Below, piece by piece: positions 1 to 64,000 of a stretch of 64,000 nt of DNA. Numbering within the stretch: position 1 is the first letter of the stretch; each line of letters opens with the position of its first letter. Source of the stretch: Rubrivivax sp. Lineage in GTDB: Bacteria; Pseudomonadota; Gammaproteobacteria; Burkholderiales; Burkholderiaceae_C. The stretch spans positions 62,001-126,000 of the forward strand of contig JADCGP010000012.1 in assembly GCA_020248915.1 (NCBI GenBank). Direction: 5' to 3'. The position numbers were made by a program, and so were the translations under genes. The notes below the pieces were generated by a model that made no database searches, had not been told where the DNA came from, and was given only the letters and a program-made list of their open reading frames with translations.

Positions 1-304
1 CGCCGAGATCCGTGAAGCCAACCTGTCGTACCTGATGCTCGCCCAGAGCCTGGTGCGCCACGACAAGGAGCAAGCGCTGTTCCGCCTCGGCGTGAGCGAG
101 GACACCGCGGAGATGATCGGGCGCCTGACGCCGGCGCAGATGATGAAGATCGCCACCGGCAACCAGCTGCTGTGTCGCTTCCGCATGGACGACGACATCG
201 TCTGGAACCTGCTGACCAGCCACGGCAAGGGCGCGGCCAACGACGGGATGAGCCGCCTGCACGCTTCGATCCTGATGGCCGGGCGGCACCAGGAAGCCGC
301 CTGA
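1..304 (+). CDS. flhD: Flagellar master regulator FlhD (5' end cut by window)
   Basis: FlhD pairs with FlhC in a heteromeric activator that switches on class II flagellar promoters with sigma-70. The reading frame is open from base 2, and about 100 residues are visible before the TGA at 302-304. The fragment begins AEIREANLSYLML, which is the conserved FlhD N-terminal region, so only a few residues are missing. The helical stretch with HDKEQALFRLGVS and the segment LTPAQMMKIA are typical of the family. flhC follows after 45 bases, so the two form one operon. The promoter lies outside the window. Confidence 0.96.
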   Translation, partial: AEIREANLSYLMLAQSLVRHDKEQALFRLGVSEDTAEMIGRLTPAQMMKIATGNQLLCRFRMDDDIVWNLLTSHGKGAANDGMSRLHASILMAGRHQEAA

Positions 305-349
305 AGCCACGCGCCCAGCAGACCAACGACCGACCCACAGGAGAGAGAC

Positions 350-916
350 ATGGCAAGGACCCGCAGCATCCTCACCGAGGCCCGGCAGATCGAGCGCGCG
401 GTGACGCTGATCCACCTGGGTGCCCGGCTCCAGGTGCTCGAGAGCGAGACCGACCTCAGCTACGAGCGGCTGCTGCGACTGTACAAGGAGGTCGCCGGGC
501 GCAGCCCCAGCAAGGGCCAGTTGCCGTTCTCGACCGACTGGTTCATGACCTGGCAGCCCAACATACACGCCAGCCTGTTCCTGAACATCCACGAGTACCT
601 GAACAAGGTGGCCGCGCTCGACGAGATCGACGCCGTCATCAAGGCCTACCAGCTCTACGTCGAGCAGGCCAGCGCCCAGGGCCTGGAGCCGATGCTCAGC
701 GTCACGCGCGCCTGGCGGCTCGTCAAGTTCGTCGACAACGGCATGCTGACGATGACCCCGTGCAGCCGCTGCGGCGGCCACTTCGTCACCCACCCGCACG
801 AGATCGCGCGCCACTTCGTGTGCGGCCTGTGCAACCCGCCGGCCCGCGCCGGCAAGGGCAAGCTCGCCGGCAGCCTCGGCGGGCTGTCGCGTGAATTCGC
901 CACGCCGGCCCACTGA
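350..916 (+). CDS. flhC: Flagellar master regulator FlhC
   Basis: FlhC is the second subunit of the FlhDC activator and makes most of the DNA contacts. The 188-residue product has the usual FlhC length. It carries the C-terminal zinc site as two CxxC pairs (Cys138, Cys141, Cys158, Cys161). A strong AGGAGAGAG ribosome site sits just before the ATG. It lies 45 bases after flhD, and two terminator-like hairpins follow about 80 bases downstream, so flhDC is probably a closed two-gene operon at its 3' end. Confidence 0.97.
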   Translation: MARTRSILTEARQIERAVTLIHLGARLQVLESETDLSYERLLRLYKEVAGRSPSKGQLPFSTDWFMTWQPNIHASLFLNIHEYLNKVAALDEIDAVIKAYQLYVEQASAQGLEPMLSVTRAWRLVKFVDNGMLTMTPCSRCGGHFVTHPHEIARHFVCGLCNPPARAGKGKLAGSLGGLSREFATPAH

Positions 917-994
917 ACGCATCGCGGCCGCCCTCAATCGCGTCCCCGCAGTTCCGATTCCCCGGAAGCTAGGTTCATTGCTCGTCTCCTCCTG

Positions 995-1045
995 GCACAG
1001 TCCTGCTGTGCTTTCATGCGGGTCCCCAGGGACCCGCTTTTCTTT
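995..1045 (+). terminator. Tandem rho-independent terminators after flhDC
   Basis: Two hairpins follow each other. The first is a 6-bp stem GCACAG/CTGTGC with a 5-base loop (995-1011), followed by TTTC. The second is a 9-bp stem GCGGGTCCC/GGGACCCGC (1018-1037), followed by TTTTCTTT. The second is a textbook intrinsic terminator. T-runs like this are rare in this GC-rich window, which strengthens the call. It separates flhDC transcription from the methyltransferase and mot genes. Confidence 0.85.
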
Positions 1046-1115
1046 GGTGCAACCGCGGCCGGAAGACGGCGCTGTTGGCCCGATGCGGCCGGCCCGGGCG
1101 CAGCGACACTGAGAC

Positions 1116-1940
1116 ATGCGACCGCCGAACCCTCTCCCGCTGCGGATGCGGCTGCCCTGGCCGCTGCCCGCCGTGCTGTGCTGGGGGCTGGGCTGGGCCG
1201 TCTTCGGCGCGCTCGGCGCCGCCGGCACGGCGCCGCCGCTGCCCGCGCTGGCCGGCGCGGCGGCCGCGCTCGGGTCGGCGCTTGCGATCGAGGGCGGCTG
1301 GAGGCGCGTCATCGCAGCCGCCGGATTCCCGCTGTCGGCTTGGGCGCTCGGCGCGGCGGCGGCCCCGCCGCCCTGGGCCTGGGCCGCGGCGGCAGCGCTG
1401 CTGCTGGCGCTGTACCCGCTGCGCGCATGGCGTGATGCCCCGTTCTTCCCGACCCCCGCATCCGCTCTGGCCGGGCTCGATGACGTGGTCCTTCCGCCTC
1501 CGTCGAGCGTCCTCGACGCCGGCTGTGGCCTCGGCCACGGGCTTCGGGCGCTGGCGCGGCTGTGGCCGCAGGCGCGGCTCCACGGCGTGGAGTGGAGCCG
1601 GCCGCTGGCCTGGGTCGCGGCGCATCGGCTGCCGGCGGCGTCGATACGGCGCGGCGACATGTGGGCGTCCAGCTGGACCGGCCACGACCTGGTCTACCTG
1701 TTCCAGCGCCCCGAGACCATGGAGAGAGCATGGGCCAAGGCGGCGGAAGAGCTGGCGCCGGGCGCCTGGCTCGTGAGCCTGCAGTTCGAGGTGCCGGGTG
1801 TACGGCCGGTCGCCTGCCTGGGGCGGCCCGGCCTCCATAGGGTCTGGATCTACCGGATCGACGCCCGGGCCGCCGCGGCAGCGCAATCTTCCGCACGGCC
1901 CACGACGGGCGGCTCAACCGCCGGCCGACCGCGCCGATAA
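1116..1940 (+). CDS. Membrane-anchored class I SAM-dependent methyltransferase
   Basis: The 274-residue product has a hydrophobic N-terminal part (about residues 10-100) rich in Ala, Leu and Trp that could form three or four membrane segments. A soluble class I methyltransferase domain follows. SAM-binding motif I is visible as VLDAGCGLGHG near residue 131, and an acidic HGVEWS strand 2 end follows about 25 residues later. The substrate is unknown. It is the only gene between flhDC and motAB. It follows the flhDC terminator, so it must have its own promoter or rely on leakage. Its stop codon forms the last bases of the motA sigma-28-like promoter. A role in flagellar or surface modification is only a guess from position. 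Confidence 0.75.
   Translation: MRPPNPLPLRMRLPWPLPAVLCWGLGWAVFGALGAAGTAPPLPALAGAAAALGSALAIEGGWRRVIAAAGFPLSAWALGAAAAPPPWAWAAAAALLLALYPLRAWRDAPFFPTPASALAGLDDVVLPPPSSVLDAGCGLGHGLRALARLWPQARLHGVEWSRPLAWVAAHRLPAASIRRGDMWASSWTGHDLVYLFQRPETMERAWAKAAEELAPGAWLVSLQFEVPGVRPVACLGRPGLHRVWIYRIDARAAAAAQSSARPTTGGSTAGRPRR
1914..1940 (+). promoter_or_regulatory. Sigma-28 (FliA)-type promoter for motAB
   Basis: TCAACCGC (1914-1921), 11 bases, then GCCGATAA (1933-1940). The -10 element is identical to the enteric FliA consensus GCCGATAA, and the spacing is the consensus 11. The final TAA is also the stop codon of the methyltransferase gene. The leader to the motA ATG is 64 bases. The same layout recurs at four other places in this window. 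Confidence 0.8.
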
Positions 1941-2004
1941 CGGGTCAGCCGTGCGGCCCCGGGCCGGTGCGGTCCTACACCGCCCGCCCCCTGCCCGCTG
2001 TCAC

Positions 2005-2868
2005 ATGTTCATCATCGTCGGTTGGATCGTCGTCCTCGGCTGCGTGTTCGGGGTCTACATCGCGCACGGCGGCAGCATGGGGCCGATCGCGAAGGCCCTG
2101 CCGTGGGAGATGGCGACAATCGGCGGCGCGACGCTGGGCGCGTTCCTCGTCAACAACCAGATGCCGGTGATCAAGGCCACCCTGGCCGGCATCGGGGCCT
2201 GCTTCAAGGGCAGCAAGTACACCAAGGACCGCTACCTCGAACTCCTCGCCCTGCTGTTCGACATTCTGCAGAAGGCGCGCAAGGAAGGCCTGATGGCCAT
2301 CGAGAAGGACGTCGACGAGCCGGCGAACTCGCCGCTGTTCCGCAAGCACGCCACCGTGGGCCGCGACCACCACGTCATCGAGTTCATCACCGACTACCTG
2401 CGGATGATGGTCTCGGGCAACCTGAACGCGCACGAGATCGAATCGCTGATGGACAGCGAGATCGAGACCCACCACCAGGAGGCGCACGCGCCGGTGGCTG
2501 CGATCACGCGGGTCGCCGGGGCGCTGCCCGCCTTCGGCATCGTCGCGGCCGTGCTCGGCGTGGTCAAGACGATGGGTTCGGTCGGGCAGCCGCCCGCGGT
2601 GCTGGGCGCGATGATCGGCTCGGCGCTGGTCGGTACCTTCCTGGGGATCCTGCTCGCCTACGCGTTCGCCGAGCCGCTGGCCGGCCTGCTGGAGCAGAAG
2701 GTCGAGGAGAGCAGCAAGGAGCTGCAGTGCATCAAGACGACGCTGCTGGCCAGCATGCAGGGCTACGCGCCCCAGGTGGCCATCGAGTTCGGTCGCAAGG
2801 TGCTGACGTCGACGACGCGACCGACCTTCGCCGAGCTCGAGGCGCACGTCAAGCGCAAGAAGGCATGA
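2005..2868 (+). CDS. motA: Flagellar motor stator protein MotA
   Basis: MotA forms, with MotB, the proton-driven stator that turns the flagellar rotor. The 287-residue product starts at the ATG giving MFIIVGW. An upstream in-frame extension exists but lacks family similarity and overlaps the previous gene. Membrane segments appear at the N terminus, around residues 30-50 and in two C-terminal helices. The third helix has the conserved proline in ALPAFGIVAAVLG, and the fourth reads GTFLGILLAYAFAEPLA. The charged cytoplasmic loop lies between them. motB follows after 35 bases. Confidence 0.96.
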   Translation: MFIIVGWIVVLGCVFGVYIAHGGSMGPIAKALPWEMATIGGATLGAFLVNNQMPVIKATLAGIGACFKGSKYTKDRYLELLALLFDILQKARKEGLMAIEKDVDEPANSPLFRKHATVGRDHHVIEFITDYLRMMVSGNLNAHEIESLMDSEIETHHQEAHAPVAAITRVAGALPAFGIVAAVLGVVKTMGSVGQPPAVLGAMIGSALVGTFLGILLAYAFAEPLAGLLEQKVEESSKELQCIKTTLLASMQGYAPQVAIEFGRKVLTSTTRPTFAELEAHVKRKKA

Positions 2869-2903
2869 CCCGGCCGCGCAGCGGCTGAACGGAGGGGCCC
2901 CGC

Positions 2904-3884
2904 ATGGCAGGCGACGCGAAGAAGCTGCAGCCGATCATCGTCAAGAGGGTCCGCAAGGGCGGGCACGCCGCTCATGGCGGTGCATGGAAGATCGCCTATG
3001 CCGACTTCGTGACGGCGATGATGGCCTTCTTCCTGCTGATGTGGCTGATCGGCAGCACGACCGATGGTGACAAGAAGGGCATCGCCGACTACTTCGCCGC
3101 GCCGCTGAAGATTGCGCTGCTGTCCTCCGGGTCCGGCGCGGGGGACAGCTCGCACGTGCTCAAGGGCGGTGGTCAGGACCTGACCCGGAGCGCCGGCCAG
3201 GTCAGGAACGGCGACGTCGAGGCCCCGCGCGGCACGGCCAGCGTGCGGGCGCTCAAGGCCGAGCAGCTGAGGGCGGAGATCTCGCGCCTGGAGGATCTGA
3301 AGCGGAAGATCGAGCAGAAGATCGAGAGCAATCCGCGTCTGGCCGGCCTGCGCTCGCAGATCCTGCTAGACATGACCGCCGACGGACTGCGGATCCAGAT
3401 CGTGGATGCGGACGGGCGCCCGATGTTCGCCAGCGGCAGCGCGGACGTGCAGCCCTACATGCGCGAGCTGCTGCAGGCACTGGGCGGGCTTCTGGCCGCG
3501 GTTCCCAACCGGCTGACGCTGGAGGGGCACACCGACGCCGCCTCCTTCTCCGCCGGGGAGCGGGGATACAGCAACTGGGAGCTGTCGGCCGACCGCGCCA
3601 ACGCGTCGCGGCGCGAGATGCTCCTCGGGGCCTTGCCGGAAGGGCAGGTGCTGCGCGTGCAGGGGCTGGCCTCGAGCGTTTTGCAGGTCCCGGCGGACCC
3701 GCGCTCGTCGGCCAACCGGCGCATCAGCATCATCGTCATGAACCGTGACGCTGAGGAGCGCGCTCTGCGCGGCAGCCTGATGCCGCTGGAGGCCGCGACA
3801 CCGGAGGTGGCGCCGGCGCCGGCGCCGCAACCGGCCGCGCCGCCGGCGGCCGCGCCCTCAAGTCGGCCCGAGCCCGCCCGATAA
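2904..3884 (+). CDS. motB: Flagellar motor stator protein MotB
   Basis: MotB anchors the stator to peptidoglycan and carries the proton-binding residue. The 326-residue product has a basic N terminus and one membrane helix starting at the [10 protein letters not shown] motif, with the essential aspartate at position 34. A plug and linker region follows. The C-terminal OmpA-like domain contains LEGHTDA and RRISI, which bind peptidoglycan. The tail is rich in Ala and Pro. The GGAGGGG ribosome site lies just before the ATG. The 3' end of the gene overlaps the cheY promoter, and its TAA is part of the -10 box. Confidence 0.96.
3858..3884 (+). promoter_or_regulatory. Sigma-28 (FliA)-type promoter for cheYZ
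   Basis: TCAAGTCG (3858-3865), 11 bases, then CCCGATAA (3877-3884), 34 bases before the cheY ATG. It sits wholly inside the end of motB, and the motB stop codon TAA forms the end of the -10 element. It has the same 8-11-8 layout as the motA site, so cheYZ can be transcribed both by read-through from motAB and from its own FliA promoter. Confidence 0.77.
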
Positions 3885-3918
3885 CAGCAGCAGTCCGCTT
3901 GCCCCGAGGAAGCCCGAG

Positions 3919-4317
3919 ATGATCCCGCCCAGCGACCTGAAGTTCCTCATCGTCGACGATTTCTCCACCATGCGCCGGATCATCCGCGGCCTGCTCAAGG
4001 AGATGGGCTGCAACAACGCCGAGGAAGCCGAGGACGGTGCGGTGGCGCTGGGGATGCTGCGTGCGGGCAAGTTCGACTTCGTGGTGAGCGACATCAACAT
4101 GCCCAACATGAATGGCTTCGAGCTGCTGCAGGCCGTCAAGGCCGACGACACGCTGAAGCATCTGCCGGTGCTGATGGTGACCGCCGAGGCGCGCAAGGAG
4201 GACATCGTGCTGGCCGCGCAGAGCGGCGCTGCGGGCTACATCGTCAAGCCCTTCACGAAGGCCACCCTCGAGGAGAAGGTGCTCAAGATCCTGCACAAGC
4301 TGGTCGTCACCGCCTGA
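3919..4317 (+). CDS. cheY: Chemotaxis response regulator CheY
   Basis: CheY is a single-domain receiver that, when phosphorylated by CheA, binds the flagellar switch and changes rotation. The 132-residue product has the acidic pair in IVDD (residues 11-14), the phosphoacceptor Asp58 in VVSDINMP, the switch Thr in MVTAEA and the conserved Lys in YIVKPFT. It pairs with cheZ 27 bases downstream. No cheA is present in the window, so its kinase is encoded elsewhere. Confidence 0.97.
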
Positions 4318-4344
4318 GCGGCAGCAAAGCCCCCGGAGCCCCGC

Positions 4345-5034
4345 ATGAAGCTCGATACCGCCACCACCTCCCAGGCCGCGCACCCCGCCGCGATGGCTGC
4401 CGCAGTCCACGCCGGTGCGCACGCTGTCGCCCCGGCTGCCGCCCTGCAGGTCTCGCCCGAGGTGTACCAGCAGATCGGATCGATCACCCGGCTGGTGCAC
4501 GACACCCTGTCACAGCTGGGCGTGATGCCCAAGCTGCAGATCGCCACCGATGGCCTGCCCGACGCCCGCAGCCGGCTGAGCTACATCGCGACGAAGACCG
4601 CCGACGCCGCCAACAAGGTTCTGAACTCGGTCGATCAGGCCAAGGCCGAGCACACGCGCATCGCGGAGGCGGCCCGCGACATCGGCGACTGCATCGTCTC
4701 GGACCCGGTGAAGGCGGTTGCCTCGGGCGCAGTGCTGAACTTCGTCGAGGACGTCGAGCAGCGCACCGCGCGCATCGACGGTCACCTCACCGACATCATG
4801 ATGGCCCAGGACTTCCACGACCTCACCGGCCAGGTCGTGGCACGGGTGATCGGCCTGGCCGCAGACCTCGAGGACAGCCTCGTCAAGCTGCTGGTCTCGA
4901 TCGTTCCCGAGGACGAGCGTGTCAAGGTCGACAGCAACGCCCTGCACGGGCCGGTCGTGAACCCCGCGGGTCGCACGGACGTCGTGTCCAACCAGGGCGA
5001 GGTCGACGACCTGCTGGAGAGCCTGGGCTTCTGA
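4345..5034 (+). CDS. cheZ: CheY-P phosphatase CheZ
   Basis: CheZ removes the phosphate from CheY-P to end the signal. The 229-residue product has a low-complexity Ala/His-rich N-terminal extension (about residues 10-34), then the long helical hairpin. The conserved stretch QDFHDLTGQ (residues 155-163) carries the catalytic Asp/Gln region. The C terminus EVDDLLESLGF is the usual tethered CheY-binding peptide. The gene lies 27 bases after cheY and is followed by a 144-base gap before flhB. Confidence 0.95.
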   Translation: MKLDTATTSQAAHPAAMAAAVHAGAHAVAPAAALQVSPEVYQQIGSITRLVHDTLSQLGVMPKLQIATDGLPDARSRLSYIATKTADAANKVLNSVDQAKAEHTRIAEAARDIGDCIVSDPVKAVASGAVLNFVEDVEQRTARIDGHLTDIMMAQDFHDLTGQVVARVIGLAADLEDSLVKLLVSIVPEDERVKVDSNALHGPVVNPAGRTDVVSNQGEVDDLLESLGF

Positions 5035-5178
5035 CGCGGCCGCGCCGGGCACCGCCCGCGCAACTTGTCACAACCGTAACGCCGGGTCGATGACGACGGC
5101 GTTTCCGGCTCTTATCGGGCTCAAGCCCACCGCCTGCCCGGGCACCATCGCGGCGCTCCCCAGAGAGCCTGCCGCGAC

Positions 5179-6348
5179 ATGGCCGACGCCTCCCAGGAAA
5201 ACCGCAGCCTTCCCGCCACCCCGCGCAAGATCGAGAAAGCGCGCGAGGAGGGCCAGGTCGCGCGTTCGCGGGACCTGGCGCACCTGGCCGCGCTGGGCAG
5301 CGCCGTCGCCCTGATCGGCGCCTTCGCTCCGGAGATCACCGGCGCGCTCGCGCGCGCGATGGCAGACGGGCTGCGCTTCGACGCCGCGGCGCTGCGTGAC
5401 GCGCCGGCGATGGTCGACCGGCTGGTGGCCGCATCGGGCTGGTTCCTGCTGGCGGTGCTGCCGATCGGCGCGCTGAGCGTGGCGATGGCCCTCGGCGCCG
5501 GCGTGCTGGCTGGCGGCTGGAACTTCACCTGGAAGGCGCTCGACCCACGGCCGGAGAAGCTCGACCCGATCGCCGGGCTGAAGCGACTGCTGTCGGCGCA
5601 GCAGCTGGGCGACACGCTGAAGGCCTGCCTGCTCGCGCTGCTCCTCGGCGCGGCCGGCGCCTGGCACCTGGCCACGCAGGCTGCCGCCTACGGCTCGCTG
5701 CTCGCGCTGCCCCTGCCGCAGGCACTGGTCGCGGCGGGCGAGCTGGTCCGCGGTGGTCTGCTGGCGATGGCAGCGGTGCTGCTGGTCTTCGCCCTGGTCG
5801 ACGTGCCGCTGCAGCGGCAGCTCCTGCTGCGCCGACTGCGCATGAACGTCGAGGAGCTGAAGAAGGAGATGCGCGACGTCGAGGGCAACGCCGAGGTCAA
5901 GGGCAAGATGCGCCTGCGGATGCGCGAGATGGTCAACCGGCGCATGCTGGCAGCGGTTCCGCGCGCCGACCTCGTCGTGATGAACCCGACCCACTATGCG
6001 GTGGCGCTCCGGTACGAGGAGTCGAGGATGGCGGCCCCGCGCGTCGTGGCCAAGGGCGCCGACCTGCTGGCGCTGAAGATCCGGGACGTCGCGCGCGAAG
6101 CCAAGGTCCCGGTGCTGGAGGCGCCGCCGCTGGCGCGCGCGCTGTACGCGCACTGCGACGTCGACCAGGAGGTTCCGGCGCGCCTGTTTGCCGCCGTCGC
6201 CCAGGTTCTCGCCTGGGTATACGGCCTGCGCGACGCGGCCGCCGCCGGTCGCTCGCAGCTGGCGCCGACGCCCGTGCCGCAGGTCCCGCAGGACATGGAC
6301 CCGCTGTCCTCGCGGCCGGCCGCGGGCGCTGAGGGAGCCGCCGCATGA
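5179..6348 (+). CDS. flhB: Flagellar type III export switch protein FlhB
   Basis: FlhB is a membrane component of the flagellar export gate that switches from rod/hook to filament substrates after self-cleavage. The 389-residue product starts with MADASQENRS and the PATPRKIEKAREEGQVARS region typical of the family. Four membrane helices lie in about residues 30-210. The cytoplasmic domain carries the autocleavage motif NPTH at about residues 269-272. The C-terminal tail is rich in Ala and Pro. The last four bases overlap flhA (ATGA), so the two are translationally coupled. Confidence 0.97.
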   Translation: MADASQENRSLPATPRKIEKAREEGQVARSRDLAHLAALGSAVALIGAFAPEITGALARAMADGLRFDAAALRDAPAMVDRLVAASGWFLLAVLPIGALSVAMALGAGVLAGGWNFTWKALDPRPEKLDPIAGLKRLLSAQQLGDTLKACLLALLLGAAGAWHLATQAAAYGSLLALPLPQALVAAGELVRGGLLAMAAVLLVFALVDVPLQRQLLLRRLRMNVEELKKEMRDVEGNAEVKGKMRLRMREMVNRRMLAAVPRADLVVMNPTHYAVALRYEESRMAAPRVVAKGADLLALKIRDVAREAKVPVLEAPPLARALYAHCDVDQEVPARLFAAVAQVLAWVYGLRDAAAAGRSQLAPTPVPQVPQDMDPLSSRPAAGAEGAAA

Positions 6349-8456
6349 ACGGCCTGATCGCCACGCTCCGCGACGCGCTCGACCCGCGCCGGGCGAGGGG
6401 CGCCGCGCTGAAGGCGCTGGTGCTGCCCGCCTTCGTCGTGCTGATGCTGGCGATGATGGTGCTGCCGCTGCCGGCCTTCCTGCTCGACGTGCTGTTCACG
6501 TTCAACATCGCGCTGGCGCTGCTGGTGGTGATGATCTCCGCGCAGATGGTCAGGCCGCTGGACTTCGCGGCCCTGCCCACCGTGCTGCTGGTGACCACGC
6601 TGATGCGGCTGTCGCTGAACGTGGCCTCCACGCGCGTCGTCCTGCTGGAGGGCCACACCGGGCCGGGCGCCGCCGGCAAGGTGATCGAGTCGTTCGGCCA
6701 CTTCCTGATCGGCGGCAGCTTCGCCGTCGGCCTGATCGTCTTCGCGATCCTGGTGGTGATCAACTTCGTCGTCGTCACCAAGGGCGGCGAGCGCATCGCC
6801 GAGGTCGGCGCGCGCTTCGCGCTGGACGCGATGCCGGGCAAGCAGATGGCGATCGACGCCGACCTGAACGCCGGCATGATCGACGAGAAGGAGGCCCGGC
6901 GGCGCCGGGCCGAGGTGGCCGAGGAGGCCGACTTCTTCGGCAGCATGGATGGCGCCAGCAAGTTCGTGCGCGGCGACGCGATCGCCAGCCTGCTGATCCT
7001 GTTCATCAACATCATCGGCGGCTTCGCGATCGGCATGGCGATGCACGGCCTGTCGGCCGGCGAGGCCGCCCGCAGCTACCTGGTGCTGGCCGTCGGCGAT
7101 GCGCTGGTGGCCCAGGTGCCGGCGCTGCTGGTGTCGGTGGCTGCGGCGATGGTGGTCTCGCGGGTGGGCAAGGCCGAGGACATCGGCACGCAGATCCGGT
7201 CGCAGGTGTTCGACTCGCCGCATGCCATCGCGCTCACGGCGGGCATCGTCGGTGGCCTGGGCCTGGTGCCGGGCATGCCCAACCTGGTGTTCCTGGTGAT
7301 CGCGGGCGGGCTGGCCGCGCTGGCGTGGCAGATCGGGCGGCAGAAGAAGGCGGCTGCGCAGGCGGCCGAGACCGCCGAGTCGCGCCGTGCGCCGCCTCCG
7401 GCCGACGCCGAGGCGAGCTGGGACGACCTGACGCCGGTGGACACGCTGGGACTGGAGGTCGGCTACCGGCTGATCGCCCTGGTCGACAAGACCCGCAGCG
7501 GCGGCGGTGACCTGCTGACCCGGATCAAGGGCGTGCGGAAGAAGTTCGCGCAGGACGTCGGCTTCCTGCCGCCCCCCGTGCACATCCGCGACAACCTCGT
7601 CGACCTGCGGCCCAGCCACTACCGCATCACGCTGCGCGGCGCGGTGGTCGGGGAGGGCGAGGCCATGCCCGGCCTGTGGCTGGCGATCAACCCCGGCGGG
7701 GCCCAGCTGGCGCTGCCCGGGGCGAGCACCACCGACCCGGCCTTCGGGCTGCCGGCGGTGTGGATTGAGGAACGCCACAAGGAGACGGCCCAAATGGCGG
7801 GGTTTACGGTGGTTGATTGCCCCACCGTCGTCGCGACCCACCTCTCACACTTGATGCAGGTTCACGCCGCCCGGCTGCTCGGCCGCGTCGAGACGCAGAA
7901 CCTGGTCGAGCACGTGACGAAGCTGGCTCCGAAACTGATCGAAGACGTGGTTCCGAAGATGGTCGGTATCGCAACGCTGCAGCGCGTGCTGCAGCTGCTG
8001 CTGGAGGAAGGCGTGCACATCCGCGACATGCGCTCGATCGTCGAGTGCCTGGCCGAACATGCCGCCTCGGTCACGGACCCGGCCGAGCTGGCCCGTCGGA
8101 TCCGCACCCACATCGCGCCGGCAATCGTCCAGCACATCTACGGGCCGGTGAAGGAGCTCGACGTGATCGCGCTGGACCCGGACCTGGAACGCATCGTGAC
8201 CCACGCCCTGACGAGCCCGCATGGCGCGGCGCTCGACCCGGGCATCGCCGAGACGCTGACGGCGCAGGCCGCGCAGTCCGCACGCACCCAGGAGGATCGC
8301 GGCCAGCCGGCCTGCCTGCTGGTGCCCGATCCGATCCGTGCCCCGCTCGCTCGGCTCCTGCGCCGCGCTGCGCCGCGCCTGAAGGTGCTGGCGCACAGCG
8401 AGATCCCTGAGACCCACTCGATCCGCATCGGCTCGATCATTGGAGCGACCGCATGA
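6345..8456 (+). CDS. flhA: Flagellar export gate protein FlhA
   Basis: FlhA forms the nonameric ring of the flagellar export gate, couples export to proton flow and docks chaperones. The 703-residue length is normal. The N-terminal half holds about eight membrane helices and the conserved FHIPEP-family region (LPTVLLVTTLMRLSLNVAST). The C-terminal half is the soluble docking domain with MPGLWLAINPGG. Start and stop both overlap neighbours by 4 bases (flhB and flhF), which marks tight translational coupling. Confidence 0.97.
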   Translation: MNGLIATLRDALDPRRARGAALKALVLPAFVVLMLAMMVLPLPAFLLDVLFTFNIALALLVVMISAQMVRPLDFAALPTVLLVTTLMRLSLNVASTRVVLLEGHTGPGAAGKVIESFGHFLIGGSFAVGLIVFAILVVINFVVVTKGGERIAEVGARFALDAMPGKQMAIDADLNAGMIDEKEARRRRAEVAEEADFFGSMDGASKFVRGDAIASLLILFINIIGGFAIGMAMHGLSAGEAARSYLVLAVGDALVAQVPALLVSVAAAMVVSRVGKAEDIGTQIRSQVFDSPHAIALTAGIVGGLGLVPGMPNLVFLVIAGGLAALAWQIGRQKKAAAQAAETAESRRAPPPADAEASWDDLTPVDTLGLEVGYRLIALVDKTRSGGGDLLTRIKGVRKKFAQDVGFLPPPVHIRDNLVDLRPSHYRITLRGAVVGEGEAMPGLWLAINPGGAQLALPGASTTDPAFGLPAVWIEERHKETAQMAGFTVVDCPTVVATHLSHLMQVHAARLLGRVETQNLVEHVTKLAPKLIEDVVPKMVGIATLQRVLQLLLEEGVHIRDMRSIVECLAEHAASVTDPAELARRIRTHIAPAIVQHIYGPVKELDVIALDPDLERIVTHALTSPHGAALDPGIAETLTAQAAQSARTQEDRGQPACLLVPDPIRAPLARLLRRAAPRLKVLAHSEIPETHSIRIGSIIGATA

Positions 8457-10150
8457 ACGTGAAGCGGTTCACCGCCCGCACCACCCGCGACGCGCTGGCG
8501 CTCGTGCGCCAGGCCTTCGGCGAGGACGCCGTCGTGATGTCCACCCGCCCCTGCGCCGACGGCGTCGAGGTGCTGGCCATGGCGCCCGAGAGCGTGCTGC
8601 AGATCGAGCGCCTCGGCGCGTCGGCCGAGCGCGTGCAGGCCCCGGCGCTGCCGGCTGCCCCGCCCGCTCGGGTCGCGGCGCCCGTGCTCGACCGCAGGGT
8701 CGAGCCCACCTTCGACGACGCACCGGGTGCGCTGCGCCAGGAGGTGCGCGAGGACGCCCAGAAGCTGGAGATGAGCACGCTGTCGTTCCAGGAATACGTG
8801 CGCGAGCGCATGCTGAGGCGGCGCCAGAACGAGCTCGCCGCGGCCGAGCGCGCCGCGGGCCGTTCAGCGGCCCAGGCGGGCACGGCGGTGCCGACCGGAC
8901 GGCCCGGTGTCACGGCGTCGACTGCCCCGGCGCGGCCCGCCGCGGCGGCCGCTGCCGCAGCCGTGGCGGCACCGGCTCCGATCGAGGCGGCGCGCGCGCG
9001 GCTGTCCGCCAGACTGCCGGCCCGCGCGCAGGACGGGGTTGCCATCGGCACCGACGACGCGGACGCCAGGCGTGCTGCGCCCGTGCTGCGCGACGAGCTC
9101 GGGCTGTCCGGCGGCGAGCCGCCCCGGCTGTCGGTGCCGGTGCCCGCCGCCGAGTCCGCCGCGGTGCAGTCCGCCGCGGCGCAGGCCCAGGGCGCGATGC
9201 TCGACGAGCTTCGCTCGGTGCGGGGCCTGATCGAGCAGCGCTTCGGCGCGCTTGCCTTCATGGAGAAGTTGCAGCGTCAGCCGCGCCAGGCCCAGCTCTC
9301 GCAGCGCCTGCTGGACAACGGCTTCTCGCCGGCGCTGGTGCGCAAGCTCGTGGCCGGGCTGCCGGCGGACGTCGACGAACTGCCCTGGGCGGCTGGTGTG
9401 CTGGAGCGCAACCTGCAGACCGGCGAGCGCGAGGGCGCCCTGGAGGATCAGGGCGGCGTGTACGCGCTCGTCGGGGCCACCGGGGTCGGCAAGACGACCT
9501 CCACCGCCAAGCTGGCGGCGGCCTTCGCCACCCGGCACGGCGCGTCCAACCTCGGCCTGATCACCCTCGACGCCTATCGCGTCGCGGCGCACGAACAGCT
9601 GCGCGCCTACGGCCGCATCCTCGGCGTGCCGGTGCACACCGCGCACGACCGCGCGTCGCTGGAGGACCTGCTGGAGCTGCTGTCGGGCAAGCGCATGGTG
9701 CTGGTCGACACGGCGGGCATGGCGCAGCGCGACGACCGCACCCGGGACCTGCTCGAGATGCTCTCGCACCCGTCGATCAAGCGGCTGCTGGTCGTCAACG
9801 CGTCGGCGCAGGGCGAGACGATCGAGGACCAGCTGACCGCCTACGCAGCCAGCGGCTGCCGCGGCGTCGTGCTCTCGAAGGTGGACGAGGCGGTCAAGCT
9901 CGGGCCGGCCCTGGACGCCATCATCCGGGGCCGCCTGAAGGTGGTCGCGGTGGCCAATGGCCAGCGCGTGCCGGAGGACTGGCACCGCCTGTCCGCCGCT
10001 GCCCTGGTGCAACGCGCCCTGGTGGCCAGCGGTGCCGCGGCCTGGCGCCTCGACGACAGCGACGTCAACCTGATCTTCGCCGGGCTGCCGGTGTCGGCGC
10101 TCGTGCCCGCCGCCGCGCAGGCGGCACGGGCCGCCGCGTCGCGGGCCTGA
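8453..10150 (+). CDS. flhF: Flagellar placement GTPase FlhF
   Basis: FlhF is an SRP-type GTPase that sets the site and number of flagella. The N-terminal B domain begins MNVKRFTARTTRDAL. An Ala/Pro-rich linker spans about residues 60-240. The NG domain then shows the P-loop GATGVGKTTSTAK near residues 341-353, the DTAGM motif and a KVDEA base-recognition motif (normally TKxD; here SKVD). The length of 565 residues is at the long end because of the linker. It overlaps flhA by 4 bases, and the flhG-like gene starts 18 bases downstream. Confidence 0.95.
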   Translation: MNVKRFTARTTRDALALVRQAFGEDAVVMSTRPCADGVEVLAMAPESVLQIERLGASAERVQAPALPAAPPARVAAPVLDRRVEPTFDDAPGALRQEVREDAQKLEMSTLSFQEYVRERMLRRRQNELAAAERAAGRSAAQAGTAVPTGRPGVTASTAPARPAAAAAAAAVAAPAPIEAARARLSARLPARAQDGVAIGTDDADARRAAPVLRDELGLSGGEPPRLSVPVPAAESAAVQSAAAQAQGAMLDELRSVRGLIEQRFGALAFMEKLQRQPRQAQLSQRLLDNGFSPALVRKLVAGLPADVDELPWAAGVLERNLQTGEREGALEDQGGVYALVGATGVGKTTSTAKLAAAFATRHGASNLGLITLDAYRVAAHEQLRAYGRILGVPVHTAHDRASLEDLLELLSGKRMVLVDTAGMAQRDDRTRDLLEMLSHPSIKRLLVVNASAQGETIEDQLTAYAASGCRGVVLSKVDEAVKLGPALDAIIRGRLKVVAVANGQRVPEDWHRLSAAALVQRALVASGAAAWRLDDSDVNLIFAGLPVSALVPAAAQAARAAASRA

Positions 10151-10167
10151 CCGGGGAGCGCGGCGCG

Positions 10168-10959
10168 ATGCGCGACTTCTACGCGACCTCGGGATCGATG
10201 CACCTGGACCAGGCCGACGGTCTGCGCCGGCTGTTCGCCGGCGCGCGACTGCGCACGCTGGCGCTGGCGGCCAACCCGCACGTGGCTTTCGGGGGCGTGG
10301 TGCTCGACCGGCTGGCCGAGACGCTGGCCAGGCTCGGCCGGCATGTGCTCGTCGTCGACGCGGCGACCGGCTCGCCGGAGCCGCACGAGCTGGCGCGGCT
10401 CGACCTGACTGCCGGCATCGAGCGCATCGGCCAGCAGCTGGCCTACCTGCCGGCCCGCGGCCTGCCCCGCAGCCACGTCGACACGCGCGGTTCAGCCGCC
10501 GGCTTTGTCGATGCGCTGCAGGCGGCGTGCCCTGCCGCCGACCTTCTGCTGGTGCACGCCGACGCGGCCGACCTGGCGCGGATGTTCGCGCGCCGGCCGC
10601 TGCGCCCGGTGCTGGTCGGTGCCGACCACCCGGAGAGCATCAAGCACGCCTACGCCAGCGCCAAGCTGCTGGCGCTGCGCGGCGGCCTGCTCACCTTCGA
10701 CCTGCTGCTGGCCGCGTCGCCGCAGTCGCCGCGGGTCGACGCGATCGCTGCCAGCCTGGCCCAGTGCGCCGACAGCTTCCTGGGCGCCGTGCTGCAGGAC
10801 TGGGCGCTGGTCGATCCCGCCGCCAGCGCATCCGACCCCGGGTCCGATAGCCTGGTCGACCTGCTGCGCGCCCAGCTGGCCGAGGAGGGGACGGGTGTGC
10901 CGCCCGCAGCCCCGCCGTCGCGCTGCGCGGTCCGACCGGCGCTCGCCGGCCGCCACTGA
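10168..10959 (+). CDS. flhG: FlhG/FleN-like MinD-family protein with degenerate P-loop
   Basis: FlhG is a MinD-type ATPase that counters FlhF and limits flagellar number. This 263-residue product starts at the ATG giving MRDFYATSG, with GGGGAG 11 bases upstream. It keeps the N-terminal DQADGLRRL segment (residues 14-22) that in FlhG contacts the FlhF GTPase, and the LGRHVLVVDA strand (57-65). The deviant Walker A, normally KGGxGKT after the first strand, reads ANPHVAFGGV (35-44) with no lysine. A MinD-type SDK-like or membrane-helix signature is not obvious either. It probably cannot bind or hydrolyse ATP normally. The symbol rests on position between flhF and fliA plus the DQAxGLRRL motif. 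Confidence 0.8.
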   Translation: MRDFYATSGSMHLDQADGLRRLFAGARLRTLALAANPHVAFGGVVLDRLAETLARLGRHVLVVDAATGSPEPHELARLDLTAGIERIGQQLAYLPARGLPRSHVDTRGSAAGFVDALQAACPAADLLLVHADAADLARMFARRPLRPVLVGADHPESIKHAYASAKLLALRGGLLTFDLLLAASPQSPRVDAIAASLAQCADSFLGAVLQDWALVDPAASASDPGSDSLVDLLRAQLAEEGTGVPPAAPPSRCAVRPALAGRH

Positions 10960-11028
10960 ACGCCCGCCGGCCGCATCGCCCCATCCCATCGGACCAGCCC
11001 GAACGCCGAGAACCACGAGGGATCCGAC

Positions 11029-11742
11029 ATGTACACCGCGAAAGGACAACTCGACACCGGTGCGCTGCTCAAGCAGTACAGCCCGCTGGTGCGGCGGCTG
11101 GCGCATCAGATGATCGCCAAGCTGCCGGCCAACGTCGAGCTCGACGACCTGATCCAGGTCGGCATGATCGGGCTGACCGACGCCCTGTCGCGCTTCGACG
11201 CGGCGCAGGGCGTGCAGTTCGAGACCTTCGCGACCCAGCGCATCCGCGGCGCGATGCTCGACGAGCTGCGCGGCAACGACTGGATGAGCCGGGGCGACCG
11301 CCGCCACCAGCGCAGCATCGAGGCCGCCGTGCACCGGCTGGAGCAACGCCTGGGGCGCGCGCCGAGCGAGGGCGAGATCGCCCGCGAGATGGAGATGTCG
11401 CTGCAGGACTACCAGGAGCTGCTGGCCAAGGTGCGCGGCACCCAGCTGCTGTACCTGGAGGACATCGGCGGCGACGACGGCGACGACGACTACCTCGACC
11501 GGCACATCGCCGACGAGGATGCCAACCCGGTTGCGCGCCTGCAGGACCGGCGCATGCGCGAGGCGCTGGTCGAGGCGATCAAGCAGCTGCCGGAGCGCGA
11601 GCAGTACGTGATGAGCATGTACTACGAGCACGACATGAACCTGAAGGAGATCGCCGCCGTCCTCGGCGTGACCGAGAGCCGGGTCTGCCAGCTTCACAGC
11701 CAGTCGATCGCCCGGCTGCGCTCGCGGCTGCGCGACTGGTAG
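11029..11742 (+). CDS. fliA: Flagellar sigma factor FliA (sigma-28)
   Basis: FliA directs RNA polymerase to late flagellar promoters once FlgM is exported. The 237-residue product has region 2 (LDDLIQVGMIGLTDALSRFD, with FATQRIRGAMLDELR), region 3, and region 4 with LKEIAAVLGVTESRVCQLH as the helix-turn-helix. A GAGGGA ribosome site precedes the ATG. It closes the flhBAF-flhG run. Its anti-sigma factor flgM lies less than 1 kb downstream on the other strand, and candidate FliA promoters are scattered through the window. Confidence 0.97.
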   Translation: MYTAKGQLDTGALLKQYSPLVRRLAHQMIAKLPANVELDDLIQVGMIGLTDALSRFDAAQGVQFETFATQRIRGAMLDELRGNDWMSRGDRRHQRSIEAAVHRLEQRLGRAPSEGEIAREMEMSLQDYQELLAKVRGTQLLYLEDIGGDDGDDDYLDRHIADEDANPVARLQDRRMREALVEAIKQLPEREQYVMSMYYEHDMNLKEIAAVLGVTESRVCQLHSQSIARLRSRLRDW

Positions 11743-12033
11743 CGCCGGCTGCGGCGCGCTGCAGGCAGCGCTTACCCGACGCGGCCCCAGCCCCGGCTCC
11801 GGGGAGCACGGGGAGCACGGGGGTTCGCCGTCGAGCGCCGCGAATCCATGCGGCAGGCGCGGCATGGCCGCGGCGAGGCCAGGAACGATCGATGGTCAGC
11901 GGGCCGGTGCGCCCCAGCGACCGGCGAGTCCACGACGTCGGCAGGCCCGGCAGGGCCCGGGGTGCGACCCGGCCCACGTCCGCCTCGTCGACGACCAGGA
12001 CGGCCTGGCCGGAGGGGTGCCTGAGGCGCCAGC
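11743..12033. other. Convergent intergenic region fliA / flgN
   Basis: These 291 bases separate the 3' ends of fliA and flgN. The only structure I see is a short GC hairpin, CCCCGG-CT-CCGGGG at 11791-11804, without a T-run, and a GGGGAGCACG direct repeat right after it. No convincing gene, promoter or tRNA is present. Confidence 0.5.
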
Positions 12034-12438
12034 TCAGGCGCGCAGGCCGCCGGCGGGCAGGGTGCGTTCGCTGCCGCCGGCCGCCGAGTACAGGCCGGAA
12101 GGCCCGGGCTGGGGCATCAGCACGTCGATCGCGCGGTCGAGCGACGCGCTCGCGCGCGCGAGGGCCTCGCGCTGGGCGGCCACCTCGGCCCCCGCACGGG
12201 CCAGGCGCTGGCGCAGTGCCGGCGGCACGACGCCGGCGCGGGCGGCGGCGCGGAATCGCTCGACGGCATGCGACAGCGCGGCCTGAAGCTCGTGGGCCGC
12301 CTGATCGACGGCCTGGGGATCGTCGCGCTGCAGGGCCTGCCCGAGCGCGTTCAGACGGCCTTCCAAGGCCGCCAACGGGCGTTCGAGCGCCGCCTCGCCG
12401 TCGCCCGAGGCCGAGATCAGACCGACTTCGCGATCCAC
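12034..12438 (-). CDS. flgN: Flagellar hook-filament junction chaperone FlgN
   Basis: FlgN-type chaperones keep FlgK and FlgL soluble and bring them to the export gate. The 134-residue product is almost entirely helical and heptad-like. It ends with the segment SGLYSAAGG, close to the LYGANG tail of enteric FlgN. It starts at a GTG 7 bases after the flgM stop codon, and the order flgA-flgM-flgN is the usual one. Sequence conservation in this family is low, so the call rests on size, helical content, the C-terminal motif and position. Confidence 0.82.
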   Translation of the reverse strand: MDREVGLISASGDGEAALERPLAALEGRLNALGQALQRDDPQAVDQAAHELQAALSHAVERFRAAARAGVVPPALRQRLARAGAEVAAQREALARASASLDRAIDVLMPQPGPSGLYSAAGGSERTLPAGGLRA

Positions 12439-12445
12439 GCCGTGG

Positions 12446-12730
12446 TCAGCTCAGCTTGCGGCCGAGCAGCTCCTCGGCATTGACGATCAGCTTGTCGGCG
12501 ATCGCCTCCGGGTTGACCTTGTAGTTGCCGTCGCGGATCGCGGTGGCGATCCGGTCGACCTTGGCGGCGTCGAAACTGCCGTCCCCGGCTCCCGTGACCA
12601 CCAGCGACGCCGCGGAGGACAGTTCGACCTTGGCGCTCGGCTCGGTGGACGCGACCGGCGCGGCATCAGCCCGACGCTCGCTGACGGGCGCCTGGACAAC
12701 GGGCTTGGCATCGATAGAACCGATCTTCAT
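12446..12730 (-). CDS. flgM: Anti-sigma-28 factor FlgM
   Basis: FlgM binds FliA and is exported through the completed hook, releasing FliA. The 94-residue product begins MKIGSID and has a disordered Ala/Pro-rich N-terminal half. The conserved C-terminal FliA-binding half shows DAAKVDRIATAIRDGNYKVN and ends LIVNAEELLG. A sigma-28-type promoter lies about 55 bases upstream, giving the expected autoregulatory loop. flgN follows closely on the same strand. Confidence 0.95.
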   Translation of the reverse strand: MKIGSIDAKPVVQAPVSERRADAAPVASTEPSAKVELSSAASLVVTGAGDGSFDAAKVDRIATAIRDGNYKVNPEAIADKLIVNAEELLGRKLS

Positions 12731-12785
12731 GGGTCACTCCCCTTCCGGAGCGCGCGCAGCGCACACGCCCCAAGACACACTCGCG

Positions 12786-12813
12786 CTATCGGGTCGCGCA
12801 GCAGTGGACTTTA
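12786..12813 (-). promoter_or_regulatory. Sigma-28 (FliA)-type promoter for flgMN
   Basis: On the minus strand, TAAAGTCC (12813-12806), 12 bases, then CCCGATAG (12793-12786). This is close to the enteric consensus TAAAGTTT-N11-GCCGATAA. The leader to the flgM ATG is about 55 bases. It differs from the other sites in the window by having TAAAG rather than TCAAG and one extra spacer base. It lies in a short AT-richer stretch between flgA and flgM. Confidence 0.78.
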
Positions 12814-12915
12814 GGCGGCAGATACACATTCTCGCGAAATCCCCCGCAAATGGGGGTGTCCGGGGCTGACCGCGGCGGTGGGCCGCGACGCGGCGCGTCC
12901 CGATCCGGCAGCGTC

Positions 12916-13656
12916 TCACAGCGTCACCTCGACCCGCTGGGCCGCCACCGGGCGGCCGATGACGATCCGACCGGACTCGGTCCGCACCCGGACCAGCTGG
13001 CCCTCGATGCCGCTGCCCAGGGCGACCCCATCGGTGGCCACGCTGTAGCCGGGCCCGACGGCGACGATGCGGACCACGTCGCCGCCGGCGAACCATTGGC
13101 GCCGCTGCAGGTCGGCGGACTGCAGCGGCTGGCCGGCGCCGATCGCGCGGGCCAGCGTTCGGCCGGCCACGCCTTCCAGGCTCGCGAGCGGCGCCTGGGG
13201 CGAGGCCGCCCAGTCGATCTCGGCGAGCCGGAACAGGTCGGCTGACAGGGCCGTGCCGGCGGGCGTGGGCCCGCGAGCCACCAGGGCAGGCGCCAGGACG
13301 CGAACCTCCACCGGCAGCGTCACGCGCCAGGCGACCGGGCCGCCCGCGCAGCGCAGCCCGATCCGGGTGCGCCCCCAGACCGGCTGCCCCGCCAGGAGGT
13401 GGGGCTCGATGCGCTCGCACGGCGCCAGCCGCAGCCGCGGATCAGGGGTGCCCGGAACCGCCAGCACGCGCGCGGCCCGCGGCGCCGACGGCAGGGCCGC
13501 CTCGCGGGCGAGCTCGGCAGCGGCCGCCAACACGGCCGGCGGCAGGGCCGCGGGCGGGACGTCGGTGGCTTGGGCAGGCAGCAGGCAGCCCGCCAGCGCC
13601 GCCGCGGCGAGCAGCGTGCGTGGGGCGACGGGGGGCCGGGACGTGCGATCGTTCAC
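12916..13656 (-). CDS. flgA: P-ring assembly chaperone FlgA
   Basis: FlgA is a periplasmic chaperone needed for the FlgI P-ring. The 246-residue product is called from a GTG giving MNDRTSRPP. A longer frame up to 13797 runs into the flgB leader and adds no family-like sequence. A signal peptide ends near AQA (about residue 30). The C-terminal SAF-like domain contains GRTLARAIGAGQPLQ and the terminal region with VATDGVALGSGIEGQ and VRTESGRIVIG. It is divergent from flgB with 164 bases between. Confidence 0.92.
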   Translation of the reverse strand: MNDRTSRPPVAPRTLLAAAALAGCLLPAQATDVPPAALPPAVLAAAAELAREAALPSAPRAARVLAVPGTPDPRLRLAPCERIEPHLLAGQPVWGRTRIGLRCAGGPVAWRVTLPVEVRVLAPALVARGPTPAGTALSADLFRLAEIDWAASPQAPLASLEGVAGRTLARAIGAGQPLQSADLQRRQWFAGGDVVRIVAVGPGYSVATDGVALGSGIEGQLVRVRTESGRIVIGRPVAAQRVEVTL

Positions 13657-13820
13657 GCGACGGAATGTAACAAGCGGGCGGCAGCGGCCAGGGAAGGAAA
13701 AGGGTGCCGGAAGGCCTCCTATTCGGGCCCAAGCGCGGGGCAGCGCTACCCAGAATGCATTCGCATCCCGGGCCGGCCCCGGCACAGGCCCCGGCACAGG
13801 CAGCGCCCTGGAGGATCCAG
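13657..13820. promoter_or_regulatory. Divergent flgA / flgB promoter region with 12-bp tandem repeat
   Basis: This 164-base gap must carry the outward promoters of flgA and the flgB operon. I see no sigma-28-type site here, which fits FlhDC-activated class II promoters, but I cannot point to an FlhDC box with confidence. A perfect 12-bp tandem duplication, GGCCCCGGCACA, lies at 13775-13798. A GGAGG ribosome site precedes flgB. Confidence 0.5.
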
Positions 13821-14219
13821 ATGATCAGGCAGCTCACCGCCTCACTCGAATTCCACGGTCAGTCGCTGCTGTTGCGCGCGGAGCGTCAGCGGCTGATTGC
13901 CAGCAACATCGCCAACGCCGACACCCCCGGCTACAAGGCGCGCGATTTCAACTTCGCCGACGCGCTGCGGACCGCCACAGGCAGCGCCGGCCCCGGCGAG
14001 GGCATCGCCGCGGGGGTGATGAGCCCGGGCGGCCGGCTGCGGCCCGACCTGCGCCACGCGCTGGCCAGCCAGGTGCACCTGGACAGCAACACGGTGGACA
14101 TGGATCGCGAGCGCGCGTCCTTCGCCGACAACGCCGTCAAGTACGAGAGCACGCTGCGATTCATCAACGGCAGCGTGCGCACGGTGCTCGATGCCATGAA
14201 GAGCCCGGGGCAGCCTTGA
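13821..14219 (+). CDS. flgB: Flagellar proximal rod protein FlgB
   Basis: FlgB is a proximal rod subunit exported by the flagellar type III system. The 132-residue product starts MIRQLTASLEFHG at an ATG with GGAGG upstream. It carries the axial-protein signature ASNIANADTPGYKARDF near residues 30-45. The C-terminal helix YESTLRFINGSVRTVLDA closes the D0 coiled coil. It opens the flgBCDEFGHIJKL run. Confidence 0.96.
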   Translation: MIRQLTASLEFHGQSLLLRAERQRLIASNIANADTPGYKARDFNFADALRTATGSAGPGEGIAAGVMSPGGRLRPDLRHALASQVHLDSNTVDMDRERASFADNAVKYESTLRFINGSVRTVLDAMKSPGQP

Positions 14220-14244
14220 GCGCCAGGGGCATGGAGACTGAACG

Positions 14245-14667
14245 ATGAGCATGCTGCGGATCTTCGACGTCGCCGGCAGCGCGGTCAGCGCGCAGAGCCA
14301 GCGGCTGAACGTGGTGGCCAGCAACCTGGCCAACGCCGACACGGTCGCGGGGCCGGACGGCAGCGCCTACAAGGCGCGGCAGGTGGTCTTCCAGACCGTG
14401 ATGCTGGGCCGCAGGCAGGGCGCCGACGACCCGGCCAGCGCCGGCGTGACGGTATCCACCGTCACCGAGAGCCAGGCCCCGGGACGCCGGGTGCACGACC
14501 CCCGCCATCCGTCGGCCGATGCCGAGGGCTACGTCACCTACAGCAACGTGAGCCCGGTGGAGGAGATGGTCAACATGATCTCGGCGTCGCGCAGCTACCA
14601 GAACAACATCGAGGTGATGAACACCGCCCGCAGCCTGCTGCTGAAGACGCTGCAGGTGGGCCAGTGA
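14245..14667 (+). CDS. flgC: Flagellar proximal rod protein FlgC
   Basis: FlgC is a rod subunit. The 140-residue length is normal. The N-terminal axial motif reads [17 protein letters not shown], followed by [10 protein letters not shown]. The C terminus has the conserved [33 protein letters not shown]-type helix (seen near residues 102-135). It lies 25 bases after flgB and 22 before flgD. Confidence 0.97.
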
Positions 14668-14689
14668 GCGGCGACGGGGAGACATCGCG

Positions 14690-15358
14690 ATGAGCACCTT
14701 CGACGCCCTGGCCAGTTCCACCGCGGCCGCTTCCGCCGCATCCGCCTCCAGCGCTTCCGCGTCCTCGCGCATCGAGGCCGGCAGCGCCGAGCGCTTCCTC
14801 AAGATGCTGGTCACGCAGATGCAGAACCAGGATCCGCTGAACCCGCTGGACAACGCCCAGATCACGAGCCAGATGGCGCAGATCAATACCGTCAGCGGCA
14901 TCGAGCGGCTCAACGACACGGTCGCCTCTCTGAACGCGCAGTACGCGCGGATGCAGACGCTGCAGGGCGCCGCGCTGGTCGGCCGCGACGTGTCGCTGAA
15001 GGGCGATCGCATCGCCGTGCAGGGCGGCCGTGGCGTCGGCGGCTTCGACCTCGCCGGCACCGCCAGCCGCGTGCTGGTCGAGGTCCTGAGCCCGGCCGGG
15101 CGCGTGGTCGACACCATCGACCTCGGCACGCAGGGTGCCGGGCGCCACGGGTTCGAGTGGAACGCCGCCGCCAAGGGCGTGGCCGATGGCACCGGGCACC
15201 GCTTCCGGGTCCTTGCGACGTCGGGCGCTGCCACCGTGAGCGCCACGCCGCTGATGCGCGACCGCGTCGAGTCCGTGTCGCTGGCCGGCAACCGGCTGAC
15301 GCTGGACACCCGGCTGTCCGGCCAGATCGACTACGACGCGGTCCAGGCCGTGAACTGA
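14690..15358 (+). CDS. flgD: Hook cap protein FlgD
   Basis: FlgD caps the growing hook and is needed for FlgE polymerisation. The 222-residue product has an Ala/Ser-rich N terminus and then the family hallmark FLKMLVTQMQNQDPLNPLDN (about residues 35-54). The C-terminal FlgD Ig-like and tudor-like regions contain VLVEVLSPAGRVVDTIDLG. It lies between flgC and flgE in canonical order. Confidence 0.95.
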   Translation: MSTFDALASSTAAASAASASSASASSRIEAGSAERFLKMLVTQMQNQDPLNPLDNAQITSQMAQINTVSGIERLNDTVASLNAQYARMQTLQGAALVGRDVSLKGDRIAVQGGRGVGGFDLAGTASRVLVEVLSPAGRVVDTIDLGTQGAGRHGFEWNAAAKGVADGTGHRFRVLATSGAATVSATPLMRDRVESVSLAGNRLTLDTRLSGQIDYDAVQAVN

Positions 15359-15384
15359 ACGAACCTCCCACCAGGACACCACCC

Positions 15385-16647
15385 ATGAGCTTCCAGCAAG
15401 GCATCTCCGGTCTGAACGCCACCAGCAAGAACCTGGAGGTGATCGGCAACAACATCGCCAATGCCAACACCTTTGGCGCCAAGGTGGCGCGCGCCGAGTT
15501 CGGCGACGTGTACGCCGCCGCGCTCAACGGCACCGGCGCCACGATGGCCGGCATCGGCACCAACCTCACCGTGGTGGCCCAGCAGTTCACGCAGGGCAAC
15601 ATCACGACCACCGAGAACCCGCTCGACCTGGCGATCAACGGCAACGGCTTCTTCCAGCTCAGCGACGCGCTGACCCCGGTCACCTACACCCGCAACGGCC
15701 AGTTCAAGGTCGACCGCGACGGCTTCATCGTGAGCAACGCCGGCCGCAAGCTGATGGGCTATGCCGCCGACGCCTCCGGCGTCATCCAGACCGGCCAGTC
15801 GGCCCCGCTGCAACTGCCCACCGCGGGCATCGCGCCGGTGCCCACGTCGGCCATCGACATCGACATGAACCTCGACTCGCGCAAGGCAGTCACGTTCACC
15901 GGGGCGACGCCGGCGATCGAGTTCGACGACGCGGCCACCTACAACAACGCGACCTCGGCGACCGTGTTCGACGCCAAGGGCCAGGAGATCGCGCTGACGC
16001 TGTTCTTCCAGAAGTCGGCCAACGACACCTGGCATGTGTACGCCACGGCCAACGGCACCACGGTGGCCGGCACGGCGGCGGCACCCCAGCCGGTCACGAC
16101 CATCACCTATGCGCCCGACGGCAAGGCCCCGACGTCGCCCACCGCGCCGGTCGTCTTCGACATCCCGTCGGTGCTCAACGCCCAGGGAGCCACGACGCTG
16201 CCGATCATCGGCGCGACGATCGACCTGCGGCAGACCACCCAGTACGGCTCGCCGTTCGCCGTGTCCAACCTGAGCCAGGACGGCTTTGGCGCCGGCCAGC
16301 TGGCGTCGATCGTGGTCGAGCCCAACGGCATCGTCACGGCGCGCTACTCGAACGGGCAGTCGCGTCCGGCCGGCCAGATCGAGGTCGCCAACTTCCGCAA
16401 CCCGCAGGGTCTTCAACCGCTGGGCGACAACCAGTGGGGCCGCACCTTCTCGAGCGGCGACCCCGTGGCCGGCATCCCGGGCGACGGCAACCTGGGCGTG
16501 CTGCAGTCGGGCGCGCTGGAGCAGAGCAACGTCGACATCACCGCCGAGCTGGTCGACCTGATCACCGCGCAGCGCGTCTACCAGGCCAACGCCCAGACCA
16601 TCAAGACGCAGGACCAGGTGATGCAGACGCTGGTCAACCTGCGCTGA
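15385..16647 (+). CDS. flgE: Flagellar hook protein FlgE
   Basis: FlgE builds the hook, the universal joint outside the cell. The 420-residue product starts MSFQQGISGLNATSKNL at an ATG 26 bases after flgD. The axial motif is GNNIANANTFGAK. The D1/D2 domains are rich in Thr, Ala and Asn. The C terminus reads SNVDITAELVDLITAQRVYQ followed by NAQTIKTQDQ, which is typical of hook proteins. A longer upstream frame overlaps flgD and is not needed. Confidence 0.96.
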   Translation: MSFQQGISGLNATSKNLEVIGNNIANANTFGAKVARAEFGDVYAAALNGTGATMAGIGTNLTVVAQQFTQGNITTTENPLDLAINGNGFFQLSDALTPVTYTRNGQFKVDRDGFIVSNAGRKLMGYAADASGVIQTGQSAPLQLPTAGIAPVPTSAIDIDMNLDSRKAVTFTGATPAIEFDDAATYNNATSATVFDAKGQEIALTLFFQKSANDTWHVYATANGTTVAGTAAAPQPVTTITYAPDGKAPTSPTAPVVFDIPSVLNAQGATTLPIIGATIDLRQTTQYGSPFAVSNLSQDGFGAGQLASIVVEPNGIVTARYSNGQSRPAGQIEVANFRNPQGLQPLGDNQWGRTFSSGDPVAGIPGDGNLGVLQSGALEQSNVDITAELVDLITAQRVYQANAQTIKTQDQVMQTLVNLR

Positions 16648-16679
16648 TCGCACGCCGGACCCGTCGCCGAAGGGCTGCC

Positions 16680-17411
16680 ATGGACCGCCTGATCTACCTC
16701 GCGATGGCCGGTGCGAAGGCCACGATGCAGCGCCAGGACGTGCTGGCCAACAACCTGGCCAACGCGTCGACCAACGGCTTCCGCGCCGAGATGCAGGCCT
16801 TCCGCGCCGTGCCGGTGCGCGGCGACGGCGCGACGACGCGCGTCTACGCGCTGGAGTCGACGATCGGCCACGACGTCCGACCCGGGCCGGTGCAGACGAC
16901 AGGCCGGGCGCTGGACGTGGCCGTGATGGGCAACGCGTGGCTCGCGGTCCAGGCCGTCGACGGCACCGAGGCCTACACGCGGGCCGGCTCGCTCCAGGTG
17001 GATGCCGAAGGGCAACTGGTCGGCGTGTCCGGGCTGCCGGTGCTGGGTGACGGCGGCCCGATCACGGTGCCGGCAGGGGCGAGCGTGGAGGTCGCGGCCG
17101 ACGGCAGCGTCGTGACCCAGGTCGGGGGCGCGCGGCCGCAGGTTGCCGGCAAGCTCAAGCTGGTCACACCGGAGACGCCTGCTGCGCTGACCCGCGGCAC
17201 CGACGGCCTTTTCCGCGCCGCCGACGGCGAGCTTCAAGCCGACCCGACGGCCCGGGTCCAGGGCGGCGCCCTGGAGGGCAGCAACGTCAGCCCCGTGGAG
17301 ACCATGGTGGCGATGATCGCCGCGGCGCGCCAGTTCGAGCAGCAGATGAAGATGCTGCAGGGCGCCGAGCAGCGCGAGCAGGGCGCCGCCAAGCTGCTGG
17401 CCCCGCAGTGA
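16680..17411 (+). CDS. flgF: Flagellar proximal rod protein FlgF
   Basis: FlgF is a rod protein. The 243-residue product starts MDRLIYLAMAGAKATMQRQD, with the axial motif ANNLANASTNGFRAEMQAF. The C-terminal helix holds EGSNVSPVETMVAMIAAARQFEQQMKM. The ATG at 16680 is 33 bases after flgE and follows GAAGGG. A 157-base gap separates it from flgG, the longest gap in the flg run. Confidence 0.95.
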   Translation: MDRLIYLAMAGAKATMQRQDVLANNLANASTNGFRAEMQAFRAVPVRGDGATTRVYALESTIGHDVRPGPVQTTGRALDVAVMGNAWLAVQAVDGTEAYTRAGSLQVDAEGQLVGVSGLPVLGDGGPITVPAGASVEVAADGSVVTQVGGARPQVAGKLKLVTPETPAALTRGTDGLFRAADGELQADPTARVQGGALEGSNVSPVETMVAMIAAARQFEQQMKMLQGAEQREQGAAKLLAPQ

Positions 17412-17568
17412 GCGGCCGCGGCGCGCCGCCCGCCACGGGCTGCGCAGCCCCCGACTAGCGCCCGATTAGGGCCCGCCACCGCCCCCATTTCCAACCCTCG
17501 CCCGCGCCCGTCGCGGGTCAAGATGCTCACAGGAGGCCGCACCCCATGCGGCCCGCGAGGACCGTCGC

Positions 17569-18351
17569 ATGCTCCGTTCGCTGTGGATCGCCAAGACCGG
17601 CATGGAGGGCCAGCAGACCAAGCTGGACTCCATCGCCAACAACCTCGCCAACGTCGGCACCAACGGCTTCAAGCGAGCCGGCGTGGTGTTCGAGGACCTG
17701 ATGTACCAGAGCCTGCGGTCACCGGGGGCCAGCACCTCGGAGCAGACGCAGCTGCCCACCGGCCTGCAGGTCGGCCTGGGTGCGCGCGTGGCCTCCACGA
17801 CGCGCCACTTCGGGCAGGGCGCGCTGCAGCAGACCGGCAACAACTTCGACGTCGCCATCAAGGGCCAGGGCTTCTTCCAGATCACGATGCCCGACGGCAG
17901 CACGGGCTACACCCGTGACGGTGCGTTCCAGGTCGACAGCGCCGGCCAGCTGGTCACGCCCACCGGCTATCCGGTGCAGCCCGGCATCACCATCCCTGCG
18001 AACGCGCAGACCGTGACGATCGCCGCCGACGGCACCGTCAGCGTCGTGGTCAGCGGCCAGCCCCAACCCGTGGCGCAGGGGCAGATCCAGCTCGCGACCT
18101 TCATCAACCCGGCCGGCCTGGAGCCGCGCGGAGGCAACCTCTTCGCGGAGACGGCCGCCTCGGGCACGCCCAACGTCGCGGCGCCCGGCAGCGGCGCGCA
18201 TGGTGCGCTTCAGCAGGGCTTCGTCGAGGGCAGCAACGTCAACGTCGTCGAGGAGCTGGTGTCGATGATCGCCACGCAGCGTGCCTACGAGCTCAACTCC
18301 AAGGCTATCCAGACCTCCGACCAGATGCTGCAGCGCCTGAGCCAGGTGTGA
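17569..18351 (+). CDS. flgG: Flagellar distal rod protein FlgG
   Basis: FlgG forms the distal rod that crosses the P and L rings. The 260-residue length is standard. It begins [20 protein letters not shown] with [25 protein letters not shown]. It ends with [29 protein letters not shown] (residues ~222-250), typical of FlgG. A GAGG ribosome site sits 8 bases before the ATG. A stronger AGGAGG at about 17531 belongs to an unrelated short frame. Confidence 0.97.
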
Positions 18352-18353
18352 CG

Positions 18354-19031
18354 ATGCGCCGCCTGCCCTCGATGCTCGTCGCGCTGCTCGGCCTGCCGCT
18401 GGCCGGGTGCATCACGCTGCTGCCGCGCGTGGAGGTGGCCGACACGGTGCCGCCCGTGCCGGCGGCGTCTCCGGCGCCCGCGCCGGTCAACGGCTCCATC
18501 TTCGCGTCGGCGAGCTACCGACCGCTGTTCGAGGATCACCGCGCACGACTGGTCGGCGACACGCTGACGGTGCAGATCGTCGAGAAGGTCACCGCGGTCC
18601 AGAAGAGCACCAGTTCGATCGACAAGGGCGGCACGCTTTCCGGCTCGGTCAGCGCGATGCCCGGGGTCAACCCGAACTCGTTCACCGCCGCCCGCGCGAG
18701 CGTCGGCGGCACGTCGAGCAACACGTTCGCAGGCAAGGGTGCGGTGGAGAACAGCAACGACTTCAGCGGCACGATCACCGTGATCGTGCGCGAGGTGCTG
18801 CCCAACGGCCACCTGCTGATCGCGGGCGAGAAGCAGATCGGCGTCAACCAGAACGTCGACGTGCTGCGCTTCTCGGGCCAGGTCGACCCGCGGGCCATCC
18901 AGTCCGGCAACTCGGTGCCCAGTGCCGCGATCGCCAACGTGCGGCTCGAGCAACGGGGGCGCGGCGCACAGGCCGAGGCGCAGGCCGTCGGCTGGCTGAG
19001 CCGCGTGTTCCTGTCGGTGATGCCGATCTGA
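18354..19031 (+). CDS. flgH: Flagellar L-ring lipoprotein FlgH
   Basis: FlgH forms the outer-membrane L ring. The 225-residue product has a lipoprotein signal peptide with the lipobox LAGC (Cys19). It continues with SIFASASYRPLFEDHRARLVGD and the conserved GVNQNVDVLRFSGQVDPR region. The ATG at 18354 is preferred. A GTG at 18348 would overlap the flgG stop by 4 bases and add two residues. Spacing is tight on both sides. Confidence 0.95.
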   Translation: MRRLPSMLVALLGLPLAGCITLLPRVEVADTVPPVPAASPAPAPVNGSIFASASYRPLFEDHRARLVGDTLTVQIVEKVTAVQKSTSSIDKGGTLSGSVSAMPGVNPNSFTAARASVGGTSSNTFAGKGAVENSNDFSGTITVIVREVLPNGHLLIAGEKQIGVNQNVDVLRFSGQVDPRAIQSGNSVPSAAIANVRLEQRGRGAQAEAQAVGWLSRVFLSVMPI

Positions 19032-19054
19032 GCGGCGCGCAAGGAGTCAGGACC

Positions 19055-20209
19055 ATGGACCGCCAACGAAGCGGCGACGAGCGCTGGATGCGCTGGGCGA
19101 TCGCGCTGGCGCTGCTGGCGGCCAGTGCGGCCGTGTGGTGGCCAAACCCGGCTGCTGCCGCCGGCGCAAGCACCGGCCCGCGCATCAAGGAGGTTGCCGC
19201 GGTGCAGGGCGTGCGCGCCAACCAGCTGGTCGGCTACGGCCTGGTCGTCGGTCTCGACGGCACGGGCGACCAGGCCACCCAGGCCCCCTTCACGACACAG
19301 AGCCTGCAGGCCATGCTGCAGCAACTGGGCGTCACGCTGCCGGCCGGCGCGAGCGTGCAGCCGCGCAACGTGGCCGCGGTGCTGGTGACTGCCTCGCTGC
19401 CGCCCTTCGCACAGCCCGGGCAGACGATCGACGTCAACGTCAGCTCGGTCGGCAACGCCAAGAGCCTGCGCGGCGGCACGCTGGTGGCCACGCCGCTGCG
19501 CGGCGCCGACGGCCAGGTCTACGCCCTCGCCCAGGGCAACATGATCGTCGGCGGGGCCGGGGCCGCGGCGGCCGGCTCCAAGGTGCAGATCAACCACCTG
19601 TCCGCGGGCCGCATCCCCGAGGGTGCGACGGTCGAGCGCTCGGTGCCGACGCCGCTGCAGGACGGCGACAGCGTGACGCTCGGACTGAATGCGAGCGACT
19701 TCGCCACCGCACGCGCGGTGGCCCGCGCGATCAACGCCCACGCCGGCGAGGGCACGGCCACCGCGGTCGACGGCCGCACGGTGCGCGTGCGTGCGCCCAG
19801 CGCCGACCGCGTGGGGTTCCTGGCCGACATCGAGAACCTGCCGCTGTCGCTGGCGCGGCCGGCCGCGCGGGTGGTGCTGAACGCCCGCACCGGATCGGTG
19901 GTGATGAACGAGGCCGTCACGCTGGGAGCCTGTGCCGTGGCGCACGGCAACCTGAGCGTGACGATCAGCAACACGCCGATGGTCAGCCAGCCGGCGCCGT
20001 TCGGGCGCGGCGAGACGGTGGCGGTCGACAAGGCCGACATCGCGGTCACCCAGCAGGGCGGGGCGCTGGTCGAGATGCCTGCGGGCACGCGGCTCACCGA
20101 CGTGGTCAAGGCGCTCAACGCGCTGGGCGCGACGCCGCTCGACCTGCTGGCGATCCTGCAGGCGATGAAGAGCGCGGGCGCGCTCAACGCCGAGATCGAG
20201 GTGATCTGA
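19055..20209 (+). CDS. flgI: Flagellar P-ring protein FlgI
   Basis: FlgI assembles the P ring in the peptidoglycan layer with help from FlgA. The 384-residue product starts MDRQRSGDERWMRWA after AAGGAG and has a signal peptide ending near PAAAAGA (about residue 38). The mature N terminus has RIKEVAAVQGVRANQLVGYGLVVGLDGTGDQ-type sequence (residues ~45-75), the best-conserved part of the family. The stop overlaps the flgJ ATG by one base. Confidence 0.96.
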   Translation: MDRQRSGDERWMRWAIALALLAASAAVWWPNPAAAAGASTGPRIKEVAAVQGVRANQLVGYGLVVGLDGTGDQATQAPFTTQSLQAMLQQLGVTLPAGASVQPRNVAAVLVTASLPPFAQPGQTIDVNVSSVGNAKSLRGGTLVATPLRGADGQVYALAQGNMIVGGAGAAAAGSKVQINHLSAGRIPEGATVERSVPTPLQDGDSVTLGLNASDFATARAVARAINAHAGEGTATAVDGRTVRVRAPSADRVGFLADIENLPLSLARPAARVVLNARTGSVVMNEAVTLGACAVAHGNLSVTISNTPMVSQPAPFGRGETVAVDKADIAVTQQGGALVEMPAGTRLTDVVKALNALGATPLDLLAILQAMKSAGALNAEIEVI

Positions 20210-21063
20210 TGGCCGCGCCGCCGTCCTCGGCCATCGGGTTCGACCTGCGCGCGCTGCAGGGGCTGCAGGCGCGGGCTGCCACGGACCCGAAGGCGGCCGT
20301 GCGCGAGGCGGCGCGGCAGTTCGAGGCCCTGTTCATGCAGGAGCTCGTCAAGAGCATGCGGGCGACGACGCTCGAGCAGTCGCTGCCGGGCGAGGGGGCA
20401 CTGGCGGGCTCGATGCTCGACCAGCAGTTCGCGACCCAGCTCGCGGGCCTGCCCGGGGGCCTGTCCGAAGCCATCCAGAAGCAGCTCGAGCGCCAGATGG
20501 GCCTGGCGCCGGGGCCCATCCCGGCCACGCCGCGCGCGGCCGAGCCTGCCGTGCTGCCCGAGTCGAAGCCGACGCGCATTCCGCAGCGCGGTGCGGCTGG
20601 CTTCATCGAGCAGCACTCGGCGGCGGCCCGGGCGGCCGAGCGGCAGACCGGCATCCCGGCCTCCTTCATGGTCGCGCAGGCGGCGCTCGAGACGGGCTGG
20701 GGACGCAAGGAGATCAACCACGCCGACGGTTCTCCGTCGTACAACCTGTTCGGCATCAAGGCGGGCCCGGGCTGGCGCGGGGCGGTCGCCGAGGTGACCA
20801 CGACCGAGTTCGTCGGCGGCAAGCCGCAGAAGGTCGTTGCGCGGTTCCGTGCCTACGGCAGCCACGCCGAGAGCTTCGCCGACTACGCCCGCTTGATGAA
20901 GGACAGCCCGCGCTACCAGCCGGTGCTGGCGGCCGCCGGCAGCGCCACCGGCTTTGCCGAGGGCCTGCAGAAGGCGGGCTACGCGACCGACCCGGCCTAC
21001 GCCGACAAGCTCGGCCGCGTCATCAACACCACGCTCAGGCTGCAGCGCAGCCTGCAGGTCTGA
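20209..21063 (+). CDS. flgJ: Rod-cap muramidase FlgJ
   Basis: FlgJ is a two-domain protein. The N-terminal part is the rod cap (LFMQELVKSMRATTLEQSLPG region, about residues 44-64). The C-terminal half is a glucosaminidase that opens peptidoglycan for the rod, seen as FMVAQAALETGWGRKE with the catalytic Glu and the following YNLFGIKA. The 284-residue length fits the dual-domain form of beta- and gammaproteobacteria. The ATG overlaps the flgI stop. Confidence 0.95.
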   Translation: MAAPPSSAIGFDLRALQGLQARAATDPKAAVREAARQFEALFMQELVKSMRATTLEQSLPGEGALAGSMLDQQFATQLAGLPGGLSEAIQKQLERQMGLAPGPIPATPRAAEPAVLPESKPTRIPQRGAAGFIEQHSAAARAAERQTGIPASFMVAQAALETGWGRKEINHADGSPSYNLFGIKAGPGWRGAVAEVTTTEFVGGKPQKVVARFRAYGSHAESFADYARLMKDSPRYQPVLAAAGSATGFAEGLQKAGYATDPAYADKLGRVINTTLRLQRSLQV

Positions 21064-21075
21064 CGGAGCGGTGCG

Positions 21076-23031
21076 ATGGCGAGCGCACTGATGACGATCG
21101 GCGTCAAGGCGATGCAGGCCAACTATGCGGCGCTGCAGACGACCGGCCACAACATCGCCAACGCCAACGTCGACGGCTACTCGCGCCAGAGCGCGACGCT
21201 GACGACCGCGCCGGGCCAGTTCACGGGATCCGGCTACCTGGGCCGCGGCGTCGACGTCAGCAGCGTCGTGCGGGCCCACGACGAGTTCCTCACGCGCGAG
21301 GCGGCCAACGCCCGTTCGCTGGCGGCGATGGACACGGCGCGCCTGGAGCAGCTGCGCCGGCTCGAGACCGTCTTCGCCGGGGGCGAGGCGGGCCTCGGCC
21401 ACGCCGCGGGCCAGTTCCTGAACGCCTTCGTCGACCTCGGCAACCGGCCGTCCGATCCGGCGGCGCGGCAGGTCGTGCTCGGCCGAGCAGCCGACCTGGC
21501 GGCGCGGTTCGCGGGCGCAGGCAGTGCACTGGACCAGATGCAGGCCGCCGTCGGTGCGGAGCTGCGGGCCGCGGTCGGGCGCGTCAACGACCTCGCGCGC
21601 GGGATCGCCGAGGCCAACCAGCGCATCGCCGCGCAGCGCGGGCTCGGCCAGCCGGCCAACGACCTGCTCGACGAGCGCGAGCGCCTGATCGCGCAGCTGT
21701 CGGACCTCGTCCAGGTCTCGCGCGTCGACGCCGGCGACGGCACGCTGTCGCTGTTCGTCGGCGGCGGACAACGCCTCGTCCTCGGCGTCGGGGCCGACAC
21801 GTTCAGCGTCGAGGCCGACCCGGCCGATCCGTCGCGCTTCGCCATCGCCCTCACCGAGGGCAGCCTGAAGCGCACGATCGACGAAGGATCGCTCGGCGGC
21901 GGCAGCATCGCCGGGTTGCTCCGCTTCCAGAACCAGGACCTCGTGGACGGCCGCAACCTCGTCGGGCGCATGGCCACCGCGATCGGGGCCGCGGTCAACG
22001 AGCAGCAGGCCCGCGGCCTGACGCTCCAGCCGCCGCTGGGCACCATAGCCGGATCGGACCTGTTCGAGTTCGGCGGGCCGCAGGCCCAGGCCCACGCCAC
22101 CAATGCGCGCGGCCCGGGCGGGGCCTTCCTGGGCAGCGTCGCGCTGACGGTCACCGATCCGTACGCCCTGGCCGCCAGTGACTACGAGCTGCGCCAGGAC
22201 ACGTCGGTGCCCGGGAACTGGCTGGTCACCCGCCTGACCGACGGGACCCAGGTCAGCATCGCCAATGGCGGCGTCGTGGACGGTGTGCAGATCTCCGTGG
22301 CCGGCGCGCAGCCGGGCGACCGCTTCCTGCTGCAGCCCGTGGGCCGTGCCGCGGCGGGCTTCAAGCGGCTGCTCGACGACCCTCGCGACCTGGCCGCCGC
22401 AGCCCCGCTGGTGGCGCGCCAGGCGCCGGGCAACACGGGCACGGCCTCGGTGGCTTCGCTGTCGGTCGGCGTCGCGCCGCTGCCGGTGCCGGGCGCCACC
22501 GCGCGCGTGACCTTCACCAACGACACCGGCAGCTACGCCTGGGACCTGCTGGACGGCGGGGGCAACCTCCTCGCGAGCGGAACCGGCCTGTGGCAGGCCG
22601 GCCAGCCGATCCCCGCCCCGCCGGTGGACATCAACGGTTTCTCTCTGCGCCTGGCCGGCGTGCCGCGCACCGGCGACATTCTCACGGTGGAGCCCACGCC
22701 GGCTGCCGCGGTGGCCACCAACAACGGCAATGCCCTGCAGATGCTGGCGCTGCGCGATGCGGCGCTGGTGGGCGGCCGCTCGATCGCCGAGGGATACGGC
22801 CAGGCGATGGCCGACATCGGTGTGCGCGTGCAGGGGTCCCGCTCGGCGGCCGACATCTCCTCGGCCGTGGCCGCGCAGGCCGAGCAGGCGCGCGCCTCCC
22901 AGTCCGGAGTCAACCTCGACGAGGAGGCGGCCCGGCTGATCCAGTTCCAGCAGAGCTACCAGGCCGCGGCCAAGGTGCTCCAGGTGGCGCAGTCCATCCT
23001 CGAGACGCTGCTGTCCACCGCAGGCCGCTGA
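21076..23031 (+). CDS. flgK: Hook-filament junction protein FlgK (HAP1)
   Basis: FlgK is the first junction protein between hook and filament. The 651-residue product begins MASALMTIGVKAMQANYAAL with the axial motif GHNIANANVDGYSRQSA. It ends with the D0 helix SGVNLDEEAARLIQFQQSYQAAAKVLQ (residues ~612-640). The large variable middle explains the length above the enteric 547 residues. It lies 13 bases after flgJ and 23 before flgL. FlgN is its likely chaperone. Confidence 0.96.
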   Translation: MASALMTIGVKAMQANYAALQTTGHNIANANVDGYSRQSATLTTAPGQFTGSGYLGRGVDVSSVVRAHDEFLTREAANARSLAAMDTARLEQLRRLETVFAGGEAGLGHAAGQFLNAFVDLGNRPSDPAARQVVLGRAADLAARFAGAGSALDQMQAAVGAELRAAVGRVNDLARGIAEANQRIAAQRGLGQPANDLLDERERLIAQLSDLVQVSRVDAGDGTLSLFVGGGQRLVLGVGADTFSVEADPADPSRFAIALTEGSLKRTIDEGSLGGGSIAGLLRFQNQDLVDGRNLVGRMATAIGAAVNEQQARGLTLQPPLGTIAGSDLFEFGGPQAQAHATNARGPGGAFLGSVALTVTDPYALAASDYELRQDTSVPGNWLVTRLTDGTQVSIANGGVVDGVQISVAGAQPGDRFLLQPVGRAAAGFKRLLDDPRDLAAAAPLVARQAPGNTGTASVASLSVGVAPLPVPGATARVTFTNDTGSYAWDLLDGGGNLLASGTGLWQAGQPIPAPPVDINGFSLRLAGVPRTGDILTVEPTPAAAVATNNGNALQMLALRDAALVGGRSIAEGYGQAMADIGVRVQGSRSAADISSAVAAQAEQARASQSGVNLDEEAARLIQFQQSYQAAAKVLQVAQSILETLLSTAGR

Positions 23032-23053
23032 TCCAACCGCCCGGGGTCCACCC

Positions 23054-23980
23054 ATGCGAATCTCCGCCGCCAACGCCTTCGACCGCTCGGTGTCCAACCT
23101 GCAGCTGCGCCAGCGCGAGCTGACGGAGGCCCAGGAACAGCTCACCAGCGGCAAGCGCGTGCAGCGCGCCAGCGACGACCCGGCGGCGGCTGCGCGTGCC
23201 GAGCGCGCGCTGGCGCATCAGGCCCGCGCCGATGCCGAGCAGCGGGCGCTGGACGCCAGCCGCAATGCGATGCAGCTCACCGAGTCGGCGCTCGGTCACG
23301 CCGGCGAGCTGATGCAGCAGGTGCGGGAGCGCCTGGTGTCGGCCGGCAACGGCACCTACAGTGACGCGGAGCGGCGCACGCTGGCCGAGGCGATCCGCGG
23401 CCTGCGCGACGACCTGCTTGCCGTGGCCAATCGCGGCGACGGCGCCGGCCGCTACCTGTTCGGCGGCCAGGGTGCGGACGCGCCCCCGCTGGCCGATGCG
23501 GCTGGTGGCGTCGTCTACAACGGCGCCCGCGGACAGCTGATGGCATCCGCCGGTGAGCCGACGCCGCTGTCGGTGGATGGCGAGCAGGCCTGGCTGATGG
23601 CGCCGGACCCGGCCAACCCGCCGGCCACGCTATCCACCTTCGCGGTGCTCGACAGCATCGTGGCCGACCTCCTGACCCCCAACCGTCCCCCGGCCGCGAT
23701 CGCCCAGACCGTGGCCGAGGGCGTGCGGCGCATCGATGCGGTGTCCGACAACCTGCAGCGCTGGCGTGCCCGCGCCGGCGAGTCGCTGAACCGGATCGAT
23801 GCCATCGGCGAGCGCATCGCGCAGACGCGGCTGGACGCGCAGCGGCAGCGCTCCGAGGCCGAGGACCTGGACATGGTGCAGGCCATCAGCGAGTTCCAGA
23901 CGCGCCAGACCGGCTACGAGGCGGCCCTGAAGACCTATGCCACTGTGCAGCGCATGTCGCTGTTCGAGTACATCCGCTGA
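23054..23980 (+). CDS. flgL: Hook-filament junction protein FlgL (HAP3)
   Basis: FlgL is the second junction protein and resembles flagellin at both ends. The 308-residue product begins MRISAANAFDRSVSNLQLRQ with LTSGKRVQRASDDPAAAARAERAL (residues ~32-55), the flagellin-like N-terminal signature. It ends with a helical QTGYEAALKTYATVQRMSLFEYI. It is the last structural flagellar gene in the window. Confidence 0.96.
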   Translation: MRISAANAFDRSVSNLQLRQRELTEAQEQLTSGKRVQRASDDPAAAARAERALAHQARADAEQRALDASRNAMQLTESALGHAGELMQQVRERLVSAGNGTYSDAERRTLAEAIRGLRDDLLAVANRGDGAGRYLFGGQGADAPPLADAAGGVVYNGARGQLMASAGEPTPLSVDGEQAWLMAPDPANPPATLSTFAVLDSIVADLLTPNRPPAAIAQTVAEGVRRIDAVSDNLQRWRARAGESLNRIDAIGERIAQTRLDAQRQRSEAEDLDMVQAISEFQTRQTGYEAALKTYATVQRMSLFEYIR

Positions 23981-24007
23981 CGCCGCGCAGCGCTCCGACT
24001 GCCCCTC

Positions 24008-25282
24008 ATGAGCGAAACGCACCCTGTCCTCGGCCAGCTCGCGCTTGGCTACTGCCCGATGGTGGGCCGCGACGGCACCGTCGTGGCCACGCGCCTGTCG
24101 GTGTTCCCTGCCGCGCCGGACGCGGTGCCGGACCCCAAGGCGCTTCTCGATGCCCTGCAGCCGGTCTGGCCTGCCGACCAGGCACCGTCGGCTGCCGCGG
24201 CTGCGGCGCCGCCTCGGCCGCTGGAGCGCCCGTCCGGGACGCGGGAGGGCACCGTGGGACGTGCCCCGGTGGTCCTCAACATCGCCGGCGAGGCGGCCCT
24301 GGAAGCGATGATGCGTGCAGCACCGGGCCCGCAGGTCATGCTCGAGATCCCCGCCTTCATGGCCACGGACCCGGCGCGGCAGGACACGCTGCGCGCGCTG
24401 CGCGACGCCGGCACGCCGCTGCTGATCAAGGGCCGGCCGCTGCAGACGCTGACCCCGGAGGTGCTGGCGTGCTTCAGCCACAGCATCGTCGACGTCGAGG
24501 ACGAGCGCCGCACGGAAACGCCCCCGCCTGCGGGCGTGAGGCAGGTGACGACGGTGCAGTCCGGCGTGCGGACCTCGGCCGACGCCGACCGCGCCTTCCG
24601 TCGCGGTGCCGTCGCCGTGCTCGGCTGGACCCTGGACGACCCGCTGCCAGCGCCGTCCGGGCGCCAGGGCGTGCCCCCCGATGTGAGCGCGGTGCTCGAC
24701 CTGATCGCAGGCCTCGAGCGCGGCGAGCCGCCGGCGCGCCTCGAGGGCGTGCTGCGCCGCGACCCGACGCTCGCCTACCGCCTGCTGCGCTATCTCAACT
24801 CGCCAGCCTTCGGTCTGAGCGCGGAGATCACCTCCTTCGGGCAGGCGCTGATGATGCTTGGCGAGCAGCGCCTCAAGCGCTGGCTCCTGCTGATGCTGGT
24901 GAACTCGGCCCGTGACCGTCGCGACGGCGCGATGACCTACGCGGCAGTGCGCCGCGGAGTGCTGATGGAGGAACTCGGCCGCGCGCTGGACGACGAGGAC
25001 GCGAGCGGCGAGATGTTCGTCTGCGGGGTGTTCTCGCTGCTGGACAGGCTGCTGCTGCAGCCGCTCGAGGCGCTGCTGGCCGGGGTGCCGGTGCCCGAAC
25101 GGGTGCGCCTTGCGCTGGAGGGCGAAACCGGGCCCTACCACGCCTACCTGGAACTGGTGCGCGCCATCGAGAACGGTGCGGTGTTCGACATCCGGGAGGG
25201 GACCGAGCGGCTGCTGCTGTCCCCCGCGGAGGTCAACCGGGCACTGCTGGCCGCGCTTGCGGCCGCGCGCCAGATCGGCTGA
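24008..25282 (+). CDS. YuxH-type degenerate EAL / HDOD signalling protein
   Basis: The 424-residue product has an N-terminal EAL-like domain (about 1-200) followed by an HDOD domain (about 205-400), the YuxH architecture. The EAL part lacks the EAL motif (the equivalent strand reads VATRLSV) and the DDFG loop, so c-di-GMP hydrolysis is unlikely. The HDOD part has RRDPTLAYRLLRYLNSPAFG and a helical core, without HD metal ligands. Such proteins act as binding or adaptor modules. The gene sits 27 bases after flgL on the same strand and may be read from the flg operon. The partner is unknown. Confidence 0.8.
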   Translation: MSETHPVLGQLALGYCPMVGRDGTVVATRLSVFPAAPDAVPDPKALLDALQPVWPADQAPSAAAAAAPPRPLERPSGTREGTVGRAPVVLNIAGEAALEAMMRAAPGPQVMLEIPAFMATDPARQDTLRALRDAGTPLLIKGRPLQTLTPEVLACFSHSIVDVEDERRTETPPPAGVRQVTTVQSGVRTSADADRAFRRGAVAVLGWTLDDPLPAPSGRQGVPPDVSAVLDLIAGLERGEPPARLEGVLRRDPTLAYRLLRYLNSPAFGLSAEITSFGQALMMLGEQRLKRWLLLMLVNSARDRRDGAMTYAAVRRGVLMEELGRALDDEDASGEMFVCGVFSLLDRLLLQPLEALLAGVPVPERVRLALEGETGPYHAYLELVRAIENGAVFDIREGTERLLLSPAEVNRALLAALAAARQIG

Positions 25283-25403
25283 GCTCCAGCGCCGGCGCCG
25301 ATGGCACCGGCATTCCTTCACGGCGGCGCGCCCGGCGCATCCCCCCGCGGGAGGAGTCCGTGGCGCTCCCGGGCGGCATCCGCACCCGATCCGCATCCGA
25401 CCC

Positions 25404-25430
25404 TCAAGTACCATGCCCCGCGGCCGAAAC
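25404..25430 (+). promoter_or_regulatory. Sigma-28-like promoter before the Hpt/response-regulator genes
   Basis: TCAAGTAC (25404-25411), 11 bases, then GCCGAAAC (25423-25430), 75 bases before the Hpt ATG. It sits in the 223-base gap after the YuxH-type gene, where no other gene is evident. Layout and -35 match the motA, cheY and 48-kb sites. The -10 deviates at two positions from GCCGATAA. Confidence 0.6.
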
Positions 25431-25505
25431 CGGAGCGTAGTCTCCGCGGCGGGAGGCCGGTGGTCCGGCCACGCCGCCGCCCCGGCCTGCAACTGGCACC
25501 ACCCG

Positions 25506-25880
25506 ATGAGTCCGAACGCGAGTCCCGCCCCCGTGACGCTCGACGCGGCGGCCCTGTCCCGGCTGCGCGAGCTCGATCCCGAAGGCCGCAACGGCGTCAT
25601 GCGGCGTGTGCTTGCCACCTTCGAGACCAGCGTCGCGCGCACGCTCGACCAGCTCGAGGCCGATGCCCAGGAGGTCGACGCCGCCGGTCTGGCGTCGATC
25701 GCGCACATGCTCAAGAGCAGCTCCGCCAGCGTTGGTGCGCTGCGCCTGTCTGCCGCCTGCGAGCAGATCGAGCGCGCCGCCCGCGACGTGGCGGGCCCGG
25801 CGGCCCGCGAGGATGTCGAGCGGCTGCTCGCCGAAGGCAGGGCGGCCCTGGTTGCCGTGCGGGCGATGGTCCACCCCTAG
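25506..25880 (+). CDS. Stand-alone Hpt phosphotransfer protein
   Basis: The 124-residue product is a single HPt domain. The phospho-accepting motif reads AHMLKSSSASVGA, with His67 as the acceptor (family form HxLKGSSxxxGA; here Gly is Ser). It would pass a phosphate between a hybrid histidine kinase and a receiver. The obvious receiver is the REC-PAS-GGDEF-EAL protein encoded 12 bases downstream. No histidine kinase is encoded in the window, so the donor is elsewhere. The start is the ATG giving MSPNASP; the ribosome site is weak. Confidence 0.85.
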   Translation: MSPNASPAPVTLDAAALSRLRELDPEGRNGVMRRVLATFETSVARTLDQLEADAQEVDAAGLASIAHMLKSSSASVGALRLSAACEQIERAARDVAGPAAREDVERLLAEGRAALVAVRAMVHP

Positions 25881-25892
25881 GCCCTGAGCCCG

Positions 25893-28151
25893 ATGAGCCC
25901 CGTCCCCGCCGACGCCTTCGACGCCCTGCCGGCGCAGCCGCAGGTGCTGCTCGTCGACGACGACGAGGTGAACCTGCTGCTGACCGGCGTCGCGCTGCGT
26001 GAGCGGGGGTTCCGACCGGTGGAGGCGGCGAGCGGAGAGCAGGCCCTGGAACTGCTGCGCCAGCACGCCCCGGACATCGTCGTGCTCGACGCGATGATGC
26101 CGGGCCTCGACGGGTTCGCGACCTGCCGCGCGATCCGGACCCAGCCCGGCTTCGAGAACGTGCCGGTGCTGATGCTCACCGGGCTGGACGACGACGACAG
26201 CATCGCGCGTGCCTACCAGGCCGGCGCGACCGACTTCTTCGTCAAGGCCACGCAGTGGAGCCTGCTCGCCGGCCGGCTGCGCTACCTGCTTCGCGCCTCG
26301 CGCACGAGGCTCGAGCTCGAGCGCAGCAAGAGCAAGCTGGCGCGCGCGCAGGACCTCGCCCGGATGGGCAGCTTCGACTGGCGCCGCGCCGACGGCGCGC
26401 GGCGCGGCGGCCTGCTGCTGTCGGCCGAGGCCCTGCGGGTGTTCGGCCACGGGCCGCAGGAGCGGCCGGGCCTGCGAGGCTTGCTGCGGATGGTGCCGCG
26501 CGACGAGCGCCGTGCGCTGGTACGAATGCTGCACGACGCGATGCGGACCAGCTCCGTGCTGGCCACCGACACGCGCGTCGTCCTGCTCGACGGGCGCCAG
26601 CGGATCATCCACGCCGAGGCAGAGCCCGAGTTCAACGAGCACGGGCAGGGCATCGGCTACACGGGCATCGTCCAGGACGTCACCGACCGACGGCAGGCCG
26701 AGGACCGCATCCGGCACCTGGCCAACTTCGACGCGCTGACCGGCCTGCCCAACCGCCGGCAGCTGATCTGGCGCGCGGAGCGGGCCCTGGAGCACGCGCG
26801 TCGGATGGAGCACCAGTTCGCGCTGCTGCTGATCGACCTGGACCGCTTCAAGGTCATCAACGACACGCTTGGCCACGTCGCCGGCGACGAGCTGCTGGTC
26901 GAGGTCGGGCGGCGGCTGCGCGCCTGCGTGCGCCACAGCGACCAGGTGCTCGAGGGGGCCGTGGACGGTGCCGGGCCGCGCTCGCACCGCGCACTGGAGG
27001 CGGTGGGGCGGCTCGGCGGCGACGAGTTCGTCGCGCTGCTGCCCGAAGTGGGCGGCGACGCCGACGCCGACCGCGTGGCGCAGCGCGTGCTGGAAACGCT
27101 GCGCGAACCGGTCTTCGTCGGCGGCCAGGAGTGCTTCGTCACCGCCAGCGTCGGCATCTCCCTGTACCCGCGCGACGGCGCCAGCGTCGTCGAGCTGCTG
27201 CGAAACTCCGACGTGGCGATGTACTCCGTGAAGGCCCAGGGCAAGAACGCGGCGGCGGTCTACAGCCCGATGCTGGCCGGACAGGGCCGCGCCAAGCTCG
27301 AGCTCGAGACAGCGCTGCACAAGGCGATCGAGCGCGAGGAACTGGTGCTGCACTTCCAGCCCAAGATCGATCTGCGCTCGGCCCGGATGGTCGGCGCCGA
27401 GGCGCTGATGCGCTGGAATCGCGCTGGCCGACTGGTGCCGCCTGGGGACTTCATCCCGCTGGCCGAGGACACCGGCCTGATCGTGCCGCTGTCGGAGTGG
27501 GCGCTCCGAGAGGCGGCGCGCCAGGCGCGGGCCTGGCGCGAGGCGTTCGGATTCGACGACTCGATCGCGGTCAACATGCCCAGCCGCCTGTTCGAGCGCA
27601 GCGACCTGGTCGAGCACATCCACCACTGCGTGGCGTCGGTCAACCTGCCGCACCGCGCGATCCAGCTCGAGATCACCGAAGACAACCTGATGAAGGAGCT
27701 GCGCAACGTGATCCCGTCGCTGCAGCGGCTCAACGAGCTCGGCGTCGAGATCGCGATCGACGACTTCGGCACCGGCTACTCGAGCCTGGCCTACCTGACC
27801 ACGCTGCCGATCAGCGAAGTGAAGATCGACCGCAGCTTCGTGCGCGACCTGGGCGTGACCCCGCAGAGCTCGGCGGTCGTCACCGCGATCATCGCGCTGG
27901 CGCGCTCCCTGGGCCTGCGTGTCGTCGCCGAGGGCGTCGAGACGCTGCGGCAGATGGAAGTGCTGCACCGCCTGGGCTGCAGCGTGATGCAGGGTTTCCT
28001 GTTCAGTCGCGCCGTGCCGGCCGACGAGCTGCAGCGCTGGCTCGAGCGGGCCGAGCTGCCGCGCCGGGCGTCGTGGGCGGACATCGGGCTCGACGGCGGC
28101 ACCACCGATCACGGCAGCGTGTCGGCGGCGGCGGCGCGCCGCCTGCGTTGA
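25893..28151 (+). CDS. Response regulator REC-PAS-GGDEF-EAL (c-di-GMP turnover)
   Basis: This 752-residue protein has four parts. The receiver (about 15-135) has VDDDE and the phosphoacceptor Asp66 in VVLDAMMPG. A PAS-like sensor spans about 155-275. The GGDEF domain has RLGGDEFVALL near residue 375. The EAL domain (from about 490) has GAEALMRWN near 502 and the loop DDFGTGYSSL. Both output motifs look intact, so it could make and break c-di-GMP, with the EAL often dominant in such proteins. The Hpt gene 12 bases upstream probably phosphorylates it. A second GGDEF gene follows 8 bases downstream. Confidence 0.92.
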   Translation: MSPVPADAFDALPAQPQVLLVDDDEVNLLLTGVALRERGFRPVEAASGEQALELLRQHAPDIVVLDAMMPGLDGFATCRAIRTQPGFENVPVLMLTGLDDDDSIARAYQAGATDFFVKATQWSLLAGRLRYLLRASRTRLELERSKSKLARAQDLARMGSFDWRRADGARRGGLLLSAEALRVFGHGPQERPGLRGLLRMVPRDERRALVRMLHDAMRTSSVLATDTRVVLLDGRQRIIHAEAEPEFNEHGQGIGYTGIVQDVTDRRQAEDRIRHLANFDALTGLPNRRQLIWRAERALEHARRMEHQFALLLIDLDRFKVINDTLGHVAGDELLVEVGRRLRACVRHSDQVLEGAVDGAGPRSHRALEAVGRLGGDEFVALLPEVGGDADADRVAQRVLETLREPVFVGGQECFVTASVGISLYPRDGASVVELLRNSDVAMYSVKAQGKNAAAVYSPMLAGQGRAKLELETALHKAIEREELVLHFQPKIDLRSARMVGAEALMRWNRAGRLVPPGDFIPLAEDTGLIVPLSEWALREAARQARAWREAFGFDDSIAVNMPSRLFERSDLVEHIHHCVASVNLPHRAIQLEITEDNLMKELRNVIPSLQRLNELGVEIAIDDFGTGYSSLAYLTTLPISEVKIDRSFVRDLGVTPQSSAVVTAIIALARSLGLRVVAEGVETLRQMEVLHRLGCSVMQGFLFSRAVPADELQRWLERAELPRRASWADIGLDGGTTDHGSVSAAAARRLR

Positions 28152-28159
28152 GGAAGGGC

Positions 28160-29848
28160 ATGGAAGCAACCCCGACGGGGCGGCCGCCGACACCGGCCGA
28201 ACTGGCCAAGGCAACCCTGAGGCGTCTGGCCGAGCGGCGTCTGGAGCCTACTCCCGAGAACTACGCGCGCGCCTGGGTCGGGGAGGGCGGCTGGGAGCGC
28301 GGGTCGGCAGCACCGCCTCCGCCGGCCGAGTCCCGGCTGCAGGCGCAGAGCCAGGCCTGGGTCGCGCTGGTCGAGCGGCTCGCCCGCAATCTGGACCGGG
28401 GCGGGCGGCAGTGGACCGCCGCCCGGCGCAAGGAGAGCCTCCAGCGCGTGCTCGCCGGCAGCCGCAGCGACGCCGAGCGGCTTCTGCAGCGTCTGCAGGC
28501 GCTGGTCCAGGCGTGGGAGACCGAACGCACCGACACCGGGACCGAGTCCGAAGGGGCGATCGCCCACGTGGCGCCGCCCGCCCCATCGGTACCGGTCCCG
28601 GCGGCTTCTCCGGCGCCCTCGGCGCCCGAGGATGTCCTGGGGCCTCCCGCGCGCTGGCAGCGCGCCGCTGCTGCGCTGGCGCAGGCGGCCGGCGCCGCGC
28701 TGCCCGCCGAGGACGAGCGTGCGGCAGTACTTGCACAGGGGCTTTCGTTGCTGGCCGAGCGCCTCGCGCAGCAGGGTGCCACCGAGGTCGTCGTGCGCGA
28801 GCTCGAGCGGCTGTGCGCCGAGGCTGCCCGCTGGCTGGGCCACCGGCACATCGTGGTGTCCGAACTGGGCAGCCTGTGCCGCGAGCTCGGCGCGGGTCTG
28901 GAGGAACTGGCGGAGGAAGACAGCTGGACGCGGGGCCAGTGCGCCAGCGTGCGGGCGCGGCTCGATGGTGGCCTGAGCCTGCGCGGGCTGCGGGCAGCCG
29001 GGCAGATGCTTGCCGAGACGCGGGCCGAGCAAGTCCGCGTGCGCGCCGAGCGCAACGCCGCCCGCGATGCCCTGAAGGAGCTGCTGGCGCGCATGCTCGG
29101 CGAGGTCGGCGAGCTCGGAGCGCATGCCGGCGTGTTCGAGCTCGCGGTCGAGCGCCACGCCGAGGCCGTGGCGCGCGCCGACAACGTCGAGAGCCTGGCC
29201 GGCGTCGTGCAGGCGATGCTGGAGGACAGCCGGCAGGTGCGCCGCGCGGTCGGCGGGGCGCAGGAGCGGCTGCAGGAGCAGCAACTGCGTGCACACGAGC
29301 TCGAGGAGCGGGTGCAGAGCCTGGAGGCCCGGCTGCGCCAGGTCTCGGAGCAAGCCGCCACCGATGCGCTGACCCAGGTGGCCAACCGGCGCGGGCTGGA
29401 ACAGGCCTTCGAGGCCGAGTCGGCGCGCTGCCTGCGCAGCGTGGGCGCTGCGGCGTCGCTGGCTGTCGGCCTGATGGATCTCGACAACTTCAAGAAGCTG
29501 AACGACCGCCTGGGTCACTCCGCCGGCGACCGCGCGCTGCAGGCGCTGGCCGCGGCCGTTCGCGAGCGGCTGCGCCCGGTGGATCACATCGCGCGCTTCG
29601 GCGGCGAGGAGTTCGTGCTGCTGCTGCCCGGCACCGAGCTGGACACCGCACAGCAGGCGCTGACCCGACTGCAGCGCAGCCTGACCGCGGCGCTGTTCCT
29701 CCACGAGGGCGAGGAGGTGTTCGTCACGTTCTCCGCCGGCGTGACGGTGTGGCGCGACGGCGAGGCGCTCGAGGCGACGCTGGCCCGTGCCGACGAGGCA
29801 CTCTACGAGGCCAAGCGCAACGGCAAGAACCGGACCTGCACCGCCTGA
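28160..29848 (+). CDS. GGDEF diguanylate cyclase with long helical N-terminal region
   Basis: The 562-residue product ends in a GGDEF domain whose active site reads FGGEEFVLLLPG near residue 480, a form compatible with diguanylate cyclase activity. It is preceded by DALTQVANRRGLEQAF. The first 390 residues are mostly charged helices with coiled-coil character (a stretch of Arg/Glu/Gln-rich heptads just before the GGDEF). They have no membrane segment or sensor I recognise. The N terminus (TPAELAKATLRRLAERRLEPTPENYARAW) resembles the start of other soluble cyclases. GAGGAAGGG precedes the ATG, 8 bases after the response regulator stop. Confidence 0.88.
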   Translation: MEATPTGRPPTPAELAKATLRRLAERRLEPTPENYARAWVGEGGWERGSAAPPPPAESRLQAQSQAWVALVERLARNLDRGGRQWTAARRKESLQRVLAGSRSDAERLLQRLQALVQAWETERTDTGTESEGAIAHVAPPAPSVPVPAASPAPSAPEDVLGPPARWQRAAAALAQAAGAALPAEDERAAVLAQGLSLLAERLAQQGATEVVVRELERLCAEAARWLGHRHIVVSELGSLCRELGAGLEELAEEDSWTRGQCASVRARLDGGLSLRGLRAAGQMLAETRAEQVRVRAERNAARDALKELLARMLGEVGELGAHAGVFELAVERHAEAVARADNVESLAGVVQAMLEDSRQVRRAVGGAQERLQEQQLRAHELEERVQSLEARLRQVSEQAATDALTQVANRRGLEQAFEAESARCLRSVGAAASLAVGLMDLDNFKKLNDRLGHSAGDRALQALAAAVRERLRPVDHIARFGGEEFVLLLPGTELDTAQQALTRLQRSLTAALFLHEGEEVFVTFSAGVTVWRDGEALEATLARADEALYEAKRNGKNRTCTA

Positions 29849-29931
29849 CCGTCCTGTACTGCGCGGTGGCCTCCGCGCACCTGGCGCCGCGCCGGGGACA
29901 CGCCTGGACACAGTCGGCCGGCAGCGCGCCC

Positions 29932-29958
29932 TCAAGGTCGGTCCTGCACGGCCGAAAA
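29932..29958 (+). promoter_or_regulatory. Sigma-28-like promoter before the unknown 239-residue gene
   Basis: TCAAGGTC (29932-29939), 11 bases, then GCCGAAAA (29951-29958). The gene ATG is at 30006, leaving a leader of about 40 bases. The site lies in the 157-base gap after the diguanylate cyclase gene and has the same 8-11-8 layout as the motA and cheY sites. Confidence 0.62.
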
Positions 29959-30005
29959 GCTGAAGGAGCGCGACGGGTTTGCCGGCGCGCGCCGAGTCCC
30001 ACCCC

Positions 30006-30725
30006 ATGAGCAACCTCAAGGACCTGCTGCAGCCGCTGCGCACCGCGGCCGCTGCCTTCTTCCGATACGAGGTGGCGTTGCGGCGCGAAGGCAGTGCCGT
30101 CCACGTCGGCCTCGAGGAGCGCCCGCGGCCCGAGGCGGCCCGGCGCAGCCGGGTCGACGTCGCGGCCCAGCACGAACAGGAGGCGCTGGCCCTGATCCGT
30201 GCCGAGCTGTCGGCGCTCCTCAACGAGCAGCCGGCGACGCGGGAGACGATGCGCCACCTGGTATTCGTCGAGCAGGCGCTCGCACGCAAGGGCCTGCGCG
30301 CACTGCACAAGATCCCGGTGGACTTGCTGCAGCGCGCGCTGGAGCAGCTTGAGGGTTTGGTCACCAACTGGTCGCCGGTCGGCCTGGCGAACCTGCGGTC
30401 GAAGATGGCGGTGGCCATCATCGACCGCCGCCACGACAACCCCGGCGCCGACGCCGGTACGTTCCGGACCGCCTCCGTGCTGGACCCCCGCCAAGCCCTG
30501 GCCGCTGCGCCGTCGATGCCGGTGGACCGCTCGGAGGAAGAGGCGTTGGCGGCCGCTTATGCGGCCCTGGGCGCCGTTGCCGGCATGCCGGCGGGTGGCC
30601 GCGAGGACGGTGGCCTCGAGTTCCTTCCGGAGCTGCCGGTCGCCGCGCGGCGGCCCGACGCCGGGACGAACCCGGCAACGCGGCAACTCGCCGCCGAGCT
30701 CGACGTCAGGCTGCTGCAGCCCTGA
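30006..30725 (+). CDS. Unknown protein, possible FliA-controlled motility gene
   Basis: I do not recognise this 239-residue protein. It has no signal peptide or membrane helix. The N-terminal half is helical and charged (MSNLKDLLQPLRTAAAAFFRYEVAL, then an Arg/Glu-rich helix). The middle has ALHKIPVDLLQRALEQLEGLV and WSPVGLANLRSKMAVAI. The C-terminal third is low-complexity Ala/Pro/Gly and probably disordered. The ATG is preferred over a TTG at 29979 because the latter would leave almost no leader after the predicted transcription start. It closes the c-di-GMP cluster and has its own sigma-28-like promoter, which suggests a motility-linked role by association only. Confidence 0.7.
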   Translation: MSNLKDLLQPLRTAAAAFFRYEVALRREGSAVHVGLEERPRPEAARRSRVDVAAQHEQEALALIRAELSALLNEQPATRETMRHLVFVEQALARKGLRALHKIPVDLLQRALEQLEGLVTNWSPVGLANLRSKMAVAIIDRRHDNPGADAGTFRTASVLDPRQALAAAPSMPVDRSEEEALAAAYAALGAVAGMPAGGREDGGLEFLPELPVAARRPDAGTNPATRQLAAELDVRLLQP

Positions 30726-30732
30726 GGTGGGC

Positions 30733-30751
30733 CGCGCCCGCTGCGGGCGCG
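30733..30751. terminator. GC-rich hairpin between the unknown gene and tRNA-Ser
   Basis: An 8-bp stem CGCGCCCG/CGGGCGCG with a 3-base loop lies between the 3' end of the plus-strand gene and the 3' end of the minus-strand tRNA. There is no T-run on either strand. It could end transcription from both sides or simply protect RNA ends. Confidence 0.5.
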
Positions 30752-30752
30752 T

Positions 30753-30840
30753 TGGCGGAAGCGGCGAGATTCGAACTCGCGAGCCCTTGCGGGCTGCCGG
30801 TTTTCAAGACCGGTGCCATCGACCGCTCGGCCACGCTTCC
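30753..30840 (-). tRNA. tRNA-Ser (anticodon TGA)
   Basis: Read on the minus strand, the acceptor stem GGAAGCG/CGCTTCC encloses an 88-base tRNA with an encoded CCA end. The anticodon loop CTTGAAA contains TGA. A long variable arm (AGCCCGCAAGGGCT) marks a class II tRNA, as expected for serine. The T arm has GTTCGAATC. Confidence 0.95.
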
Positions 30841-30880
30841 CCAAGGCCGGATTGTGCCCCTGCCCGCTCGGCCCGGACGT

Positions 30881-31702
30881 TCACCCGGGCGCTCGGGCCT
30901 GCGCGCAGCGGACCTGCACCAGTTCGCGCCGTCCGCCATCCACCCGCACCGCGGACAGGGCGCCGCCCCAGACGCAGCCGGTGTCCAGCGCCAGCAGGTC
31001 GGGCTGCATGCGCAGACCGAGCGCGCTCCAGTGGCCGCAGGCCACCGGCTCGCCGGCGCTGGCGCGCCCGGGCACATCGAACCACGGCAGGAAGCCGGGC
31101 GGCGCGGCGTGGGCGCCTTCCTTGGTGGCCAGCTCCAGCGTGCCGTCGACGCTGCAAAAGCGCAGCCGCGTCAGCACGTTGACGACGAATCGCCAGCGCG
31201 GCGGGCCGTCGAGGTGCTCGTCCCAGCGCAGCGGCTCGTTGCCATACATGCGCGGCGCGAAGCTCTCGAAGCCGGGGCCGGCCAAGACCTGCTGCACCTC
31301 GGCCGCGAGCTCGAGCGCCCGGGCCCGGCTCCACTGCGGCACCAGCCCGGCGTGGACACACAGCCAGCCCGACTCCTCCAGCGCGAGCGGCTGCGCGCGC
31401 AGCCAGGACAGCATCCGCGGCGCATCCGGGGCTTCGAGGACGTCGCCGAAGGTGTCGCCGCGGTGCGGCGTGCGTGTGCCATGGGCCACGGCGAGCAGGT
31501 GCAGGTCGTGGTTGCCGAGCAGGCAGCGCGCTGCGCCGTCCAGCGCCATCAGGCGGCGCAGCACGGCCGCCGACCCCGGGCCACGGTTGACGAGGTCGCC
31601 GAGAAGGACGATGCGGTCGCGCGAGGGAGAAAAGCCGATCTCGGCCAGCAGCCGCTCCAGTGCGTCGTCGCATCCCTGCAGGTCGCCCACGAGGTGGATC
31701 AC
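30881..31702 (-). CDS. apaH: Bis(5'-nucleosyl)-tetraphosphatase, symmetrical (ApaH)
   Basis: ApaH cleaves Ap4A into two ADP. The 273-residue product has the metallophosphatase signature GDLQGC near the N terminus, GDLVNRGPGS and GNHD in order, and the later HAGLVPQW. The length matches the family. It is divergent from the CNNM gene with 71 bases between, and its 3' end faces the tRNA-Ser 5' end. Confidence 0.96.
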   Translation of the reverse strand: MIHLVGDLQGCDDALERLLAEIGFSPSRDRIVLLGDLVNRGPGSAAVLRRLMALDGAARCLLGNHDLHLLAVAHGTRTPHRGDTFGDVLEAPDAPRMLSWLRAQPLALEESGWLCVHAGLVPQWSRARALELAAEVQQVLAGPGFESFAPRMYGNEPLRWDEHLDGPPRWRFVVNVLTRLRFCSVDGTLELATKEGAHAAPPGFLPWFDVPGRASAGEPVACGHWSALGLRMQPDLLALDTGCVWGGALSAVRVDGGRRELVQVRCAQARAPG

Positions 31703-31773
31703 CGGCCGATTCTGCTACGCTCATCGTCCCCTGGCAGCCACCGCCCCGCGCCGCCGAGCGGCGGGCGGCGTAC

Positions 31774-33072
31774 ATGGATACCGCGCTACTGACCTTCCTG
31801 ATCCTGCTCAACGGCGTCTTCGCGATGTCCGAGATGGCGCTGACCGCCAGCCGCCGGGCGCGGCTGCAGGTCATGGTCGAGGCGGGGGAGCCCGGTGCCC
31901 AGGCGGCCGTCGACCTGCACGACAACCCGACCAAGTTCCTGTCCACGGTGCAGATCGGCATCACGTCGATCGGCGTGCTCAACGGCATCGTCGGCGAGGC
32001 CGCGTTCTCGCAGCCCCTCGCCCTGTGGCTGTCCGGCCTCGGCGTCACCGAGCGCACCGCGTCCTGGGTGGCCACCGGGCTCGTCGTGCTGCTGATCACC
32101 GTGCTCACGATCATCTTCGGCGAGCTCGTCCCGAAGCGGATCGGGCAGCTGTACCCCGAACCGGTGGCCAGGCTGGTGGCCACGCCGATGAACTGGCTGT
32201 CGGCGGCCACGCGCCCGCTGGTGGCGCTGCTCAGCGTGTCGACGCGGGCCGTGCTGCGGCTGCTCGGCATCCGGGGCGAGACCGCGCGCCCGGTGACGGA
32301 GGAGGAGATCGCGGCCAGCCTCGAGGAGGGTGTCGACGCGGGCGTCATCGAGGCGCAGGAGCACCAGATGGTGCGCAACGTGTTCCGTCTCGACGAGCGG
32401 CAGATCGGTTCGATGATGATCCCGCGCGCCGAGATCGCCTGGCTGGACCTCGACGACCCGCTGGAGCGGCAGCTCGAGCGCATCGCTGCCGGCGGACACA
32501 CGCGCTACCCGGTCTGCCGCGGTTCGCTCGACGAGGTGCAGGGCGTGCTGGCCACCCACCGGCTGCTCGCGCCGCTGGCCCGCGGCGAGCAGCCAGCCCT
32601 GGCGTCGATGCTGCAGCCCCCGGTGTTCGTGCCCGAGACGCTGTCGGGCATGGAGCTGCTCGAGCACTTCCGGCGCAGCGACGCCGACCTGGTGTTCGTC
32701 GTCGACGAGTACGGCGCGGTGCAGGGCGTGATCTCCGAGCGCGACCTGCTGGAGGCGATCACCGGCGAGTTCGCGGCGGCCGGAGGCAGTGACTCCTGGG
32801 CGGTTCAGCGCGCCGACGGCAGCTGGCTGATCGACGGGCTGATCCCGGTGCCCGAGCTGAAGGACCGGCTCGGCATCAAGGAACTCCCGGAGGAGGACCG
32901 CGGCCGCTACAACACGCTGGCTGGCATGATCATGCTGCTGCTCGGCCGGCTGCCGCGCACGGCCGACGCCGTGCTGTGGGACGGCTGGCGATTCGAAGTC
33001 GTCGACCTCGACGGCAAGCGCGTCGACAAGGTGCTGGTCGACCGCAGCGAACCACCCGGAGAGGACACGTGA
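31774..33072 (+). CDS. CNNM/CorB-type membrane protein with CBS and CorC_HlyC domains
   Basis: The 432-residue product starts MDTALLTFLILLNGVFAMSEMALT. It has an N-terminal DUF21/CNNM membrane domain (about residues 1-190, with FLSTVQIGIT and IIFGELVPKRIG), a CBS-pair region (about 205-340) and a C-terminal CorC_HlyC domain (VDLDGKRVDKVLV). Often labelled hemolysin-like, these proteins are now linked to magnesium or other divalent cation efflux. Its GTGA junction with the SapC gene indicates coupled translation. Confidence 0.88.
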   Translation: MDTALLTFLILLNGVFAMSEMALTASRRARLQVMVEAGEPGAQAAVDLHDNPTKFLSTVQIGITSIGVLNGIVGEAAFSQPLALWLSGLGVTERTASWVATGLVVLLITVLTIIFGELVPKRIGQLYPEPVARLVATPMNWLSAATRPLVALLSVSTRAVLRLLGIRGETARPVTEEEIAASLEEGVDAGVIEAQEHQMVRNVFRLDERQIGSMMIPRAEIAWLDLDDPLERQLERIAAGGHTRYPVCRGSLDEVQGVLATHRLLAPLARGEQPALASMLQPPVFVPETLSGMELLEHFRRSDADLVFVVDEYGAVQGVISERDLLEAITGEFAAAGGSDSWAVQRADGSWLIDGLIPVPELKDRLGIKELPEEDRGRYNTLAGMIMLLLGRLPRTADAVLWDGWRFEVVDLDGKRVDKVLVDRSEPPGEDT

Positions 33073-33857
33073 TCAACCAGAACCTGCACCGCAACCCGGT
33101 TCCGCTGGACAACGTCCAGCACCGCCAGCTGCGCGTCGCGCTGCCCGTCACCGACTGGGCGCCGGCCTCGCGCCTGAACGCGATCTTCGTCTGCGCGACC
33201 GAGTTCACCGACGTCGGCCGCGAGTACCCGATCGTCTTCGTGCGCGTGGGCAAGGAGGGCGACGGCGGCGACCAGATCGCGCCAGTCGCTGTGCTCGGGG
33301 TCACGCAGGACCAGAACCTGTACCTCGACGGCGCTCGCTGGCGTGGCGCGTACATCCCGGCGGTGCTTCGCAGCTATCCGTTCTGCATCGGACGCGTCGA
33401 TGAACAGAGTTTTGCGATCTGCGTCGACATGTCCTGGGGCGGCGTGCAGCCGGCAGGCGGCGACGGGCAGGCCCTGTTCGAGGGCGACGGCAAGGCGGCG
33501 CCGCTGTTGCTGGAGCTGCAGCGGCACTTCGAGCTGCTCGAAGGCGAGATCCAGCGCACGCGCGAGGTCGGCGCCCGGCTGCTGGAGCTCGACCTGCTGC
33601 GCGACATGCGCTTCGACGCCACCCTGCCCGACGGGCGCACCCACACGGTCGACGGCTTCCTCACTGTCGACCAGGAGAAGGCCCAGAACCTGCCGGACGC
33701 GGTGGTCGGCGAGCTGCACCGCAGCGGCGTGCTCGGCATGATCCAGCTGCACTGGGCGTCGCTCGGCATCATGCGCCGGCTGCTCGAATGGCACGTTGCG
33801 CGGCTGCCGGTCACCGCGGCGGCACAGGCCGCGCCCCGGGCGGGCAGCGCCGCCTGA
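33069..33857 (+). CDS. SapC family protein
   Basis: The 262-residue product matches the SapC family (S-layer-associated type). It begins INQNLHRNPVPLD and contains HRQLRVALP, EYPIVFVRVG and YIPAVLRSYPFCI-like strands. No signal peptide is visible, and the function in proteobacteria is not established. It starts at a GTG that overlaps the stop of the CNNM gene. Its stop codon lies inside the first copy of a 29-bp tandem repeat. Confidence 0.82.
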   Translation: MINQNLHRNPVPLDNVQHRQLRVALPVTDWAPASRLNAIFVCATEFTDVGREYPIVFVRVGKEGDGGDQIAPVAVLGVTQDQNLYLDGARWRGAYIPAVLRSYPFCIGRVDEQSFAICVDMSWGGVQPAGGDGQALFEGDGKAAPLLLELQRHFELLEGEIQRTREVGARLLELDLLRDMRFDATLPDGRTHTVDGFLTVDQEKAQNLPDAVVGELHRSGVLGMIQLHWASLGIMRRLLEWHVARLPVTAAAQAAPRAGSAA

Positions 33858-33926
33858 TCGGGAGCCAGGCGGGCAGCGCCGCCTGATCGGGAGCCGGGCG
33901 GGCAGCGCCGCCTGATCCGGACTCGG
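33840..33926 (+). repeat. Three tandem copies of a 29-bp repeat at the sapC 3' end
   Basis: The unit starts GCGGGCAGCGCCGCCTGATC. Copies begin at 33840, 33869 and 33898. Copies 1 and 2 differ by one base, and copy 3 carries a few changes at its end. Copy 1 holds the last codons and TGA stop of the SapC gene, so the array seems to have grown by duplicating the gene's 3' end into the gap before the Bug receptor gene. Confidence 0.9.
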
Positions 33927-33952
33927 GCGCGAGGGGCGCGCCCGCCGCGTCC

Positions 33953-34957
33953 TCAGTCGATCCGCGCCCCTGAGGCCTTGACCACGCCCTCGTACTTGGC
34001 AAGCTCCGCGCGCACGAAGGCGCCGAAGCGCTCGGCGCTGGTGGGCGCGGGCTCGGCCATCAGCGCCGCGAGTCGCGCCTTGACCTCGGTGGAGCCAAGC
34101 GCGTCGATGAAGGCCTTGTTCAGCCTCGCCGTCACCTCCGGCGGCAGACCGGCCGGTCCGAACAGGCCGAACCAGGTGCTGATGTCGAAGCCCTGCAACC
34201 CGAAGCCCGAGCCGGCCTCGGCCAGGGTCGGCACCTCGGGCATCGCGCTGGAGCGCGAAGCGGTCGTCACCGCCAGCGCCCGCAGCTTGCCGCTGCGGAT
34301 GTTGGCGGAGGCGGCGGCGAGGTTGTCGAAGCTGAAGTCCACCTGCCCGCCGACCAGCGCCATCTGCGACGGCGGGCCGCCGGCATACGGGATGTGCACC
34401 GCGAAGACGCCCGCGCGCGACTTGAACATCTCTCCGGCCAGGTGGCCGCCGCTGCCGTTGCCGCCCGAGCCGTAGTTCAGCCGGCCCGGGTTGCGCCGCG
34501 CGTAGGCCACGAAGTCCGACAGCGTCGCGATGCCCAGCCGCGCGGCCGTCTCGCTGTTGACGACCAGCACGTTCGGGACCTGGGCCACCAGCGTGATCGG
34601 CGTGAAGTCGCGGACCGGGTCGTACGGGATCTTCGCGTACAGCCATGGGTTGATCGCGTGGGTGGCCACGGCCCCCATGACGATGGTCGTGCCGTCCGGC
34701 GCCGACTTCGCCACCGCATCGGCCCCCAGGTTGCCGCCGGCCCCGGGCCGGTTCTCGACGACGACGGTGCCCAGGCTGTCCTTGACGCGCTCGGCCAGCG
34801 CGCGGGCCGCGATGTCCAGCGGCCCGCCTGGCGGGTAAGGCACGACGAGCCGGATCGGGCGCGTGCCCTGGGCCAGCGCCGGCAGCGCCAGCGCGGCGCC
34901 GGCGGCGAGCAGCGCGCCGGCGACGGCGCGGCGGCGGGAAACGTCAGGCGGGAGCAT
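33953..34957 (-). CDS. Bug/TctC-family tripartite tricarboxylate receptor
   Basis: A 334-residue periplasmic binding protein of the Bug family, expanded in Burkholderiales and Bordetella. The signal peptide has a twin-arginine-like SRRRAVAG start and ends LPALAQG. The mature part begins RPIRLVVPYPPGGPLDI, the hallmark of the family, and has ENRPGAGGN and YGSGGNGSGGHL. No TctA/TctB membrane genes are adjacent, so it is an orphan receptor. Its first 14 bases overlap the 3' end of the upstream reductase gene, so the two are probably co-transcribed. Confidence 0.93.
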   Translation of the reverse strand: MLPPDVSRRRAVAGALLAAGAALALPALAQGTRPIRLVVPYPPGGPLDIAARALAERVKDSLGTVVVENRPGAGGNLGADAVAKSAPDGTTIVMGAVATHAINPWLYAKIPYDPVRDFTPITLVAQVPNVLVVNSETAARLGIATLSDFVAYARRNPGRLNYGSGGNGSGGHLAGEMFKSRAGVFAVHIPYAGGPPSQMALVGGQVDFSFDNLAAASANIRSGKLRALAVTTASRSSAMPEVPTLAEAGSGFGLQGFDISTWFGLFGPAGLPPEVTARLNKAFIDALGSTEVKARLAALMAEPAPTSAERFGAFVRAELAKYEGVVKASGARID

Positions 34958-35984
34958 GCTTGTCGGCCTCCGAGGTGAAGGAATCGGCGAAGAACTCGCC
35001 GGCCGGCAGGCCGCAGCGGGCGACGAAGTCGCGCTCGGCGCTCTCCACCACGATCGGCGCGCCGCAGGCGTAGACTTGGTGCCCCGACAGATCGGGCAGG
35101 TCCTGCATCACCGCGTGGTGGACGAAGCCGGTGCGGCCGCGCCAGTCGTCCTCGGGCAGCGCGTCGCTGACCACCGGCACGTAGCGCAGGTTGGGCATCT
35201 GCGCGGCCTGCTCTTCGCACCATGCGTGCATGTACAGGTCGCGCGGGCGGCGGCCGCCCCAGTAGAGCACCGCCGGCCGGTCGAAGCCCTTGTGCTGCAT
35301 GTGCTCGATCAGCGCCTTGATCGGCGCGAAGCCGGTGCCGCTGGCCAGCAGCACGATCGGCTTGACGCTGTCCTCTCGCAGGAAGAAGCTGCCGAACGGG
35401 CCCTCCAGGCGCAGGATGTCGCGCTCCTTGAGCGTGGAGAACACCTGGTCGGTGAACTTGCCGCCGGGCATGTGCCGCACGTGCAGCTCGACGACGGGCG
35501 GGCTGCCCAGCCGGTGCGGGGCGTTGGCCATGCTGTAGCTGCGGCGCGAGCCGTCGCGCAGGATGAATTCGACGTACTGCCCAGCGCGGTACTGCAGGTT
35601 CTGGTTGGCCGGCAGCTGCATGCGCAGCACCGCCACGTCGGGCGCAGGCCGCTCGATCGCGAGCACCCGGCTGGGCAGCTTGAGCACCGGGTGCTCGCCG
35701 GCGCCGGGCACCTCGCGCGCCTGCACCACGCAGTCGGTCTGCGGCGTCGCGCAGCAGGTCAGCACGAAGCCCTGCTCCTCCTCGGCCGCGGACAACGCCT
35801 TGAGCTGGTGCGCGCCGTGGATCACTCGACCCTGCAGCAGCCGGCTCTTGCACGAGCCGCAGGCGCCGTCGCGGCAGCCGTAGGGCAGGCCGACGCCCTG
35901 GCGGATCGCCGCGGCGAGGATGGCCTCGTCGCGCTCGACGGTGAAGCTGCGCTCGGCCGGCAGCAGGGTGACGGTGAAGGACAT
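34944..35984 (-). CDS. 2Fe-2S/FAD/NAD(P)H oxidoreductase (CDP-6-deoxy-delta-3,4-glucoseen reductase-like)
   Basis: The 346-residue product has an N-terminal plant-type ferredoxin domain with CRDGACGSCKSRLL plus a later Cys (LTCCATPQTD), then an FAD-binding domain (RAGQYVEFIL, RSYSMANAP) and an NAD-binding domain (LLASGTGFAPIKALIE and ACGAPI). This is the ferredoxin-reductase layout of ring-hydroxylating or AscD-like enzymes. In Burkholderiales this single-copy protein is usually annotated after AscD, but no deoxysugar genes are near, so the substrate is open. The start is the ATG giving MSFTVTLLP. Confidence 0.87.
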   Translation of the reverse strand: MSFTVTLLPAERSFTVERDEAILAAAIRQGVGLPYGCRDGACGSCKSRLLQGRVIHGAHQLKALSAAEEEQGFVLTCCATPQTDCVVQAREVPGAGEHPVLKLPSRVLAIERPAPDVAVLRMQLPANQNLQYRAGQYVEFILRDGSRRSYSMANAPHRLGSPPVVELHVRHMPGGKFTDQVFSTLKERDILRLEGPFGSFFLREDSVKPIVLLASGTGFAPIKALIEHMQHKGFDRPAVLYWGGRRPRDLYMHAWCEEQAAQMPNLRYVPVVSDALPEDDWRGRTGFVHHAVMQDLPDLSGHQVYACGAPIVVESAERDFVARCGLPAGEFFADSFTSEADKHAPA

Positions 35985-36103
35985 CGCGGCAGTCTGCCCC
36001 GTGCCGGGGCGCGTTCGTGGCCCGGGCCTGGGCGGGAGCGCGCAGATGATAGACAACCCCGCCACCCTTGCCGCGCCCGTACACTGGTCGCGACTGCCCT
36101 GCG

Positions 36104-37006
36104 ATGCCACCGCCTTCCCGCCCCCAACGCCGGCCCACCCTGCTCGTCGTCGGCTGCGGCGACATCGGCCTGCGCGTGCTGCGACTCCTGCGCGGGCGCT
36201 GGCGGCTGCTGGCCTTGACCTCGTCGCCCGCCCGGGTGCCCGAACTGCGGGCCGCCGGCGCGGTGCCGCTGTTGGGCGACCTGGACCGGCCGGACACGCT
36301 CGGCCGGCTGGCCGCGCTGGCCGATGCCGTGCTGCACCTGGCGCCGCCGCCCGGCGGGGGCGGCGCCACCGACCCGCGCACCCGCGCGCTCGTTCGCGCG
36401 CTGGCGCGCGGCGGCCGGCTGCGCGTGCTGGTCTACGGCAGCACCACCGGCGTCTACGGCGACGCCGGCGGCGCGCGCTTCGACGAGGTGCGCGCGGTCG
36501 CGCCTGCCACCGATCGCGCGCGCCGGCGCGTCGATGCCGAGGCCTGCCTGCGGCGCTTCGGCGCGAGGGCCGGGGTGCGGGTGTCGATCCTGCGCATCCC
36601 TGGGATTTACGCCACCGACCGCCCGGGCGGCCATCCGCGCGAGCGGCTGCTGCGCGGCATGCCCGTGCTGGCGCACGCCGACGACGTCTACACGAACCAC
36701 ATCCACGCCGACGACCTGGCGCAGGCCTGCGTCGCGGCGTTGCTGCGCGGGCTGCCGCAGCGGGTGGTGAACGCCTGCGACGACAGCGAGCTGAGGATGG
36801 GCGAGTACTTCGATCTCGCCGCCGACCTGTGCGGTCTGCCGCGGCCGCGCCGCGTGGCACGCGCCGAGGCCGCGCGCGAGCTCGGGCCGATGACGCTCAG
36901 CTTCATGAGCGAGTCGCGCCGCATCGACAACCGGCGCCTGAAGCGCGAGCTGCGCCTGCGCCTGCGCTATCCGACGGTGCGCGAAGGGCTCGCGGGCGGC
37001 GGATAG
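36104..37006 (+). CDS. NAD-dependent epimerase-like (extended SDR) protein
   Basis: The 300-residue product has an N-terminal Rossmann fold with TLLVVGCGDIGLRVLR (GxxGxxG form). It has the STTGVYGD motif in the position of the SDR catalytic Ser/Tyr, and LRIPGIYATDR. It resembles YeeZ-like atypical SDRs, whose substrates are unknown. The ATG giving MPPPSRPQ is used; a TTG further upstream has no ribosome site. It diverges from the reductase gene, 119 bases away, and converges on the HtrA-like gene. Confidence 0.85.
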   Translation: MPPPSRPQRRPTLLVVGCGDIGLRVLRLLRGRWRLLALTSSPARVPELRAAGAVPLLGDLDRPDTLGRLAALADAVLHLAPPPGGGGATDPRTRALVRALARGGRLRVLVYGSTTGVYGDAGGARFDEVRAVAPATDRARRRVDAEACLRRFGARAGVRVSILRIPGIYATDRPGGHPRERLLRGMPVLAHADDVYTNHIHADDLAQACVAALLRGLPQRVVNACDDSELRMGEYFDLAADLCGLPRPRRVARAEAARELGPMTLSFMSESRRIDNRRLKRELRLRLRYPTVREGLAGGG

Positions 37007-37027
37007 GCTGCGCCGACCGTGCCGCCG

Positions 37028-38161
37028 TCAGATGCCCTGCGCGCGCCGCAGCGTCTTGGCGCGGTCGACGGTCTGCACCATCAGCGACCGGGTGACGCCA
37101 TCGCGCTGGATCTCGAGCGTGACGGCGCGCTCGGGTGCGCCGCCGGCCCACAGCTGCTTCCACAGCTGGGCCAGGCCATCGACCGCGACGCCGTCGATGC
37201 GCAGGATGCGGTCGCCTGCCTGCAGCCCGGCGACGTCGGCCGGGCTGTCGTCGGTGACGCGGGCGATCCGCACCTCGCCGTCGCGCTCGACGCCGTTGAT
37301 GCCGAGCCAGGCCCTGGCGCTGGCGGCCGAGGCGCCGCGCTCGCGCAGCTCGGCCAGGATCGGGGCCAGCAGGTCGATCGGCACGAACATGTTGCCCGCG
37401 ACGGCCGGCGCGTCGTCGCCGAGCGCGTTGCGCACGAACAGCGACCCCACGCCGAGCAGTTCGCCGCGCCCGTTGAACAGGCCGGCCCCGCTGTGGTCGG
37501 GCCGACCCGGCCCCACGAACAGCGCGCCCTCGAGGTGGTACTCCCAGAAGCCGGCGAAGTCGCGCCGCGACAGCAGTTGCGCCGGGCTGACGACGCCGGT
37601 GCCGCCCGGCTGGCTGCCGCTGACGAAGACAAGTGGCTCGTCCCGCGTGATCGCTCCCGACTGACCGATGGGCACCGGCTGCAGCCGCAGCGGCGCGAGT
37701 GCCTGCACCAACCCGAAGCCGGTGGCCAGGTCGTAGGCGACGACGCGCGCCGGCACGCGGCGGCCGTCGTCGGGCATCAGGTCCACGGTGTCGGCCTCGA
37801 GCACCAGGTAGCCGATGGTGAGCACGAGGTCGTCGGGGCCGATCACGACACCGGATCCGGTGCGCTCGGTTCCCAGGGTGGCGGCCGAGCGGGCCCCGTC
37901 CACCGCGCGGACGCGCAGGCCGACCACCGCTTCGCTGGCCCGCTCCAGCGCCCGCGACTGGGCTTCGATCGCGCTCACCTCGGCCGCAGGAGGGGCGGAC
38001 GGCCGCACCCGGTCGGCCGCGCCGCGTGCGGCGGGCTGTGCCGCCGCGGCGGCCATGCTGCACGCGATGCCGGCGCCCGCCACGGCCCTGGCGAGCCGCG
38101 CCAACCGCCGGCGGGCCGCGACACGGATCATCCGGTGCGTGACTCCCACGATGCCCTCCAT
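37028..38161 (-). CDS. HtrA/trypsin-like PDZ protein lacking two catalytic residues
   Basis: The 377-residue product has a signal peptide (about 1-40), a trypsin-like region (about 75-245) and a PDZ domain (about 280-370, GLQAGDRILRIDGVAV). The fold is recognisable from GSGVVIGPDDLVLT and the later SGAGLFNGRGELLG. The catalytic His position is Tyr118 (TIGYLV where HtrA has TNNHVV) and the Asp position is Gly148 (ATGFGL where HtrA has RTDIAL). Only Ser224 remains (PDHSGAGL). It is probably a non-proteolytic periplasmic binder. A second ATG at 38131 would shorten the protein by 10 residues. Confidence 0.82.
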   Translation of the reverse strand: MEGIVGVTHRMIRVAARRRLARLARAVAGAGIACSMAAAAAQPAARGAADRVRPSAPPAAEVSAIEAQSRALERASEAVVGLRVRAVDGARSAATLGTERTGSGVVIGPDDLVLTIGYLVLEADTVDLMPDDGRRVPARVVAYDLATGFGLVQALAPLRLQPVPIGQSGAITRDEPLVFVSGSQPGGTGVVSPAQLLSRRDFAGFWEYHLEGALFVGPGRPDHSGAGLFNGRGELLGVGSLFVRNALGDDAPAVAGNMFVPIDLLAPILAELRERGASAASARAWLGINGVERDGEVRIARVTDDSPADVAGLQAGDRILRIDGVAVDGLAQLWKQLWAGGAPERAVTLEIQRDGVTRSLMVQTVDRAKTLRRAQGI

Positions 38162-38241
38162 GCGCCCCTGCCGAGGGCTACAGCATGAGCCGATCGGCCG
38201 GTGCGCGCAACGGCTGCCGCCGATGACCCCGCTCACGCCTC

Positions 38242-38835
38242 TCAGCGGCGGCGTCCGAACGGCGACTGGCCGCGCCAGTAGCGGATCATCAGGAAGCCGC
38301 CGACCATGCCGCCCAGGTGGGCGAAGTGGGCCACGCCGCCCACGTCGTACAGGCCGAGCACCAGCTCGAGCGCGCCGAAGACGATGACGAAGGTCCGTGC
38401 CTTCATCGGTATCGGCGGGAACAGCGGCATGATGACGCGGTTGGGGAACAGCATCCCGAATGCCAGCAGCAGCGCGAACAGGCCACCCGACGCACCGACG
38501 GTGGGCGTGGTCGAGCCCGTCAGCGCAGTGGTCAGCAGTTGGGTGAACGCCGCCGCCAGCACGCCGGCGAGCAGGAAGTGGGCGTAGCGCCGGCTGCCCC
38601 AGAGCCGCTCGAGCTCGCTGCCGAACATCCACAGGCCGAGCATGTTGAAGAACAGATGCAGCGGGCCGCCGTGCAGCAGCGCGTAGCTGACAACCTGCCA
38701 GGGCCAGAAGTTGCCGCTGGACAGCGGCCACAGCGCCAGCACGGCCTGCAGCTGCAGCGGGGCGAACACCTGCAGGCAGAAGAACGCCGTGCAGACCAGC
38801 ATCAGGGCCTTGGTGAAGGGCGGAATCGAGGGCAT
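38242..38835 (-). CDS. Rhomboid-family intramembrane serine protease
   Basis: The 197-residue product has six hydrophobic segments. The catalytic serine sits in GASGGLFALL, and the catalytic histidine in the last helix HFAHLGGMVGG. The conserved HGGPLHLFFNMLGLW after the second segment is typical. A longer in-frame start would run into the tRNA-Leu gene, so the ATG giving MPSIPPF is chosen. It follows the tRNA by 33 bases and precedes the HtrA-like gene by 80 bases on the same strand. Confidence 0.92.
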   Translation of the reverse strand: MPSIPPFTKALMLVCTAFFCLQVFAPLQLQAVLALWPLSSGNFWPWQVVSYALLHGGPLHLFFNMLGLWMFGSELERLWGSRRYAHFLLAGVLAAAFTQLLTTALTGSTTPTVGASGGLFALLLAFGMLFPNRVIMPLFPPIPMKARTFVIVFGALELVLGLYDVGGVAHFAHLGGMVGGFLMIRYWRGQSPFGRRR

Positions 38836-38868
38836 CGGGGCGCGGTGTTCGGGTACTGCAACTTGTTC

Positions 38869-38953
38869 TGGTGCCCGCGGCCAGACTCGAACTGGCACGC
38901 CTTGCGGCGGCGGATTTTGAGTCCGCTACGTCTACCGATTTCGTCACGCGGGC
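38869..38953 (-). tRNA. tRNA-Leu (anticodon CAA)
   Basis: On the minus strand an 85-base cloverleaf has acceptor stem GCCCGCG/CGCGGGC and an encoded CCA. The anticodon loop CTCAAAA sits in stem GCGGA/TCCGC, giving anticodon CAA, which reads TTG. The variable arm is long (GCCGCAAGGCGT), as in leucine tRNAs. The T arm contains GTTCGAGTC. The rhomboid gene starts 33 bases downstream. Confidence 0.95.
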
Positions 38954-39067
38954 GACCCCACGCGAGGCCCGTGCGGCGTCGGGGTGCTCTCGATTATCAC
39001 ACCCGCTGCGCGGGGCTCCGCTGCTGCGACAATCACGCCACCGCCCGAGCCGAGAAGGATGACTCCC

Positions 39068-39988
39068 ATGACGGCCCCGCCGCCGCCCCGCTGGAAGACG
39101 CTGGAGGACGCCATCGGAGGCACGCCGCTTGTACGGCTGCAGCGGCTGGGCGCCGAGGTGTGCGGCGCGCGCGGCAATGTCGTCCTGGGCAAGCTGGAGG
39201 GCAACAACCCGGCGGGCTCGGTGAAGGACCGCCCGGCGATCAGCATGATCCGCCGCGCCGAGGAGCGCGGCGAGATCCGCCCCGGCGACACGCTGATCGA
39301 GGCCACCAGCGGCAACACCGGCATCGCGCTGGCGATGGCGGCCGCCATCCGCGGCTACCGGATGGTGCTGATCATGCCGGAGGATCTGTCGATCGAGCGC
39401 GCGCAGACGATGAAGGCCTTCGGCGCCGAGCTGATCCTGACGCCGCGCTCCGGTGGCATGGAGTACGCCCGCGACCTGGCCGAGCAGATGCAGCGCGACG
39501 GCAAGGGCCGCGTGCTCGACCAGTTCGCCAACCCGGACAACCCGCGCGTGCACGAGGAGACCACCGGCCCGGAGATCTGGGCCGACACCGGCGGGCGCGT
39601 CACCCACTTCGTCAGCGCGATGGGCACCACCGGCACGATCACCGGCGTGTCGCGCTACCTGAAGCAGCGCAACCCGGCGGTGCGCATCGTCGGCGCCCAA
39701 CCGTCCGAGGGCAGCCGCATCCCGGGCATCCGCAAGTGGCCCGAGGCCTACCTGCCCAGGATCTACGACCCGGCCGCGGTGGACGAGCTGGTCTACGTCA
39801 GCCAGGCCGACGCCGAGGACATGGCGCGGCGGATGGCGCGCGAGGAGGGGCTGTTCGCCGGCATCTCCGCCGCCGGCGCGTGCTGGGTCGCGCTGCAGCT
39901 GGCCGCGCGCGTCGACGACGCGGTGATCGTGTTCGTGGTCTGCGATCGCGGTGACCGTTACCTCTCGACCGGCGTGTTTCCGGCCTGA
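39068..39988 (+). CDS. cysM: Cysteine synthase B / O-acetylserine sulfhydrylase (CysM)
   Basis: CysM makes cysteine from O-acetylserine with sulfide or thiosulfate. The 306-residue product has the PLP lysine in NPAGSVKDRPA, the phosphate loop EATSGNTGIALA, and the CysM-type GAQPSEGSRIPGIRKWP. The ATG at 39068 lies 8 bases after GAGAAGG. An in-frame ATG at 39059 would overlap that site. A Nudix gene follows after 18 bases. Confidence 0.94.
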   Translation: MTAPPPPRWKTLEDAIGGTPLVRLQRLGAEVCGARGNVVLGKLEGNNPAGSVKDRPAISMIRRAEERGEIRPGDTLIEATSGNTGIALAMAAAIRGYRMVLIMPEDLSIERAQTMKAFGAELILTPRSGGMEYARDLAEQMQRDGKGRVLDQFANPDNPRVHEETTGPEIWADTGGRVTHFVSAMGTTGTITGVSRYLKQRNPAVRIVGAQPSEGSRIPGIRKWPEAYLPRIYDPAAVDELVYVSQADAEDMARRMAREEGLFAGISAAGACWVALQLAARVDDAVIVFVVCDRGDRYLSTGVFPA

Positions 39989-40006
39989 ACGGCGCACGAT
40001 CCCGCC

Positions 40007-40561
40007 ATGGCACGCGAACCCGACTGGCGCTACTGCCCCCGCTGCGGCTCGCCGCTGGCGGCGATCGCCCAGGCCGAGGACGGCGGCGACAAGGTGCGGC
40101 TGCGCTGCGCCGGCTGCGGCTTCACCCACTGGAACAACCCGACCCCGGTGCTGGCCGCGGTCATCGAGCGCGTCGACTGCGACCCGGACGCAGGGCGCAT
40201 CCTGCTGGCCCGCAACGCCGCCTGGACGGGACGGCTGTTCGCGCTGATCACCGGCTTCATGGAGGCCGGCGAGACGGCGCAGCAGGGCATCGAGCGCGAG
40301 GTGGCCGAGGAGACCTCGCTCGCCGTCGACCGGCTCTCGCTGATCGGCGTCTACGACTTCCAGCGCATGAACCAGGTGATCATCGCCTACCACGCCGAGT
40401 GCCGCGGCGAGGTGCGGCTGTCGCCCGAGCTGGCCGAGTACAAGATGTTCACGCCCGAGACTGTGCGCTGCTGGCCGGCCGGTACCGGCCATGCGCTGGC
40501 CGACTGGCTGCGCAGCCGCGGGCACACCCCCCGGTACGTCGACCTGCCGCCGCGAACCTAG
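40007..40561 (+). CDS. Zinc-ribbon Nudix hydrolase (NudC-like)
   Basis: The 184-residue product starts with a zinc ribbon (CPRCGSPL at residue 10 and CAGCGFTHW near 34) and then a Nudix fold. The Nudix box reads GFMEAGETAQQGIEREVAEET (about residues 84-104), matching Gx5Ex7REUxEE. This pairing resembles NADH pyrophosphatase NudC, but the protein is shorter than NudC and lacks its N-terminal domain. The substrate is therefore a nucleotide diphosphate derivative at best guess. It lies between cysM and tusA. Confidence 0.87.
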   Translation: MAREPDWRYCPRCGSPLAAIAQAEDGGDKVRLRCAGCGFTHWNNPTPVLAAVIERVDCDPDAGRILLARNAAWTGRLFALITGFMEAGETAQQGIEREVAEETSLAVDRLSLIGVYDFQRMNQVIIAYHAECRGEVRLSPELAEYKMFTPETVRCWPAGTGHALADWLRSRGHTPRYVDLPPRT

Positions 40562-40572
40562 AATCCGCTTCC

Positions 40573-40800
40573 ATGCAAGCCTCTCGCGACCTCGACACGC
40601 GCGGCCTGAACTGTCCGCTGCCCATCCTGAAGGCCAAGAAGGCGCTCGCCGACATGGCCAGCGGCGAGCTGCTGCGGGTGGTCAGTACAGACCCGGGGTC
40701 GGTGCGCGATTTCCAGGCCTTCGCGCGCCAGACCGGCAACGAGCTGGTCGAGCAGCAGGCCGCGGGGTCGGACTTCGTGCACGTGCTGCGTCGGCGCTGA
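40573..40800 (+). CDS. tusA: Sulfur carrier protein TusA
   Basis: TusA relays persulfide sulfur for tRNA thiolation and molybdopterin synthesis. The 75-residue product has LDTRGLNCPLPILKAKKAL, with the acceptor Cys14 in the CPxP motif, and the family strand LLRVVSTDPGSVRDF. It starts 12 bases after the Nudix stop, near cysM, which gives a small sulfur-related run. It converges on galU with 18 bases between. Confidence 0.94.
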   Translation: MQASRDLDTRGLNCPLPILKAKKALADMASGELLRVVSTDPGSVRDFQAFARQTGNELVEQQAAGSDFVHVLRRR

Positions 40801-40818
40801 CCGCCGGGCGCACACGCG

Positions 40819-41685
40819 TCAGAGGGCCAGCGACTGCAGGTAGCTCCGGAAGCCCGGCCCGAGCTGCGGATGCGCCAGCGCGAGCTCGACGTTGGCCTCG
40901 AGGAAGCCCTCCTTGCTGCCGCAGTCGTAGCGCCTGCCCTCGTAGCGATAGGCGAACACCTTCTCGCGCCGCAGCAGCGCGGCGATGCCGTCGGTGAGCT
41001 GGATCTCCCCGCCCACGCCGCGCGGCTGGTTCGCGATCTCGTCGAACACGCCGGGCGTCAGGATGTAGCGGCCGGCCACGCCCCATCGCGACGGCGCGGC
41101 TTCCGGCGCCGGCTTCTCGACGATGCGCTGCACGTCCATCAGCCGGTCGGCCACCATGGTCCCGGCGACGATGCCGTAGCGCCGGGTCTGCTCGAGCGGC
41201 ACCTCCTGCACCGCCAGGATCGAGGCGCGCCACTCAGCGAACTGCGCGGCCATCTGCGCCAGCACGGGCGGCTCGCCGACCATCAGGTCGTCGGCCAGCA
41301 GCACGGCGAAGGGCTCGTTGCCCACCAGGCGCCGGCCGCACAGCACCGCGTGCCCCAGCCCGAGCGCCTGCGCCTGCCGGACGTAGATGCACTCCATGTC
41401 GTCGGGCTTGACGCTGCGCACCACCTGCAGCAGCTCCTGCTTGGCGGCCTGCTCGAGCGCGACCTCGAGCTCGAAGGTCATGTCGAAGTGGTCCTCGATC
41501 GGTCGTTTGTGGCGCCCGGTGACGAAGATCATCTCCCGGACCCCCGCAGCGTAGGCCTCTTCCACCGCATACTGGATAAGCGGCTTGTCGACGACCGGCA
41601 GCATCTCCTTGGGCTGGGCCTTGGTGGCCGGCAGGAACCGTGTGCCGAGGCCGGCTACCGGGAAGATTGCCTTGTGGACCTTCAT
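40819..41685 (-). CDS. galU: UTP-glucose-1-phosphate uridylyltransferase (GalU)
   Basis: GalU makes UDP-glucose for surface polysaccharides. The 288-residue product has the nucleotide-binding [22 protein letters not shown] and [15 protein letters not shown]. Later come GLGHAVLCG and [10 protein letters not shown]. The ATG giving [12 protein letters not shown] is used; a 24-residue upstream extension has no family support. It is divergent from the dehydrogenase-like gene. Confidence 0.95.
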
Positions 41686-41768
41686 CGGGGGCTCAAGGTG
41701 GGAGGGATGTCGGTCGATTCTGGCATGTCGTTTGCTGTCCCCACGATGACAAATCACCGGCCGCCACG

Positions 41769-42749
41769 ATGGACGTACTGATCCTCGAGCCCCTGCACGC
41801 GGACGTGCTGCAGTGGCTGTCGGCGCGCCACGCCGTGCACTATGCCCCGGAGCTGGCGGGCGACGTACACGGTTTCCGCGAGCGGCTGGCCAGCGCCCGC
41901 TCGGTGATCATCCAGCCATCGGTCGCGCTGGACGGCCCCACGCTGCGCCGGGCGCCGCGGCTGCGCATCGTCGGGCGCCTGTCGGTCGGCGCCGAGAACA
42001 TCGACCTGGACGCCTGCGCCCGCGCCGGCATCGAGGTCGTGCGCCCAGCCAGCGCCAGCGCCGCCGCCGAGGCCGAGTTCGTCGTCGGCGCGCTGCTGCA
42101 GATGCTGCGCCGCGTGCCTGTCCTCAACGACGAGGGGTTGCTGGTGGGCCGCGAGCTCGGCGGCACCGTCGTCGGCATCGTCGGCGTGACGCCGGCGGTC
42201 AAGCCGCTGGTCCAGCTGCTGGCGGCCTTCGGCGCCCGTGCCATCGGCTACGACCCGGGCGTGCATGCCTCCGACGCCACCTGGAGCCGCGCCGGCGTCG
42301 AACCGGTCGGCCTGCGCGACCTCGTCGCCGCGAGCGACGCGGTCGTCGTGCTGCTCGGTTTCTTCCCGCGCTACGTCGGGCTGTTCGGCGAGCGGCTGCT
42401 GGCGGAGGCCAAGCCCGACCAGGTGCTGGTCAGCCTCTCGCACTCGAACCTGTTCGACGAGGCGGCGCTCGCGCGTGCTCTGACCGACGGGCCGCTTGCC
42501 GCGGCCTGGTTCGACAGCATGGAGCCCGGCGCGCTCGACCCGGGGCGACCGCTGCGCCACGTCGACACGCTGCAGGTCACGCCGCGCGTGGCCGGCACCA
42601 CGCTGCAGTCACGCGTTCGCAGCGCCTGGGCCGTCGCGCGGCGGATCGACGAGCTGCTGATCGGGGTCTCGGCGTCAGGGCGCGGCGAGTTCAGGCCGAC
42701 GGCTCCAGACGAGCTCTCTGATCTCGGAGACGCTCCAAAGCCTGCCTGA
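41769..42749 (+). CDS. D-2-hydroxyacid dehydrogenase-like protein with altered active site
   Basis: The 326-residue product has the fold of D-isomer 2-hydroxyacid dehydrogenases, with [23 protein letters not shown] (residues ~68-90) and a Rossmann domain. Key positions have changed. The NAD loop reads GIVGVTPAV instead of GxGxxG. The substrate-binding Arg is His225 ([13 protein letters not shown] where NTARGGLVDEAAL is usual). The catalytic His is Arg273 (TPRVAGT for TPHxAGT). Only Glu252 remains. It may bind a ligand without catalysis. Its 3' end overlaps valS on the opposite strand by 59 bases. Confidence 0.8.
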
Positions 42750-45573
42750 AGTCGGCCACCCGCGCCCGTTCCTGCGCCACGACGGCCGCCGGCGCGCGCT
42801 CGACGAAGCTGGCGTTGCCCAGCTTGCCCTCGGCGCGGGCCACCTCCGCGGACAGGCGCGCGATCTCCTTGTCCAGCCGCGCGCCCTCGGCTGCGACGTC
42901 GACCTGCACCTGCAGTGCAATGCGAAGCGCACCGACCATCGCCACCGGCGCACGCCGGGTCGCGGCGGCGAACTCCTCCTCGCTGCCGGCGACGCGCACC
43001 TCGTCGTGGCGCGCCAGCGCCCGGACCAGCGGTGCGGCGGCGGCCACGAAGCCCGCATCGCCCAGAGTGACCAGCGGCACGCGCTCGCCCGGCGACAGGC
43101 CCATCTCGCTGCGCAGCCGGCGGCTCTCGACCACCAGAGCCTTGAGCTGGCCCACCCAGGCGTCCGCCACCGGGTCCACCTTCTCGAGCTGGGCCTGGGG
43201 ATAGGGCGCGTCGACGATCGTGCGCGCGTCGCCCTCGCCGCGCCGGCCGGCCACGACGGCCACCGTCTGCCACAGCTCCGCGGTGACGAACGGCGCCACC
43301 GGGTGCAGCAGCCGCAGCACCGTCTCCAGCGTGCGGATCAGCGTGCGCCGCGTCGCCCGCTGGCGGGGCTCGGTGCCGGTGGCCAGCTGCGCCTTGGCGA
43401 TCTCGAGGTACCAGTCGCAGTACTCCTCCCAGACGAAGGCATAGATCGCGTTGGCGACGTTGTCGAGCCGGTACTCGGAGAACGCCGTGTGCACGGCGGC
43501 CTCGACGCGCTGCAGCTCGCCGGTGATCCAGCGGTCGGCCATCGAGAAGTCGAGGTGGCCGTGGAACGGCCCGGCCTCGCGCAGCACGCTGCCGTCGTCG
43601 CCGCGGACGGCCGGCGCGCACTCGGCCTTGGTGTGCTCGGCGAGCCCGCAGTCCCGGCCCTGGCAGTTCATCAGCACGAACTTGGAGGCGTTCCAGAGCT
43701 TGTTGCAGAAGTTGCGGTAGCCCTCGCAGCGCTTGCTGTCGAAGTTCACGTTGCGGCCGAGCGTGGCGTAGCTCGCCATCGTGAAGCGCAGCGCGTCGGC
43801 GCCGAAGGCGGGAATGCCCTGCGGGAACTCCTTCTCAGTCTCCTTGCGCACGCGCGGTGCGGTCTCGGGGCGCCGCAGGCCGGTCGTGCGCTTGGCCAGC
43901 AGCGGCTCGAGCGCGATGCCGTCGATCAGGTCGACCGGGTCGAGCACGTTGCCCTCGCTCTTGCTCATCTTGTGGCCCTGCGCGTCGCGCACCAGGCCGT
44001 GGATGTAGACGTCGCGGAAGGGCACCTGGCCGGTGAAGTGCGTCGTCATCATGATCATCCGGGCGACCCAGAAGAAGATGATGTCGAAGCCGGTGACGAG
44101 CACGCTGCTGGGCAGGAACAGCTCGAGTTCCCGGGTCCGGCCCGGCCAGCCGAGCGAGGAAAAGGGCACCAGAGCCGACGAATACCAGGTGTCGAGCACG
44201 TCCTCGTCGCGGGAGAGCGGCCCGCGGTAGCCGGCCGCGGTGGCGCGCGCGCGCGCCTCGTCCTCGTCGCGGGCGACGAAGATCTCGCCGCCGGTGCCGT
44301 GCCACGCCGGGATCTGGTGGCCCCACCACAGCTGGCGGCTGATGCACCAGTCCTGGATGTTGTTCATCCAGTGGTTGTAGGTGTTGACCCACTGCTCGGG
44401 CACGAAGCGCACCTGGCCCGACGACACGGCGTCGATCGCCTTGGCGGCGATGCTGCGGCCGTCGGCGCCGGGCTTCGTGGTGGCCACGAACCACTGGTGG
44501 GTCAGCATCGGCTCGACGACCTGGCCGGTGCGCTCGCAGCGTGGCACGACGAGGCGGTGCTTGCGGGTCTCGGCCAGCAGGCCGAGCGCCTCGAGATCGG
44601 CCACGACCCGCCTGCGGGCCTCGAAGCGGTCGAGGCCGCGGTAGGCGGCGGGCGCGTTGTCGTTGACCCGGGCCTCGAGCGTCAGCACGCCGATCGTCGG
44701 CAGGCCGTGGCGCTGGCCTACCGCGTGGTCGTTCGCGTCGTGCGCCGGCGTGACCTTGACGACGCCGGTGCCGAACTCGCGGTCGACGTAGGCGTCGGCG
44801 ATGACGGGGATCTCGCGCTCGCACAGCGGCAGCCTGACGCGCCGGCCGACGAAGGCGGCGTAGCGCTCGTCCTCCGGGTGCACCATCACCGCGGTGTCGC
44901 CGAGCATCGTCTCGGGGCGCGTCGTGGCCACGACGAGCGAGCCGCTGCCGTCGGCCAGCGGGTAGCGGATGTGCCAGAGGAAGCCGTCCTCCTCCTCGCT
45001 CGTGACCTCGAGGTCGGACACCGCGGTCTTGAGCTGCGGGTCCCAGTTGACCAGCCGTTCGCCGCGGTAGATGAGCCCCTCGTCGTACAGGCGCACGAAG
45101 GTCTCGGTGACGACGCGCGACAGCCGCTCGTCCATCGTGAAGTACTCGCGGCTCCAGTCGACGCTGTCGCCCAGGCGCCGCATCTGGTTGGTGATCGTGG
45201 CGCCCGACGTCGCCTTCCAGTCCCAGACCTTGGCGACGAAGCTGCTGCGCCCGAGGTCGTGGCGCGTGAGGCCCGCTTCCTGCAGCTGGCGCTCGACGAC
45301 GATCTGCGTGGCGATGCCCGCGTGGTCGGTGCCGGGAACCCAGAGCGTGTTGAAGCCCCGCATCCGGTGCCAGCGGGTCAGCGCATCCATGATCGTCTGG
45401 TTGAACGCGTGGCCCATGTGCAGCGTGCCGGTGACGTTGGGCGGCGGCAGCTGGATGCAGAACGAGGGCCGGCCGGCGTCGAGCGTCGGCGCGTGGACTC
45501 CGGGCGCCTGCCAGGCGGCCGTCCAGCGGGCCTCGATCGCGGCGGGTTCGAACGACTTGGCGAGCTCGGTCAT
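42691..45573 (-). CDS. valS: Valyl-tRNA synthetase
   Basis: ValS charges tRNA-Val. The 960-residue length is normal. The HIGH motif reads HMGH at residues 52-55, after [14 protein letters not shown] is present as [10 protein letters not shown] near residue 535. The editing domain and [16 protein letters not shown] region are present. The C-terminal coiled coil ([27 protein letters not shown] region) is complete. It is divergent from the S41 peptidase gene, and its last 59 bases overlap the 3' end of the dehydrogenase-like gene. Confidence 0.97.
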
Positions 45574-45708
45574 GGCAGGCGCTGATGCGGCGTGACACCC
45601 GGGTCGGTGTCAACGGAAGTGAAGCCCAGAGGGTTTGAATTGTAGGTTCGCACCCTGGGCGAGCCGCCCGCACAGACGCGGACGGCAGGCCCGCACGGAG
45701 GATTCCCG

Positions 45709-47106
45709 ATGCCCGATGCCTCTACCCGCGACCCGGCCGCCTGGATCCGCCGCGTCGTCGTCGCGCTCTCGGCGATGCTGCTCGTCGCCTGCGGCGGCGG
45801 CGGCGGCGGGGTCGACTCCGCCCGGACCTGCGACCTGGGCGCCCGCAAGGCCTGGCTGCGCGACTACATGGACGACTGGTACTTCTGGTACCGGATCTCG
45901 CCGCGGCCCAATCCCGAGCCGTTCGAGACGGTGGACGCGTTCTTCGACGCCCTCCTGTACGGCGGAACCGACCCGGCGTTCCCGCGCGACCGCTGGAGCG
46001 GTTTCCAGAGCACCGAGAGCTTCAACCGTTTCTTTGGCGACGGCCAGGCGCTCGGCTACGGCCTGTCGGTGAACGGGCTGGAGGCGGTCGAGGTGCCGGG
46101 CACACCGCTGTACGTGCGCTACGTCGAGCCGCTGTCGGACGCCGCGCGGCAGGGGGTGCGGCGCGGCGACGAGGTGCGCTCGATCGACGGCGTGCCCGCC
46201 GCCGACCTGATCCGCCAGGTCGCGGACAACCGCTTCACTGTGCTGTCGCCCACGGCCGCCGGCACCACGGCGACCCTCGTTCTGCGCAGCGGTGGCGTCG
46301 ACCGTTCAGTCGTCGTGCGGGCCGACGTGTTCGCCCTGACGCCGGTGGCCGGCAGCGCGGTCTACACCTCCCAGGGCGGGCGCAGGATCGGCTACCTCGC
46401 CGTCAAGGACATGATCAGCCAGGCCGAGCGCGGCCTCGATGTCGCCTTCCAGGGCTTCCGCCAGCAGGGCGTGCAGGACCTCGTGCTCGACCTGCGCTAC
46501 AACGGTGGCGGTCTGGTGTCGATGGCGACCACCGTGGCTTCCTACATCGCCGGCCGTCGCGGCAGCGGACAGGTCTTTTCCGCGCTTCTGTACAACGACA
46601 AGCAGGCCGAGGCCAACAGCGCCAGCTTCAGGCTCACGAACCCGGCCAACTCGCTGGACATCACGCGCGTCTTCGTGCTCACCGGCCCGCGCACCTGCTC
46701 GGCCAGCGAGCAGGTGATCAACGGCCTGCGTGGCGTGCTCGGCCCGGGCGGGGCCGCTGGCGTGCAGGTCGTCACGATCGGCGACACCACCTGCGGCAAG
46801 CCGGTGGGCTTCCTGCCGCAGCCCGACGGCTGCGGCACGACCTACAGCGTGGTCAATTTCGAGAGCGTCAATGCGCGCAACGAGGGGCGCTACTGGGACG
46901 GTTTCGCCCCGACCTGCCCGGTGTCCGAGGACTGGACGCTGCCCCAAGGCGCGGGCAACGACCCGTTGGTGGCGACGGCGGCCTACTACGCCGACACCGG
47001 CAGCTGCGCGCCCGTCGCGACCGGGACCATGCGGCCGCTCGGGGTGCGTCCGGGCCGCGCGCGGGACCTGCTGCTCGACGAGCGCACCGACATGATCGGG
47101 CGCTGA
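45709..47106 (+). CDS. S41-family (C-terminal processing type) peptidase, lipoprotein
   Basis: The 465-residue product has a lipoprotein signal ending LLVACGG (lipid-bearing Cys28) followed by a Gly run. A PDZ-like region spans about residues 110-200 (VRRGDEVRSIDGVPA). The S41 core has LVLDLRYNGGGLV, with the catalytic Ser in RTCSASEQ near residue 330 and Lys in CGKPVGF near 363. It is likely an envelope protease facing the periplasm. It is divergent from valS (135-base gap) and convergent with guaC. The substrate is unknown. Confidence 0.87.
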   Translation: MPDASTRDPAAWIRRVVVALSAMLLVACGGGGGGVDSARTCDLGARKAWLRDYMDDWYFWYRISPRPNPEPFETVDAFFDALLYGGTDPAFPRDRWSGFQSTESFNRFFGDGQALGYGLSVNGLEAVEVPGTPLYVRYVEPLSDAARQGVRRGDEVRSIDGVPAADLIRQVADNRFTVLSPTAAGTTATLVLRSGGVDRSVVVRADVFALTPVAGSAVYTSQGGRRIGYLAVKDMISQAERGLDVAFQGFRQQGVQDLVLDLRYNGGGLVSMATTVASYIAGRRGSGQVFSALLYNDKQAEANSASFRLTNPANSLDITRVFVLTGPRTCSASEQVINGLRGVLGPGGAAGVQVVTIGDTTCGKPVGFLPQPDGCGTTYSVVNFESVNARNEGRYWDGFAPTCPVSEDWTLPQGAGNDPLVATAAYYADTGSCAPVATGTMRPLGVRPGRARDLLLDERTDMIGR

Positions 47107-47157
47107 CCGCTGCGCTGGTTCACGAGCTCGCGGCAGCGGGTTCGCGGCACCGGGTGC

Positions 47158-48135
47158 CTACAGGAGCAGGTGCTCGCCGGCGTTCTCTCCGCCGAGGATG
47201 ACGTAGTTGACCTTCTTCAGGTCGGCCAGCGCGCGGCCGCCGGCATAGCTGATGCTGCTCTGCAGGTCTTCGCGCATCTCGCGCAAAGTGTCGGCCAGGC
47301 TGCCCTTGATGGGCTCGAGGATGCGCTTGCCCTCGACGTGCTTGTACTCGCCCTTGTTGAAGTCGCTGGCCGAGCCGTAGTACTCCTTGTAGAGCTTCCC
47401 GTCGACCTCGACCGTCTGGCCCGGGCTCTCGTGGTGGCCGGCGAACAGCGAGCCGATCATCACCATGGCCGCGCCGAAGCGCACGCTCTTGGCGATGTCG
47501 CCGTGATGCCGGATCCCGCCGTCGGCGATGATCGGCTTGGTGGCCACGCGGGCACACCACTTCAGGGCGGACAGCTGCCAGCCGCCGGTGCCGAAGCCGG
47601 TCTTGAGCTTCGTGATGCAGACCTTGCCCGGGCCGACGCCGACCTTGGTCGCGTCGGCACCCCAGTTCTCGAGGTCGATGACCGCCTCGGGGGTGGCCAC
47701 GTTGCCTGCTATGACGAACGCACCCGGCAGGCGCGCCTTGATGTGCTCGATCGTGCGGCGCACGCTGTCGGCGTGGCCATGCGCGATGTCGATCGTGATG
47801 TAGTCCGCGCCGACGCCCTCGGCGGCCAGCCGGTCGACCACCAGGAAGTCCTGCGGCTTGACTCCAGAGCTGATGGACACGAACAGCCCGTGCTCCCGCA
47901 TGCGCCGGGCGAAGGCCACGTTGTCGAGGTCGAAGCGGTGCATCACGTAGAAGTGGCCGCTGCGCGCCAGCACCTGCGCGATCGGCTCGTCGATCACCGT
48001 CCTCATGTTGCTGGGCACCACCGGCAGCGCGAAGCGGCGGCCGCCGAACTCCACCGACGGGTCGCACTGCGAACGGCTGTCGACGCGGCACTTGCGCGGC
48101 AGCAACAGGATGTTGTCGTAGTCGAATATCTCCAC
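47158..48135 (-). CDS. guaC: GMP reductase (GuaC, Bacillus-type)
   Basis: GMP reductase converts GMP to IMP. The 325-residue product starts at a GTG giving [13 protein letters not shown], and most of its length resembles the Bacillus form. It has [36 protein letters not shown] with the catalytic Cys, [15 protein letters not shown] and MIGSLFAGH. No CBS domains are present, which separates it from IMP dehydrogenase. A longer frame reaches 48216, but the extra 27 residues look non-homologous. It diverges from the GGDEF-EAL gene. Confidence 0.92.
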
Positions 48136-48234
48136 CGGGGGCTCCGGCGTGTCGGCGGTGCGGCGCCTGCCCACGCAAAGGGAAGAAGACGGGCGCCACG
48201 GGGCGCAGCCGTGCAATTCTAGGCGGCCGCCCCA

Positions 48235-48261
48235 TCAAGCCGTGCCGGCGCGGGCCGATAA
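48235..48261 (+). promoter_or_regulatory. Sigma-28 (FliA)-type promoter for the GGDEF-EAL gene
   Basis: TCAAGCCG (48235-48242), 11 bases, then GCCGATAA (48254-48261). The -10 is identical to the FliA consensus and to the motA site, the -35 matches the local TCAAG form, and the spacing is exactly 11. The ATG of the c-di-GMP gene is only 17 bases further on, so the transcript would have a very short leader or be nearly leaderless. Confidence 0.8.
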
Positions 48262-48277
48262 GCGACCTAGCACCGTC

Positions 48278-50620
48278 ATGGCAGAGCCCCCCGACATTCC
48301 TGCCGCCCGCCCCGTCACCGCCGCCCGCGCGGCGGGGCACAGGGTGCAGCGCTGGCTGGCCGAGCGCCTGTCTGCCGTTCCGCGGGCCGAATTCGAGCTC
48401 GTGCGGGCCGAGTTCGAGCGCATGCGGGCCGGCCGCGACCACCTGCAGCGCCTTCTCGGGCTGGTCTTCGAGCGCTCCTCGGACGGACTGGTCCTGTGCG
48501 GGTCGCAGGGCGAGATCGCCAGCTGCAACGCGGCCGCTGCGCAACTGCTCGGCGAGGCGCCCTCGGCGCTGGCCGGGCAGCGGCTGCAGTTGCGCATCGC
48601 GCCCCCTGCAGGCGCGGCGGCACCGGCCAAGCTGCGCGACGGCGAGGCGCAGCTTCGCCGGCCCGACGCGTCGCTGGTGCCCGTCGATCTGGCCATCGCC
48701 AAGGTGTCCGGTGACCGCCGGCAGCAGTACCTGGTGCGGATCCGCGACCTCGGCGACCGCCGCCGCGCCGAAGACCGGCTGCAGCAGCTGGCCCAGTACG
48801 ACAGCCTGACCGGCCTGCCCAACCGGACGCTTTTTCGGGCGCGGCTCGAGCGCGCGATGGCCCGCACCCGCCACACCGGGCGGACGATGGCACTGATGCT
48901 GTTCGACATCGACCGCTTCAAGTCGGTCAACGACAGCCTGGGTCAGGAGGTGGGCGACCTGCTGCTCAAGCACGTGGCGCAGCTGCTGTCGCGCTGCCTG
49001 CAGCGCAACGACTCGGTGACGCGGGCTGGCGACGACGACGGCTTCACGGTGTCGCGGCTCGGCGGCGACGAGTTCACGGTGATCGCGGAGTCGATTGCCG
49101 GCGACGAGGATGCCTCGTTGATCGCGCAGCGCGTGCTCGATGGGCTGTCGGTTCCCTTCAAGGCCGCCGGCGAGGAGGTCGTGGTGTCGGCCAGCATCGG
49201 CATCACGACATACACCGGCGACGACACCGACCTCGAGGGGCTGGTGCGCCGCACCGACCTGGCGATGCACCGGGCCAAGAGTCTGGGGCGCGGCCTGTAC
49301 TGCTTCTACAGCGACGAGCTGAGGGCTTCGGCGTCGGCGCGACTGCTGCTCGAAGGGAGCTTGCGCCGGGCCCTGGAGCGCAGCGAGTTCGTGCTCTACT
49401 TCCAGCCGAAGGCCGACCTTGCCGACGGCCAGGTCTCCGGCGTCGAGGCGCTGGTGCGCTGGCACTGTCCGGGGCGCGGTCTCGTCTCCCCCGATCGCTT
49501 CATCGGTGTGCTCGAGGACACAGGCCTGATCCTCCCGGTGGGAGCCTGGGTGTTCCGCGCCGCGATCGCGCAGCTGGCCGAGTGGGACCGCCAGGGCCTG
49601 CCGCACCTGCGCGTGGCGGTCAACGTCTCGGCGCGGCAGTTCCGGCACCAGCAGCTGGCGACGATGATGGCCGACACGCTGCGCGAGCACGGTATCGCGG
49701 CGTCGCGGGTCGAGCTCGAGCTGACCGAGTCGATGCTGATGGAGGACACCGAGGCCACCCGAACCACGCTGGCGCGCTTTCGGAGGCTCGGCCTGCGGCT
49801 GGCGCTGGACGACTTCGGTACCGGGCACTCGTCGCTGGCCTACCTCAAGCGCTTCAACCTGCAGACCCTGAAGATCGACCGCAGCTTCGTCAACGCGCTG
49901 CCGAACAACTTCGAGGACACCGCCATCGCGCGCGCCGTCATTGCGCTCGGCCGCACGATGAACATGTCCGTCGTCGCCGAGGGCGTGGAGACGGCGGTGC
50001 AGGCCAATGCGCTGCGGGATATGGGCTGCGACGAGATCCAGGGCTACCTGCTGAGCCGGCCGCTGGACGCCGCCGACTTCGCGCGCTGGCTGGGCAAGCG
50101 ACTGGAGCGCACGCGGCAGGCGCAGCGGGCCCGGATCGATCCGGTTCGCCTGCCCTTGGTCGACATCGTGGTCGATGATGGCGAAGTGTGGGGCAACACG
50201 TCGCCGCTGGAGCTCTCGACCTGGAACTTCAAGCCGCAGCGGCCGCCGTCCGTAGAATGGACCGATGAACCCGACGCCGGCGAGCGCGCGACTGCTCGAG
50301 GGGCTGAACCCCGAGCAGATGGCGGCCGTGACGCTGCCGGTGCAGCCGGCGCTGGTGCTGGCGGGGGCGGGCTCGGGCAAGACCCGGGTGCTGACCACGA
50401 GGATCGCGTGGCTGCTGGCCCAGGGGCTGGCCGGCCCGGCGCAGGTGTTCGCCGTCACGTTCACGAACAAGGCCGCCAAGGAGATGCTGACGCGGCTGTC
50501 GGCCATGCTGCCGGTGAACGTGCGCGGCATGTGGATCGGCACCTTCCACGGCCTTGCCAACCGCTTCCTGCGGGCGCACTGGAAGCTGGCCGGGCTGCCG
50601 CAGAGCTTCCAGATCCTTGA
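48278..50620 (+). CDS. PAS-GGDEF-EAL c-di-GMP protein with run-on C terminus
   Basis: The 780-residue frame has a PAS-like domain (about 60-165), a GGDEF domain with RLGGDEFTVI near residue 262 and an EAL domain from about 375 with GVEALVRWH and DDFGTGHSSL, so both activities are possible. The recognisable protein ends near residue 660 with LSTWNFKPQ. The last roughly 118 codons run out of frame through the start of uvrD and are a Gly/Ala/Arg-rich composition typical of a wrong frame. A TAG in the next frame at 50253-50255 suggests the true stop was lost by a one-base indel. It is transcribed from a sigma-28-type promoter, so it probably belongs to the flagellar regulon. Confidence 0.85.
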   Translation: MAEPPDIPAARPVTAARAAGHRVQRWLAERLSAVPRAEFELVRAEFERMRAGRDHLQRLLGLVFERSSDGLVLCGSQGEIASCNAAAAQLLGEAPSALAGQRLQLRIAPPAGAAAPAKLRDGEAQLRRPDASLVPVDLAIAKVSGDRRQQYLVRIRDLGDRRRAEDRLQQLAQYDSLTGLPNRTLFRARLERAMARTRHTGRTMALMLFDIDRFKSVNDSLGQEVGDLLLKHVAQLLSRCLQRNDSVTRAGDDDGFTVSRLGGDEFTVIAESIAGDEDASLIAQRVLDGLSVPFKAAGEEVVVSASIGITTYTGDDTDLEGLVRRTDLAMHRAKSLGRGLYCFYSDELRASASARLLLEGSLRRALERSEFVLYFQPKADLADGQVSGVEALVRWHCPGRGLVSPDRFIGVLEDTGLILPVGAWVFRAAIAQLAEWDRQGLPHLRVAVNVSARQFRHQQLATMMADTLREHGIAASRVELELTESMLMEDTEATRTTLARFRRLGLRLALDDFGTGHSSLAYLKRFNLQTLKIDRSFVNALPNNFEDTAIARAVIALGRTMNMSVVAEGVETAVQANALRDMGCDEIQGYLLSRPLDAADFARWLGKRLERTRQAQRARIDPVRLPLVDIVVDDGEVWGNTSPLELSTWNFKPQRPPSVEWTDEPDAGERATARGAEPRADGGRDAAGAAGAGAGGGGLGQDPGADHEDRVAAGPGAGRPGAGVRRHVHEQGRQGDADAAVGHAAGERARHVDRHLPRPCQPLPAGALEAGRAAAELPDP

Positions 50621-52613
50621 CGCGCAGGACGCGGTCGCCGCGACCAGGCGCGTCGTCAAGGCGCTGAACCTCGACGAGGAGCGCTTCCCGGCCAAGCAGG
50701 CCCAGTGGTTCATCGCCGGCTGCAAGGAGGAGGGCAGGCGGCCGCGCGACGTCGATGCACCCGACCCGCACACCCGCCGGCTGGTCGAGATCTACGCCGC
50801 CTACGAGGAGCAGTGCGCGCGCGAGGGCGTCGTCGATTTCGCCGAACTGCTGCTGCGCACCTACGAGCTGCTGCGCGACAACGACCCGCTGCGCGAGCAC
50901 TACCGGCGTCGCTTCACGCACGTGCTGGTCGACGAGTTCCAGGACACCAACCGGCTGCAGTACGCGTGGCTGAGGATGCTCGCGCCGCCGCCGGCGGCGG
51001 CCGTGCCGGGGCAACCGGAGACCGGTGCGCAGAGCCTGTTCGCGGTGGGCGACGACGACCAGAGCATCTACGCCTTCCGCGGCGCGCGCGTGGGCAACAT
51101 GGCCGACTTCGAGCGCGAGTACCGGGTCGGACGCGTGGTGAAGCTGGAGCAGAACTACCGCTCGGGCGGCCACATCCTCGATGCCGCCAACGAGCTGATC
51201 GCGCACAACCAGCGCCGGCTCGGCAAGAACCTGCGCACCGACGCCGGGGCGGGCGAGCCGGTGCGCGTGCACGAGGCCCCGAGCGACTATGCCGAGGCGC
51301 AGTGGATGCTCGAGGAGCTCGAGATGCTGCATCGCGGCGGGATTCCGCGCAGCCAGTGCGCGCTGCTGTACCGCAGCAACGCGCAGAGCCGGGTGCTCGA
51401 GAGCGCGCTGTTCAACGCCGGAGTGCCGTACCGCGTCTACGGTGGGTTGCGCTTCTTCGAGCGGGCCGAGGTCAAGCATGCGCTGGCCTACCTGCGCCTG
51501 ATCGAGAACCTCGACGACGACACCAGCTTCCTGCGCGTGGTCAACTTCCCGGCGCGCGGCATCGGCGCTCGCACCGTGGAGCAGCTGCAGGATGCCGCCC
51601 GGACCAGCGGCCGCAGCCTGGCGCAGAGCGTCGGCGCCGTGCCGGGTGCGGCCGGGTCCAGGCTGGCGAGCTTCGTCGGGCTGGTCGAGTCGATGCGCGA
51701 GCAGACGCGCGGGCTGACGCTGCGCGAGATCATCGAGCGCATGCTCGCGCGCTCGGGGCTGGTCGACTTCTACCGCACCGACAAGGAAGGCGCCGACCGC
51801 ATCGAGAACCTGGAGGAGCTGGTGAACGCGGCGGAGGGCTTCGTCACGCAGGAGGGCTTCGGGAAGGACGCGGTCGCGCTGCCGGTGGACGAGGTCGGCC
51901 CGGCCGCCACCCCCGACGCCGAGACGGGCGAGATCATGAGCCCGCTGGCGGCCTTCCTGACCCACGCGGCGCTGGAGGCCGGCGACAACCAGGCGCAGGC
52001 CGGCCAGGACGCGGTGCAGCTGATGACGGTGCACAGCGCCAAGGGCCTGGAGTTCGACGCCGTCTTCATCGGCGGCCTCGAGGAGGGTCTGTTCCCGCAC
52101 GAGAACGCGCTGGCCGACGCCGACGGGCTCGAGGAGGAGCGGCGCCTGATGTACGTGGCGATCACGCGGGCCCGGCGGCGGCTGTACCTGAGCTTCAGCC
52201 AGACGCGGCTGCTCCATGGCCAGACCCGCTACAACGTCAAGAGCCGCTTCTTCGACGAGCTGCCCGACGCCTCGCTGAAATGGCTGACGCCGCGGCAGGG
52301 CGCGTTCGGCTCGGGCTACGCGCGCCCCTACCAGGAGGCCTGGGCGCGGGGCAGCGGCCTGGGCGGGATCGTCGGAGCCGGCCGCGTCGCCCCCGCGCCG
52401 CAGCCGCCGGCGTGGGCCGCAGCGCCGGCGCCCGCGGCGCGCACCGAGGGCGGCCTGCGTGTGGGCCAGACCGTGTTCCACGCCAAGTTCGGCGAGGGCG
52501 TGATCACCACGCTCGAAGGCCGCGGTGCCGATGCCCGCGCCCAGGTGAGCTTCGGCCGCCACGGCGCCAAGTGGCTGGCGCTGGCGGTGGCCAAGCTCAC
52601 GCCGGTGGACTGA
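50265..52613 (+). CDS. uvrD: DNA helicase II (UvrD)
   Basis: UvrD is a superfamily 1A 3'-5' helicase in excision and mismatch repair. The 782-residue product has Walker A AGAGSGKT (33-40), FTNKAAKEM, the Walker B VDEFQDTN near residue 223, GDDDQSIYAFRGA, NYRSGGHIL and VHSAKGLEFDAVF. The C-terminal UvrD tail with VGQTVFHAKFGEGVITTLEG is present. The ATG lies 356 bases before the end of the preceding reading frame. Its 3' end overlaps the LysR gene by 17 bases. Confidence 0.96.
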   Translation: MNPTPASARLLEGLNPEQMAAVTLPVQPALVLAGAGSGKTRVLTTRIAWLLAQGLAGPAQVFAVTFTNKAAKEMLTRLSAMLPVNVRGMWIGTFHGLANRFLRAHWKLAGLPQSFQILDAQDAVAATRRVVKALNLDEERFPAKQAQWFIAGCKEEGRRPRDVDAPDPHTRRLVEIYAAYEEQCAREGVVDFAELLLRTYELLRDNDPLREHYRRRFTHVLVDEFQDTNRLQYAWLRMLAPPPAAAVPGQPETGAQSLFAVGDDDQSIYAFRGARVGNMADFEREYRVGRVVKLEQNYRSGGHILDAANELIAHNQRRLGKNLRTDAGAGEPVRVHEAPSDYAEAQWMLEELEMLHRGGIPRSQCALLYRSNAQSRVLESALFNAGVPYRVYGGLRFFERAEVKHALAYLRLIENLDDDTSFLRVVNFPARGIGARTVEQLQDAARTSGRSLAQSVGAVPGAAGSRLASFVGLVESMREQTRGLTLREIIERMLARSGLVDFYRTDKEGADRIENLEELVNAAEGFVTQEGFGKDAVALPVDEVGPAATPDAETGEIMSPLAAFLTHAALEAGDNQAQAGQDAVQLMTVHSAKGLEFDAVFIGGLEEGLFPHENALADADGLEEERRLMYVAITRARRRLYLSFSQTRLLHGQTRYNVKSRFFDELPDASLKWLTPRQGAFGSGYARPYQEAWARGSGLGGIVGAGRVAPAPQPPAWAAAPAPAARTEGGLRVGQTVFHAKFGEGVITTLEGRGADARAQVSFGRHGAKWLALAVAKLTPVD

Positions 52614-53520
52614 CGGAGGCCTGCGCGCGCTCGCGCTCGCGCGCGGCGTCGCGGATGGCGACCACCGCCGGGTGCGTCAGCCGCCGCTCGGTGGACACGG
52701 CATAGAGCTGGTAGCGCACGTCGTCGGTGCGCCCGACCGGCACGACGCGGTACTGCGCGGCAGTCTCCGCGGCCACGATCGTGGGCATCGGGAACACACC
52801 GGCCCCGCCCTGGCCGAAGGCCTTCATCACCGCGGTGTCGTCGAAGTCGGCCACCACGCGCGGCTGGATGCGCAGGCGGTCGAACCACTCGACGAGTTGC
52901 GCCCGCACGGCGCTGTCGCCGCCGGGCAGCAGCATCGGCGCGCCGTCCAGCGAGTGCGGGAAGGCGCCGATGCGCGGCTTGGCCACGGCGCTCGTGGCGA
53001 GGAAGGTGACCCCGCTCTCGAGCAGCAGGTGGTTGAAGCCGCGCACGTGCATCGAGGCCGGCAGCGGGCGGTCGGACAGGACGAGGTCGAGCTCGTGCAC
53101 GGCCAGCAGCGCCAGCAGCTCGTTGAAGCGGCCTTCGCGGCACAGCATCCTGGGCGCCGGATGCATGGCAAGCGCGGGCTCGAGCATCCGGTAGGCGACG
53201 ACCTTGACCACCGAGCCGGTGACGCCGACGCGGAACAGCCCCGTGCCGCCGCCGCGCTGGCCGCGCAGCGCGTCCTTCAGCGCCTCGCCCACCTCGAACA
53301 TCCGCTCGGCGTGCTCGAGCACGAGGTGGCCGGTCTCGGTGAGCTCCAGCCGGCGGCCGGCGCGCCGCCACAGCGGCGCGCCGATCACCGACTCGAGCTG
53401 CCGCATCTGCGTGCTGATCGACTGCGGCGTGACGTGCAGCCGCTCGCCGGCCTTGGCCACCCCGCCGCTCTTGGCCACGACCCAGAAGTAGTGCAGGTGC
53501 TTGTAGTTCAGCTGGTCCAT
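52597..53520 (-). CDS. NhaR-like LysR-family regulator
   Basis: The 307-residue product has an N-terminal winged helix-turn-helix (about 5-65) and an effector domain. The start MDQLNYKHLHYFWVVAKSGG closely resembles NhaR, the sodium/pH-responsive LysR regulator, though no Na+/H+ antiporter gene is near. It is divergent from dctP across 231 bases that contain two inverted repeats. As LysR regulators usually control the gene they diverge from, the TRAP operon is its likely target. Confidence 0.87.
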   Translation of the reverse strand: MDQLNYKHLHYFWVVAKSGGVAKAGERLHVTPQSISTQMRQLESVIGAPLWRRAGRRLELTETGHLVLEHAERMFEVGEALKDALRGQRGGGTGLFRVGVTGSVVKVVAYRMLEPALAMHPAPRMLCREGRFNELLALLAVHELDLVLSDRPLPASMHVRGFNHLLLESGVTFLATSAVAKPRIGAFPHSLDGAPMLLPGGDSAVRAQLVEWFDRLRIQPRVVADFDDTAVMKAFGQGGAGVFPMPTIVAAETAAQYRVVPVGRTDDVRYQLYAVSTERRLTHPAVVAIRDAARERERAQASVSPPA

Positions 53521-53569
53521 CGGACACCTCCGCCGCCGCGCCGGGCGGCGCCCTCGACGGCATCAATAG

Positions 53570-53606
53570 TTCCATTTTCTGGAATCCGCAGGCGATCGAA
53601 ATCGAT
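53570..53606. promoter_or_regulatory. Two inverted repeats in the LysR / dctP gap
   Basis: TTCCA-TTTTC-TGGAA lies at 53570-53584 and ATCGA-AA-TCGAT at 53595-53606, in an AT-richer patch of an otherwise GC-rich window. The first has the T-N11-A type symmetry expected for a LysR site. They lie between the start codons of the LysR gene and dctP, so they are candidate operators. I cannot place the -35/-10 of either promoter with confidence. Confidence 0.55.
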
Positions 53607-53751
53607 TGTTCCTGTGTGAACGGACTCACTATCGTCCGCCCCCGCTGTCCAGGGTCTGTCATGAACAAAGGCACATGCCCGCTGGGGCCTTGGACGGCCC
53701 GCCGCGTCGCGGCGCAGCCCGGTTCCTGAACCCAACCCCCGGAGACCTCGC

Positions 53752-54840
53752 ATGGAACGTCGCTCATTCCTTTCCAAGGCCGCCGTCGGTGCCGGCGCCG
53801 GCGTCGCACTCGCCGCCCCGGTCATCGTCAAGGCTCAGCCCACGGTGCGCTGGCGCTGCTCGTCGGGCTTCCCGAAGTCGCTCGACACCATCTACGGCTC
53901 GGCGGAGGATGCCGCCAAGCGCATCAGCGAAGCCACGGGCGGCCGCTTCCAGATCACGGTGGCGCCGGCCGGCGAGATCGTGCCGATGCCCCAGGCTGCC
54001 GATGCGGTCCAGGCCGGCACCGTGGAGTGCTCGCACACCGCCGCTTTCTACTACGTGGGCAAGGACCCGGCGTGGGCCTTCGGCACCTGCATTCCGTTCG
54101 GCATGAACTTCCGCCAGCACAACGCCTGGTGGAAGGAAGGTGGCGGCAGCAAGATCTTCAACGACTGGCTGCGCACGCAGGGCATGCAGTACATCCTGTC
54201 GGGCAACACCGGCGCGCAGATGGGCGGCTGGTTCCGCAGGGAGGTCAACACCCCCGACGACGTCAAGGGCCTGAAGATGCGGATCCCGGGCCTGGGCGGC
54301 CGGCTCTGGGCGGCGATGGGCGCGGTGCCGCAGCAGATCGCCGGTGGAGACATCTACCCGGCGCTGGAGCGCGGCACGATCGACGCCACCGAGTGGGTGG
54401 GCCCGTACGACGACGAGAAGCTCGGCTTCAACAAGGTCGCACGCTTCTACTACTACCCCGGCTTCTGGGAAGGCGGTGCCGCTCTCGGCTGGCTGGTCAA
54501 CAACCGGGCGTGGGACGCACTGACGCCGGAGTACCGCGCCATCTTCACCGCCGCGGCGCACGAGGCCAACGCCGACATGATGGCCAAGTACGACGCCCGC
54601 AACGCGGCCGCGCTGCGGCGCCTGATCGCCGCCGGCACCCAGGTGCGCCCGTTCCAGCGTCCGCTGATGGAGGCCTTCTACCGGGCCTCGCAGACGCTGT
54701 ACCAGGAACTCGGCAGCACCAACGCCAACTTCAAGCGGATGCACGACCACTACACCGCGTTCCAGCGCGACGCGGTGAGCTGGATGCGCTTCACCGAGAA
54801 CACCTTCGACGACTTCATGGCCAACATGCTGCGCACCTGA
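53752..54840 (+). CDS. TRAP transporter substrate-binding protein (DctP type)
   Basis: This is the periplasmic receptor of a TRAP carboxylate transporter. The 362-residue product has a twin-arginine signal (MERRSFLSKAAVGAG) ending VIVKAQ. The mature protein shows GGRFQITVAPAGEIVP, the central ALERGTIDATEWVGPYD motif and YYYPGFWEGG, placing it with the larger receptors for 2-oxo or aromatic acids. It is followed by a strong hairpin and then dctQ and dctM. Confidence 0.92.
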   Translation: MERRSFLSKAAVGAGAGVALAAPVIVKAQPTVRWRCSSGFPKSLDTIYGSAEDAAKRISEATGGRFQITVAPAGEIVPMPQAADAVQAGTVECSHTAAFYYVGKDPAWAFGTCIPFGMNFRQHNAWWKEGGGSKIFNDWLRTQGMQYILSGNTGAQMGGWFRREVNTPDDVKGLKMRIPGLGGRLWAAMGAVPQQIAGGDIYPALERGTIDATEWVGPYDDEKLGFNKVARFYYYPGFWEGGAALGWLVNNRAWDALTPEYRAIFTAAAHEANADMMAKYDARNAAALRRLIAAGTQVRPFQRPLMEAFYRASQTLYQELGSTNANFKRMHDHYTAFQRDAVSWMRFTENTFDDFMANMLRT

Positions 54841-54862
54841 TCGCGCGCGGGACACGGTCCGC

Positions 54863-54915
54863 GCAGCGCCACGCCCGGGAGCCCCGCTGGGCGGGGCTCC
54901 CGGGCGTGGCGCTGC
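54863..54915 (+). terminator. Perfect 25-bp hairpin between dctP and dctQ
   Basis: The arms 54863-54887 and 54891-54915 are exact reverse complements, with a 3-base loop TGG. No T-run follows. Placed 22 bases after the receptor stop and about 90 bases before dctQ, it most likely stabilises the dctP 3' end or slows read-through, so that receptor is made in excess over the membrane subunits. The outcome on transcription is inferred. Confidence 0.85.
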
Positions 54916-55002
54916 GGGGTACCCCGCGAGGCGGCAGCGTGCCGGCGCCGGGCCGGACTGGCCGGTGCGGATGCGGCGCCGAAACGAACGGAGGGGATCG
55001 CC

Positions 55003-55626
55003 TTGAACGCACTTCTGGCCTACAGCCGGGGCGTCGATTGGGTCACCGAGCGCATCGGCCGCACGGTGTACTGGCTGCTGCTGGCCGCGGTGCTCATCAG
55101 CACGGTCAACGCGCTGCTGCGCTATGCATTCGACATCGGCTCGAACGCGTGGCTCGAGCTCCAGTGGTACCTGTTCGCGGCCATGTTCATGCTCGGCGCG
55201 GGCTACGTCTTCCTGCACGACCAGCACGTGCGCATCGACGTCGTCGCCGGCCGCCTGCCGCGGCGCGTGCAGGTCTGGATCGACGTGATCGGCATCACGC
55301 TGTTCCTGCTGCCGCTGTGCGTCTTCGTCGCCTGGACCTCGCTGCCCTCGATCGGCAAGGCCATCGACACGATGGAGGTCTCGGCCAATCCAGGCGGCCT
55401 GATCCGCTGGCCGCTCTACGTGCTGGTGCCTATCGGCTTCGCGCTGCTGTTCGCACAGAGCCTTTCGGAGCTGTTCAAGCGCATCGGCTTCCTGGCCGGT
55501 CGCGCGCCCGACCCGCACGCCGAGCCCGAGAAGACCGAGGAGGAGAAGCTGCTGGAGGACCTGCAGGCCGAAGCCGAGGCGGCGGCTCGCGGCGCCGCCG
55601 GCGCGGCTCCGGGAGGACGACCGTGA
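55003..55626 (+). CDS. TRAP transporter small permease (DctQ type)
   Basis: The 207-residue product has four membrane helices in about residues 15-170, as in DctQ. It includes LELQWYLFAAMFMLGAGYVF and the conserved HVRIDVVAGRLPRR. A charged Glu/Ala-rich C-terminal tail is cytoplasmic. It starts at a TTG preceded by GGAGGGG and ends in a GTGA overlap with dctM. Confidence 0.92.
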   Translation: MNALLAYSRGVDWVTERIGRTVYWLLLAAVLISTVNALLRYAFDIGSNAWLELQWYLFAAMFMLGAGYVFLHDQHVRIDVVAGRLPRRVQVWIDVIGITLFLLPLCVFVAWTSLPSIGKAIDTMEVSANPGGLIRWPLYVLVPIGFALLFAQSLSELFKRIGFLAGRAPDPHAEPEKTEEEKLLEDLQAEAEAAARGAAGAAPGGRP

Positions 55627-57326
55627 GCTTCGTCGCCGAGAACCTCGCGCCGATCATGTTCGGCGCGCTGCTGCTGTTCCTGCTGACCGGCTTCCCGGTT
55701 GCCTTCGCGCTTGCCGCCACCGGCATGGTGTTCGGCTGGATCGCGGTTGAGCTGGCGCTGGTGCCGGGGGTGTTCTTCAGCGCCTTGCCGCTGCGCCTGT
55801 ACGGGATCATGAGCAATGACGTGCTGCTCGCGATCCCCTTCTTCACCTTCATGGGCCTGGTGCTCGAGCGCAGCCGGATGGCCGAGGACCTGCTCGAGAC
55901 CATCGGGCAGGTGTTCGGCCCGATGCGCGGCGGCCTGGCCATCGCGGTCATCGTGGTCGGGGCCATGCTGGCCGCCACCACCGGCGTGGTGGCCGCGTCG
56001 GTCATCGCGATGGGCCTGATCTCGTTGCCGATCATGCTCCGCTATGGCTACAACCGTCCGCTGGCGGCGGGCGTCATCACGGCCTCGGGCACGCTGGCGC
56101 AGATCATTCCGCCCTCGATCGTGCTGATCGTCATCGCCGACCAACTCGGCCAGAGCGTCGGCGACATGTACCGTGCCGCCTTCATCCCGGCGTTCGCGCT
56201 GGTGGGCATCTACATCGTCGCGATGCTGGTGCTCGCCGTGGTGCGGCCCAGCTGGCTCCCGGCGCTGCCGCCGGAGGCCCTGGTCTACCACGAGCCCGAC
56301 GGCGCCACCGGCCACAAGTCGCTTGCGGTGCTCACCGTGGCGAGCGCAGCTGTCGGCGCGGCCGTCTTCGCCGGGTACCCTGCCATCCGGCTGGTGTTCG
56401 GTGCCGATCCGTCCCTCGTCGCACCCACCGACGAGAAGGTGGTGATGTCGCTGATGGCGTCCATCGGCTTCGCCTGGCTGGCCGCGGTGATCGACCACAA
56501 GCTGCTGCGCACCGACCGGCTGTCCGAACTGGCCCGCCAGGTCACCTTCGTGCTGATCCCGCCGCTGCTGCTGATCTTCCTGGTGCTCGGCACCATCTTC
56601 CTGGGCATCGCGACGCCCACCGAGGGCGGCGCGATGGGCGCGGTGGGCTCGGTGCTGCTGGCGCTAGGCCGGCGCCGGCTGAGCGTGCCGCTGCTGCGGC
56701 AGGCGCTCGACGCGTCGGCCAAGCTGTCGATCTTCGTGCTGTTCGTGCTGATCGGCTCGACGATCTTCGCGCTGACGTTCCAGGCCATCGACGGCCCGGT
56801 CTGGGTCAAGTCGCTGTTTGCCGCGCTGCCCGGAGGCGAGCTCGGCTTCCTGCTGTTCGTCAACGCGCTGATCTTCGTTCTCGGCTGCTTCATCGACTTC
56901 TTCGAGATCGCCTTCATCCTGCTGCCGCTGCTGTTGCCCGTGCTGCAGGAGATGAACATCAACCTGATCTGGTTCGGGATCATGGTGGCGATGAACCTGC
57001 AGACCTCGTTCCTGACGCCGCCGTTCGGGTTCGCGCTGTTCTACCTGCGCAGCGTGGCGCCGAAGAAGGACTACGTCGACAAGGTCACCGGCAAGCCGAT
57101 CGCCGCCTTCCGCACCGGCGACATCTACAAGGGCGCCGTGGCCTTCGTCGTGCTGCAGCTGGTGATGTTGGCGGTGATCCTGTTCAACCCGCAGTTCGTG
57201 CTGATGGGGCTGGGCGAGCAGAAGCAGCTCGACACGCAGGGCGTCGACCTGAACATCACGCCGATGGAAGAGGAGGAGGAGCCGCCGCCGAGCTTTGGCG
57301 CGCCGGCCAGCCCGCCATCGCGTTAG
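55623..57326 (+). CDS. TRAP transporter large permease (DctM type), long form
   Basis: The 567-residue product carries the solute and sodium path of the TRAP system. It has many membrane helices and conserved pieces such as [44 protein letters not shown] and [17 protein letters not shown]. DctM is usually about 430 residues. The extra length is a loop with further hydrophobic segments (about 220-300) and a Glu/Pro-rich C-terminal tail. It starts at the GTG overlapping the dctQ stop. An acyl-CoA synthetase gene follows 46 bases later. Confidence 0.92.
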
Positions 57327-57372
57327 TGCCACACTACGCGGACACGCGACCGACGCCAACCCGGGGAGCCCC

Positions 57373-59091
57373 ATGACGAGCCCGACCCGCGACCCGCGCC
57401 GCCCCGCCGGCGGCCTGTCCCACGTGCGTGGCGCGACCGCACCGCCGCTGTCCGACCGCACGATCCCGGCATGGCTGGACGCCACCGCCGACCGGCTGCC
57501 CGGCGCCGAGGCCTGCGTCTTCGTCGAGGCCGGCGTGCGCTGGACCTGGGGTCAGCTGCGCGACGAGAGCGACCGGCTGGCCGCCGCGCTGCTGCGGCTC
57601 GGTTTCGTCAAGGGCGACCGGCTCGGCATCTGGGCGCCCAACCGTCCGGAGTGGATCCTCGCGCAGTACGCCACCGCGCGCATCGGCGTCGTCCTGGTCA
57701 ACATCAACCCCGCCTACCGGCTGTCGGAGCTGGAGTACGCGCTGCGCAAGGTGGGCTGCAAGGGCGTGATCTGCGCGCCGGAGTTCAAGACCAGCGCCTA
57801 CCTGAGGATGCTGCAGGCGCTGGCGCCCGAGCTCGAGCACTTCCCGCCCGGGCATCTGCTGGCTTCCAGGCTGCCCGACCTGCGCTGCGTGATCCGCATG
57901 GGCGAGGAGAAGACGCCCGGGATGTTCAACCTGTCGGAGGTGATGGCGCTGTCCGACCCCGCTGGCGTGGCCGAGGCGCGGCGCATCGGCGCCTCGCTCG
58001 CCTGCCACGACGCGATCAACATCCAGTTCACGAGCGGCACGACGGGCGCGCCGAAGGGCGCGACGCTGACGCACCACAACGTGATCAACAACGCGCGCGA
58101 CGTCGCGCGCACGATGGGCTACGGCGAAGGCGACCGGCTGTGCATCCCGGTGCCGCTGTACCACTGCTTCGGCATGGTGATGAGCAGCCTGGCCAGCACC
58201 GTGACCGGCGGCACGATGGTCTTCCCGGGCGAGGGCTTCGATCCGCTGGCCACGCTGACGGCGGTGCACCGCGAGCGCTGCACGCACCTGCACGGCGTGC
58301 CGACGATGTTCATCGCGCAGCTCGACCACCCGCGCTTCGGGGAGTTCGACCTCACGAGTCTGCGCGGCGGCATCATGGCCGGCAGCCCGTGCCCGATCGA
58401 GGTGATGAAGCGCGTGAACGCGCAGATGAACATGCGCGAGGTCACGATCGCCTACGGCATGACGGAGACCTCGCCGGTGTCGTTCCAGAGCGGCACCGAC
58501 GACCCGCTCGAGCGGCGGGTCTCGACGGTGGGCCGCGTGATGCCCCATCTCGAGGTGAAGATCGTCGACGCCGAGGGCCGCACCGTGCCGGTGGGCGAGA
58601 AGGGCGAGCTTTGCACCAAGGGCTACAGCGTGATGCTCGGCTACTGGGCCGACCAGGAGCGCACGACCGAGGCGGTGCAGGGCGGCTGGATGCACACCGG
58701 CGACCTGGCGACGATCGATGCCGAGGGCTACTGCAACATCGTCGGCCGCGTGAAGGACATGCTGATCCGTGGCGGCGAGAACGTCTATCCGCGTGAGGTC
58801 GAGGAGTTCCTCTTCCGCCATCCGAAGGTGGCCCAGGTGCAGGTGTTCGGTGTGCCCGACGCCCGCTACGGCGAGGAGATCGCGGCCTGGATCGTGCTGA
58901 AGCCGGGCGAGGCCTGCACCGAGGACGAGATCAAGGCCTTCTGCAAGGACCAGATCGCGCACTACAAGGTGCCGCGCCACGTGCGCTTCGTGGCCGAGCT
59001 TCCGATGACGGTCACGGGCAAGGCGCAGAAGTTCGTGATGCGGGCGAAGATGATCGAGGAGCTTGGGCTGATCGAGGCGCGCACGGCCTGA
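57373..59091 (+). CDS. AMP-forming acyl-CoA synthetase (FadD/ACSF2-like)
   Basis: The 572-residue enzyme activates a carboxylic acid to its CoA ester with ATP. It has the AMP-binding loop [18 protein letters not shown], the YGMTETSP motif, GWMHTGDLA and the C-terminal [17 protein letters not shown]. The lysine in [10 protein letters not shown] is the adenylation residue. The layout is that of medium- or long-chain acyl ligases. It lies 46 bases after dctM, which suggests that the TRAP system imports the acid it activates, though this is inference. It converges on a small lipoprotein gene. Confidence 0.9.
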
Positions 59092-59291
59092 GGCCGGCCG
59101 CACCGGCAGGCTTGGGCCTCGGCGTCTGCTGGCGCAGCGGCGCGGGCGGTCCGGCTGGCCGCGGGTCGCGGCAGGCGGTGCGCCTCGAACGCGAACGCAC
59201 CGTACCTCAGCCGGGAACCGGCATCGGCAGGCCCGCCTCGGTCGACCGTCGACCGTCGGCCGCGGCTTGAGCGGCAGCGCGGCTCAGCGCC
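59092..59291. other. Convergent intergenic region after the acyl-CoA synthetase
   Basis: These 200 bases separate two convergent genes. I see no gene, tRNA or clear terminator. A short direct repeat, GTCGACC followed by GTCGACC, occurs at about 59240-59253. Confidence 0.4.
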
Positions 59292-59615
59292 CTAGCGCGG
59301 AGGGCTGGACGCCGCGACGGATGGGGCGGGTGGGGCTGCCGCTGCAGTCGTGGCGGCGCCGGTCGCTCCCGAGGACGCGGCTGCGGCATTGGCCACCGTG
59401 GCAGCAGCGTTGGTCGCCGATGCGGTGGCGGTGGCGCTGGCCGAGGCGGCGTCCATGGCGGCACCCACCGCCTTGCCGGTGAGCGTGATGCCGGTGGCGA
59501 CTGCCGCCCCGGTCACCCGGATGGTGGTGGAGGCGACGGCGCCCGCCACGTCGACGACCGCGCAGCCACCGGCCAGGGCCAGCACGGGCAGCAGGGCGAG
59601 CACGCGCAGCGTCAT
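59292..59615 (-). CDS. Small Ala-rich lipoprotein
   Basis: The 107-residue product has a lipoprotein signal peptide with lipobox ALAGGC (Cys18) and then a short VVDVAGAVASTTIRVTG segment. The rest is Ala/Ser/Thr-rich low complexity and probably disordered. I recognise no catalytic motif. Its ATG overlaps the stop codon of the BPSS1780-type gene by 4 bases, so the two are probably co-expressed and act in the envelope. Confidence 0.7.
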   Translation of the reverse strand: MTLRVLALLPVLALAGGCAVVDVAGAVASTTIRVTGAAVATGITLTGKAVGAAMDAASASATATASATNAAATVANAAAASSGATGAATTAAAAPPAPSVAASSPPR

Positions 59616-60466
59616 CGGCCGCCCTGCGGGTCCGGGTCCGGCGGGCCGTCCGTCGTGGAGTCGGCGGGTGCGGCAGGCGCGCCGCCGAAGCTGTCGTTGA
59701 AGGTGAAGATCAGCGAGACGTAGAACACGGTCGAGAAGACGAGGCCGGCGGGCACCGCGACCACCGTGGCCAGTTGCCCCGCTCCGAACAGGCCGAACAG
59801 CAGCGCGCTGGCCAGGCCGAAGGCCAGCACGAGCAGCGTCCAGCCGAGGAAGTAGCCGAGGAAGGCAGCCTTGTTGCGCCAGACCGCCAGCGTGCTCGAG
59901 AACAGCGCCTGGCCGACGCCCTGGCCGCCCCAGTGCACCAGGGCCGGCGCATGCCAGAACGGGATCGACAGCAGCGTGCCGAGGCCAAGCAGCAGCATCG
60001 CGCCGGCGCTGACGCCCGGCTCGGCCAGCAGTGCGTCGATCCGCGGCCGCGCCTTCTCGCCCTCGGCCATCAGCTGCTGCAGCCGCATCATCGCGTCGTC
60101 GCTGACCCAGGCCGACAGCTGCAGGACCGCCAGCGCCAGCACGCCGTACAGCAGGCACAGCAGCAGCAGCGAGCGCCGCCGGGCCGGGTCGGCCCGCAGC
60201 GGCTCGACGAACTGTCCCGGGTGCACCGGCCCGCCCAGCAGCGCGGACTGGCTCGCCACCATGAAGCCAAGCGAGAGCAGCGGCAGCGTCATCAGCTGCA
60301 GCAGGCTGCCCACCAGCGGCAGCAGCGCCGCCACCAGCGCGGCGAGGAAGAAGAAGACGAGCAGCAGCAGCGTGAACGCGAGCGGCTTGCGCGCGAACAG
60401 CCGGAAGGCGTCGACCAGCCAGCGCATCCCGCGGCCGGCGTCGGCGGATTTCAGTTGCAGGGGCAT
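59612..60466 (-). CDS. BPSS1780-family membrane protein
   Basis: The 284-residue product has about six membrane helices. The conserved start MRWLVDAFRLFARKPLAFTLL is a feature of this betaproteobacterial family, and WRNKAAFLGYFLGW lies near residue 200. The function is unknown. A longer upstream frame overlaps thrB and is rejected. It follows thrB by 10 bases and shares a 4-base overlap with the lipoprotein gene. Confidence 0.82.
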   Translation of the reverse strand: MPLQLKSADAGRGMRWLVDAFRLFARKPLAFTLLLLVFFFLAALVAALLPLVGSLLQLMTLPLLSLGFMVASQSALLGGPVHPGQFVEPLRADPARRRSLLLLCLLYGVLALAVLQLSAWVSDDAMMRLQQLMAEGEKARPRIDALLAEPGVSAGAMLLLGLGTLLSIPFWHAPALVHWGGQGVGQALFSSTLAVWRNKAAFLGYFLGWTLLVLAFGLASALLFGLFGAGQLATVVAVPAGLVFSTVFYVSLIFTFNDSFGGAPAAPADSTTDGPPDPDPQGGR

Positions 60467-60476
60467 GGCGGATGGC

Positions 60477-61445
60477 TCAGGGCGCAGGATGCCACGGCTC
60501 GGCGATGCGGTGCCTGAGCACACGCTCGAAATGTGCCGGATCCTTCGGGTGCAGCAGTGCCGCGGCGCGCGGCAGGTGCCAGTCACGCAGCCGGGACAGC
60601 CAGAACCGCAGCGCCGCGGCGCGCAGCATCGCCGGCACCAGGCGCCGCTCGACCGGCTCGAGCGCCCGCTGCGACTCGTAGGCGGCCAGGAAGGCGGCGG
60701 CGCGGTCCTCGTCCAGCCGCCCGCTGGCGGGATCGCTGCACCAGTCGTTGAGGCAGACCGCCACGTCGAACAGCAGCGCGTCGGTGCCGGCGAAGTAGAA
60801 GTCGAACAGGCCGCACAGCCGGTCTTCGCCGGCCGTGTCGTCGAACATCACGTTGTCGCGGAACAGGTCGGCGTGGATCGGGCCGCGCGGCAGCGCCTCG
60901 CCGGCGGGCGAGGCGGCCAGCTCGCGCTGGAACGCGAGTTCCTGCTGCAGCAGCGCGGCCGTGTCCGCGCCGACGAAGGGCAGCACCTCGGGCGTGGTCT
61001 GCACCCACCAGGCCAGGCCGCGCAGGTGCGGCTGGTGCGGCATGAAGCTGGCGCCCGCGACGTGCATCCGTCCGACCATCGCCCCGACCTGCGCGCAGTG
61101 GGCCGCGTCCGGGGCCAGCCGGTGGCTGCCGGGCAGCCGGGTCACCACCGCCGCCGGCTTGCCGGCGATCTCGTGCAGCAGCGCGCCGCTCGCGTCGGGC
61201 TGCGGCGCCGGCACCGGGATGCCGTGGCCGGCGAGGTGCTTCATCAACTGCAGATAGTAGGGCAGTTGCTCCGGCGGCAGGCGTTCGAACAGCGTCAGCA
61301 CCCACTGGCCGCCGGTGGTCGTGGCGTAGTAGTTGGTGTTCTCGATGCCGGAGCGGATGCCGTCCAGCGCCGTCAGCCGGCCGAGGCCGAGGCGGGCGCA
61401 CAGGGCGGCGGCGTCCTCGAACCGGACCTCGGTGTAGACGGCCAT
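60477..61445 (-). CDS. thrB: Homoserine kinase (ThrB, APH-type)
   Basis: ThrB phosphorylates homoserine in threonine synthesis. This 322-residue form belongs to the aminoglycoside phosphotransferase-like family used by many proteobacteria, not the GHMP type of E. coli. It has SGIENTNYYATT near the N terminus and the catalytic loop GPIHADLFRDNVMF with LFDFYFAGTD. It sits 8 bases after the DUF2782 gene on the same strand. Confidence 0.93.
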   Translation of the reverse strand: MAVYTEVRFEDAAALCARLGLGRLTALDGIRSGIENTNYYATTTGGQWVLTLFERLPPEQLPYYLQLMKHLAGHGIPVPAPQPDASGALLHEIAGKPAAVVTRLPGSHRLAPDAAHCAQVGAMVGRMHVAGASFMPHQPHLRGLAWWVQTTPEVLPFVGADTAALLQQELAFQRELAASPAGEALPRGPIHADLFRDNVMFDDTAGEDRLCGLFDFYFAGTDALLFDVAVCLNDWCSDPASGRLDEDRAAAFLAAYESQRALEPVERRLVPAMLRAAALRFWLSRLRDWHLPRAAALLHPKDPAHFERVLRHRIAEPWHPAP

Positions 61446-61453
61446 CGGCGGGG

Positions 61454-61774
61454 CTAGAACCGCAGCACCGACCAGACGCGCCTCCCGGCTGCGCTGGCGT
61501 CCTGGCTGGGGTCGCGCCCGCCGCGGCCGACGACGATCTCGTAGGCGCCGGCCTCGCCCACCTTGGGGCGCACGACGACCTGCTGCAGCTGGCCGCGCAC
61601 GCGCGTTTCCTCGATGCGGACGTGGTCGTCCTCGACCACGCGGCGCTCGGGGGCCGTGGGGGCTGGCGCCGTGGGTGCCGCGGGCGTCGTCTGCGCCGCG
61701 GCGGGCAGGCTGCAGGCCGCCGCCAGCAAGGCCGCTGCCCGCAGGGTTCGGGCGCGGAGGTCCTGCTGCGTCAT
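61454..61774 (-). CDS. DUF2782 family exported protein
   Basis: The 106-residue product has a signal peptide ending SLPAAAQ (about residue 28), a short Pro/Ala/Thr-rich linker and a small domain with RIEETRVRGQLQQVVVRPK and YEIV. This matches the DUF2782 family, usually found next to thrB and polA in betaproteobacteria. The function is unknown. It diverges from polA with 64 bases between. Confidence 0.83.
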   Translation of the reverse strand: MTQQDLRARTLRAAALLAAACSLPAAAQTTPAAPTAPAPTAPERRVVEDDHVRIEETRVRGQLQQVVVRPKVGEAGAYEIVVGRGGRDPSQDASAAGRRVWSVLRF

Positions 61775-61838
61775 GCGCGGGATTCTACGCAGCACGCTGC
61801 GGCGCGGCCGTGCCGCCGGGGCGCGCGAGAATGTCCCG

Positions 61839-64000
61839 ATGGGCGACAAGAACGTGCTGCTGGTCGACGGCAGCAGCTACCTGTACCGGGCCTACCACGC
61901 GCTGCCCGACCTGCGGGCGCCGGACGGGTTCCCGACCGGCGCGGTGCACGGCTTCATCGCGATGATGAAGTGGCTGCGCGAGCGCTACCCGGCCGAGCAC
62001 GCGGCCTGCGTCTTCGACGCCCGCGGCCCCACCTTCCGCGACGAGTGGTACCCGCAGTACAAGGCGCAGCGTGCGCCGATGCCCGAGGCGCTGGCGCAGC
62101 AGATCGAGCCCATCCACGAGGCGGTGCGGCTGCTCGGCTGGCCGGTGCTCGAGGTGCCCGGCATCGAGGCCGACGACGCGATCGGCACGCTGGCGCGCGT
62201 GGCCGAGGCCTCGGGCCACCGCGTGCTGATCTCCACCGGCGACAAGGACCTGGCGCAGCTGGTGACGCCGGCCATCACGCTGGTCAACACGATGGCCCGC
62301 CCGCCCGAGGTGCTTGACGCGGCCGGGGTGCAGGCCAAGTTCGGCGTGCCGCCGGAGCGCATCGTCGACTACCTGGCGCTGGTGGGCGACAGCGTCGACA
62401 ACGTGCCGGGCGTCGACAAGGTCGGACCGAAGACGGCGCTGAAGTGGCTTCAGGAGCACGGCTCGCTCGACGCGATCATGTCGGCTGCGGGTTCGTTTCC
62501 CGGTGCCACTGGCGAGCACCTGCGCAAGGCCCTCGACTGGCTTCCCAACGGACGGCGGCTGCTGACGGTCGTCACCGACTGCGACCTGTCGGGCCACGTG
62601 CCGGGGTGGCCGGCGCTGGAGGCGCTGGCGCTGCGTCCGGTCGACCAGCCTGGCCTGCTCGACTTCTACCGCCGCTACGGCTTCCGGACCTGGCGCCGCG
62701 AGCTCGAGGAGGGCGGCGCCGGGTCGGGTGCGGGCGGGGCGGCCGGCGCGGCTGGGGCGCCCGTGGCCGCCGGGGCCGGCGCGGCACCCGCCGCGGCGCC
62801 GGCCGAAGGCGCCGACGCCGACCCGCCGGTGCCGCCGCTGCCGGCCGGGCGCGAGTACGAGACGGTCTCGTCCTTCGAGCGGCTCGACGAGTGGATCGAG
62901 CGGCTGCAAGCGGCGGAGCTGGTGGCCCTGGACACCGAGACCGACTCGCTCGACCCGATGGCGGCACGTCTGGTCGGCGTGAGCTTCGCCGTCGAGCCCG
63001 GCCGTGCGGCCTACGTGCCGCTGGCGCACGCCTACCCCGGGGCGCCCGAGCAGCTGCCGCTGGCCGGCGTGCTCGAGCGGCTGCGGCCGTGGCTCGAGGA
63101 CGGCACGCGCCCGAAGCTGGGCCAGAACCTGAAGTACGACCTGCACGTCTTCGCCAACCACGGCGTCGCGGTGCGCGGCTACGCGCACGACCCGATGCTG
63201 CAGAGCTACGTGCTCGAGGCGCACCGCGGGCACGGGCTGGAGTCGCTGGCCGAGCGCCACCTCGGCCGCAAGGGCCTGAGCTACGAGGACGTCTGCGGCA
63301 AGGGCGCCGCGCAGATCCCCTTCGCCCAGGTCGACGTGGCCCGCGCCACCGAGTACAGCGGCGAGGACAGCGAGATGGCGCTGCACGTGCACCTGGCGCT
63401 GTGGCCGCGGCTGGCGGCCGTGCCTCGGCTGCGCGAGGTGTACGAGCGCATCGAGATGCCGGTGGCGGCGATCCTGCAGCGCATCGAGCGCCACGGCGTG
63501 CTGATCGACCCCGCGGCGCTCGCCGCGCAGGGCCGCGCGCTGGCCGAGCGCATGGTTGCGCTCGAGCAGGAGACCAGTGCCATCGCCGGCCAGCCGTTCA
63601 ACCTGGGCAGCCCGCGGCAGATCGGCGAGATCCTATTCGGCAAGCTCGGCCTGCCGGTGAAGAAGAAGACCGCCTCGGGCGCGCCGTCGACCGACGAGGA
63701 GGTGCTGCAGGAACTGGCCGCCGACTACCCGCTGCCGGCGCGCATCCTCGAGCACCGCAGCCTGGCCAAGCTGAAGGGCACCTACACCGACAAGCTGCCG
63801 CAGATGGTCAACCCGCGCACCGGGCGCGTGCACACGAACTATGCGCAGGCGGTGGCGGTGACGGGGCGGCTGTCGAGCAACGAGCCGAACCTGCAGAACA
63901 TCCCGATCCGCACCGCCGAGGGCCGGCGCATCCGCGAGGCCTTCATCGCGCCGCCCGGGCACGTGATCCTGAGCGCCGACTACTCGCAGATCGAGCTGCG
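61839..64000 (+). CDS. polA: DNA polymerase I (3' end cut by window)
   Basis: 720 complete codons are visible, out of roughly 930 expected. The 5'-nuclease domain (about 1-290) has LLVDGSSYLYRAYHA and STGDKDLAQLV. A Gly/Ala-rich linker spans about 290-325. The 3'-5' exonuclease domain appears active, with DTET near residue 365, NLKYDLH and EYSGEDSEMA supplying the three motifs. The polymerase domain has started, with YAQAVAVTGRLSSNEPNLQNIP and motif A ADYSQIELR at the edge. No other gene shares its strand nearby. Confidence 0.96.
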   Translation, partial: MGDKNVLLVDGSSYLYRAYHALPDLRAPDGFPTGAVHGFIAMMKWLRERYPAEHAACVFDARGPTFRDEWYPQYKAQRAPMPEALAQQIEPIHEAVRLLGWPVLEVPGIEADDAIGTLARVAEASGHRVLISTGDKDLAQLVTPAITLVNTMARPPEVLDAAGVQAKFGVPPERIVDYLALVGDSVDNVPGVDKVGPKTALKWLQEHGSLDAIMSAAGSFPGATGEHLRKALDWLPNGRRLLTVVTDCDLSGHVPGWPALEALALRPVDQPGLLDFYRRYGFRTWRRELEEGGAGSGAGGAAGAAGAPVAAGAGAAPAAAPAEGADADPPVPPLPAGREYETVSSFERLDEWIERLQAAELVALDTETDSLDPMAARLVGVSFAVEPGRAAYVPLAHAYPGAPEQLPLAGVLERLRPWLEDGTRPKLGQNLKYDLHVFANHGVAVRGYAHDPMLQSYVLEAHRGHGLESLAERHLGRKGLSYEDVCGKGAAQIPFAQVDVARATEYSGEDSEMALHVHLALWPRLAAVPRLREVYERIEMPVAAILQRIERHGVLIDPAALAAQGRALAERMVALEQETSAIAGQPFNLGSPRQIGEILFGKLGLPVKKKTASGAPSTDEEVLQELAADYPLPARILEHRSLAKLKGTYTDKLPQMVNPRTGRVHTNYAQAVAVTGRLSSNEPNLQNIPIRTAEGRRIREAFIAPPGHVILSADYSQIEL

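Follow-up and report, generated by a model that had tools for sequence, protein, structure and literature searches.

FliA-type promoters probably link motor, chemotaxis and c-di-GMP genes in a Rubrivivax genome

Whether genes for the flagellar motor, CheY and c-di-GMP turnover in Rubrivivax sp. share one sigma-28-type promoter is the question raised by five similar sites in the 64,000-nucleotide stretch of DNA analyzed here (the window). Herein, the pattern TCAAS-N14-SCCGANA was found to have exactly five matches in the window, at positions 1914, 3858, 25404, 29932 and 48235, all on the + strand. In 100 dinucleotide shuffles of the window the mean was 0.05 matches and the maximum 1, which bears out the original prediction of five sites with one spacing and near-identical boxes at these coordinates. 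The E. coli-like spacing (TCAAG-N14-GCCGATA) was kept in all five, and the -35 box was TCAAG in four sites and TCAAC in one. The sites were selected by SCCGANA, so the agreement of all five with the -10 box is built in; the exact FliA -10 box, GCCGATAA, was present in two of them (1914 and 48235), as predicted. A weight matrix trained on 16 genome sites, the five window sites among them, gave scores of 21.5-26.7 for these five and 13.1 for the next window match, a gap that is partly circular owing to the training set.

All five sites lay just upstream of gene starts, and the predicted targets were recovered. The distances from the end of the 26-base site to the start codon were 65 (motA), 35 (cheY), 76 (Hpt gene), 48 (gene of the uncharacterized family) and 17 bases (GGDEF-EAL gene). 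Counts of site-to-start distances are skewed by the choice of starts and were kept out of the evidence. The putative promoter of motA, TCAAC-N14-GCCGATAAC (1914..1941), overlaps the 3' end of the preceding reading frame. The motA gene (2005..2868, + strand, starting with ATG; NCBIfam TIGR03818, 1.2e-115; PRK09041, 1.3e-113) is followed by motB (2904-3884), the 3' end of which is overlapped by the putative promoter of cheY, TCAAG-N14-CCCGATAAC (3858..3885). The cheY gene (3919..4317, + strand) was named from its sequence, and after it comes a cheZ-like gene (4345-5034; PRK11166, 5.6e-53, under its curated cut-off). The third site, TCAAG-N14-GCCGAAACC (25404..25431), precedes the gene of a histidine phosphotransfer (Hpt) protein (25506..25880, + strand, start taken from the sequence; PF01627, 2.3e-12). 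The fourth, TCAAG-N14-GCCGAAAAG (29932..29959), precedes the gene of a protein of an uncharacterized family (30006..30725, + strand). The fifth, TCAAG-N14-GCCGATAAG (48235..48262), has 12/12 consensus bases and stands before the gene of a PAS-GGDEF-EAL protein (48278..50620, + strand; PF00563, 1.9e-72; PF00990, 1.8e-40), in which both catalytic motifs were read as intact.

A genome-wide scan had been named beforehand as a possible refutation, and it did not refute the prediction: TCAAS-N14-SCCGANA matched 22 times in the whole genome, versus once for the reversed-pattern control. When the gap was left free, there were 25 matches, 14 of which had the E. coli-like spacing, one among the 15 possible ones (p ~8e-11, assuming equally likely spacings). 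Nine of the 22 matches precede clear motility, chemotaxis or c-di-GMP genes, and the targets outside the window were cheD, a chemoreceptor gene, a CheY-TPR gene, and GGDEF-EAL and PAS-GGDEF genes. Sites with one mismatch precede fliS and fliD. Of the further targets named beforehand, a chemoreceptor gene was found behind a match, and fliC is preceded by a weaker TAAAG-N14-GTCGAAA site. Five of the 22 matches were intragenic, antisense or targetless, and three others had weak or unrelated targets. The intragenic matches, together with the sizeable reversed controls of the looser patterns (25 matches versus 10 with the gap free, and 28 versus 8 with one mismatch allowed), favor the view that the sites are chance matches in GC-rich sequence. 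That view is nevertheless scarcely credible in light of the shuffles, the reversed-pattern controls, the spacing peak and the recurrence of sites in a second genome of the same genus (G094). Chance is refuted by these controls for the set of sites, although single sites could still be chance.

The genes for FliA and its anti-sigma factor FlgM sit in the same window as the five sites, and profile matches show that the genome encodes both: fliA (11029..11742, + strand) scored 302 bits with PRK06986 (cut-off 201) and 280.6 bits with TIGR02479 (cut-off 189.6), and flgM (12446..12730, - strand) matched TIGR03824 (3e-13) and PF04316 (8.3e-11). A candidate FliA promoter of flgM, TAAAG-N15-CCCGATA, was read from the sequence at 12787..12813 (- strand). 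The site had been said to follow the enteric TAAAG form; this holds for the TAAAG box but not for the spacer, which is one base longer than in the other five sites and in the canonical enteric spacing. At the canonical spacing, TAAAS-N15-CCGNWA had no exact match in the whole genome (3 for the reversed control), and TAAAS was dropped as a general -35 form in this genome.

To relate the sites to FliA, 150 genomes of the family were divided by a FliA match above the cut-off. In the 111 genomes with FliA, TCAAG-N14-GCCGATA occurred at 375 sites versus 54 for the control; in the 39 without a FliA match, there were 23 sites versus 9 (p 0.03). When seven genomes were set aside as incomplete, the remaining 32 FliA-lacking genomes gave 12 sites versus 7, and motA was downstream of one of the 12 sites examined in FliA-lacking genomes. 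The boxes might instead belong to another sigma factor, of the sigma-70 or ECF type, that serves motility genes by coincidence, since FliA is just one of four sigma-model matches in the genome. But the boxes and spacing are the same as those of E. coli FliA promoters and site abundance tracks the presence of the FliA gene, so that we give this explanation almost no credence. In G094, TCAAS-N14-SCCGANA matched 13 times (control 5), and four of the five window sites recurred with 11/12 bases, before motA, cheY (as TCAAG-N14-TCCGATA), the Hpt gene and the GGDEF-EAL gene; the exception was the site of the uncharacterized gene. Taken together, the sequence comparisons make it very probable that RNA polymerase with FliA (sigma-28) recognizes the five sites as class III flagellar promoters, and that the regulon reaches c-di-GMP genes.

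Whether a cell swims or settles is governed by the signaling molecule c-di-GMP. Behind the Hpt gene, and presumably in one operon with it, lie the genes of a receiver-PAS-GGDEF-EAL protein (25893..28151, + strand; Pfam matches; its GGDEF motif and its EAL motif both look intact in the sequence) and of a GGDEF protein with a GGEEF motif (28160..29848, + strand; PF00990, 1.6e-41). Genes of this kind were over-represented among the site targets. Six of the 23 GGDEF proteins of the genome are encoded no further than the third gene downstream of a site (p ~1e-7, an assumption-laden value). The 65 proteins scanned downstream of sites in eight FliA-bearing relatives included 9 GGDEF proteins, 6 chemoreceptors, 4 MotA, 4 FliD and 2 HD_5 proteins, whereas GGDEF was absent from the 12 such proteins of FliA-lacking genomes, a small sample. 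The predicted extension of the FliA regulon into second-messenger signaling was therefore supported by the enrichment of GGDEF genes, and by the association of sites with FliA across the 150 genomes.

It could be argued that only the flagellar and chemotaxis sites are real FliA promoters, and that the c-di-GMP and uncharacterized-gene sites are bystanders with weak or no FliA binding and no effect. In the portion of the E. coli study cited here, several FliA-bound sites barely change expression in a fliA mutant (PMC4183435); therefore, a site alone does not prove regulation. The absence of the uncharacterized gene's site in G094 also fits bystanders. So does the distribution of the 48235 site, which had 8/12 bases at the two next nearest homologues of the GGDEF-EAL gene and reached at least 11/12 bases in none of the 28 homologues outside the genus, in the stretch scanned. 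However, the recurrence of the GGDEF-EAL and Hpt-operon sites in G094 and both GGDEF counts above argue against bystanders, and we regard this reading as improbable.

The protein encoded at 30006 has a helical core (residues 49-144). It had no match in Pfam or NCBIfam, a best E of 0.049 against PDB sequences, and no match to PDB folds at E <= 0.001 (best 0.32), and for these reasons no function is proposed. A leave-one-out profile found two paralogues in the genome (L001, E 1.3e-21; L014/L058, E 3e-29), both preceded by 12/12-base sites. A conserved promoter was expected for the family, as all three genome members have sites, but none of 23 relatives' loci reached 11/12 bases (three reached 10/12), and this idea was rejected.

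A FliA-type site was also found at the alpha-carbonic anhydrase gene in 66 of 77 betaproteobacterial loci, versus 0-4 for other spacers. When 22 window proteins, mostly flagellar, were compared by tblastn with 80 carbonic anhydrase loci with flanks of <=3 kb, only receiver/GGDEF matches and one weak sigma match appeared, and flagellar neighbors were rejected as the cause of these sites. The counts strongly indicate FliA control of this gene in related bacteria, a link to the FliA regulon that is apparently new. The enzyme was judged by eye to be secreted or membrane-anchored. We tentatively suggest, at somewhat less than even chances, that it is a long-conserved member of the FliA regulon in Burkholderiales and perhaps other Betaproteobacteria, made only after hook completion, and that it tunes how much proton or bicarbonate is available on the outer side of the inner membrane, either where stators are at work or in the service of CO2/pH taxis; this role is speculation. 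If confirmed, this conserved target would place an unexpected enzyme in the flagellar late-gene program, and a connection of proton chemistry with the motor could then be tested directly.

In the enteric scheme, FlhDC switches on the early flagellar genes and fliA, and FlgM restrains FliA until the hook is complete. If the same order holds here, hook completion would end the FlgM block, and freed FliA would activate the motAB stator genes, cheYZ, flagellar cap and chaperone genes and a receptor gene. It would also activate the Hpt/GGDEF-EAL operon, some functionally uncharacterized genes and other genes of the GGDEF-EAL type, so that hook completion would be coupled to enzymes making and breaking c-di-GMP. 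By analogy with yhjH and bifA we expect them to keep c-di-GMP low during swimming, but cyclase as well as phosphodiesterase domains occur among these targets. For a betaproteobacterium of high GC content, this amounts to a FliA regulon that can be put to the test.

The reach of FliA into c-di-GMP genes is not new in kind. As far as the cited part of the E. coli study goes (PMC4183435), class 3 promoters there combine a -35 TAAAG or TCAAG, 14 bases and a -10 GCCGATA, and the targets include motAB, che, fliC, fliD, flgM and two c-di-GMP genes (yhjH and ycgR). The flgKL promoter has boxes and spacing identical to those of the window sites, and the motA site sits within the upstream flhC, much like 1914 and 3858, which overlap upstream frames. 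Unlike in E. coli, TCAAG prevails here as the -35 box and TAAAG is rare, and the six proteins counted here as c-di-GMP targets are encoded by GGDEF-EAL genes and genes of the Hpt operon. In P. aeruginosa PAO1, deletion of fliA leads to elevated c-di-GMP and reduced bifA, which encodes an EAL phosphodiesterase; in the part of that report used here, bifA is the confirmed Pseudomonas target, though several c-di-GMP genes changed (PMC4866697). In P. putida, bifA is described as partly FliA-controlled via a putative sigma-28 promoter (PMC5300878). The nearest likeness to the Hpt operon is HptB/HsbD of P. aeruginosa, where, in the cited part of the source, an Hpt protein and a diguanylate cyclase gene lie with flagellar genes beside flgM and are tied to FliA/FlgM (PMC5085249). 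Here, by contrast, the Hpt gene and then the receiver-PAS-GGDEF-EAL and GGDEF genes stand behind a FliA-type promoter. The tie between finishing the flagellum and c-di-GMP enzymes, known from E. coli and Pseudomonas, thus appears to be marked here too, through partly different genes in different genera.

The pattern TCAAS-N14-SCCGANA had exactly five matches in the 64 kb window, all on the forward strand, and dinucleotide shuffles of the window gave a mean of 0.05. The five sites, which share one internal spacing, were located where they had been described (1914, 3858, 25404, 29932, and 48235), 65, 35, 76, 48, and 17 bases ahead of the presumed starts of motA, cheY, an Hpt gene (25506), a gene without known family (30006-30725), and a GGDEF-EAL gene (48278), respectively. 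Sites 1914 and 3858 each overlapped the 3' end of the reading frame upstream. A sixth site had been proposed at flgM; it is present as TAAAG-N15-CCCGATA, but its spacer is one base longer than that of the other five. When TAAAS was combined with CCGNWA at the canonical spacing, no exact match was found genome-wide. The window also encodes FliA (sigma-28; 302 bits, cut-off 201), together with its anti-sigma factor FlgM.

A scan of the whole genome (4.35 Mb, 54 contigs), as the original prediction had suggested, supported the shared promoter. The pattern matched 22 times, compared with once for the reversed pattern, and nine of the 22 matches preceded clear motility or signalling genes, namely motA, cheY, Hpt, cheD, a chemoreceptor, CheY-TPR, two GGDEF-EAL genes, and a PAS-GGDEF gene. 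Five others preceded genes without known family: three belong to the 30006-30725 family, one encodes a membrane/coiled-coil protein, and one a small lipoprotein with a sensor-GGDEF gene after it. For three matches, those at a GspH-type pilin, a DUF4384 protein, and locus L017, the target was weak or unrelated, and five matches were in-gene, antisense, or targetless. When the gap between TCAAG and CCGAWA was left free at 8-22 bases, 25 matches were obtained, 14 of them with one and the same spacing, compared with 10 matches for the reversed pattern. Allowing at most one mismatch to the consensus TCAAG-N14-GCCGATA gave 28 matches against 8. The one-mismatch matches included fliS, fliD, and a carbonic anhydrase gene; several more lay inside genes or had no evident motility target. 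The fliC gene has a degenerate site, TAAAG-N14-GTCGAAA, about 220 bases ahead of its start.

The genome contains 24 GGDEF matches in 23 proteins, six of which are encoded downstream of a site: C4:88721 and C4:91354 in the Hpt operon, C4:110791 (the gene at 48278), C51:35972, C9:79640, and C8:35190, the second gene after the lipoprotein. If the genome is assumed to have 4,100 genes and each site is credited with two genes, 0.25 would be expected by chance (p ~1e-7, an approximate value because one of these six genes stands third in its operon). When only first genes were considered, GGDEF was found in 3 of 22 (p ~2e-4). In the three proteins from the window, the GGDEF/GGEEF and EAL motifs are presumably intact. 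This enrichment argues for the predicted reach of a FliA regulon into second-messenger genes.

The two members of the 30006-30725 family outside the window (L001 and L014/L058) were assigned by leave-one-out profiles (E 1.3e-21 and 3e-29). All three members in this genome have a FliA-type site matching 11 or 12 of the 12 consensus bases, and none of 23 loci in relatives reaches 11.

In a genome of the same genus (G094), the pattern had 13 matches against 5 for the control. Its counterparts of the motA, cheY, Hpt-operon, and GGDEF-EAL sites each match 11 of 12 consensus bases, the cheY site falling outside the pattern; the site at 29932 did not recur. Outside the genus, 28 homologues of the protein encoded at 48278 were examined, and none had a match of 11 or more of the 12 bases in the stretch scanned. 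Individual c-di-GMP targets thus seem to change between genera.

Eight other FliA-bearing genomes, picked mostly for many matches, contained 67 consensus sites, of which 66 were fetched and 65 had a downstream protein. Pfam analysis of these 65 revealed nine GGDEF, six chemoreceptor, four MotA, four FliD, two CheR, two HD_5, and two carbonic anhydrase proteins, counts that indicate targets rather than frequencies because of how the genomes were picked, and that underestimate C-terminal domains, since each protein was truncated at about 500 residues. HD_5 is taken here as the HD-GYP type; at least one PilZ protein was also present. HD-domain and PilZ proteins lie downstream of FliA-type sites in relatives at L138, L140, L147, L178, and L199. 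Other kinds of gene were also observed after such sites: a receiver-TPR protein in four genomes of three genera (L022 in the present genome, by scan; L146, L184, and L196 by eye), type IV pilin-like or pseudopilin genes in three genomes (L012 in the present genome, GspH by scan; L155 and L170 by eye), a small lipoprotein of the GCDxLGxES type in three genomes of two genera (L010, L136, and L164), and a small membrane and coiled-coil protein, recognized by eye, which follows consensus sites in the two genomes from this genus (L009 and L134).

Across the family, FliA was matched above its family cut-off in 111 of 150 genomes. These 111 contained 375 TCAAG-N14-GCCGATA sites against 54 for the reversed control, and the other 39 contained 23 against 9 (p 0.03). 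When seven genomes deemed incomplete were set aside, the remaining 32 had 12 sites against 7. Twelve of the 23 sites were read with their downstream gene, which was motA in one case and GGDEF in none.

An alpha-carbonic anhydrase gene (PF00194) has an upstream site in four genomes of three genera: the present one (one mismatch), G094, G096, and G053. Using these four proteins as queries against named genomes, we took the best 80 of 318 loci. Those with genus names include Rhizobacter, Piscinibacter, Aquabacterium, Ideonella, and also Zoogloea and Cognatazoarcus, and many others are labelled Burkholderiales or Betaproteobacteria only. Three had too little upstream sequence, and 77 were scored. 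With a 14-base spacer, 49 of these related, and hence not independent, loci had 11 or all 12 of the consensus bases (30 perfect), and with a 15-base spacer another 17 did, giving 66 of 77; the other 11 had no FliA-type site. Without L223 and L270, apparently seed loci, the figure was 64 of 75. Other spacer pairs reached this threshold in 0-4 of the 77 loci and mononucleotide shuffles never did (0 of 385); when the 14-base pattern was reversed, one of the 77 scored 10 or more. The boxes are fixed and the spacer bases vary; only the latter is informative, because the boxes were selected by score. No flagellar genes were found beside the 80 loci (tblastn with 22 mostly flagellar window proteins, flanks of up to 3 kb); the hits were confined to receiver or GGDEF matches plus a single weak sigma match. 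In the carbonic anhydrase of the present genome (L032, C45:98278), the leading histidine of the HxH pair is replaced by arginine, whereas a pattern match shows both histidines in all 80 relatives (L223-L302); the change may impair this enzyme or may stem from an erroneous base call.

In titles and abstract openings of the open-licence literature, no report tying carbonic anhydrase to FliA, the flagellar regulon, or the flagellar motor was found. A Bordetella carbonic anhydrase gene changed in the opposite direction to fliA (4.05 vs -16.05; PMC1965479), which counts against a link there if that gene is related. Other papers describe a carbonic anhydrase gene as one among many changed genes (PMC4855414), a can insertion recovered in a motility screen and ascribed to a growth defect (PMC3948606), E. 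coli can as an RpoH target (PMC5493296), and a carbonic anhydrase under ArsR (PMC2883586), or mention the enzyme for unrelated reasons (PMC10418997, PMC6092412). The carbonic anhydrase target is the part for which we could not find a published precedent in open-licence searches on FliA and flagellar terms.

As far as sequence can establish them, the FliA-type promoters, the presence of FliA and FlgM, the targets, and their conservation are demonstrated here. FliA would transcribe these targets after hook completion, and by analogy with E. coli and Pseudomonas the genes under its control would be expected to lower c-di-GMP. E. coli FliA promoters have the same boxes and spacing as those found here, and in that species FliA already controls yhjH and ycgR, two c-di-GMP genes (PMC4183435); in Pseudomonas, bifA is affected by FliA (PMC4866697, PMC5300878). 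A FliA regulon reaching c-di-GMP genes is a well-supported further case of something already known in E. coli and Pseudomonas.
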